Positions 1 to 33,519 of a DNA stretch of 33,519 nucleotides are shown here, piece by piece. The notes below the pieces were generated by a model that searched no databases, was not told the DNA's origin, and saw only the letters and a program-made list of their open reading frames with translations. The stretch spans positions 1 through 33,519 of IMG/VR virus record IMGVR_UViG_3300043395_001007. The stretch is one strand, 5' to 3'. A program made the position numbers and the translations under genes. The first letter of the stretch is position 1; each line of letters starts with the position of its first letter. The DNA comes from a virus.

Positions 1-107
1 GAATCTAACATGTGTAAAAGGGTGATACAGTCGGTGGGTAGGTCATACACTTTGCTGCTTAACAGGACTACATCCTTATCACCCCCTTGAGATTTATCCT
101 GTGACAT
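1..107 (-). CDS. Unknown protein, 3' end outside the window
   Basis: This is the start of a gene that runs off the left edge of the window. The reading frame begins at the ATG at 107-105 with MSQDKSQGGDKDVVLLSSKV and stays open for 35 codons to the edge. The start lies 26 bases after a GGGTAAAA box (134-142), the usual spacing in this window, so it probably opens a new transcription unit. I see no clear Shine-Dalgarno sequence. The visible residues are hydrophilic and then amphipathic, and I recognise no family. It may equally be a short protein or the N-terminus of a long one. Confidence 0.5.
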   Translation of the reverse strand, partial: MSQDKSQGGDKDVVLLSSKVYDLPTDCITLLHMLD

Positions 108-133
108 TGGGGTCTGTCTCAGGGAACATCCAA

Positions 134-142
134 TTTTACCCT
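134..142 (-). promoter_or_regulatory. GGGTAAAA box 1 (putative phage promoter)
   Basis: The minus strand reads gtAGGGTAAAATTGG between the small gene ending at 178 and the gene starting at 107. It is one of ten copies of the octamer in the same orientation. A promoter role is inferred from position only. Confidence 0.5.
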
Positions 143-177
143 ACAAGCACCACCATTGGTCCCACTCCAACAACTCT

Positions 178-363
178 TCAATGTAATCTTTCTGCATAGT
201 CATCCCAGCCATCTTTCCCTCCGCACCAAACTCGGTACCGATCGGTTCCGTGCTTCGCGGATTGCGCCAGGTATTTATCAGCAGCAAGGTCTGTAATCAA
301 AACCCTTGCGCCAGTGGTCTCTTGCATCAAGGATGCGTTACGGTCAACAGGAGATTTAGCCAT
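178..363 (-). CDS. Small hypothetical protein (61 aa)
   Basis: This small protein has no family that I recognise. I place the start at the ATG at 363-361 (MAKSPVDRNASLMQ...). An upstream in-frame extension into the end of the terminase gene would need a Cys-rich low-quality leader and an overlap with terL. The product is hydrophilic, with one Cys near the C-terminus and an acidic/aromatic tail (GWDDYAERLH). It follows terL by 52 bases and is the last gene before the GGGTAAAA box at 134-142, so it probably ends the terminase transcript. A 6-bp inverted repeat (370-385) sits just before the start codon. I see no obvious Shine-Dalgarno sequence. Confidence 0.55.
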   Translation of the reverse strand: MAKSPVDRNASLMQETTGARVLITDLAADKYLAQSAKHGTDRYRVWCGGKDGWDDYAERLH

Positions 364-369
364 GGTAAT

Positions 370-385
370 CTGTTGTAAACAACAG
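370..385 (-). repeat. Short inverted repeat before the 363 start codon
   Basis: The sequence CTGTTGTAAACAACAG is a perfect 6-bp inverted repeat with a 4-base loop. It lies in the 52-base gap after terL and ends 6 bases before the next ATG. It could form a weak hairpin over the ribosome entry site. No T-run follows it on the minus strand, so it is not a typical terminator for these genes. Confidence 0.35.
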
Positions 386-415
386 CAACTTTTTAGGCGG
401 TTACCAATCGCCAAG

Positions 416-2149
416 TCATTCGTATCCGATGCGGCCCCTTCCGCCTCTTCTTCCACTCATAAAGGGAGAACGAGACTCAACATCCATTGTTGAAGCATCG
501 TAGTCGGGATCGTTGATTGCTGTGTCGCCGGAGAATAAACGTTGCCTTCCCGTCCGAATCTCGCCAAAAACTGACTTATCATTGAGCCCTTCCCGAAGAA
601 GCTCACCCTTGAATCGTTTGTTCTGAATAATCGTTTCCTGTAGGCCACGATCAACAACGTCCATCTTCATCGCATAGTAAGTGAGCGCCCAAGTGAAAGC
701 ATCCGTGCTGTCGTCATGACGAACGAACGGGAATGCGGTAAGTTCTTTGATGAATGCGTCAGTCCAGTACCCCTGAACCAGTTTAACTCTGCTGTTCTCG
801 AGTAAAGGACAAACAGCCTGTAGTCTCGTGGTCTTCGATTTCAGTGGTCGCATCTCTTCGATGGGAACCTTGGCTTCCTTGCGAAGAACTTGAATCAATG
901 AGTGTCCCGAAGCAGCTTTCTCGATACAGAGAATTTTCGCTTCATAAAAACTATAACTCTGCTTCACTGCTTGAACTAGGTCAGGAAAGCCCCATCGACC
1001 CTTAATAATCTCTCGAATGTAAATCACTGTCGGGTCACGCATGCTGATTCCAGCAACGCAAATCGCCGTTTCGTCAGCCATTTGTTTCTCGGAAAACGCG
1101 CAGTCCGCTGCGAGCCAAACGACATCTAGCGGCGGGCAATCCTCCTCATCTACAACTTCAATCCAGCTGTTCTTAACAATTTGACCTTCTGCTGCAACCG
1201 GAACGCCTTGGTAAAGAGCCGCAAACTTGAACGATCCCATGATCTTCTTCTGGGACTCAAGCATCGGCACCGAGAATGTTGGGTTTTCCGCCCAGTGCGA
1301 TTCCCCAATCTCTCGCTCTAACGGATCAGTCGAAGGATCCTCGCAAAGTCCTGCGATATTGATCCAACGCCAACCGAATGGGTTATGAATTTCGTCATAC
1401 AGACCATCCCCGTCCATTAGAACGCCGTGGAGATCTTTCTCGTGGAAGCGAGTTGCGATCACCATCTGACAGTAATGGTTGGTTCTTCGCGTAGAAGCTT
1501 GTTCCTGCCACCAGGATTCAAGGTTGTCCAGAGCTTGCTTCGAGTCCGATGATTTCAAAGGGTCGTCAATCACCATGGCGCCAACGCCAGGGCTGTCCAT
1601 ATCGGTAGTTCCTGCAGTGAAACCCGTTAGCACTCCGCCGACGGATGTTGCAAGGATATAACCCCCGCCGATCATGTCATACTTAGAGTCGGGAGAGAAT
1701 CCGAGCCACTCAGGGAACACACGCTTAAATTCCTTCGATTTCATCATGTGAACAACTTCACGATGGAATTTGAAGGACAAAGAGGCACCGTAGGAGGCAA
1801 TAACGTGCTGCGTCTTCTGGTCGCGACCGAGTAACCATGCCAGGAACATGGTCGCAAGCATGGATTTGCCAGAACGAGGCGGGCAGGAAACAATCAACCG
1901 TTTGTAACGCCTGGTAGCAAGGTCTTCGAATGCCGAGCCAATCAGTTCATGAAACGGGGCAACTTGCAGGTCGCCGTGCTTCATAATGTCACAGAAAGCA
2001 AGAAAGCAGTCACGTGCTGCCTTGTACTTAAAGTCTTGGATGACCATGCGAGGTGCTTCAAGAAGCGTAAGCTCGCGAATACCCCGCTGGTACTTCCTCC
2101 AAGAGCTATGCTCTTCTAGCTGACTTGCCTTTGTGATGACTGGACGCAT
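416..2149 (-). CDS. terL: Terminase large subunit (packaging ATPase/nuclease)
   Basis: This is the DNA-packaging motor: an N-terminal ATPase that pumps DNA through the portal and a C-terminal RuvC-like nuclease that cuts the concatemer. The 577 aa are normal for the family. Visible motifs are a Walker A-type loop CPPRSGKS (about residues 89-96), Walker B MVIDDP (192-197) and a coupling motif ATRFH (about 232-236). The nuclease acidic residues fit D349 in LAADCAF, E410 in CIEKAASG and the HDDSTDAF cluster (478-485). The C-terminal 80 residues are charged and end in a Gly/Arg-rich tail. It follows the putative small subunit by one base. It acts at the prohead vertex with the portal encoded at 19419-20840, which here lies about 17 kb upstream instead of adjacent. 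Confidence 0.95.
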   Translation of the reverse strand: MRPVITKASQLEEHSSWRKYQRGIRELTLLEAPRMVIQDFKYKAARDCFLAFCDIMKHGDLQVAPFHELIGSAFEDLATRRYKRLIVSCPPRSGKSMLATMFLAWLLGRDQKTQHVIASYGASLSFKFHREVVHMMKSKEFKRVFPEWLGFSPDSKYDMIGGGYILATSVGGVLTGFTAGTTDMDSPGVGAMVIDDPLKSSDSKQALDNLESWWQEQASTRRTNHYCQMVIATRFHEKDLHGVLMDGDGLYDEIHNPFGWRWINIAGLCEDPSTDPLEREIGESHWAENPTFSVPMLESQKKIMGSFKFAALYQGVPVAAEGQIVKNSWIEVVDEEDCPPLDVVWLAADCAFSEKQMADETAICVAGISMRDPTVIYIREIIKGRWGFPDLVQAVKQSYSFYEAKILCIEKAASGHSLIQVLRKEAKVPIEEMRPLKSKTTRLQAVCPLLENSRVKLVQGYWTDAFIKELTAFPFVRHDDSTDAFTWALTYYAMKMDVVDRGLQETIIQNKRFKGELLREGLNDKSVFGEIRTGRQRLFSGDTAINDPDYDASTMDVESRSPFMSGRRGGRGRIGYE

Positions 2150-2150
2150 T

Positions 2151-2429
2151 TCAATCTCCTGTTAGTTTTTTCAGCAGTTCGCCAACTTTGCCGTCGTACG
2201 CAACCGCAAGCTCCTGCTCACTCTTTGTTTCTACTTGGGTGAGAGCAACGATATCGGAAGTAATTTCTCTGTGCGCTTTGATCGCGCTATTGAAAATGGA
2301 AACGAGGTCTCGAGTGGAGCACTCTTCCATCTGGTTGGCAAGCTGGTCAAGAGCATCTTTGGCAACAAGCAAGGTGTCTTGCGCCAGGATCTCTTTCTGC
2401 TTGATAATGTCTTCGCGTGATTTAGCCAT
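2151..2429 (-). CDS. Putative terminase small subunit
   Basis: This 92-aa, mostly helical, charged protein is encoded immediately before terL, with one base between them. In many phages that position holds the small terminase subunit, which recognises the packaging site and regulates the large subunit. The N-terminus (MAKSREDIIKQKEILAQDTL) and middle look like amphipathic helices suited to oligomerisation. I cannot point to a definite helix-turn-helix. Its ATG overlaps the stop of the preceding 52-aa gene as TAATG, which suggests translational coupling. The assignment rests on position, size and predicted helicity. An unrelated small packaging accessory protein is the main alternative. Confidence 0.5.
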   Translation of the reverse strand: MAKSREDIIKQKEILAQDTLLVAKDALDQLANQMEECSTRDLVSIFNSAIKAHREITSDIVALTQVETKSEQELAVAYDGKVGELLKKLTGD

Positions 2430-2587
2430 TAGTGGAACCTCTTTCTACATTTAGCACAGCCGCCACGGGGCGGAGGGGGATTACCCCTGTAACTCATAAT
2501 CTTTTGCAAGATTTTCTTTGCCTCTTCCATTTTTCCTTGTTGTACCGCAAGGTGGTAGTTATGCCAGAGTTCTTGTGAAGATTCCAT
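2429..2587 (-). CDS. Small CxxC protein (52 aa)
   Basis: This short gene is linked to both neighbours by overlaps. Its ATG (2587-2585) overlaps the stop of the gp37-like gene as TAATG, and its own TAA overlaps the next ATG in the same way. The protein begins MESSQELWHNYHLAVQQGKM, continues with a Lys-rich helix, and ends in a Pro-rich turn and a CAKCRKRFH tail. One CxxC followed by basic residues and a His could bind metal or nucleic acid, but a single CxxC is weak evidence. The double coupling inside a gapless operon is why I think it is a real gene. I do not recognise a family. Confidence 0.6.
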   Translation of the reverse strand: MESSQELWHNYHLAVQQGKMEEAKKILQKIMSYRGNPPPPRGGCAKCRKRFH

Positions 2588-3804
2588 TAGCACGGAGCGA
2601 TGGGACCAGGGTTGCCCTCACAGGGAACACAACCCAATTTCCACAGTGAATTGATGGAAGCGTATTGGAACGTGTCTTCGAGAATCCACCCTCTTCCTTG
2701 CGGAGACTGGGAAACGAAGTAGAATCTACCCTTGGGAGTCTGAATGAAAGTTTCTGGTGCGATTCCGATCAGAGCACCGCCTTCAAGGTACAGTTGTTTT
2801 GCCTCGGGGTTGAGCGGATCGATATTCAGGAACGTGTAAGCCCCTGTCACAACGGCAAACTCTCCGATGTTCATTCCTGTGAACCACTCAGCGTACTTGG
2901 AAGCTCGGTTTGAAATCGGGTCCGCTTTACCTGCAACATCGTTCCACAGCTCGATAGCGTAACGAGCCAGGAATTTACCTGTCGGGGAGTAGAACACCTC
3001 TTCAATCGGCTCAGAGGTTTCAGCGTCCCACACTGTGACAACTAATCTACCATCCTCAGTATAATTGTTGTTACTCAGTAAGTAAATCGGTTGATTGAGC
3101 GGGTCAGGCAGGAACACCGTGTCTGGGTCGCAAATGAATACCCAGTCCCCAGATTGTGTTGCAGGGTTGCTCCAACGAACGCCATACGGCGCAGCGTAAT
3201 CTTCCAGCGGAAGTTTATCCCCAGTGTACCACGGAACGTAGATTTCACCGCTAGCGGAATCAACAACGCCTGCCAAGGGTAGCCTGGTCTCAACATTCGG
3301 ACCAGGGAAAATCTGACGGCAATCGCCCCTTTGAACGCACGGATCAAGGGCAATGTAGGGGAGAGTTTCTTCCGCAGTCAGAACGTAGGTCTGGGTGTAA
3401 GTGTATTGGGACTCAGGGCTGATGCCGGTGAAAAGTTCGTTCTGGCAAGTGAACGGCTCGATTACGGCGATTGAAGCCCCGGAAGGCACACTTCCGTTAA
3501 CGGTGTTGAATGCACCGGCAAGAAGCTGAGTTGCAAAATCGTGACCGGAAGATGTGAGATAGTTCTGACACGAGAAGTTCAGCTCGAAGCTCATGCTTCT
3601 CTCGAAAACCATCGGAATTCGGTTCTTGATCGTGTTGGAAGAGCCAGTGTAGCGAACAACGATGTTGTTTGTTTGTTGCACGATGCCTTCGTTGTCAATC
3701 GCATCAGCTAAGCGCAAAACGTTGACGCTGATGGGGATCAAGGGGGAAGCAATTAAAGCGTCAACAATAAATTGCTCGATGCGGGAAATAGTGTTAAGTT
3801 CCAT
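2587..3804 (-). CDS. Mu gp37-like tail terminator/connector with long extension
   Basis: The first roughly 130 residues resemble the Mu gp37 family (DUF1834): an N-terminal helix ISRIEQFIVDALIA, a short strand, then NNIVVRYTGSS and strands continuing to the middle of the domain. Family members usually have well under 250 residues and act at the head-tail junction or tail end. This protein has 405. The extra 250 residues are Pro, Asp and aromatic rich and finish in a Cys-containing tail (CVPCEGNPGPIAPC). They could be a surface-exposed decoration, and no known domain is evident. It follows the gp36-like gene by three bases, the same gp36-gp37 order as in Mu, which supports the call. The family resemblance is by eye and moderate. 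Confidence 0.55.
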   Translation of the reverse strand: MELNTISRIEQFIVDALIASPLIPISVNVLRLADAIDNEGIVQQTNNIVVRYTGSSNTIKNRIPMVFERSMSFELNFSCQNYLTSSGHDFATQLLAGAFNTVNGSVPSGASIAVIEPFTCQNELFTGISPESQYTYTQTYVLTAEETLPYIALDPCVQRGDCRQIFPGPNVETRLPLAGVVDSASGEIYVPWYTGDKLPLEDYAAPYGVRWSNPATQSGDWVFICDPDTVFLPDPLNQPIYLLSNNNYTEDGRLVVTVWDAETSEPIEEVFYSPTGKFLARYAIELWNDVAGKADPISNRASKYAEWFTGMNIGEFAVVTGAYTFLNIDPLNPEAKQLYLEGGALIGIAPETFIQTPKGRFYFVSQSPQGRGWILEDTFQYASINSLWKLGCVPCEGNPGPIAPC

Positions 3805-3807
3805 TGT

Positions 3808-4887
3808 TTACGGGAAGTTCGTGTTTGAGCCGTCAATATACCACCCACCTGCATCGTTCGGTTGAACCGTTTGTAGAGTTCCCCCAAGTTCAAGGTAATT
3901 GGCAGAAGTGATCCAGTTCGGAAAATCGTTGTTCTGGCCGATTGCACCCCAACCAACACGGTAATCGGGTGCCTGATCGCCAGCAGTATCTGTTGTCCAC
4001 CCTGAGAAACCTTTTCCAGACACGGCATTGTACCGCTGCGGGACACGCCAAGACCGCATAATTCCCTGCGGCGTATCAATCGCAGAGTCGCCATTGCCAG
4101 CCCGAATCGCAGTCATCTGCATTTCGGCTTGCATTTGCTTCAACGCAGCGTCATAATCCTTGTAAACGTCCTCTCTACGGCGGACGGTATCAAGGTAATA
4201 ACGAGCAATGATTAAAGCGGTGCGACGACGGTTGCTGGTAATTAGCACCATTCCCGCCTTGCCAGACTGCTCAATGTAAGAGTCAATCAAAGCGTTGGCA
4301 TCCTGAATTGCCATCTGCAGTTTTGCCACATTCACTGAAGTGGCTGCTGCGTCATCAATGTTTGTTAGCTGGATCGCTTCTTTCAAACCGTATGCGACGA
4401 TGAAGTCGTCGGGCGATGCGCTTCTCGGGTCTGACTTGTTAGGCGTTAAGACACCGGAACGGTTCTGGTAAGGGAAACCGTATCCACCAATTGTTTGACC
4501 CAGGTTGGCTTGAACTCTTGTGCCATCTGTCTTTTCGTCAGGGGCCAGAGTGTTTCTGGCTGCCACACGGTAGAAAGCACGAGCGGCGTTCCTCTTCTTA
4601 ACGACATCGTTCGCTGTTGGTGGAATCGGCCCTCTGAGGCACAAGTTTAAGTCAAGCGGCGGCTCGTACGAAACAAACGCTTGGTCCCAAGGAGTTAGAG
4701 TGCTGTCTAACCCAAGGGAAACCATTGTGTCCGACGAATATACCAGAGTTTCTACACCATACTGGCCGTAATTCACCGTGAACGATGAAATCGGTACTGG
4801 GACGTTTGTGTCTAGCGGACTGTCGAAATACAGAACGATTGTAGTCGGCGTTGAAACGAGAATTTCCTTGATCTTGGGTGCAGCCAT
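3808..4887 (-). CDS. Mu gp36-like connector fused to an N-terminal SwmB-like domain
   Basis: Two parts can be seen. Residues 1-78 look like an Ig-type beta domain of the SwmB kind, with alternating strands around TTIVLYFDSPLD, SSFTVNY, MVSLGL and QAFVSYEPP. Residues about 158-260 resemble Mu gp36 (DUF1320), a head-tail connector protein: DDFIVAYGLKEAIQLTNID, then a helix with AIQDANALIDSYIEQ and a helix with ALIIARYYLDTVRRRE followed by YKDYDAALKQM. The linker and the last 90 residues are Gly/Asn/Trp rich and unassigned. The gene sits directly before the gp37-like gene, as in Mu. Usual gp36 proteins have about 140 residues, so this 359-aa version is heavily extended at both ends. The start ATG has a weak GAGA upstream. 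Confidence 0.6.
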   Translation of the reverse strand: MAAPKIKEILVSTPTTIVLYFDSPLDTNVPVPISSFTVNYGQYGVETLVYSSDTMVSLGLDSTLTPWDQAFVSYEPPLDLNLCLRGPIPPTANDVVKKRNAARAFYRVAARNTLAPDEKTDGTRVQANLGQTIGGYGFPYQNRSGVLTPNKSDPRSASPDDFIVAYGLKEAIQLTNIDDAAATSVNVAKLQMAIQDANALIDSYIEQSGKAGMVLITSNRRRTALIIARYYLDTVRRREDVYKDYDAALKQMQAEMQMTAIRAGNGDSAIDTPQGIMRSWRVPQRYNAVSGKGFSGWTTDTAGDQAPDYRVGWGAIGQNNDFPNWITSANYLELGGTLQTVQPNDAGGWYIDGSNTNFP

Positions 4888-4895
4888 CAGCTTTC

Positions 4896-5318
4896 TCAGG
4901 AATAAAGGTTTGTGTAAGGGTCGTTAGAATACGGTCGGAAGTATTCGCTCACCCAGAAAGAGTAGGCGTCTTTTGGAACCTGAATCACGTACCCTTGTTC
5001 AGACCGATATTTACAGTTTTGAAGGTAGTTTGCGGCAAGACGTAGTGGCCACTCGTCCCTCCAATTTGTTTCCCAAGAATCAATCGTAATTAGATATCCC
5101 TCAAGAGTGTAGTCGATTCTGGCAACGATTGACCCACCCTTTTGATCTTCGTCGGAGTAAGGAGGATTACTGTAATCAAATGTTTCTGAGACACGCTCGA
5201 AAGGTTCGCCATCCCATTTCACTACCAGATAACGAAGCTCTTCCGGCGAATCCTCGTAATACAGAAAATCTTGAAAAAGCCACGTGGGCGATGAAATACC
5301 GGGACGACGAATTGCCAT
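4896..5318 (-). CDS. Hypothetical aromatic-rich protein (140 aa)
   Basis: I do not recognise this family. I take the ATG at 5318-5316 (MAIRRPGISSPTWLFQDFLY), two bases after the stop of the OB-fold baseplate gene. The longer frame would overlap that gene by more than 100 bases. The protein is rich in Trp, Tyr and acidic residues, with a probable strand-rich middle (GGSIVARIDYTLEGYLITID) and no membrane segment or signal peptide. It lies between a gp5/VgrG-like gene and the connector genes. A structural or assembly role in the tail or neck is likely from context alone. Confidence 0.6.
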   Translation of the reverse strand: MAIRRPGISSPTWLFQDFLYYEDSPEELRYLVVKWDGEPFERVSETFDYSNPPYSDEDQKGGSIVARIDYTLEGYLITIDSWETNWRDEWPLRLAANYLQNCKYRSEQGYVIQVPKDAYSFWVSEYFRPYSNDPYTNLYS

Positions 5319-5320
5319 AG

Positions 5321-6124
5321 TTATGAGGGAGGTTCGTGCCAGGTGGCTTGACCACCGTAAGGGTTGGACCGAGGTGAGGTACCGTAAGCGGATTTCTTCG
5401 GCATTTCTTTCGCAGAGGTAGGAAAGACAAAATCCCACACGGTAAGTTCTTTGACCGGCTTTTCACTATCCCCGTCAGAATCAGGGGGCTGAGATCCATC
5501 GTCTTCTCCTGCGTGACCGTGCTGAAGGTCAACGTGGCGAACCCAAATGTACTTGCCATTTCGTTTAAGACAAATACAGAGCCAATCAGAGCTCATGGGG
5601 CCATCTTCTTCAATTACGATGCACCCGTGATTCTCTTTCACAGCCGGAGGCAGACTACCGGAAGGGTAGACAGGAAGCCGAGTCATTGGACTGTTGTTCG
5701 GCATTTTGAGTTTCTTTGCCGCCTTTTCAGCCAATAACTGAGGATCAAATAAAACGTCTTGAAGAATAGCGTACTGGTACTCTCCACTAGACGGAACGAT
5801 GTTGACCCTCTTTCCAATCAAACCTTTTGGTTGTTTCCCTTTGAATGCAGGAGAAGTGTCAATCCAGTGCGAAGGTTTTGGCTCTTCTCCCTTTCGCGCT
5901 GCGGAGAATTCTCCCGTAGTTCCCGTGATCTGAGGAATCAAAGTGCTGTGATCATCAAATCTAACTTTTACGCGACCTCTTTCAAGGGGGTCGTCGACAT
6001 CTACAATCGTTCCGCGCAGGGTTCCACGCGGTAGCCCCGCAAATTTCATGTTTGCTTCGGTTGTGTTCAAGACTTGAACAAACTGGTTTACGAATTCCGA
6101 AGCTCTGAGTTTTGGGACATGCAT
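5321..6124 (-). CDS. Gp5/VgrG-like OB-fold baseplate protein
   Basis: Residues about 33-56 carry the signature seen at the start of the OB-fold of T4 gp5, P2 gpV, Mu gp45 and VgrG proteins: GTIVDVDDPLERGRVKVRF, that is a DP followed by GRVKVRF. In those families the fold forms the top of the membrane-piercing spike below the tail tube. No lysozyme domain and no long beta-helix repeats are visible, and the Asp/Gly-rich stretch near residue 205 looks like a linker. Overall 267 aa. I prefer the ATG at 6124-6122 over the TTG two codons earlier, which overlaps the previous stop. It may be the spike or a hub adapter that carries a separate tip protein. Confidence 0.6.
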   Translation of the reverse strand: MHVPKLRASEFVNQFVQVLNTTEANMKFAGLPRGTLRGTIVDVDDPLERGRVKVRFDDHSTLIPQITGTTGEFSAARKGEEPKPSHWIDTSPAFKGKQPKGLIGKRVNIVPSSGEYQYAILQDVLFDPQLLAEKAAKKLKMPNNSPMTRLPVYPSGSLPPAVKENHGCIVIEEDGPMSSDWLCICLKRNGKYIWVRHVDLQHGHAGEDDGSQPPDSDGDSEKPVKELTVWDFVFPTSAKEMPKKSAYGTSPRSNPYGGQATWHEPPS

Positions 6125-6126
6125 TG

Positions 6127-6378
6127 TCAAAAAGCCCCACGAGAAAACCGAGGAATGTTTCTAGGGTGAGATTTCGGCTGTTTCGGCTCGCGGGGAAGAG
6201 CAACCTTCACTTTCTCTTCAGCCGGTTCAGGGGCCGAAAAGGTTAGCTCCTCGACTACAGGAAAAGGCTCCGGAGCAGGTTCTGAAATCTCTTCGTTCAG
6301 TTCCGAAAAATCTTCTTCCATGGTTTGAATAGCGTTTTGGTCAGGTTGCTTTAAAGATCTGCGTCTTCGAGTGGTCAT
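6127..6378 (-). CDS. Small Pro/Glu-rich disordered protein (83 aa)
   Basis: The protein starts with a basic patch (MTTRRRRSLKQ), passes into an acidic Glu/Pro-rich middle and ends Lys/Pro rich, so it is probably intrinsically disordered. I recognise no family. It is the first gene after the GGGTAAAA box at 6401-6409, with the ATG 22 bases downstream of the box, and its stop precedes the OB-fold baseplate gene by two bases. The charge pattern and position would fit a small assembly chaperone or a leader-like protein, but nothing in the sequence proves that. Confidence 0.55.
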   Translation of the reverse strand: MTTRRRRSLKQPDQNAIQTMEEDFSELNEEISEPAPEPFPVVEELTFSAPEPAEEKVKVALPREPKQPKSHPRNIPRFSRGAF

Positions 6379-6400
6379 ATGTTGGTTCGAGACTGAATGG

Positions 6401-6409
6401 TTTTACCCG
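6401..6409 (-). promoter_or_regulatory. GGGTAAAA box 2 (putative phage promoter)
   Basis: The minus strand reads CGGGTAAAACCATTCAG immediately after the TAA of the 971-aa gene and 22 bases before the ATG at 6378. The downstream CCATTCAG is shared with box 4 at 16312-16320, so the conserved element may extend beyond the octamer. Confidence 0.55.
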
Positions 6410-9325
6410 TTATTTGCTTGGAACTAAGTAACTTGTCTTAGGCTGGTCAAGGGGGAACCGCCACGCTGCTTCTTCCTGGGGGTCGAAGAACCCGTCCTCA
6501 GCTGCTGAAGCATCTGCCGCAAAGTATGCGTAACAAATCTTGAAGTTATTTGCGTCAACACTGTATGTCTTTTCAGAGTTATCACAAGTAGGAGGACATT
6601 TGTAGATGCTAGCGTCCCAAATCGGGGGAGAAATTGGTTCAACGGAGGCATCCCCAAGATCATTTATAAGGTAACCCGTTAAAAAACCACACGCGCTAGC
6701 ATTGACATAGATACCTTGCCAGTTACCGAACCCTTCCGGCGTGAAATCTACCAGCCGGTTGTGCAAGGGTTCGTACTCAATAAACTGTGCCTCTATAAAT
6801 CCGTCATACTCCTTGTCCGCTGTTGGGCGGACCGCAGCATTTGAGTAAGAAACATCTACGTCAGAAAAATCGTCGTACACTGCCGTCGAGAATAGATACG
6901 GCTCGGTATATATGTAAGTGTAGTCGGCTCGATCATTCTGAAGGCAAATTTCTTCATATATCTTTGGAAGACTCTCATTCGGGGGGCAAGTCATCGCCTC
7001 GGGTTCTACACTACTTCCGTAGTAAGCGAAGTCCTGGCACACTAACGCTGTTTTTTGCCAAGCCGCACCGTTTCTCTCATAATCCAAAGGAAGCCGCACA
7101 AAGAACCTTTGCCAATTATCGGAAGGGCCACTGTTTTGATCCGCAACCAGAGCATTGGGATAAATTTCTCTACTTAAAAGTTCAGTGCTGTCTGCCACCT
7201 GTAAATGCTGACTTTTCCACAACCGGAGAGGAGTTTCCGCATCGTACACGTTTGGCGACATAGTGCAGGCAACCCCACTAAAAACAAGTGAAGTTACATC
7301 CAAACGGTATGAAGAAGTCAGAGAGTCCGATATCTCAATGAGTGGGTATTTAGTTTTTCCTTGCAGCGAAAATGCGCTGTACGAGAAAACATATTTTCCT
7401 GTCAAGGGGTCAGACGTATACGAAAACTCGTAGTTCTCTGTTCTTTCCCCAACTCCCTCTGAGAGGAACTTTCCGTCGCAATAGAACAGCACCGTGCTCA
7501 TATCCAGAGTTGTTGGTGGTGCTGAAAGAGCGGCGTTAGAATTAAGAGCAACCCACGTCGAGTCATAGTATAACTGTGCGCTTCGACTCGCTGGGGAGGG
7601 ATTAGTATAATCCCACCACAGATCTCCCTCGCTTGGACCTCCGAACGTTATACTGTTGGCAATGAATTTTAGAATCGAATCAGGGAAGAGTGTCCAATCT
7701 TCTGGGCCATTTTCCTTGACAAGAACAGTCTCGTAAAAACCTGCCACTGTGATATCCAAGTTGTTAACCGTGTAGTTAACGCCTGACGAGCTCAGTCCGC
7801 TCGAATTAAGGATGTATGTAGGAACCCCGTAGGGGATCAAAGGGCTGGCAGGGCTAAATTGATTTACACTCGTGAATTCAAATCTAATCGGGACCCAGTA
7901 CGGGGCACCCTCCTGCTTATACACATAGATTCTTCCTGGCCCTGAAAAAGTATCGTTGATATTCAGGATGTTGTCCGAAGGGGACAGTCCTGTGATGTCA
8001 TTGATTAGAACACTAATTGTGCTAGGCGGAACAATACTTTGGCCTGCGTTAAAAGAAGCAATGTCCGGAAAAACAAACTCTGGAATCAGTTCTTGTTCGG
8101 GGGCTTCGCGGTAAACGGTTTCTACCCAGAATGGGCACTCTTCTTCTTGCTCAATCTGAACGGCCAGTTTTCCTGTAGTTGTATTCCACCAAAGTTTCCC
8201 TTGTGGCATTGTTCCAGGGATGCCAGAATCAACCACAGCTCTCTGAGTGTACACGCGATCTACGAGGTCGTTAAACTCAATCTCTTTTTCAAGAGCGGGT
8301 AAGTATAACGATTTATTTTCGTCAAAACCGTGAATCGAAAGACTATCGAAAGCCAAATCAAATGGAAGAAAACCACCCTTATTCCCCCAGGCGCCGAGGA
8401 AATTGTTCAGAACAGACTTCGAGCCCCAGTCCGAAGGGTCTACCCAAGATTGAATTTTTACCTGGCAAACAGAGTTAACCGACGTTGTTAGATCCGTGTA
8501 ACTCCATACAAGGTAAGCAACGACTCCAGGGGAGTTGTCTTCTAATTCCCCCGGGATGGTGATAGTCCATCGACCCGAATCCTCATCATATACGGGTGAT
8601 ACCGAGACGGACAGAGTATCATCGTAAGCAAGGTAAACTGGTTTATCAAAGGAGTAAGCAGAGCCTGCAAATAAAATCGGGAACCGGTATAGAAAGAGAC
8701 CCGAAGAATCGTAGCTGGGGTAGAGGTTCAGCCCCCAATTCCCCGGAGAGAGCTCTACGCTTTTACAGGAAAAGGCATTGTCGCCCGCAACGCCAATGTT
8801 TGGCCGATAAAAAGGATTCGGGCGTGCCTGTGGGGAGTCAATTCGAAGTTGGGTGTTATTGTTAATCTCCGTGAAGAAAGTGTCATCAACTTCGCCAAAA
8901 TTAAGGAAGAGCCGTTCATTTTCTTCGTAGATCGACTGGATCGTGTATTCGTAAATCCCAAGGAAAGCTTTTTGGCCGGCCTGTATTCTACCGTCAAGGT
9001 CAACCTCAACAATCGCAATTTGCGGAGACGAAAAATCTTCGATCTGATTCCAATTTCTTACGGAAAAGACTCGAGGTGTGATAAAACTATTGTAGACACC
9101 AAAAGACCCGCCTAGAAGCTGACGTTTCTGCGAAACGGTTGAAGGAAGGTCTCCCCAATAGTTTTGACCGTTCCAACCGAGCATCTGAGCCAAGAAGTTC
9201 AGCTGACCGTTAACCCGCGTCGTGGTTAAGTCAACCTTTTCTTTCTGCTCGGGAGACAGATACTTGTTTACTATGTTGCGAAGTTCAAACTCGCGAGCGT
9301 TAAAGGTTGGATTAGCGTAGGTCAT
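6410..9325 (-). CDS. Large putative baseplate/tail protein (971 aa)
   Basis: I do not recognise this as a named family. It is the last and largest gene of the unit that also holds the baseplate J-like protein, and its ATG overlaps the preceding stop (ATGA). The sequence is strand-rich, with many Ser, Thr, Tyr and Gly residues as in virion proteins. Two segments follow the pattern G-x-L-W-W-[ND]-x-T (QGKLWWNTTTGKLAV around residue 375 and EGDLWWDYTNP around 570). Such motifs are common in phage tail and fibre proteins and may mark a repeated small beta domain. The N-terminal 40 residues look helical. A baseplate wedge or fibre-attachment role, analogous in place to T4 gp7 or gp10, is a guess from position. 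Confidence 0.6.
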   Translation of the reverse strand: MTYANPTFNAREFELRNIVNKYLSPEQKEKVDLTTTRVNGQLNFLAQMLGWNGQNYWGDLPSTVSQKRQLLGGSFGVYNSFITPRVFSVRNWNQIEDFSSPQIAIVEVDLDGRIQAGQKAFLGIYEYTIQSIYEENERLFLNFGEVDDTFFTEINNNTQLRIDSPQARPNPFYRPNIGVAGDNAFSCKSVELSPGNWGLNLYPSYDSSGLFLYRFPILFAGSAYSFDKPVYLAYDDTLSVSVSPVYDEDSGRWTITIPGELEDNSPGVVAYLVWSYTDLTTSVNSVCQVKIQSWVDPSDWGSKSVLNNFLGAWGNKGGFLPFDLAFDSLSIHGFDENKSLYLPALEKEIEFNDLVDRVYTQRAVVDSGIPGTMPQGKLWWNTTTGKLAVQIEQEEECPFWVETVYREAPEQELIPEFVFPDIASFNAGQSIVPPSTISVLINDITGLSPSDNILNINDTFSGPGRIYVYKQEGAPYWVPIRFEFTSVNQFSPASPLIPYGVPTYILNSSGLSSSGVNYTVNNLDITVAGFYETVLVKENGPEDWTLFPDSILKFIANSITFGGPSEGDLWWDYTNPSPASRSAQLYYDSTWVALNSNAALSAPPTTLDMSTVLFYCDGKFLSEGVGERTENYEFSYTSDPLTGKYVFSYSAFSLQGKTKYPLIEISDSLTSSYRLDVTSLVFSGVACTMSPNVYDAETPLRLWKSQHLQVADSTELLSREIYPNALVADQNSGPSDNWQRFFVRLPLDYERNGAAWQKTALVCQDFAYYGSSVEPEAMTCPPNESLPKIYEEICLQNDRADYTYIYTEPYLFSTAVYDDFSDVDVSYSNAAVRPTADKEYDGFIEAQFIEYEPLHNRLVDFTPEGFGNWQGIYVNASACGFLTGYLINDLGDASVEPISPPIWDASIYKCPPTCDNSEKTYSVDANNFKICYAYFAADASAAEDGFFDPQEEAAWRFPLDQPKTSYLVPSK

Positions 9326-10641
9326 TGAATAAGTTCCACTCCGTATAACTCAAGCCCCAGGTATTCTTGACGAACGCAAATTTGGGGGTTCATCCACAAA
9401 GAAGCATATCCTTTCACCTGTTGATAAAAAGAAGTCAGATCTTCATCGAATGGCATGGTTAACCAATCTGCAACAGGCTTATACTCTCTATGAATAACTT
9501 GACGAATATCTTGTATATCTTGAAGCAGATAGTTAGAGTCAACGTCGATATACGCTATGTTGCAGTAAGTCGCCGGTACAGTTTCACCCTCAGAATTCAC
9601 AATGGTCGAGGGCACGCTCTCTGCAGGGTACATTGAGAGGGCGCATCGTGTAGAAGGCGCCACAGGCCTTGAAACCTTAGAAATAACGCCCGTGACAGTC
9701 AAAGACTGAATTTTGATGTTAATGTCAGAGAAATCCACTCTCCACCCTGTTTGAAAACTTGGGGAAGTTATCGTAAATTCAAAGAATTGACCACCAACAT
9801 CCGAACTCACAGATGTTTGAGAAACTTCTGCAGCCCCCGAGGAATCTACATAGCTTAGAACAGCAGTCCCTGTGAAAGTAGTTCCAGAAGGGCAACGAAG
9901 AACAACCTTGCTGTAAGCAGATGGCAAAATATTTACAGGTGCTGTAGGAGAACTCTGAAATTCCTCGTTACTTTCCCACTGAATGAAAGCAGAGCTAGGC
10001 TGAGCGTAACTTGGAAAGTACGTGTCACTATTTGACCAGTATGTGCTGGAGTTTAGGAAAGAATTTGTAGCTGAATACCTCCACCCTACGACGCTGTCGG
10101 TGCTCGAAGTGATCACAAGTTTCGTTCCAGCAAGAGAGTAGTCTTCTACCCCATAGTAGTTCTCACGTGGAGCGTCGTCATATACGAGCTGATACGCAAC
10201 CAAGTATCTCCCACTCCCGAAGTCGATCTCTCGAAGGTTTAAGATCGCGGGTGGAACAACGGTCGTTCCGTACTTCCAAACAACTTGCCCCGACTTGATG
10301 ATTAGGTCTTCCCGCGACTCAGAGGAAACGGCTTCCATTGACACCGGGCCGAATATCCCTTCTCCCCAAGGTATGTAAACATAACCCACATCCCTGGTTT
10401 CATCAAGCCTGACAGCAGTATTTACTGCTGGAAGAATGTCGAAGAAGTTAATTTGGTAGGTTTCACCAACAGCTGGTAATCGCCTGTAAATTGGGCGCCC
10501 AGTTCTTTCCCACTCTGTAGGTCTATTCTCGAGTTTTTTAACCTTGATATTCTGGGGAGATAGGACGTTAACACGTCTTACAGCTGTGGAGGTTTGAACG
10601 GTTTGAACCCCTCCGCTTAACGGGATAAGTTGCTGACTCAT
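9322..10641 (-). CDS. Putative baseplate protein following gpJ-like gene (439 aa)
   Basis: The gene is translationally coupled on both sides (ATGA overlaps with the baseplate J-like gene before it and the 971-aa gene after it). The N-terminus (MSQQLIPLSGGVQTVQTS) is followed by strand-rich sequence with Ser/Thr/Tyr and little Cys. The last 90 residues contain a possible helix around LLQDIQDIRQVIHREYKPVA. No family is evident. In many contractile-tail clusters the gene after the J/gp6 wedge protein encodes another wedge component, so a baseplate role is likely. The specific identity is unknown. Confidence 0.6.
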   Translation of the reverse strand: MSQQLIPLSGGVQTVQTSTAVRRVNVLSPQNIKVKKLENRPTEWERTGRPIYRRLPAVGETYQINFFDILPAVNTAVRLDETRDVGYVYIPWGEGIFGPVSMEAVSSESREDLIIKSGQVVWKYGTTVVPPAILNLREIDFGSGRYLVAYQLVYDDAPRENYYGVEDYSLAGTKLVITSSTDSVVGWRYSATNSFLNSSTYWSNSDTYFPSYAQPSSAFIQWESNEEFQSSPTAPVNILPSAYSKVVLRCPSGTTFTGTAVLSYVDSSGAAEVSQTSVSSDVGGQFFEFTITSPSFQTGWRVDFSDINIKIQSLTVTGVISKVSRPVAPSTRCALSMYPAESVPSTIVNSEGETVPATYCNIAYIDVDSNYLLQDIQDIRQVIHREYKPVADWLTMPFDEDLTSFYQQVKGYASLWMNPQICVRQEYLGLELYGVELIQ

Positions 10642-13457
10642 AGCGCCATCGTACCGTTTCGATAGTTTGGAGGATTATACGTGTATTGTGTCCCAGTGAA
10701 CCAGGAAAGTTGAGGAGTTTCAGTAGCTGTTGAAGTGTTTTCCCAAACGTAAGTGTAGGCAGTGGTTGTGTTGTTAAACCTTTCCTCGTTTTTGGGAAGG
10801 AGGGTTATTTTTGCAATACCTAGTTTAACAGCGGATACGTCCCTTCCATATTGTGACCGAATTTGCTCATCACAGACGTACATGTTCACATACCTGAGCA
10901 AATTCCCGGCGTACTCTTGAATTCGAGCAGTGTTAGTAACAACCGTGTTTGTCCAATCCGAGACGGTCAAGGTTGGGGTGAATGCACGCATAACGCGATA
11001 AAGGTTCCGCCCATCTTCAGACAAGATTGTGTCCTCGGAATAGTTCTCATACTCTGGGTTGAAGAATGGAATGTAAGGAAGAGTCAGAAACTCATTCTCT
11101 GTAAATTCTGTCGTTAAAACGAACACCCCGTTTTCCACGTAAATCGAGAAGTCAAACAGAGGGCTAACATTTGACGTAGCAGTGTAGGATAGAACCGAGC
11201 TTCCTTGCCGGAAGATGGTGGTATCCCCCTTAAAGAAACGGAACATTCTAACCGGAGTGTTTACAACTCCTTCTTCGATACCGCTCTTCAACTGAAGGTA
11301 TTGTTGAGAGTTGTATGCCAACGGCAGAACATTATTCTGCGATAGTAGGTCGTTGATCTGAGTACTGCTGGGCGTAAAGTACTCTGCGGCAATAAAGTAT
11401 TGCGGCTCCGAAACGCTGGACTCCCGATATTCCAGGTAAGTTCCAGCTGGAAAGCGAGGTCGATATTTATAGATTGGCAGACCGCCTTGGGACGTTTGAA
11501 CCGCAATCTCCCGAATAACACCCAACTCAACTAACTGATCGAAGTAGTTTTTTGTTGACAAATCATTTGGCTGATACTCAAAGTCCTGCAGAACATAGGC
11601 GTATTTTGTTACAGCCCCCTGTAAAGCATCAACGTAATTATAGTACGGATCAGCAATGGCATCCGGTCCAGGTCCTATCTGTGGGGTCATAACCCAACCG
11701 CCTGCAAGGTACGCCGTACTCGGGATCAAGGTTTCCGGAGTTACAGGGAAGCCGAGCAGACCTGCCGTTAAGGCACTTGTTACACTGTTTGACGACTGCA
11801 GTAGATCAAAGTCCTGACTCACTAGCCAAACTAAACCTCCAGGACGCTTAGAAAGGGGAACAGAAGATGTAGGGTCAGGCTCAAACTCTCCTACACCATA
11901 ATCGTATACGACAATCTCAGGATTGTAAACTCCTCCAGAAGTTGTTGAGTACGAGGTTCCAACAGTCCAAGAGGAATAAGTTTTCGCTGATGAGATTTTT
12001 CCTTCCGCAAGAAGTGCGGGGATTTCGAGCTGTGAACCAATATCGACGTTATCTAAAACAACATGAAGCTCTCCGTCACCCCCTTCCGGGATACCCCAGT
12101 ACACCACATCTCCCTGCAGATAATTTCCAGCTTGCAGCAGCTGAATTTGTTTCATCTGCAAATTTCCGTAGATTGTTTGATCTTTCTTCTCTCCCGAGTA
12201 AGGTGTAAACGCGACTTCCACAGGATAAAATACTTGAGAAGGAACACTCTGGAGAACCAGATCATTCAGGTTCAAGAGTTGTTCCGTAGGCTCAAAATCG
12301 TACACCCTTGTGTATAGAGCTGCTGAAGCACCCAATTTTGGAGGAGTATTGAATGCCTTGGCGGTAGCAATTCTAGGGTTTACATACCTTGTTGACCCTG
12401 GGAATGTCAAGTTAAAGGCAGAGTCAATATCACTAACACTTGGGTCTGTCGAGGAAGGAAAAACGTTTCCTGGCTGCAATATGCTAAATAAACGGTTGCG
12501 GAAATCTAAAGAAGACGCCCGTAGGTTTGAGCCAAATGAACTGTTTGCGTCCACTTCTAGAGTAATGTCATACTGTGTTTGACTCAGGGTTAAACCGTAA
12601 AGGTGCCCGGTCATTCCCACGGGGACGGAGAAATTAACTACATTCTGACCCCGAACAAGCTGTTCTTCCGTTAGTTCAACCCCGCCTGGACCCAGAACGA
12701 AGAAAGACACCTGACCGTTCGGGAGAATGTAATCGGTAAGATAATTGTAGTTGTACTCGGACCCTCTGTTAGCCAAAACAGACGTTTGAGTCCCAAGACC
12801 GTAGAAATCCGTGAAAAAGTCCTGCCAGTCTTGTGCGCTTACAGGGTTCTTCCGACGAATAAGAGTGAAGAAACGTTCTTGAACCTCTTGGAAACTTTCT
12901 ACATCGGCTCCTCCTGTGGCTGGTTCAGGATTTGTTACAAGAAGGCCATCTACATTGATGGCTGCGGAGCTAACAATAGAATTTGCGGGAACGTTGTAGA
13001 TTGCTCCAACAAACTCAGAGTAAACAGGAACCACCAAGGTGGTTTCCCCCGGTGAAAAAGTATACTCCTCGGTGGTAATAAAACTATAAATCTCCCCTCC
13101 CGTAATATTCGGGTCGGTAGTGAAACTTGACCCGGCAGGAATTGTTATTGGACTGTTCGCGGGCGGAATTGTCAGTAGAACACGAGCGATTGACGCTGTT
13201 CCAAGGCGTCGCATAGCGCCAAGAAAAGGTCCGATCCACTCAATTAGAATTTTTTCGGGAAGTTGATTCAACCAAAACAAAAACTCCCCCTGCGCAAATG
13301 CCTGCCCTTCAATCAATGCAGCAAGGGGATTCCCGGAACTGAAATCGTTTAGTGTCTGATTGGAAGCTTCATAGACCCGTTGGGAGGCTGCTTGAACAAG
13401 TTGCGCCTCGTTTCTCGGATCAAGCGAAACAGACGGCAAAGGGGCGTATCTAGGCAC
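10638..13457 (-). CDS. Baseplate J-like wedge protein (T4 gp6/Mu gp47 family)
   Basis: Residues about 85-300 match the baseplate J-like family. A run of strands ends ITIPAGSSFTTD, then comes EYTFSPGETTLVVPV, then GAIYNVPANSI, and then the hallmark NPEPATGGADVESFQEVQ (175-192). In T4 gp6 and P2 gpJ this domain forms the inner baseplate wedge that holds the sheath and fibres. At 939 aa it is longer than P2 gpJ (about 300) and T4 gp6 (660). The C-terminal 550 residues are strand-rich and unassigned and may hold extra domains. Translation probably starts at GTG 13457, since a GAGGT lies 6 bases before it and overlaps the preceding stop codon. Confidence 0.85.
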   Translation of the reverse strand: MPRYAPLPSVSLDPRNEAQLVQAASQRVYEASNQTLNDFSSGNPLAALIEGQAFAQGEFLFWLNQLPEKILIEWIGPFLGAMRRLGTASIARVLLTIPPANSPITIPAGSSFTTDPNITGGEIYSFITTEEYTFSPGETTLVVPVYSEFVGAIYNVPANSIVSSAAINVDGLLVTNPEPATGGADVESFQEVQERFFTLIRRKNPVSAQDWQDFFTDFYGLGTQTSVLANRGSEYNYNYLTDYILPNGQVSFFVLGPGGVELTEEQLVRGQNVVNFSVPVGMTGHLYGLTLSQTQYDITLEVDANSSFGSNLRASSLDFRNRLFSILQPGNVFPSSTDPSVSDIDSAFNLTFPGSTRYVNPRIATAKAFNTPPKLGASAALYTRVYDFEPTEQLLNLNDLVLQSVPSQVFYPVEVAFTPYSGEKKDQTIYGNLQMKQIQLLQAGNYLQGDVVYWGIPEGGDGELHVVLDNVDIGSQLEIPALLAEGKISSAKTYSSWTVGTSYSTTSGGVYNPEIVVYDYGVGEFEPDPTSSVPLSKRPGGLVWLVSQDFDLLQSSNSVTSALTAGLLGFPVTPETLIPSTAYLAGGWVMTPQIGPGPDAIADPYYNYVDALQGAVTKYAYVLQDFEYQPNDLSTKNYFDQLVELGVIREIAVQTSQGGLPIYKYRPRFPAGTYLEYRESSVSEPQYFIAAEYFTPSSTQINDLLSQNNVLPLAYNSQQYLQLKSGIEEGVVNTPVRMFRFFKGDTTIFRQGSSVLSYTATSNVSPLFDFSIYVENGVFVLTTEFTENEFLTLPYIPFFNPEYENYSEDTILSEDGRNLYRVMRAFTPTLTVSDWTNTVVTNTARIQEYAGNLLRYVNMYVCDEQIRSQYGRDVSAVKLGIAKITLLPKNEERFNNTTTAYTYVWENTSTATETPQLSWFTGTQYTYNPPNYRNGTMAL

Positions 13458-13469
13458 GGTAGAACCTCA

Positions 13470-14021
13470 TCAAAGCGGGCAAACAGTTTCAGTATTACCA
13501 GCTCCTACGGAATAATTTTGGCAAGCATTGTCCGCTTCGGAGTAGTACACGCCGTTGTCAATCACGAGTTGCTCAAGCAGGTTCTCGATTTGATCTTTCA
13601 GAACCAACTTCGTAATCAGGTCTTCATCGTCCAGACCTGAGAATTTTTGCGGAATCGTGGGGGCAATATAACCCGTAGGATTGTTATATTTGTCGTTTGT
13701 TGTGAAACTCTTGGGAGCGTTTTCTTTTACGTTCGCAGGGTTTACGCCACCTGGCTCGTAACCAAAGTTCCACACCCCGGTAACAACCTTGGTGCCAGAG
13801 ATTGCGATTCCACTAATCAGCTGACCACCCTCGAGATTTGGCTGGGGAGTGGTTAGCGTGATATAGCGGGAATCTAAACCATTAGGTCCCGAAGTGATTA
13901 ACGAATTAAGCCCAAGAGGGGGGTAGTGCCAATCTAAATCTTGCCCGTCAAACGAGATTTGTTTTGCGCCATTCAGCCATTGGCTTGTGACGATAACACC
14001 ACTAGAGAAAGTTGTCTTCAT
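13470..14021 (-). CDS. Putative fibre-base or baseplate protein (183 aa)
   Basis: The N-terminal half has a pattern seen in tail-fibre bases and related virion proteins: SSGVIVTSQWLNGAKQISFD, then LDWHYPPLG, then SRYITL. The C-terminal third holds a probable helical segment with LLEQLVID and ends in two Cys. I recognise no named family with certainty. It is the first gene after an intrinsic terminator and a GGGTAAAA box, and its stop leads straight into the GTG of the baseplate J-like gene with the ribosome site overlapping the stop. A structural role in the baseplate or fibres is inferred. Confidence 0.6.
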   Translation of the reverse strand: MKTTFSSGVIVTSQWLNGAKQISFDGQDLDWHYPPLGLNSLITSGPNGLDSRYITLTTPQPNLEGGQLISGIAISGTKVVTGVWNFGYEPGGVNPANVKENAPKSFTTNDKYNNPTGYIAPTIPQKFSGLDDEDLITKLVLKDQIENLLEQLVIDNGVYYSEADNACQNYSVGAGNTETVCPL

Positions 14022-14051
14022 GAATCCCGACGGATTGCCTTCTTACACTGG

Positions 14052-14060
14052 TTTTACCCT
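14052..14060 (-). promoter_or_regulatory. GGGTAAAA box 3 (putative phage promoter)
   Basis: The minus strand reads gtAGGGTAAAACCAG two bases after the T-run of the intrinsic terminator at 14063-14087 and 30 bases before the ATG at 14021. A terminator immediately followed by the box is the strongest local evidence that the box starts a new transcript. Confidence 0.6.
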
Positions 14061-14062
14061 AC

Positions 14063-14087
14063 AAAAAATCCCCAGCCGAAGCCAGGG
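14063..14087 (-). terminator. Intrinsic terminator after the tail tube gene
   Basis: On the minus strand the sequence is CCCTGGC, loop TTCG, GCTGGGG, one A and then six T. That gives a 7-bp stem (two G-T pairs) with a stable UUCG tetraloop and a U-run. It ends the highly expressed decoration-capsid-tube transcript 27 bases after the tube stop codon. Confidence 0.85.
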
Positions 14088-14113
14088 ACTTGAAGAACTG
14101 ATTGAACCTTAAA

Positions 14114-14557
14114 TCAGGTACGCTCCCAGTAGTTAACTGTGAACACGCACTCGATTGTCTGAACGTTTCCGCTTTCACGGTCAACGTCAGCGGTTGTAAC
14201 TGACTTGTACTGGCAACCGTAGAGAACGTATTGGCCGCCTGCAGGAGCAGAACCAGCGCCGATACAATCCTTAGGAGTTACAGTAACTGTGATTTCTTCA
14301 CAGTTGTAGGAAAGCCAGAATTGCTCGAGTTGTTTGAAGATGGTGGGGTCGTACGGGGCCTCTAACGTTACGTCGTCTGCGGTTCTCGGACCAACAACGT
14401 GGTACAGTCTGTTGCCAGATCCATTGGCATACCGGCTGTCCTCGGCTGAGTCTTTGACACCGCTGAACTTAGTGAACACCGCTGTGAAAGTGGGTCCACC
14501 AAGAGCTGTGAAGGAAACTTCGTACTGCGATTTGGTAATCGGTCTTAAAATAGCCAT
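14114..14557 (-). CDS. Tail tube protein
   Basis: This 147-aa protein has the size and pattern of contractile-tail tube proteins (T4 gp19-like family). It opens MAILRPITKSQYEVSF, contains a beta hairpin region followed by AEDSRYANGSGNRLYHVVGP, then a helix FKQLEQFWLSYN, and ends with strands in which ECVFTVNYWE would close the barrel. Such subunits stack in hexamers to form the inner tube through which DNA passes. It has the best Shine-Dalgarno in the window: AAGGAGGT 5 bases before the ATG, as expected for a high-copy virion protein. It is the last gene of the decoration-capsid transcript and is followed by a strong terminator. Confidence 0.8.
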   Translation of the reverse strand: MAILRPITKSQYEVSFTALGGPTFTAVFTKFSGVKDSAEDSRYANGSGNRLYHVVGPRTADDVTLEAPYDPTIFKQLEQFWLSYNCEEITVTVTPKDCIGAGSAPAGGQYVLYGCQYKSVTTADVDRESGNVQTIECVFTVNYWERT

Positions 14558-14585
14558 GATGACACCTCCTTAGTTAATTCTCGGA

Positions 14586-15638
14586 TCAACCAAGAATGTT
14601 GGAGATCATCGCGCCAGAACCGATAAGACCAGTGGCACCAAGACCAACCAGGTTAACAACACGCTCAACAGTGATTTCAGCACGAACCACGCGGCGCTCA
14701 CGAATGTAGTACTCGGGGCGAACAGCAGGAGTGCCGGTCAGCTGATAGGTGTAAGCAAAAGCGGGGGTAGCAGCATTAGCACCGCCAGCAGGCATTACGC
14801 TATCCGAAGGACCATTGGGGCTGTAGAACAGCAGGATTCCGTTTGAAGGGAACACAGGCTGCAGGGTGCCATCGGTGGCAAGATAACGACCCTCAGCAAC
14901 GCGCAGACCACGCTCGAGACCGAAGTAACGGGCCAGAAGGTCTGTGTCGATTGAATCGGCAGTCGTGTACTTGATACGCTCAAGGATCGCCTGGTTTGTC
15001 AGCAGTTGATCAAACACGGCGGTTCCCAGAACCATCGAGTTCGGGCGGATGCCAATTTGGTTGGCAACAGCACGCTTCAGGGTCAGGATATCTTCGATCG
15101 GGTTGGAAGTCAGTGAAGACCAAGCCGAAGGACCAGCGGCTGAACCGTAGGCGCTCTGGAAGTTAGCCCAGGTTGTGAAGCCCAGACCGGTCTGAGTACC
15201 AGCACCAGCGGAAGGCTCGTAAGGGTTGTAACCGGCAGTAACAGTCACGGCCTGGCTTACGGTGTACTCGTAAGCATTCATCAGGCGGGACATTGCGTTG
15301 CGAGTTTCAATCGCACGCAGGTCAACTTGAGCAGGACCTTCGCCAGCGTTCTCGATGACTTCTTCCGGCAGTTCCCAAGCCACGACTTCTTGCTCCAGAG
15401 CATAAGGCTCGGAGTCGTAACGGCTCTGAACGAACGGAATGTTGGTGCCATAAGCACGACGGAAGTCATTGATGGCGAACTGCTCTTTGCCGAAGCGCAG
15501 AATGCGGCCAGCACGAGTCGGGGTGTCAACGACGGGGGCAATAAAGTTGGCGATATTGGTCGCCGGAAGCATGAAACCTTGTGCGAGCGTAGTCAGAATC
15601 GGATCTACGCCAGCATAGGTTTGCTGGAGGTTCATCAT
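14586..15638 (-). CDS. Major capsid protein
   Basis: The 350-aa protein has the pattern of the lambda gpE/Mu gpT-type capsid proteins (HK97 fold): QTYAGVDPILTTLAQGFMLP, then FIAPVVDTPTRAGRILRFGKE (here split), then an acidic E-loop-like region (ELPEEVIENAG) and a helix with TRNAMSRLMNAYEYTVSQAV. The C-terminal half holds NSMVLGTAVFDQLL, typical of the A-domain of this group, and ends with strands containing YYIRERRVVRAEITVE. A GGAG lies 13 bases before the first of two tandem ATGs. The gene sits between decoration protein and tail tube. The sequence starts directly with capsid-like residues, so no long N-terminal delta domain is present and the separate protease/scaffold gene would supply scaffolding. 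Confidence 0.85.
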   Translation of the reverse strand: MMNLQQTYAGVDPILTTLAQGFMLPATNIANFIAPVVDTPTRAGRILRFGKEQFAINDFRRAYGTNIPFVQSRYDSEPYALEQEVVAWELPEEVIENAGEGPAQVDLRAIETRNAMSRLMNAYEYTVSQAVTVTAGYNPYEPSAGAGTQTGLGFTTWANFQSAYGSAAGPSAWSSLTSNPIEDILTLKRAVANQIGIRPNSMVLGTAVFDQLLTNQAILERIKYTTADSIDTDLLARYFGLERGLRVAEGRYLATDGTLQPVFPSNGILLFYSPNGPSDSVMPAGGANAATPAFAYTYQLTGTPAVRPEYYIRERRVVRAEITVERVVNLVGLGATGLIGSGAMISNILG

Positions 15639-15720
15639 GGGAGGGAGTCTCCGAGATAGTTAAACGACTTCAAATGGTTAAACCACAGTTGGGTCTTACA
15701 CCGCATCTTTCCAGGCTATC

Positions 15721-15764
15721 TGCCTGACGATTACGGTTGCCCAACCAAGGTTAATTATCAGGCA
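15721..15764 (-). repeat. Nested inverted repeat between decoration and capsid genes
   Basis: TGCCTGA (15721-15727) pairs with TCAGGCA (15758-15764), and inside it GGTTG (15735-15739) pairs with CAACC (15742-15746). The structure overlaps the stop of the decoration gene and is not followed by a T-run. It could protect the decoration mRNA 3' end or tune the ratio of decoration to capsid protein. Confidence 0.4.
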
Positions 15765-16237
15765 AAGCTGACGAGAACGAACTTACGACCGCCGATTCCG
15801 ACTTGCTCGCGAATCAGAGGAGTTGTGCCGTCGAGGGTAACAGGGGTGCCATCACCAACGCCAACAGCTTGACCCAGAGTGTTGATTTCGAGCTGAGTGT
15901 TCAGGGTTAGATCGGTCAGAGTTGCAGCAGGGGCAACTTCAACCAGCAGAAGACCGGAGGTAGCAACGGTCAGCTGACGAGCGGTATAAGGCTGAGCCAG
16001 AGCAGTAGGCATGTAAGCCTGGTTGATACCAACGATGGTATCTACGCCGCCGGGAGTTGTGAAAGCGTCAGGTGCAGCAGCGAAGTTAGGGCCAGCCCAG
16101 GTGGCGTAAGAAACGGCGCGAAATTCGCCGATCTCAACAACACCGGGATCGCCATCTTGATTGTCAGCAGGAGCTTCGAAAGTTTCTGCGTAACGGATGT
16201 ACTGACGGCCGTATACGGGACCTGCGTTTGTAGCCAT
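15758..16237 (-). CDS. Capsid decoration (cement) protein
   Basis: The 159-aa protein precedes the major capsid gene, the usual place of a capsid stabiliser. It is rich in Ala, Thr, Val and Gly with little Lys, and reads as a small beta domain of the DUF2190/cement type. The recognisable parts are GEFRAVSYATWAGP, ARQLTVATSGLLLVEVAP, a LNTQLEINTLGQAVGVGDGT stretch and the ending GGRKFVLVSFA. Such proteins bind the outside of the expanded head. I place the start at ATG 16237, which has GGAG 6 bases upstream, and reject the TTG four codons earlier. It opens a transcript behind the GGGTAAAA box at 16312 with an unusually long leader of about 74 bases. Confidence 0.65.
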   Translation of the reverse strand: MATNAGPVYGRQYIRYAETFEAPADNQDGDPGVVEIGEFRAVSYATWAGPNFAAAPDAFTTPGGVDTIVGINQAYMPTALAQPYTARQLTVATSGLLLVEVAPAATLTDLTLNTQLEINTLGQAVGVGDGTPVTLDGTTPLIREQVGIGGRKFVLVSFA

Positions 16238-16311
16238 GGAATTCTCCAAAGTATGAGGACTTCAATTTGTTTACTCTGGGACTTGTTTTTACACCCAGTT
16301 AAACTGAATGG

Positions 16312-16320
16312 TTTTACCCT
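16312..16320 (-). promoter_or_regulatory. GGGTAAAA box 4 (putative phage promoter)
   Basis: The minus strand reads TAAGGGTAAAACCATTCAG. The TAA is the stop of the minor head protein, and the box lies 74 bases before the decoration start. This promoter would drive the capsid transcript. An 11-base palindrome, CAGTTAAACTG (16296-16306), follows it. Confidence 0.6.
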
Positions 16321-16973
16321 TAACGGTACTCGATGCTACACCTGCACCGATCGTAGCATTGACATTCCTTACCAGGCATCGGTAGAGTTCCCAAGGGTTG
16401 CCAACCGAGCCTACCAAACATTACGCAGTCGGGGCAAGTTCTGGAGTCGAGTTTCGGAACTCTTCTCATTTCTCTGTATCCTTGGTCTTGCCTTACGTAA
16501 TACTGGCCAAGGTTGAAGAAGGAGTAGGAAGGGTTTGCAATGTAACGGATCACCCGAATCAGCAAACCAGGCCAACTTCTTACTTCAGCAAATTCTTGTG
16601 TTTTATCGCCCAACAGAATACCTCCGTTGTCGAGTGCATCTTTTGTTTCAGCTAGAAATTCATGAAGGGGAGGGAGCATTTCGCCAACGATTGTCGCCCA
16701 TGCTCTCTCCATCTTCCCGCGAGGATTGACGTCTTCGGCGCCAAGACTAACAGCGGTAAGCGCAGAGATGAGAGTTTTATCTAAGAGGGATCTTTCGTAT
16801 TCCTCCCACCTCATTTGCTTATCACGAAGACCCTTCACCAAAACATTAGCTTCGTTGATCATTCTTTCTTCCAGCTCAGGCTGGGAGTGAACTTTCTTTC
16901 GTAAAGCTTCAGCTTGGGTGAAGTAATCTCCCCTCCGCTTTGTGGCCATGCCGATTAAAGAGAGGAGATCCAT
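16320..16973 (-). CDS. Mu gpF-like minor head protein (short form)
   Basis: The C-terminal 50 residues carry the metal-site pattern of Mu gpF/SPP1 gp7-type minor head proteins: LDSRTCPDCV, then GWQPLGTLPMPG, then CQCYDRCRCSIEYR. Cys pairs and the final CRC are typical of that domain. The first 150 residues are helical and charged. Mu gpF and relatives are often over 350 aa with a longer N-terminal part, so this 217-aa form looks reduced. It follows the protease/scaffold gene by eight bases with a GAGG before the ATG. Known members are minor components near the portal that affect head assembly or DNA ejection. Confidence 0.6.
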   Translation of the reverse strand: MDLLSLIGMATKRRGDYFTQAEALRKKVHSQPELEERMINEANVLVKGLRDKQMRWEEYERSLLDKTLISALTAVSLGAEDVNPRGKMERAWATIVGEMLPPLHEFLAETKDALDNGGILLGDKTQEFAEVRSWPGLLIRVIRYIANPSYSFFNLGQYYVRQDQGYREMRRVPKLDSRTCPDCVMFGRLGWQPLGTLPMPGKECQCYDRCRCSIEYR

Positions 16974-16981
16974 TTCAAACC

Positions 16982-19390
16982 TCAGTTGTACATTGTGCGC
17001 TTAATCGCTTCTACGTAGTCAATTCCTTCAGACTCAACCAGCTTCAGAGCTTTAGCGTGAGGGTCAAGATCCTCTTCAGCGTACTGGAAAGTTCCACCAG
17101 CGATTTCGCTGTAGGAAACCATCGGGGGAAGTTTGCTCAGCAGACCAAGCAGCTTGGTAGCGGCAGTTTCGCCTTCCGAGAACTCCAGGGTGCCAAAGTC
17201 CAGACCTTCGCAGTAGCTTTGCAGCTCACTTTGAGGCATGATGCCGTCGGTCAGACGACCTTCATCATAGAGGGACTCAACGAAAGAAGCGATCTTGGCC
17301 TTGCGGGCATTCATCTTCTCCTCAGCGAAGCGGCGCTGAAGCTCAGCATGCTCTTTCTTCAGGCGATCCAGCTCCTCGAAGATTGCGTCGGGATAACCCA
17401 TCGGCTTGGCTTGGGCCATTGAACCCATGCCGTAATCCATGCCGCAGTGGTCAGCGGAAAGCTCGTTGAAATCCTCTTCGTCATCCTCACCTTCGCCGTC
17501 TTCGTCGTAAGTCGAACCGAATCCAGTCTTAGTGTAAGGCTTCTTCTCTTCGCCATGCTCTTCAGCAAAGGCTCCATCAGGACCAACTGTGCGAGCGGCT
17601 TCATCAGTTTCGCCCATAGCACCAGGGGTCAGGTGCTTATCCTTGGCTTTCTTCTCACCCTTGTAACCTTCAGCAAACACGCCATCGGGGCCAGTTACTT
17701 CAGCAACGCCACCTTCAAAGTGACCAGGCTCTAGTTGACCCTTCTTGATCTTGGCTTTGCCTTGAGTCAGGTCGTCAACTTCGCCCATGGCGGTAACGCC
17801 CATGTCGGAAGTTACTTCGTCTGCTTCAGGCTCAGCGTGGTCGATCTTGCCACCCTTGGTAGCTTGACGGCCATCGCTGCTCTTTTGACGCATCACACGC
17901 ATGCTACCATCGGACATCACGTTAATGGTGCTAACGGCAAACACTTCGTTGTCGGGAGATTCTTCGGTTTCCGTCGGAACCTTGGTGTCAGCATCTTCGC
18001 GTCCAGCAGGGTTAGAACCCGAGGCAGTCTTGGGCTTGTTAGGCTCAGGATAGCTGTCGGTGTCTGCATCGTACTGATCGCCGTTTTCGGTGCGACTTGC
18101 TGCGTCAGCTTGGCCAGCCCAGCGAGATTCGCCAGTTGCATTATCCGAACCGTCCTTGGCAGTTTTCTTGCGGTCAGAATCTTGCTCTGAGTTCTTTGCG
18201 GTCTTGTTACGATCTGCTTCTTGCTCACCGCTCTTGGCAGTATGCATACGATCGTCGCCAACTCCGCCTTTGCCTTCCTTGCCAGTCTTCATGCGGTCGG
18301 CGTAACCTTCGTCTGAAGAACGGGCAGTGTCATAACGACCGGTCTCATCAAAGTCCATCTCATCTTCGTCATCTTCTGCAAAATGACCTTGAGCTTTGAC
18401 TTCAGCGGAACGCTTTTTCAGAGCTGGGGGCAGTTCTTTGTGCTGCTCATCCATTCCTACTTCCTCGCCGGGGTGAGCTTTAGCTTTGGCTTTCATTTCC
18501 TCAGCTTTGGCCTTCAGTGCCGGGGGAAGTTCTTTGTGTTGTTCGTCGTAGACGTTTTCTACAACCTGCATTACTTGGCCGTGGGCACCTTTGGCGTGCT
18601 TACGGCTGATTTTTCCGTCTTCCATAAATTGTTCCTCTGGGAATTGGTCTTCAAGTTCAGCCGTCTGCTGAGTGATTTCGTTGGTTTTAACCTTTGATTT
18701 GGCTTGTTTTGAACCCTCCGCGAATTGTTGATTTTCTTCCGGGCTCGCGATTTCAGCGGGTGCTTTCGCACTACTTGCTTCATCCACTTCGGTTTCTTTT
18801 TGTTCTTCGCCGGAATCTTGAAGATCTTTGACAGCAGATGAAACATCTTGCCGTACTTCATCAAGCTTCTCACGAAGAATTTCGAGAGGGCTTTTCTCCA
18901 CGATTAACGTAGGGCCAAGCTCGTCATCGAAAATTTCACTCGGGGAGAGGGCAACGGCGAAATCGAAGCATCCCTCCTTTTCCGTGAATGAGAAAGGCTC
19001 AAGACCTTTTACAGCGGGGGGAGATGCCCCCAGCAGTGCCAGGTGTCTTGCGCTCCATTTCCCTCCATGCGGATTGATTTGACTATCCGGAGAATAAAAG
19101 GAAATAGATACCTTGCGGTAGTGACCATTCTTCACCAAATCCTTTGCCGTGTCAGTGAAAGAGACGTCGGCGTAAAGGTTTGGCCCTTCTCGTGAGAATC
19201 CTTGGATCCAGCCAAAAGATGGTAAGCTATCATTATCACCTTGATGCCCGAGAACTACAGGAGCTTCGTGAATCGAAGGGTCATAGGTATCGACAACTTG
19301 TTGAAGATCTTCTGGCAGAAAGGTCCGCTTAATTCCTTGAGCAGAGGTCTGATCACCCGCACGAAATACGTGAATTCTTTTAGTGAACAC
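16982..19390 (-). CDS. Prohead protease/scaffold fusion (Mu gpI-like)
   Basis: Residues 1-145 follow the Mu gpI protease family closely: RIHVFRAGDQT, DLQQVVDTYDPSIHEAPVVL, GHYRKVSISFYSP and HLALLGASPPAVKGL. The C-terminal part (about 665-800) is a coiled coil (FEELDRLKKEHAELQRRF) followed by SFVESLYDEGRLTDGIMPQ, typical of the scaffold part of these fusions. Between them are about 500 acidic, low-complexity residues. This stretch includes a duplicated DEQHKELPPALK (282-293, 314-325), three copies of a DRxxTAK unit (379-412) and a repeated GPDGxFAE element (567-575, 603-610). Mu gpI has about 360 aa, so the middle is a large insertion. The start appears to be GTG 19390, because a stop codon lies two codons upstream in frame. 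The protease would mature the prohead while the scaffold shapes it. Confidence 0.85.
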   Translation of the reverse strand: MFTKRIHVFRAGDQTSAQGIKRTFLPEDLQQVVDTYDPSIHEAPVVLGHQGDNDSLPSFGWIQGFSREGPNLYADVSFTDTAKDLVKNGHYRKVSISFYSPDSQINPHGGKWSARHLALLGASPPAVKGLEPFSFTEKEGCFDFAVALSPSEIFDDELGPTLIVEKSPLEILREKLDEVRQDVSSAVKDLQDSGEEQKETEVDEASSAKAPAEIASPEENQQFAEGSKQAKSKVKTNEITQQTAELEDQFPEEQFMEDGKISRKHAKGAHGQVMQVVENVYDEQHKELPPALKAKAEEMKAKAKAHPGEEVGMDEQHKELPPALKKRSAEVKAQGHFAEDDEDEMDFDETGRYDTARSSDEGYADRMKTGKEGKGGVGDDRMHTAKSGEQEADRNKTAKNSEQDSDRKKTAKDGSDNATGESRWAGQADAASRTENGDQYDADTDSYPEPNKPKTASGSNPAGREDADTKVPTETEESPDNEVFAVSTINVMSDGSMRVMRQKSSDGRQATKGGKIDHAEPEADEVTSDMGVTAMGEVDDLTQGKAKIKKGQLEPGHFEGGVAEVTGPDGVFAEGYKGEKKAKDKHLTPGAMGETDEAARTVGPDGAFAEEHGEEKKPYTKTGFGSTYDEDGEGEDDEEDFNELSADHCGMDYGMGSMAQAKPMGYPDAIFEELDRLKKEHAELQRRFAEEKMNARKAKIASFVESLYDEGRLTDGIMPQSELQSYCEGLDFGTLEFSEGETAATKLLGLLSKLPPMVSYSEIAGGTFQYAEEDLDPHAKALKLVESEGIDYVEAIKRTMYN
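18155..18301 (-). repeat. Degenerate tandem repeat coding DRxxTAK units
   Basis: Within the protease/scaffold gene, residues about 364-412 repeat a 13-14 residue unit: ADRMKTGK, DDRMHTAK, ADRNKTAK, SDRKKTAK. The DNA copies have diverged, so the peptide pattern, not the DNA, seems conserved. Confidence 0.6.
18416..18547 (-). repeat. Duplicated DEQHKELPPALK segment
   Basis: The 12-residue segment DEQHKELPPALK occurs at residues 282-293 and again at 314-325 of the protease/scaffold, 32 residues apart. The identity of all 12 residues suggests an internal duplication. Confidence 0.7.
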
Positions 19391-19416
19391 AGTCTATAAG
19401 GGGATCTGATAACATT

Positions 19417-19425
19417 TTTTACCCT
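19417..19425 (-). promoter_or_regulatory. GGGTAAAA box 5 (putative phage promoter)
   Basis: The minus strand reads GAAGGGTAAAAAATG. The TAA inside the octamer is itself the stop codon of the portal gene, so coding and regulatory functions overlap. It lies 26 bases before the GTG of the protease/scaffold gene. Confidence 0.55.
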
Positions 19426-20840
19426 TCCTGCTCCTCGATTGCCACTTCTTGGGTGTCAATAGGTTCTTCCTCAGGTGCTGGTGTTGTTTCAGCAGGAGCA
19501 GTGGATTCTTCGCCAGGTATAGAAGAAGTATCGTCTCCGAAGATTGAGCTGTATAGATCTTGATCTTCTTCTGGATTATAAGTCGTGGGGGAGGTTTGAT
19601 CTTCAGGACCTCCACTCTCTCTTTTATCTTCCAGTTCAACCCGGAAGTGTCTCTCCAGCCACTCTTTCTTCGGAGTAAACCCGGATTGAATCAGTAGGGC
19701 AACATCCGGCATGGCCAGAGTTGATTCTTCGATTCGGAACTCTCGAGTTAGAACTGGAGCGGCAACATCCGTACCGAAGTTCAGGTCCACAATCCAGCGA
19801 ACCAAAGTTTGAGTCAGGGACTGGGAAATAATTTCGGAAAGTTCAGAAGCTTTCACCACACGAACAACATTGGCAACTTGCGAAGAGGCGCGAGAGCCAG
19901 CTTCTGCCTGACCTGCCTCGTTTTCCCCGCAAATAAGTACGCTAATTTCCTTGTCAATATAGTCAATCAGGTTCTTAAAGACGTCGGGACTTCCACTCGG
20001 AGTAACGAACTCTAGTTCGTAACCTTCCGGCAGAATCATCGCCGTTTCTTGACTCAGGTTTGAAAGGTGATCGTACAGAGTGTCAATTTCTTTTGTGCTG
20101 GCACTCAAAGGTGCTTTCGCCACGGCTGTTGGGGTGGCATACCGGTCCCCGTAAAGAACGTAAGATTCAATCGCTCTACGACGAAACTTCACGAGCGGGT
20201 ATAGAATCCTTCCTAGAGCGGCACCATAAGGATCGCCGTTGTGTGACACCCAGTAACGGTTGACAATGAATTTTCTATTTGGTAGCTCGACACCTTCGAA
20301 CATTCGGTTGAAGGTAAGGCAGCGCATTGTGAATCCAGTTTGAGCCTCCTCTTTTTCCTGGAACACAAAGCGACGCTGATCGCGCATTCTGACATCGAAA
20401 GGTATTACGCCACGCTTCGTCTTCTTCCACATCACTTCTCCTACGGAGAAACCTGTGATAATTGCTTCTGCCAGACCCTTGTAAATATCATCCAGCGGAA
20501 TCTCTTCTAGAACTTCGCTCACGAAGTCCCTTACGGCGATATCGCCCGGTTTTTCGCTATATTGCTCTACGTACCACGGGCGAGAAGTAATTTCTTGAAC
20601 CAGCTTGGAAAAACAACCCTGCACCTGCTCATCATACAGTAGCCGCTGATAAACAGACAGAGCTCTGTTGCCCCCCTTTTGAATCAGAAGGTCATCGTTC
20701 GGGCGAACAATAGTATTACCTTGACCTGTGAACGGGCTGCTAGACCCGAACATGTAGATCGAAGATAAATTATAGGGGTCAGAAGTGTAACGAGCTACCT
20801 CTCCCGATGGCACTGGGGCTGTCTTAAATCTCTGAGCCAT
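19419..20840 (-). CDS. Portal protein (Mu gp29-like, DUF935)
   Basis: The 473-aa protein fits the Mu gp29 portal family. It has YDEQVQGCFSKLVQEITSRP followed by WYVEQYSEKPGD, then a helix with YKGLAEAIITGFSVGEVMWK, then MRDQRRFVF and FIVNRYWVSHNGDPYGAALG with a Lys/Arg-rich patch. The C-terminal part holds ISVLICGENEAGQAEAGSRA and ESTLAMPDVALLIQSGFTP as in the family. The last 60 residues are very acidic (Glu, Asp, Thr, Pro) and possibly disordered. Twelve copies would form the DNA entry ring to which the terminase docks. It stands alone between two GGGTAAAA boxes (20875 and 19417), so it appears to be its own transcription unit. A GAGGA precedes the ATG. Confidence 0.9.
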   Translation of the reverse strand: MAQRFKTAPVPSGEVARYTSDPYNLSSIYMFGSSSPFTGQGNTIVRPNDDLLIQKGGNRALSVYQRLLYDEQVQGCFSKLVQEITSRPWYVEQYSEKPGDIAVRDFVSEVLEEIPLDDIYKGLAEAIITGFSVGEVMWKKTKRGVIPFDVRMRDQRRFVFQEKEEAQTGFTMRCLTFNRMFEGVELPNRKFIVNRYWVSHNGDPYGAALGRILYPLVKFRRRAIESYVLYGDRYATPTAVAKAPLSASTKEIDTLYDHLSNLSQETAMILPEGYELEFVTPSGSPDVFKNLIDYIDKEISVLICGENEAGQAEAGSRASSQVANVVRVVKASELSEIISQSLTQTLVRWIVDLNFGTDVAAPVLTREFRIEESTLAMPDVALLIQSGFTPKKEWLERHFRVELEDKRESGGPEDQTSPTTYNPEEDQDLYSSIFGDDTSSIPGEESTAPAETTPAPEEEPIDTQEVAIEEQEG

Positions 20841-20874
20841 CCAATCCTCTGACAGTCTCTTAGCTTGTCTTTAA

Positions 20875-20883
20875 TTTTACCCT
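20875..20883 (-). promoter_or_regulatory. GGGTAAAA box 6 (putative phage promoter)
   Basis: The minus strand reads TTAAGGGTAAAATTAAAG directly after the stop of the gp25-like gene (the TAA is that stop). It lies 34 bases before the portal ATG. Confidence 0.6.
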
Positions 20884-21260
20884 TAATTCGCCAATGTAAA
20901 CTGAAGCGGAGGCTGAGGAACCCCGTTTACGGCGTATTGGATAAACATGTGATAAATTCCATCCTCACCTTCGGATTGCCAATCCCCAGTCACACTTAGC
21001 TCCGAAAGCTCTGGAACATTTGCTGAAATCGAGGCTTGGAATTCCGAGTTGATTTGACCCGGATTCATCACGTCAAGAATGTTATCCGCAACCCCATAGT
21101 TTGCACGCATAACTCTTTCGTAGTAGCGCGTCTCAACTATGCTGCGAATATGCTGAGTGACCAAGGAATAGTCTACACTGGTCCCAAGATTACCGTTTAC
21201 GACGGTGAGCGGGTAAGTGATTCCGCGAATACTGGGGGATAAAGGTTCGGTTATACTCAT
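20883..21260 (-). CDS. Baseplate wedge protein, gp25/gpW family
   Basis: The 125-aa protein has the length and core pattern of the T4 gp25/P2 gpW family. Residues about 31-65 read SLVTQHIRSIVETRYYERVM followed by RANYGVADNILDVMNP, equivalent to the family's TR-x-GER-x-MR-x-x-(F/Y)G core. They are followed by a helix and a strand pair (ELSELSVTGDWQ, GIYHMFIQYAVNG). The protein sits in the inner baseplate and helps start sheath assembly. The family's usual GER is YER here, a conservative change. Its ATG overlaps the stop of the preceding small gene (ATGA). Confidence 0.85.
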   Translation of the reverse strand: MSITEPLSPSIRGITYPLTVVNGNLGTSVDYSLVTQHIRSIVETRYYERVMRANYGVADNILDVMNPGQINSEFQASISANVPELSELSVTGDWQSEGEDGIYHMFIQYAVNGVPQPPLQFTLAN

Positions 21261-21547
21261 CGGTATCGGCGGGAAATTTCAAATTCTAGGCGGTTTAGCC
21301 TCTTTCGCACTTCTTCCGAAGGCAGAGAACTTTCGATGACTTTGCTCAACTCTTGCCTCATTCCTGCGTGGCTGAGCGAACGGTAGTAAGACGGATCCAC
21401 TAAATCTTCTTCTTGTTTATCGCTAGAAAGAAGGCTGAGGCAAAGGGCTTCAAGTGAAACCCCTTGCGCTCTAGCCTTTAGCTCTAGCTGTAGTAGAAGA
21501 GAGTCAGGAATCAGTAACGTCAATTCCTTGTTCATTGTGACTCTCAT
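21257..21547 (-). CDS. Putative ribbon-helix-helix protein (96 aa)
   Basis: Residues about 5-37 read as a strand followed by two helices: NKELTLLIPDSLLLQLELKA, then RAQGVSLEALCLSLL. That is the pattern of CopG/Arc ribbon-helix-helix domains, which bind DNA as dimers through the N-terminal strand. The C-terminal half is acidic and then Arg-rich (VRKRLNRLEFEISRRYR). The gene starts 8 bases after the sheath stop. A second ATG (21535) four codons in may be the true start, because GAGAG lies upstream of it and residue 5 begins the strand. A small regulatory protein between sheath and wedge genes is unusual. It could instead be a structural or chaperone protein with similar secondary structure. Confidence 0.5.
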   Translation of the reverse strand: MRVTMNKELTLLIPDSLLLQLELKARAQGVSLEALCLSLLSSDKQEEDLVDPSYYRSLSHAGMRQELSKVIESSLPSEEVRKRLNRLEFEISRRYR

Positions 21548-21554
21548 TTTTAGT

Positions 21555-24500
21555 TTACTGACCCAGACCCTGGATGTTCAGTTCGTTTTGCATCTGACCG
21601 ATAGCAACGCGAATCAGGTCGATTTGGATTCTCTCCAGTGTCGGAACCGGAGTCACAAACACCTTGGCGTTAATGATTCCGTTCTCCAGAGATGCAGGCG
21701 GGTTAATGCGGTTGTCGCAAATAACCTGGAACGCATCGCTCGGGCGAGCTCCATACAGAGCGCCGCGAGAGTACAGCTGGTTCAGAACGCTGTTTCCAAC
21801 CGAGATGATCTGGTTGAAAGCAACACCGAATCCGTCAATCACGTTGAAGATCTGGCTGTCGAAGGCGCTTCTCAGTGAACCGTAAACAACGTTCAGAATG
21901 ACGCGAGTGTTTACGAACTGATACAGACGCTGCTGAGCATCCGAGGACTTGACGCGAGTTCTGCCACCCCAGATGAACACGGCGCTGGTCGGATAACCAG
22001 GCAGAGTACGGATTGCGTTGCAACCGTCCGGGTTCAGCAGGTTCTGCTGAGCAGAGTTGATCGGAATTTGAGTTGCCACTGCATCGGCAAGTTGATACTT
22101 GACACCAGCAGGCGGGAACTGGTAACCTTCGGCGCGGTAACGGCGGATGGCAACACCTGTCACGTAAGGTGAAGGCGGAATCCACTGACCGGACGCATTC
22201 TCGATGTAAGGACCGTAGAACGCAATGAAACCGAATGGGTTGAAGTAGTTCTGGCTGTCAGCATACAGGCGATTGACGTTGTCAACACCAGCTTCCAGGA
22301 ACACGGCTTGAGGCACACCGTTGAAACCAACACCACGCAGAGCGTCGTTGATGATTTCAGTCGAGGTGATAGGATCGAAGCGCCACAGCTGGCTCGGAGG
22401 AGTTACTTCAGAGGTGAAGTCTAGAGCAACCTGAGAACCATAGCAAGGTTGACCAGCAACGGCAAGATCACCACCAGCAGGAATTACCATCCAGTCGTAC
22501 TCTGTTCCGTTGTAAATAACGGCAATACGATCACCAACCTTAACTTCGGTTACACCGTCGGGGGCAACTGAGTTTGTCGGAGCGACAGTCACATTGAAGT
22601 AAACGCCAACTAGCTTAGCAATGGCGGCTTGAACATCGGAACCGGTGTCCAGGGCAGCCAAACCAGTAGCAGCGGAGTAAGTTGTAGTGGTGTCCAGAAC
22701 ACCTGCAGCAGCTGTGGTGTCAGCTTCATAGTTTCCACCAAAGATTGGCTCAATAGCGGGAACAAGGAATGCCTGGGAGGCGTAGTTCTGGTCTACAGTT
22801 GGGGTGCAGTACCAGTTTTCTAAGGTTGTAGAAGGCGAACCAGGGGGAGTAAGAATCAGGGATCCTTGCTGAGTGTCTGGACGAGAACCAGAACCTTCTA
22901 ACCATGTTGCGCTCGAATCTTCCCCAAACGGTGAAACCAGATCAACACCTAGGGAGGTTAAGCTGTTATTCAGATAGAGCGAAACACCGGGGTTGTTAAC
23001 TGACGGAGCGGGGGTTGCAGTGGCGGGGGCAGCCTCCTCATAGATTTGGCCTGCGTTGAGGCCGTACTTTCTACCGCGAATCAAGGAAACAACAGAAATC
23101 TCAGCCAGAGAAGACGAAGTTGCCTCACCAGCAAGAGTCTTAGAATAAAAGATCGTAGGACTCGAGACGAGGGAGGCGGTTCCAGTTGGGAATGTGATAA
23201 ATGCGCCAGCAGTGTAAGCTGTCAGACTTTCGGCAAGACAGAAAGTGTTGGCGTCAATCTTCTTGACGAAGTAAGGCGTTTCCACCTTTTTGGTTGTAGC
23301 ACGGAAAAGAAACTTACCGGCATTTGTTTTTACGGGCTGCGTGAAGAACAGCTTTTGACCGTCGGTTAGACCGTGTGCAACGCAGGTGATTTGAGCATTC
23401 CCTGTCACAGAAGTGACCGAACCAGCAATTGATGCCGCAGGGTTTAAAATAGTTCTAGAAACAAAATTCAGACGGTAGTTTGCAGTTGCATCCATCAGAG
23501 ATGCAGGCAGGTGCAAAGTATTCACGTATTGAGAAATACCTGAAGTGTTCTGAACCAGGTTAGAAGTTTGACCGTTGATTGTTTGAGGCAGGCTGTAGAA
23601 AGGAACAACGTAAGTTAGTCCGACTGTTCCAGTTCCACCAGGAAACTGGAGAGCGTCTGCAGGGTTTGTCACAAACTGTGAACCACCACCAGAGGTTACT
23701 TCATCCAGAACTGAAACGGCATCCGAAGCGGTCAGAGCGAAGAATACCTCGTTTTCTGAATAATCGCCTGTTGCGTCAAAATTGTAAGGAGGAGCAATGA
23801 CAAAGATTGTGCCATTTTCTTCCTTACCCTCTGCCAGCATAGTGGCGAGAATGTCGCCAGTTGCGTTGCTATAGGTAACTTCTTGAATCTGGTAAGTTAC
23901 AGGCCAGTAGTTGACAGTATCCAGCGTCAAACGCTTTTCATCGGTTGGCTCAACTGCAGTCACAGTGTAGAAAGCCGAGTCCAGTAGACCTGCTTTACCA
24001 CCTGCGGCAACAGGTGTTGCACTAGCCGATTCCTTAACCGCAGTCTTGGCGGTTGGGGACGCAATTAGAGCCTGGTAAGTTAGCTTGTCGTAGGAGACAT
24101 CAGTACCAACCCACTCGTACATGGCGTTGTCCACCAGGTACTTACGACCGGTGATTAGATCAGCGGCAGGCTCGTGAGGAACGTAGGCGCTATACTTGTT
24201 GATATCGGTAACCAGGAAAGGACCGGGATCAGCAAGAGCCATCCACTTGTAGTTGTTGTTCTCGCAAAGTGCAGCAGCAGCAGCACCGATAGCAGCACGG
24301 TCCTTAGTGTCAAACTGCACATAAGCAGTAGGAGTGATCAGGTAGCCCTGATCTTGTTGACCGTCGAAAGCGGTGTCAATGCACTGAATGTAGTCCTGAG
24401 CTACTCTCTCCAGATTCTGCTGTTGACCAACAATGTTCTGAATGTCGTAGACGTTTTGCATCAGCACATACTGAGCACCAACAGGGAATACTGTCGGAAT

Positions 24501-25226
24501 GATGCTCACGCTTCCGTCAAAGGTTGTAGCAGCGATTGTTAGGAATCCGTTCTCCGAGTTAGAGAGGGGATTCACGCTTGTTACCAGACCGAAGTCACGA
24601 ACATACACCGAGCTTCTGATGCTAGGGTTGCTCTCAATCGCTTCTGCAATTGCTGTAGCAATAGCTGAGGAAATTCTGCGGTTGTTAACTTCGTCCCCGG
24701 GAATGTAGTCAACGGGAATGGTGATGGGAACACCAAGCCACTCTCCATCTGCGGTAAAACCAGTGGCTCCGTCGCCTGCAACCAGCCGTTGGCCGTTGAT
24801 GACGATTTGGGCGTAAACTACGTCACCAGCTTCAAAGTTGGTGGGCAGTCCAGCATTGCTCTGCTTTGTCCCGTTAGGGAGAATTTCAATCTCTACGATT
24901 TCGTCAGGTGTTCCAACACGAACAACCCGAAGATCTCCGATCTGGGCATTCTGGAAGAACTCGTTGACGCAGTTGTAGCTCAGTAGAGGAATTCGGGCTT
25001 CGGGAACACTTCCGCCAACAAGGGCGAAGTAGTCGTTCAGCGAAGTGAGCGGAATGGGTGTGTTAAATGGGAATACTGTTACAGGCACTGTCTCTTCTGC
25101 TTCAACGAGCATGTAAACAGTGCTAAAATCGGCAATAGCTGCGTTTGCAGCAACTCCAGCTCTCTCGTTGATATATACGCCGGGAGCGCCAGGGGTGTTT
25201 CCACCGCCTAGGGAAAAAGTGGCCAT
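21555..25226 (-). CDS. Tail sheath protein, very large form (1223 aa)
   Basis: The N-terminus (FSLGGGNTPGAPGVYINERA) and the C-terminal 250 residues match contractile sheath proteins. The latter hold a PPAGVKYQLADAVATQIPIN segment, CNAIRTLPGYPTSAVFIWGG, then a helical core IDGFGVAFNQIISVGNSVLN and the final GIINAKVFVTPVPTLERIQI. The conserved sheath core is usually 350-660 residues, so about 600 residues are inserted. Around residues 605-690 lies a small beta unit of the kind found in many phage structural proteins: ITCVAHGLTDGQKLFF, TPYFVKKIDANTFCLAES. The inserts would project from the sheath surface. It is the first gene after the GGGTAAAA box at 25330, with a 103-base leader. Confidence 0.9.
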   Translation of the reverse strand: MATFSLGGGNTPGAPGVYINERAGVAANAAIADFSTVYMLVEAEETVPVTVFPFNTPIPLTSLNDYFALVGGSVPEARIPLLSYNCVNEFFQNAQIGDLRVVRVGTPDEIVEIEILPNGTKQSNAGLPTNFEAGDVVYAQIVINGQRLVAGDGATGFTADGEWLGVPITIPVDYIPGDEVNNRRISSAIATAIAEAIESNPSIRSSVYVRDFGLVTSVNPLSNSENGFLTIAATTFDGSVSIIPTVFPVGAQYVLMQNVYDIQNIVGQQQNLERVAQDYIQCIDTAFDGQQDQGYLITPTAYVQFDTKDRAAIGAAAAALCENNNYKWMALADPGPFLVTDINKYSAYVPHEPAADLITGRKYLVDNAMYEWVGTDVSYDKLTYQALIASPTAKTAVKESASATPVAAGGKAGLLDSAFYTVTAVEPTDEKRLTLDTVNYWPVTYQIQEVTYSNATGDILATMLAEGKEENGTIFVIAPPYNFDATGDYSENEVFFALTASDAVSVLDEVTSGGGSQFVTNPADALQFPGGTGTVGLTYVVPFYSLPQTINGQTSNLVQNTSGISQYVNTLHLPASLMDATANYRLNFVSRTILNPAASIAGSVTSVTGNAQITCVAHGLTDGQKLFFTQPVKTNAGKFLFRATTKKVETPYFVKKIDANTFCLAESLTAYTAGAFITFPTGTASLVSSPTIFYSKTLAGEATSSSLAEISVVSLIRGRKYGLNAGQIYEEAAPATATPAPSVNNPGVSLYLNNSLTSLGVDLVSPFGEDSSATWLEGSGSRPDTQQGSLILTPPGSPSTTLENWYCTPTVDQNYASQAFLVPAIEPIFGGNYEADTTAAAGVLDTTTTYSAATGLAALDTGSDVQAAIAKLVGVYFNVTVAPTNSVAPDGVTEVKVGDRIAVIYNGTEYDWMVIPAGGDLAVAGQPCYGSQVALDFTSEVTPPSQLWRFDPITSTEIINDALRGVGFNGVPQAVFLEAGVDNVNRLYADSQNYFNPFGFIAFYGPYIENASGQWIPPSPYVTGVAIRRYRAEGYQFPPAGVKYQLADAVATQIPINSAQQNLLNPDGCNAIRTLPGYPTSAVFIWGGRTRVKSSDAQQRLYQFVNTRVILNVVYGSLRSAFDSQIFNVIDGFGVAFNQIISVGNSVLNQLYSRGALYGARPSDAFQVICDNRINPPASLENGIINAKVFVTPVPTLERIQIDLIRVAIGQMQNELNIQGLGQ

Positions 25227-25329
25227 GAGTTTAAGAAAGTGTTCCTTCTTTCCCTAGAGCAGTGTAGGCAAGGATGACTCCTACGTGGTCTCCGCAGAGC
25301 TGCTTTTGGGACACAAGTGTGCACTTATC

Positions 25330-25338
25330 TTTTACCCT
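25330..25338 (-). promoter_or_regulatory. GGGTAAAA box 7 (putative phage promoter)
   Basis: The minus strand reads TAAGGGTAAAAGATAAG; the TAA is the stop of the LysM-like gene. The sheath ATG is 103 bases downstream, the longest leader in the set, so the sheath mRNA may carry regulatory structure. Confidence 0.6.
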
Positions 25339-25700
25339 TATTGGACCCCTGTGATTGCTGGAACACTGTCAAAAGAGTAGCCATTCAAGGGCTCACGAAA
25401 CACCACTCCTTGCAGTGTGTAACGATCCAGAGCGGCTGTGTATTCTTCTTGATTATCAAAAGGAAAGATAGCGTCGGAGTCGTTTTCCTCCGGTGTTCCC
25501 GAAATGAATGTAGCTTGCTGAAGGCTCCCCCCTGAATTCGCAGGGTTAGGCAGAAGAAGCTGCGCCCCAATTGGGGGCAACTCCATAACATTCCACTGCG
25601 GATTCAACTCCAGAACAGAGCGGTATTGAAGAGAATTGGTGTAATACTGATACCCAAGTTTTCTCCACGTAAACTGAGGCTGAAAGGGGAGCGTAATCAT
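25338..25700 (-). CDS. Putative LysM-like tail protein (gpX-type)
   Basis: This 120-aa protein contains a segment (about residues 18-51) with the shape of a LysM fold: YQYYTNSLQYRSVLELNPQW, then PPIGAQLLLPNP. The order Y-x-x-x-L-x-x-L-N-P-x-x to P-x-G-x-x-L-x-LP is typical of LysM and of P2 gpX-like tail proteins, which act at the baseplate or tail tip. The rest is acidic and unassigned. It follows the acidic/Ala-rich gene by one base and lies upstream of the sheath. The start ATG 25700-25698 is used without a clear Shine-Dalgarno. The call is by eye. A generic small tail protein remains possible. Confidence 0.45.
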   Translation of the reverse strand: MITLPFQPQFTWRKLGYQYYTNSLQYRSVLELNPQWNVMELPPIGAQLLLPNPANSGGSLQQATFISGTPEENDSDAIFPFDNQEEYTAALDRYTLQGVVFREPLNGYSFDSVPAITGVQ

Positions 25701-25701
25701 G

Positions 25702-26055
25702 TCAAACCATCTTACGAGAACGGGCCATCAATCTGGCTCCGATTGAGGTTCCACGGTTCAGTTCGAAACCTTCTGTCTCAGCGACTTTCTTAGCAGCAGC
25801 TTCTACCACTGCCGGACTTGTCGGGACGAAAGGATTCTCTTCCTGTGAACGAGTCGTCAACTTTGTGCGAACATCTGTTTCGATTTCTTCCTTTGCGGCA
25901 GCAGGGGCAGCGGCAACGGGTTCTTCTGAAGGAGTTTGAACCTCCACTACCGCAGGTTCGGGAGCAGTTTCAACAAACGCTTCATTCACTTCTGGAGTGG
26001 TAGGGTTGTCGGCGGTGAAAGTTCCGTCGTCATTGTGAGCTCTTTTTCTAGCCAT
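25702..26055 (-). CDS. Acidic Ala/Pro/Glu-rich tail-module protein (117 aa)
   Basis: The N-terminus MARKRAHNDDGTFTADNPTT continues PEVNEAF. That is the D-D-G-T-F-x-A-D-x-P-x-T-P-x-V-N-E-A pattern I know from small conserved proteins in many tail modules, whose function I do not know. The middle 60 residues are Ala, Pro and Glu rich and probably disordered, and the end is basic (LMARSRKMV). I place the start at ATG 26055, two bases after the tail completion stop, and reject the TTG eleven codons upstream, which lies inside that gene. It may be a small assembly factor or a minor tail component. Confidence 0.6.
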   Translation of the reverse strand: MARKRAHNDDGTFTADNPTTPEVNEAFVETAPEPAVVEVQTPSEEPVAAAPAAAKEEIETDVRTKLTTRSQEENPFVPTSPAVVEAAAKKVAETEGFELNRGTSIGARLMARSRKMV

Positions 26056-26057
26056 GG

Positions 26058-26471
26058 TTAGCGTTTTTGGGAGAGAATGTTTTTCCAAGCAATCGGGGAA
26101 AGCAATAGAAGTGACTTATCGGAGACTCCCATCCAGGGTCTTGCTGCCATCTTCTTTGTTCCGTATTGGTGATAGACACCGTAGGGGGTTGATTTCACTT
26201 CAAATCCTTCTCCTTTCGGTAAGATTTGAGCTTTATCCTGCATTTCTCCGGTTGCCCGAAGAATTGGTTGACCGGGGTATTTTCGTAGTTTAGCAAGGGC
26301 GTACTTAGGAGTCAAAGATGCCCAAGGACGACCAGTGGTGGGGTCTGATTCCTGACGCCAAGGAACAATGTGGCTTTGGAGTAAAACTGGAGCCCACTGT
26401 TTTTGAGTTGGCTTCCACCACTTCAGGTTGAAAGAGAGAAAACCGCTCTTTTTTATCTCGAAACTAATCAT
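26058..26471 (-). CDS. Tail completion protein (Mu gpG/P2 gpS family)
   Basis: The protein carries the tail completion (virion morphogenesis) signature: GRPWASLTPKYALAKLRKYP, then PILRATGEMQDKAQIL, then YGVYHQYGTKKMAARPWMGV, which gives the R-x-L-x-x-T-G, H-Q-x-G and R-P-W-x-G pattern of the family. Family proteins connect a finished tail to the head. Length 137 aa is normal. The ATG overlaps the stop of the chaperone frame as ATGA, so it is probably translated after the chaperone. The Mu gpG-type family here agrees with the other Mu-type head and neck genes. Confidence 0.8.
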   Translation of the reverse strand: MISFEIKKSGFLSFNLKWWKPTQKQWAPVLLQSHIVPWRQESDPTTGRPWASLTPKYALAKLRKYPGQPILRATGEMQDKAQILPKGEGFEVKSTPYGVYHQYGTKKMAARPWMGVSDKSLLLLSPIAWKNILSQKR

Positions 26472-27213
26472 TTGCGCCTTGCGCTTTTCTTAACCTCTTG
26501 CTCTTGTTTTTCCGCAAAATCCTCAAGAATGCTAATCATTGTGAGGATCTTACTCATTGGTTGTTTTTCTAGCCATTCAACAGTGCTGTCCCAACGTTGT
26601 TTACAAAGGTGAAAAGAAACTTCCAGCCAATTTTCAACTGTTAAGACTTTTTCGTTGATAATCTCTTGACCAATCCACCCGAATAACTTTTCAGCTTGTG
26701 GTATTGTAAGGTTCTCAAGGTCGTCAACGTTAAGAATCAGTCTAGCTATCAACGGTAGCATGCCGCTTTCTTTGTTTCGAAGTAACTGGGCGAAATAAAA
26801 GTCTTTGGGACAGACTTCTCTCACATGTATCGTTACTTCGTCATCAAAGATGAGGTGATACGTGAAATCTTCGAGATCTTCAACGATTAGTTTGGGTCAG
26901 CTTCGTCCTCCGTTCCACTCGCTTGTGCAACGAGGTCGCTGAGTTTCTTGAAATCTCGAACACCGAGATCTAGGATCTCGTCGTAGGTGATTTTGTCGGA
27001 ACCAACAATCAATCTTTCGATGATCTTCATTCCTCTTTCGACGTCGCCTGCTTTTCCAAGTTCTTTCTCCATGTAAAGCAGGTCTCGACCCGTCATTTCC
27101 CGGATTTCAATCTTCCGGCCATCAGAGATGGTAGTAACAAAGGTCTCAAGCTTAGGTTTTTTAGCTTCAACTGCTGGCGTAGTTTGTCCAGCTTCCGACG
27201 AGATTGTTCGCAT
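26468..27213 (-). CDS. Tail assembly chaperone long form (GT, -1 frameshift product)
   Basis: A -1 slip at CCCAAAC joins the upstream chaperone frame to a downstream frame that has no convincing start of its own. Reading continues from C26890 as CTA ATC GTT GAA... without a stop and enters the frame ending at 26468. This adds 140 residues for a total of 248 aa. The downstream part begins LIVEDLEDFTYHLIFDDEVT and is helical with acidic and Trp-containing helices. Lambda G/GT and Mu 41-type pairs use the same strategy to make a small amount of a longer chaperone that loads the tail length ruler. The only candidate separate start is GTG 26824, with no ribosome site. The fused form is inferred, not proven. 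Confidence 0.75.
26887..27213 (-). CDS. Tail assembly chaperone short form (G-like)
   Basis: The 108-aa protein has the core of small tail chaperones: FVTTISDGRKIEIREMTGRD followed by LLYMEKELGKAGD, that is a strand-turn-strand with R-E-M-T-G-x-D-L and then helices. Such proteins coat the tape measure protein before tube assembly and are not kept in the virion. Its zero frame ends at TAA immediately after the CCCAAAC heptamer. It is the first gene after the GGGTAAAA box at 27240, with its ATG 26 bases from the box. No tape measure gene follows within the window, unlike the usual arrangement. Confidence 0.75.
   Translation of the reverse strand: MRTISSEAGQTTPAVEAKKPKLETFVTTISDGRKIEIREMTGRDLLYMEKELGKAGDVERGMKIIERLIVGSDKITYDEILDLGVRDFKKLSDLVAQASGTEDEADPN
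26890..26896 (-). promoter_or_regulatory. -1 ribosomal frameshift site CCCAAAC
   Basis: The minus strand reads GAC CCA AAC TAA in the zero frame, so C-CCA-AAC is a perfect X-XXY-YYZ slippery heptamer with a stop codon directly after it. Slipping one base back re-reads the final C and opens the chaperone extension. I see no strong hairpin or pseudoknot just downstream, so the stop codon itself may cause the pause. Confidence 0.75.
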
Positions 27214-27221
27214 AGTAATTG

Positions 27222-27440
27222 CTAAGTGATGCTGTCAAGTTTTACCCTGGCTTTAACCAGGGCGATTTCTATTTCGTCATCCCCTTCGCCCGGAGGCAAA
27301 GAGAGATAAATTTCACGCGCGATTTTCCAACTGATCTCAGCCCCGGCAGGATCTTGCTCTAGTCGGTCAGCGATGTCGGTTATCCATGCCCAGACAACTT
27401 CTTTTCGGAATTCGCCGTCTTGTGGCAGGGGGAAAGGCAT
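27222..27440 (-). CDS. Small acidic protein (72 aa)
   Basis: I do not recognise a family. The protein is acidic with a Trp-containing helix (EVVWAWITDIADRLEQD) and a second helix holding SWKIAREIYLSLPPGEGDDE, and ends in a predicted helix. It has no membrane or signal segment. The ATG overlaps the preceding stop (TAATG). The last codons overlap the GGGTAAAA box at 27240-27248, so the 3' end of this gene doubles as the putative promoter of the chaperone transcript. Confidence 0.6.
   Translation of the reverse strand: MPFPLPQDGEFRKEVVWAWITDIADRLEQDPAGAEISWKIAREIYLSLPPGEGDDEIEIALVKARVKLDSIT
27240..27248 (-). promoter_or_regulatory. GGGTAAAA box 8 (putative phage promoter)
   Basis: The minus strand reads CCAGGGTAAAACTTGACAG. 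It lies inside the last codons of the 72-aa gene and 26 bases before the chaperone ATG. This is the only copy buried in a coding region, and it encodes the residues R-V-K of that small protein. Confidence 0.5.
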
Positions 27441-27628
27441 TACAGTGCCCTAGACATAGTAAACGCTTGTTGAGGAGAGAAGTATTCCGAGTTGTAAGCG
27501 CACTGAACTGAAGACGGAATTTCTCGTCCCTTTTTATCATAGGGAGTTACTAAGTAGTAAACTCCAGCCAAACCAACCATGGTTTCGATTGACGCAGAGG
27601 CTACACGGGATTTGCGACCTTTTTTCAT
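27440..27628 (-). CDS. Small basic protein (62 aa)
   Basis: I do not recognise a family. The N-terminus is strongly basic (MKKGRKSRVASAS), followed by a short hydrophobic segment (TMVGLAGVYYLVTPYD) too short and too polar at its ends to be a sure membrane helix. The ATG overlaps the stop of the DNA polymerase as ATGA, so it is probably translated by re-initiation after the polymerase. The next gene overlaps its stop as TAATG. Position suggests a replication accessory or nucleic-acid-binding protein, but the sequence gives no proof. Confidence 0.55.
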   Translation of the reverse strand: MKKGRKSRVASASIETMVGLAGVYYLVTPYDKKGREIPSSVQCAYNSEYFSPQQAFTMSRAL

Positions 27629-30420
27629 TTGATCAGTCCTTTTTGAATAGCGTTGAAGCGAGTTGTAAGTTTATCGATCGCACCGATCTCAGAGAGTTCT
27701 TGCATCGAGTATTCAACACCGAAGGGTTCTTTTTCTCCCCCAGGGTTGGAGGGAGTTACGGTCTTTTCCTTTGGGGATTTGCGGATCCGGTTGTCGATCG
27801 CCACGCTTGAGAAGAACGCACGAGACAGGGGAAGCTCAGGTATACCCACAGCCGAGTGAAACAGCGACCAGGTGTACATATGAGCGATTTGAAACAGCAC
27901 AGCAAATTGTTCTGCATAGCGTTCCGGAGTCATAAACCAGATCTCGTCATGGATGCTCAAGATAAACCGCGAAGGGATCTTGAACTCTTTCGAGAGCCAG
28001 TGAATTGAAGTTAGGAAGATCGACAGAATTTCGGCACCGGAAGATTGAATCGTCCAGTTAACCCTTCCCGTCTTGAAGTCGTCACCAACTGCAGCTGGCC
28101 GCATTGCGGTTGAGATTTTTGTCCCGAGGCAAGGAAGCTGGGGAACGCGAGTGCGCATCGCGATTTCCTCCATGTAGTTGAAGCAACCTGAGTCGGAACC
28201 ACCTTCGTATAACCCTGACCGTTGTTTACCCTTCTTTCCCTCAAGAATACGGTAAGCAAAGTTTTTCACCTCGGTGGGTGACTTTTCAGGGTATTTTCGG
28301 CGGATATAGGTTTGAACAGCTCGGACTCCCGCACCATATAGCACCGCGAACCCTGCAATCTTGGCGGTGTCTCGGTCCACGCCAGCCAGCTTAGCAAGAG
28401 CACTATGGGGATCAGTCCCCGCCTCTTTCGAGCCGGAAAGAACGTTGTAACCAAACGGAGAACAGCCAATGTGACCTCCTTCCCACTTATCGCTATAAAT
28501 TGAGGCAATTTGCATCTCCTGGCCGTCAAAGTCAGCACCAACAATCTTCCACCCATCTGGCGCCTTCACACGGGTTTTAAGTTCAGTACCGATGCGCCAG
28601 TTTTTGGTGGAGCACATGGTAACCATCAGGGATTCTACAGTTCGGCGAGTAACCGTTCCGTGACAGAGGATCTCGGGAAGAGTAACCAAAGCATCCTCCC
28701 CGTAAGGGTTACTAGCTTTCAGGAAGATGCGGTCCATTACACGCTTACGGACAGAGGTCCAGTAGGACACGGAGTTTGCGATTTCAAGAGCACGCTTGGC
28801 TTCGGGAAGATCACTACGTAGGCGACCAACAGCCATATCCTCTACGAAATCTTTGCTCAAAACACCGCCAACATTGTCTCCGTTGCCTTTCGGGTGAGGG
28901 ATCTTCGTAAGGTTTCCGTCTTCGTTGTGGTAGCACCAGCCGTCAGTCTTGGTGAAGATCATAGGGCTGTTCTCATACTGAAGTTTCAGCATTAGGTGAG
29001 CCAGATTTGACTTCACGCCGATATGTTGATTCTCATCCTTGATGAATGGACGAACCCAGTTCGGGATGTGAGCGTATTTACCTTTTGTGGATTTAATTTC
29101 CCAGTCAAGTTGAGAAACCCACGGGTCTTTACGCACCCACTGCTGGGCTTTGACCGGATCGTTCAGGTAAAGAACTTTCCAGTCCTCGTAAGTCTTCCAC
29201 ACGAGTTGACGACATAGGTCCGTCATCTCGTCGTTGTACTGCTTGTAAACTTGCTCAACATTCTCAATCCACTCTGACCAGTTATCCACAAGAGGGATGA
29301 TCGAACCATTCAAGTGGTAGTGACCACACAGAGCAACCATGGAAGGAGTGCTATCCAGGTACTTAGGCCACAACGCCTGGAATAGCTCAGCTGTGTAGTA
29401 AGCATCCTTGAGGGCGTAGTCAAGAGCATCCGTCAAAACCTGACGAATCTGCGAAAGATCTGTAGCGTCCACGAAGATGTTTCGAACTTTTTTGTCGATA
29501 TCGCCCAGCTCTTTGACGTCTTCGCCGAAATACTTTCGAACCGCAGCCACGTGAAAGTTGTAACACTGCACAAGACTGTTCGTAGCGCCTTTGTCAAGCC
29601 ATTTAGGAGCATACCGCAGCTTTCGTTTCTCGTCTGGCGTCAAACTTTCTGGGTCTTTTCCTGCCAGCACATAAAGCCAGCGTTGACCACTGGCCAAACC
29701 TGACACACCGATGTGAGCAGATAGTGTGTCAAAGTAAAAGTTTTCGGGCTCAGTCTGCTCAAGATTGTATCCTTCACGGGCGCGAACACGGTCGTAGCTG
29801 ATATTATGGCCAGGGATGAACCGGTTAGTGCCAACCGGAATCAGCTCGTACTGATCCCAGTCGGCTTCAGGGATCGTAGGATCAATCAGTTCAGAAGCAA
29901 GCCAAATATAAGCTGCTTTTTCACTAAGAGCAGTTCCGATGATTGGGAAGGCACCCCCGTGCACATAGGTCTCGGTATCGAACGTGAACGCTTCCTCCTC
30001 AGGGAAATCTACGTGTTCAATATACCAACCGCCCGCATCCTTATTCTCGACCCACTCATAGCGAACCCAGCCTGGTTCAAACAGGAACTTATCCGGCGGA
30101 GGGAGAGGGGGAAGTTTGCAGCGAGAAAACTCGTCGCCGAGTTTCTTGTAGCGGCCAACTTGATCGGAGGCAATCTTTTCGAAGTGGTCGCGCAAAAAAT
30201 CACCCGTCAAGTCTGGAAGCGGCAGAGGGCCATCATACAGACCTGCAGGGTGATCCACAGGAACAGAAATATCAAATTCTTTCAGCAGGTTTTCTGCCTT
30301 TTGAATCGACAGACGAGACATCTTCTGAGGCTTTTCCGTGCCAAAGATCTTCTGATGCAGCTCATCTGAGAGAACAGGGTATCCAAGTTGAGTCTTCTTC
30401 ATGGACGTTAGATTTTTCAT
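27625..30420 (-). CDS. DNA polymerase, family A, mitochondrial POLG-like
   Basis: This is a replicative polymerase with proofreading domain. The exonuclease motifs are FDTETY (147-152), GHNISYDRVRAREGY (204-218) and YALKDAYYTAELF (335-347). The polymerase has GTVTRRTVE (588-596) and VGADFDGQE (627-635) with catalytic Asp 630. It also has GTDPHSALAKLAGV then DTAKIAGFAVLYGAG (684-698), and SIHDE with catalytic Asp 825 and Glu 826. Several blocks match mitochondrial DNA polymerase gamma unusually well: GG-S/T-x-S-x-x-FN-x-x-E-x-IA, RVNW-x-x-QSS, FFS-x-V-x-ID and the late TPSNP. It has 931 aa against about 1240 in human POLG, mainly because of a shorter linker between exonuclease and palm. No strong ribosome site precedes the first ATG. 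ATG codon 7 is the alternative. It probably copies the phage genome. Confidence 0.95.
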   Translation of the reverse strand: MKNLTSMKKTQLGYPVLSDELHQKIFGTEKPQKMSRLSIQKAENLLKEFDISVPVDHPAGLYDGPLPLPDLTGDFLRDHFEKIASDQVGRYKKLGDEFSRCKLPPLPPPDKFLFEPGWVRYEWVENKDAGGWYIEHVDFPEEEAFTFDTETYVHGGAFPIIGTALSEKAAYIWLASELIDPTIPEADWDQYELIPVGTNRFIPGHNISYDRVRAREGYNLEQTEPENFYFDTLSAHIGVSGLASGQRWLYVLAGKDPESLTPDEKRKLRYAPKWLDKGATNSLVQCYNFHVAAVRKYFGEDVKELGDIDKKVRNIFVDATDLSQIRQVLTDALDYALKDAYYTAELFQALWPKYLDSTPSMVALCGHYHLNGSIIPLVDNWSEWIENVEQVYKQYNDEMTDLCRQLVWKTYEDWKVLYLNDPVKAQQWVRKDPWVSQLDWEIKSTKGKYAHIPNWVRPFIKDENQHIGVKSNLAHLMLKLQYENSPMIFTKTDGWCYHNEDGNLTKIPHPKGNGDNVGGVLSKDFVEDMAVGRLRSDLPEAKRALEIANSVSYWTSVRKRVMDRIFLKASNPYGEDALVTLPEILCHGTVTRRTVESLMVTMCSTKNWRIGTELKTRVKAPDGWKIVGADFDGQEMQIASIYSDKWEGGHIGCSPFGYNVLSGSKEAGTDPHSALAKLAGVDRDTAKIAGFAVLYGAGVRAVQTYIRRKYPEKSPTEVKNFAYRILEGKKGKQRSGLYEGGSDSGCFNYMEEIAMRTRVPQLPCLGTKISTAMRPAAVGDDFKTGRVNWTIQSSGAEILSIFLTSIHWLSKEFKIPSRFILSIHDEIWFMTPERYAEQFAVLFQIAHMYTWSLFHSAVGIPELPLSRAFFSSVAIDNRIRKSPKEKTVTPSNPGGEKEPFGVEYSMQELSEIGAIDKLTTRFNAIQKGLIK

Positions 30421-30425
30421 GGTTT

Positions 30426-30434
30426 AGTATAGCG
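30426..30434 (-). promoter_or_regulatory. CGCTATACT element before the polymerase (weak promoter candidate)
   Basis: The minus strand reads CGCTATACT and then AAACC directly before the polymerase ATG. The same 9-mer occurs before the gene at 32465. TATACT resembles a bacterial -10 box, but no matching -35 box is present and it lies only five bases from the start codon. Kept as a low-confidence site. Confidence 0.25.
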
Positions 30435-30452
30435 GAGTTTGGCGCGGTAAAC

Positions 30453-30815
30453 TCAGTAAGCTCCCAAGGTGTCAATGGGCGGGGGATCGGTAGTGCCTGT
30501 TGTCTCATTGGGGGCAATAGCACGAACTGTTGAGCTGACTGGTACGCCCACTTCATTTATCCACCAGTTGGAAGGTCGAACTGGAAACCACCGGTAGCGG
30601 AGACCGAATACGCTGTTGTAACTGTACACGCTAGGTTGGCCCATAAAGGGGGTTCCGGGGTTCCAGAGAGGTCCCGGGCGTGTGAAATAATTCGCACTGT
30701 TGTTTGTCCAACCTTTGTATTGAGGGGCTAGGATGTTACCTAGGAGTTCGGTATCAATAGATCCGGCGTTGTACTCGGTGACGGCTTTTGCCATCTGAAC
30801 AGCACGAGGGTTCAT
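30453..30815 (-). CDS. Hypothetical Trp/Tyr/Pro-rich protein (120 aa)
   Basis: I recognise no family. I place the start at ATG 30815 (MNPRAVQMAKAVTEYNAGSI), with AGGA 6 bases upstream. The longer frame would put the GGGTAAAA box (30840-30848) inside the gene. The first 35 residues are helical, and the rest is rich in Trp, Tyr, Pro, Asn and Gly with a repeated aromatic pattern (GLRYRWFPVRPSNWW) and a Thr/Pro-rich end. It resembles exposed virion proteins in composition. It precedes the polymerase by 32 bases and is probably co-transcribed with it. Confidence 0.6.
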   Translation of the reverse strand: MNPRAVQMAKAVTEYNAGSIDTELLGNILAPQYKGWTNNSANYFTRPGPLWNPGTPFMGQPSVYSYNSVFGLRYRWFPVRPSNWWINEVGVPVSSTVRAIAPNETTGTTDPPPIDTLGAY

Positions 30816-30839
30816 ACAAATCCTATAACCATAGGTGTA

Positions 30840-30848
30840 TTTTACCCT
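30840..30848 (-). promoter_or_regulatory. GGGTAAAA box 9 (putative phage promoter)
   Basis: The minus strand reads TGAGGGTAAAATACACC. The TGA is the stop of the 85-aa gene and the box lies 24 bases before the ATG at 30815. It probably starts the transcript that carries the polymerase. Confidence 0.55.
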
Positions 30849-31105
30849 CAAAAGGTGCAGTCCCAGCAAAGTTTACCAGGGTTTTCGTCGTACAGGCCAA
30901 GGTTTCGAGCCTGGTTGATAGCATCCAAGGTGTCACGATCATTCTTCAGTCGTCGATGAAGGCGCAGCCTCCAGAGGACATATTCCCTCGCATTCTTATT
31001 GGATGGTTCCGTCAGATATTTCTGATACTTTGACTCGACGGTTTGAACGATACCAACACCAACTTTTTCGATCAGGTGGTCAACTTTGCGAAGAGCTTTT
31101 GCCAT
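30848..31105 (-). CDS. Hypothetical helical, basic protein (85 aa)
   Basis: I do not recognise a family. The protein is mostly helical and basic (MAKALRKVDHLIEK, then REYVLWRLRLHRRLKNDRDT) with a C-terminal CWDCTF that contains a CxxC. It overlaps the stop of the coiled-coil gene as TGATG. The Arg/Lys-rich helices and the end would fit nucleic acid binding, but the sequence offers no clear domain. It is the last gene before the GGGTAAAA box at 30840-30848. Confidence 0.6.
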   Translation of the reverse strand: MAKALRKVDHLIEKVGVGIVQTVESKYQKYLTEPSNKNAREYVLWRLRLHRRLKNDRDTLDAINQARNLGLYDENPGKLCWDCTF

Positions 31106-31908
31106 CAGTCTGCAGTGAAAGAGAACATCTTGAGCTCAAAGTTTCGAACACCCGAGCTTTCGTAAACAGCGTCTTTGTTCTTCTTATAGATTTCGTAGGC
31201 GTCAAAGATTGAGGAGAAATGAAGCGGTCGGTCTGCAGGACTGCTTCGCCAGAGGAGCATTTCCTGAAGAGACAAGGGTACATCGATGTCCCACTGTTCA
31301 TCTCGCGAGGAATAGAGAAGAGGAAGAGCATCGTTCCTCCACCAGTCGCAAATCTGAGTGCTGTATTCCTCCCACGCCAACGGATCGGTAAGGTGAGTGT
31401 CGCAAGTTTCGCGAATCCACTGAACATATTCTCGACCACGTTGAACCACAACTGTGGCGCTTGAGGGAACTTCGTCCAGGAAATAAGCTTCCTCGTCACC
31501 GCGCACCACTCGTTCAATGACAGCAGGAAATAGGAAAGATTCCGAAATCAAACGGAAATCTTCGGCACCTGCGCTAACTTGACGGAGGATTGCTTCCAGG
31601 ATAGAGATGGTGGTGGCAATCTGAAGCTCTTCGCCAGAGGCCGAAGCTTTTGGTTTCGCATCGGGAAGACCTTTCTTCAGAAGAGTCAGTTCTCGCTCAA
31701 GGCGCCGAACCTCCCGACCCAGCTCCCGTTCGAGCTTATTCTTGTAAATCTCTGACTGAGTTATCAGGTTGTCGAACTTGGTATCGAGCTTTTCTAGCTC
31801 GGCATCAAAATGCTCGACAGAGACCTTGAGGTTAGAGAGTTTTTTCTTCAGCGAAGTTACTGAAGAGCGAATAGAATTGGTTGCGTAAAGTAGGTTGTCT
31901 GCAGTCAT
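31105..31908 (-). CDS. Hypothetical protein with N-terminal coiled coil (267 aa)
   Basis: Residues about 1-80 form a long heptad-like coiled coil (SSVTSLKKKLSNLKVSVEHF, then LEKLDTKFDNLI, then RELGREVRRLERELTLLKKG). A Lys/Ser/Pro linker follows, and then a mixed helical domain with several Trp (IRETCDTHLTDPLAWEEYST, ICDWWRNDALPLL). No catalytic motif is visible. The ATG overlaps the preceding stop as TGATG and the gene sits between two other unknown genes in a short unit behind the GGGTAAAA box at 32521. A structural, assembly or DNA-processing role cannot be chosen from sequence. Confidence 0.65.
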   Translation of the reverse strand: MTADNLLYATNSIRSSVTSLKKKLSNLKVSVEHFDAELEKLDTKFDNLITQSEIYKNKLERELGREVRRLERELTLLKKGLPDAKPKASASGEELQIATTISILEAILRQVSAGAEDFRLISESFLFPAVIERVVRGDEEAYFLDEVPSSATVVVQRGREYVQWIRETCDTHLTDPLAWEEYSTQICDWWRNDALPLLYSSRDEQWDIDVPLSLQEMLLWRSSPADRPLHFSSIFDAYEIYKKNKDAVYESSGVRNFELKMFSFTAD

Positions 31909-32465
31909 CAGATTGGGCGAATCGTGGCTCGTAGTTGGTCCGTGTTAACGTCGATGACTTCAACGTTAAACGAGTATAGGCGCTCAGGGTCGCTCAGTAA
32001 ATGGAAACTGCCTTCAAACCGGTCCCCGTCGCGGGAACGAAGGTAGTAGTTGCCCGGAGTTGGAGGTGAGCAGAGCGCAATGTTTCCAGCAAACTCCGGG
32101 TTGGATTCTTCGATTGCGGATACCAGCCTCTGGTAAATCGCAGAGGCAGCGGCCATCTCACTGTCGTTGGAAATCTGGGCACGGATTTCGCCTTCGATTG
32201 CCTCCAGATTGGCTGCGATTCCTGAATCTAGAATAATCTCAAAGATTGCTCCCTCGTCCTTAACTAGAAAGCAAACTTCTTCGGAGTCGAACTCACAATC
32301 TTCTGGATTGTCGAACAGTTGAAAACCGTGCTCTAGAAGATCATAGAAGGTTTCTTTCAAGGTGTCCGCGTCAGGACCACCAAAGAAGTTGGCAATCGCG
32401 TGAAAAATGCGGGGGTTGGCGAGTAAACGCGCCACAGGGTAAATCAGCTGTTGTTCGTCCATCAC
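31908..32465 (-). CDS. Hypothetical acidic protein (185 aa)
   Basis: I do not recognise a family. The protein is acidic, with a predicted helical N-terminus (QLIYPVARLLANPRIFHAIA) and a strand-rich second half holding GNYYLRSRDGDRFEGSFHLL. Two tandem ATGs open the gene (32465 and 32462), preceded by GGAG. It is the first gene of a three-gene unit behind the GGGTAAAA box at 32521-32529 and overlaps the next start as TGATG. A CGCTATACT element lies 16 bases before the start. Confidence 0.65.
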   Translation of the reverse strand: MMDEQQLIYPVARLLANPRIFHAIANFFGGPDADTLKETFYDLLEHGFQLFDNPEDCEFDSEEVCFLVKDEGAIFEIILDSGIAANLEAIEGEIRAQISNDSEMAAASAIYQRLVSAIEESNPEFAGNIALCSPPTPGNYYLRSRDGDRFEGSFHLLSDPERLYSFNVEVIDVNTDQLRATIRPI

Positions 32466-32481
32466 AGTTCTCCGCCGAAGC

Positions 32482-32490
32482 AGTATAGCG
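32482..32490 (-). promoter_or_regulatory. CGCTATACT element before the 32465 gene (weak promoter candidate)
   Basis: The same 9-mer as at 30426-30434 lies 31 bases downstream of GGGTAAAA box 10 and 16 bases before the ATG. It may be a bacterial-type -10 box active at another stage of infection. No good -35 box is visible. Confidence 0.25.
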
Positions 32491-32520
32491 ATCCCGTGGG
32501 TTGGTAATCGTTTAGCATGG

Positions 32521-32529
32521 TTTTACCCG
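32521..32529 (-). promoter_or_regulatory. GGGTAAAA box 10 (putative phage promoter)
   Basis: The minus strand reads CCGGGTAAAACCATGC two bases after the stop of the topoisomerase gene and 55 bases before the ATG at 32465. It shares the CCAT that follows the octamer in boxes 2 and 4. Confidence 0.55.
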
Positions 32530-32531
32530 GT

Positions 32532-33519
32532 TTACAGGGTGACATCACTCAGGTTGGCAACTTTAACACCCTTGGACCCAGGCTTCCCAGCTTTGACCGT
32601 GCCAAGGCTCAGCTCAACTTTCTTCTTCCGAGTTGAAGCCCAGGGAACAGAGTAGCTGCCCTCACCGAAGTAGACAAACTCCGCTTCAGCTGGCAGCCAC
32701 TGTTTACCTTTGCTGGTGGTTTTGCACAAGTCTTCACCACTCAGAACAACAGCCTTGAGTTGACCTTCCAACTTGAACACACAAAGGAACTTTCGTTGCG
32801 AAACCTCAGCTTCTCGTTTGGCAAGCACCACCGGACTGTAACCAGTGGAAATAGGACCCTTGAAAGTTGCTGAAACTTTCTTCAACATTCCATCTTGGTT
32901 TACTAAAACCACTTTTTCCTTGGAATCGACCACCATAGCGCCCCGTGGCCCCTTAGCCTGTTCGACAACGCCTTTCTTCATATCAATCTTAATAAACCGG
33001 GGCCTGGGAGCGGCTGCAGGGCGCTTCTCGCCTGTGGCTCGGGCAACTGGGGCCAGACCGGCTGGGGGCTCCACCAGGGCGCTCCTGCGGGCCTCACCGT
33101 GGCGCTTAGACAGCTCAGTGATTTGGGTATACACCCACTTCTGGCGAACCTCCTTGTTAGTCACAAGCTCAGTCAGCTTTTCTTTGCGCTCAATCAGAGT
33201 CTTCTCCTCATTTTCCAGCTCCTCTTTGTCAAGTCCAGTGAGTTGCCTCAGGCGCATATCCAGGATTGCCCTGGCTTGATCCGAGGTGAACTTAAGCGTC
33301 CGAGTGCTTACAAGCTCGATCAAAGCTTCTTTCGAGGACTTTGAGGCTCGGATGATCTTAATCACCAGATCAATCTTGTCGATGGCTTTTAGGAAGCCAC
33401 GAACAATCTCAAGACGTGCCTCAGTTTCATCTAGTTCGTGGGAGAACTTTGTCTCCAAGCGAGCCATTCGCCATGCGAACCATTTCTGACAAATTTCAAC
33501 TGGGCTGAGCTCGACGGGT
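32532..33519 (-). CDS. Type II topoisomerase subunit A (gyrA/parC-type), 5' end outside the window
   Basis: The frame is open from the right edge, so the gene begins outside the window and 328 C-terminal residues are seen. The first part reads PVELSPVEICQKWFAWRMAR, followed by helices around LETKFSHELDETEARLEIVR and ILDMRLRQLTGLDKEELENE. This is the typical end of the breakage-reunion domain of bacterial GyrA and ParC. The last 190 residues are strand-rich and hold GSKGVKVANL, resembling a pinwheel blade. They are shorter than the six-blade GyrA tail, so a ParC-like form is plausible. The ATG at 33467 is internal, not the start. The enzyme would relieve supercoiling during phage replication, probably with a B subunit encoded further right. 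Confidence 0.85.
   Translation of the reverse strand, partial: PVELSPVEICQKWFAWRMARLETKFSHELDETEARLEIVRGFLKAIDKIDLVIKIIRASKSSKEALIELVSTRTLKFTSDQARAILDMRLRQLTGLDKEELENEEKTLIERKEKLTELVTNKEVRQKWVYTQITELSKRHGEARRSALVEPPAGLAPVARATGEKRPAAAPRPRFIKIDMKKGVVEQAKGPRGAMVVDSKEKVVLVNQDGMLKKVSATFKGPISTGYSPVVLAKREAEVSQRKFLCVFKLEGQLKAVVLSGEDLCKTTSKGKQWLPAEAEFVYFGEGSYSVPWASTRKKKVELSLGTVKAGKPGSKGVKVANLSDVTL

Follow-up and report, generated by a model that had tools for sequence, protein, structure and literature searches.

The late promoter of bacteriophage T4, TATAAATA, has no -35 element (PMC2988020). Promoters of the SigB/SigF type (group 3) are composed of a -35 element, GTTTWW, and a -10 element, GGGWAW, and in the SigB open complex residues R110, R100 and R97 contact -15G, -14G and -13G of the latter (PMC11156646). 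The cyanomyovirus Ma-LMM01 has no gp55, and host SigA-like motifs are used (PMC5780444).

The DNA considered here, referred to as the window, is a 33,519-nt fragment (33.5 kb) from IMG/VR (record IMGVR_UViG_3300043395_001007, positions 1 to 33,519). Its genes, which run on the minus strand, encode a terminase, head-tail adaptor, baseplate, tube, major head, protease, portal, sheath and neck proteins, a polymerase and a topoisomerase II fragment. Identity to the proteins of Synechococcus phage S-CBWM1 (Aokuangvirus) is 65% for the portal protein and 58% for DNA polymerase gamma, and to those of phage S-TIM5 it is 35-38%; judged by these sequences, the fragment is that of an S-CBWM1-like (Aokuangvirus) cyanomyovirus. 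In the tail sheath protein (21555-25226, 1223 aa) the match to the sheath family is confined to the last ~220 residues, and the long N-terminal part lies outside it.

The octamer GGGTAAAA is found ten times on the minus strand of the window and not once on the plus strand (whole window, both strands counted); 100 dinucleotide shuffles yield a mean of 1.17 copies and a maximum of 4 for both strands together. The recount returned exactly the ten low coordinates and the common orientation reported in the initial annotation. There, the copies were assigned to the coding strand, which is correct because the genes of the window run on the minus strand as well, and the chance rate was put at one per 65 kb per strand, which is near the rate in the shuffled sequences. 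The sites are as follows.

134..141, minus strand: GGGTAAAA box; a phoH-like gene starts 26 nt on, at 107, and runs off the window
6401..6408, minus strand: GGGTAAAA box, 22 nt ahead of gene 6378..6127
14052..14059, minus strand: GGGTAAAA box, 30 nt ahead of gene 14021..13470; adjoins a hairpin and T-run (seen by eye)
16312..16319, minus strand: GGGTAAAA box; abuts the stop of gene 16973..16320, ahead of gene 16249..15758
19417..19424, minus strand: GGGTAAAA box on the portal stop codon; head maturation protease gene 19390..16982, 26 nt on
20875..20882, minus strand: GGGTAAAA box; abuts a TAA stop; portal gene 20840..19419, 34 nt on
25330..25337, minus strand: GGGTAAAA box; abuts a TAA stop; tail sheath gene 25226..21555, 103 nt on
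27240..27247, minus strand: GGGTAAAA box on the 3' end of gene 27440..27222; gene 27213..26887, 26 nt on
30840..30847, minus strand: GGGTAAAA box; abuts a TGA stop; next start codon 24 nt on, at 30815; the DNA polymerase gene lies beyond
32521..32528, minus strand: GGGTAAAA box after the topoisomerase II fragment; gene 32465..31908, 55 nt on

None of the ten copies lies in a gene body when the last 20 nt of each gene are counted as allowed, and only 7.2% of the window positions qualify as outside by this definition; all copies are thus intergenic or over a gene end, as had been claimed. The boxes at 27240 and 19417 overlap the final bases of a gene, and at the latter site the box itself supplies the stop codon of the portal gene (GGG TAA). 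Three copies (25330, 20875 and 16312) begin with TAAGGGTAAAA, where TAA is the stop of the gene before, which bears out the earlier remark that several do so; the box at 30840 follows a TGA stop. The distance from box to start codon is 22-30 nt at six sites (6401, 30840, 19417, 27240, 14052 and 134), the number first reported, provided that the start at 107 of the truncated phoH-like gene, as read from the sequence, is counted for the box at 134. The other four boxes stand 34 nt (portal), 55 nt, 62 or 74 nt (depending on which of two candidate starts is used) and 103 nt (sheath) from the start codon. A pattern scan compared with shuffles revealed no excess of terminators immediately ahead of the boxes in the window. 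A hairpin with a TTCG loop followed by a T-run is seen by eye at 14060-14095, immediately ahead of the 14052 box; it was missed by the pattern scan.

The strand bias is also seen in relatives. Many copies within genes or on the other strand had been named as evidence against a promoter; instead, in the loci of 80 relatives fetched via the portal gene (928 kb), there are 301 gene-strand copies of GGGTAAAA and 0 on the other strand, the same gene-strand bias is seen in whole records of relatives, and in the S-CBWM1 genome the count is 33 vs 1, where GGGTAAAA is the top over-represented octamer on the gene strand. Twenty of the 33 S-CBWM1 boxes are intergenic (10.5% of that genome is intergenic) and nine overlap a gene end; the distance to the start codon is mostly 30-39 nt. 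A stretch at 26.7-47.5 kb in S-CBWM1, largely of small unknown genes, is free of boxes. In a 277 kb relative (G022), 28 of the 30 forward boxes are found at 167-277 kb, alongside virion and replication genes. Between its conserved parts, this jumbo genome also harbors ~120 kb of genes, mostly on the minus strand, that are almost free of boxes.

The box is retained at orthologous gene junctions. An exact copy is present at the sheath junction in 29 of 30 orthologues, where the majority base of the flanking positions has a frequency of only 0.43-0.44, at the protease junction in 61 of 63, at the portal junction in 47 of 62, and at the junctions corresponding to 14052 and 27240 in all non-redundant orthologues (23/23 and 28/28, respectively). 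When genes of S-CBWM1 are used as the reference, the box precedes gene 47527 (the 27240 site) in 11/11, gene 130799 (orthologous to the gene after the box at 16312) in 9/10 and gene 43091 (orthologous to the gene after the box at 32521) in 7/8 cases. Orthologous phoH genes have the box 46-74 nt upstream, counted from box start to start codon, in eight of nine relatives. Three neighbouring genes, serving as internal controls in the same comparison, are almost throughout without a box. In contig G037 the phoH gene is inverted relative to that of the relatives and the box, 56 nt upstream, is inverted too, while opposite-strand boxes in G004 and G005 are each found near a forward box, ahead of a reverse-strand reading frame. 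The box turns with its gene, which distinguishes a gene-linked signal from one linked to the replication strand.

A logo built from 339 non-redundant box contexts shows that T is disfavoured just before the box and that a pyrimidine pair (YY) follows just after it. Positions 13-14, i.e., 6-7 bases after the box, favour a pyrimidine followed by A (Y13 A14, A at 0.58). No -35 signal was found in these contexts by position or by k-mer, the upstream information being on average 0.015 bit per position, and no motif of the GTTTWW type (about 14 bp upstream, as for SigB/SigF group 3) is conserved or enriched upstream of the boxes. Judged by sequence, a box with a pyrimidine-A step and without a -35 element is a single-box promoter layout. 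Pairs of the host sigma-70 type (TTGACA / TATAAT) are not in excess over shuffles in the window, and in those upstream regions of S-CBWM1 that have no box, a search for another motif yielded only terminator-like repeats. Two repeats were observed in S-CBWM1: one related to CAGATGTGAAAGATTATTCACTGTCCCA is found directly upstream of, or near, four boxes (26662, 65887, 126638 and 135703), and GGCGGTAAACCGCCCTTTAC-like repeats, perhaps terminators or another repeat family, are found at several intergenic places. Promoter function of GGGTAAAA is very likely; we infer it strongly from the box, its placement, conservation and orientation with the genes. The predicted transcription start point is 6-7 bases after the box. 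The linked genes are probably late, although a few boxes are found ahead of the topoisomerase/DNA polymerase module, which in other phages tends to be expressed early or in the middle phase and counts against a late class. In the literature no description of this box in these phages was found; an earlier mention in the S-CBWM1 or S-TIM5 genome papers is possible.

A search for a sigma-like gene elsewhere, as had been suggested, identified two sigmas encoded by S-CBWM1, here called SIG1 and SIG2. The SIG2 gene is found at 109152-109877 of the S-CBWM1 record, following nrdA. SIG1 (S-CBWM1, L091:1633-2247), likewise a conserved phage sigma, has regions 2 and 4 and is encoded near SIG2. When contigs were fetched with SIG2 alone as the query and then searched for the box, 22 of the 22 records carried the box with a strand bias. 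Portal-derived contigs without SIG2 are truncated, e.g., G013 stops inside nrdA, just short of the place of SIG2; within the window's own genome, represented by a 33.5 kb fragment only, SIG2 was not seen.

A SIG2 profile compared with PDB sequences matches S. aureus SigB (2.5e-9) and FliA, and by sequence SIG2 is a SigB/SigF-type sigma. Residues Arg100, Arg90 and His87 of SIG2 align with R110, R100 and R97 of SigB (8x6g_H) and are all invariant in 24 SIG2 sequences; the counterpart of R97, which contacts -13G, is thus a His and not an Arg. Pfam region 2 is found in all members. Residues 173-220 (one member shown) give no match to Pfam region 4, although a missing match does not amount to proof. 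An AlphaFold model of moderate confidence (mean pLDDT 74, pTM 0.42) has a single helix after residue 200. SIG2 therewith appears to be without the -35-reading helix-turn-helix; because the model is only moderate, this apparent loss rests on the missing match. It would agree with a promoter that has no -35 element, as evidence of moderate strength. Foldseek and VIA-align confirmed the sigma domain 2 fold; over the whole chain the superposition is poor (rmsd about 20), and they are therefore of little value for the C-terminal part. The matches listed in this structure comparison include no gp55 chain.

These data support the earlier proposal of a sigma-like factor encoded outside the window: a conserved phage sigma is found, and its host-type relative reads GGGWAW. 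SIG2 is the probable reader of GGGTAAAA, and we give considerable credence to the explanation as a whole, i.e., that GGGTAAAA forms the core of a single-box late (virion) gene promoter of S-CBWM1-like cyanophages, read by SIG2. In the proposed mechanism, SIG2, encoded after nrdA, would recruit the host RNA polymerase core. Domains 2 and 3 of SIG2 would recognize GGG in duplex form and open the helix at TAAAA, and transcription would start 6-7 bases past the box, so that most sites would yield leaders of about 15-30 nt. A -35 element would not be used because SIG2 appears to be without the helix-turn-helix that reads it.

The phage S-TIM5 (Aurunvirus) lends itself to comparison. Its one annotated sigma shares 25% identity with SIG2; the phage has no match to SIG1 and does not use the GGGTAAAA box. 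Instead, GTTTAAAG occurs at 26 sites in its upstream regions vs 1.3 expected, on both strands and including back-to-back pairs, mostly before virion genes and about 34 nt from the start codon. In 26 contigs fetched with the S-TIM5-type sigma there are 66 copies of GTTTAAAG, 9 of GGGTAAAA and 5 of each reversed control. GGGTAAAA is found with SIG2 and GTTTAAAG with the S-TIM5 sigma, and thus two sigma types pair with two boxes; GTTTAAAG is a candidate sister single-box promoter of S-TIM5-type cyanophages. The two systems share a homologous sigma, a single box before virion genes, a distance of ~34 nt to the start codon and similar downstream bases, but differ in the box, in the sigma (25% identity) and in the use of both strands by GTTTAAAG, which would work on both because the late genes of S-TIM5 lie on both. 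A more general rule, in which the box is the partner of every phage SigF-like gene, was rejected: S-CBS2 has its own sigma pair, yet no excess of GGGTAAAA or GGGTA is found in its upstream regions, and the box is therefore not tied to every such gene.

It is unlikely, but not remotely so, that GGGTAAAA is a promoter read by SIG1 or a host group 3 sigma instead of SIG2. SIG1 is conserved in 11 of 12 box-bearing records tested, the twelfth being a fragment, and therefore cosegregation alone cannot select the reader. However, SIG1 matches sigma regions 2 and 4 only and a two-box promoter would therefore be expected, while no -35 signal was found; the single-box system of S-TIM5 exists with no SIG1 match; and readout of GGG suits the domain 2-3 architecture of SigB-type factors. 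It is for these reasons, i.e., architecture, the S-TIM5 case and the comparison with SigB, that SIG2 was chosen.

That the box lies on the transcribed strand ahead of start codons and tracks gene orientation would also be expected if it acted in RNA, whether to direct processing, to signal antitermination or to enhance translation from within the leader. This reading is very improbable, however, considering that the box-to-start spacing varies from about 22 to 103 nt and that boxes also precede tRNA genes, which are found downstream of two S-CBWM1 boxes without a nearby start codon. Furthermore, the conserved bases just after the box sit at the distance of an initiator, many boxes abut or overlap a stop codon, and SigB-type -10 elements share the box sequence.

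Phage RNA polymerases use conserved, strand-biased promoters, and a polymerase had been the other reader initially suggested. That GGGTAAAA is the promoter of a single-subunit or multisubunit phage enzyme has hardly any probability left: no such gene was found with PF00940 in S-CBWM1 or three relatives, where the T7 control matched in the same search, or with PF04998, for which control genomes matched in 14/14 cases, and promoters of the T7 type exceed 8 bp. An oriented, Chi-like octamer that serves replication, recombination or packaging and has no tie to transcription would account for the strong strand bias, but is the least probable reading of all, practically negligible, because the boxes are restricted to gene junctions, are fixed at orthologous ones and invert with the inverted phoH gene.

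The single-box phage promoter with a sequence unlike that of T4, as originally proposed, is thus supported by the footprints at orthologous junctions, the inverted phoH box, the lack of a -35 signal and the initiator-like step. Most likely, a large group of cyanophages uses GGGTAAAA before virion genes as a transcription start signal read by a phage-encoded sigma; what is novel is that the box is predicted to be a new version of the T4-style single-box phage late promoter. The boxes would provide a readable late-gene map for a widespread, little-studied cyanophage lineage in which much of the genome is without an assigned function, and box-preceded genes can be catalogued as probable late genes. 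One of the genes behind a box encodes NMNAT, which has been reported as a component of the S-CBWM1 virion (PMC10665884). The two homologous sigmas, each with its own box, constitute a natural pair for studies of shifts in -10 recognition, a compact promoter and sigma pair may be of use in cyanobacterial work, and the findings bear on the question of whether the T4 solution to late transcription is unique.

Among known systems, Ma-LMM01 is also a cyanomyovirus, with early, middle and late classes, but differs in its SigA-like motifs, while sigma-70-like sites are not in excess in the window. With SigB/SigF group 3 promoters the phage system shares the GGGWAW -10 element, which is contained in GGGTAAAA and nearly invariant at orthologous junctions, and SIG2 retains the arginines that contact the first two G (PMC11156646). 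It differs in that the phage boxes are without a -35 element and SIG2 shows no match to that part of region 4 which reads the -35. The T4 gp55 system has in common with GGGTAAAA a short single box near -10, upstream of virion genes and without -35 conservation, and, in our proposal, a phage sigma that works with the host RNA polymerase. The box sequences are different; if the conserved A is the GGGTAAAA start, TAAA is found at the same positions in TATAAATA (PMC2988020; the alignment is inferred here). Another difference from gp55 is that SIG2 carries sigma domain 3, and the best matches of the two are PHROG 234 (gp55) and PHROG 351 (SIG2) with none shared, so that SIG2 is outside the gp55 sequence family. 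A reasonably probable scenario is one of parallel solutions in separate sigma lineages, where a phage sigma of the SigB/SigF type would have lost the part that reads the -35 and would now serve as a dedicated late sigma with one eight-base promoter, in parallel to gp55 in T4, with boxes that diverge between genera (GGGTAAAA for SIG2, GTTTAAAG for its S-TIM5 homologue).
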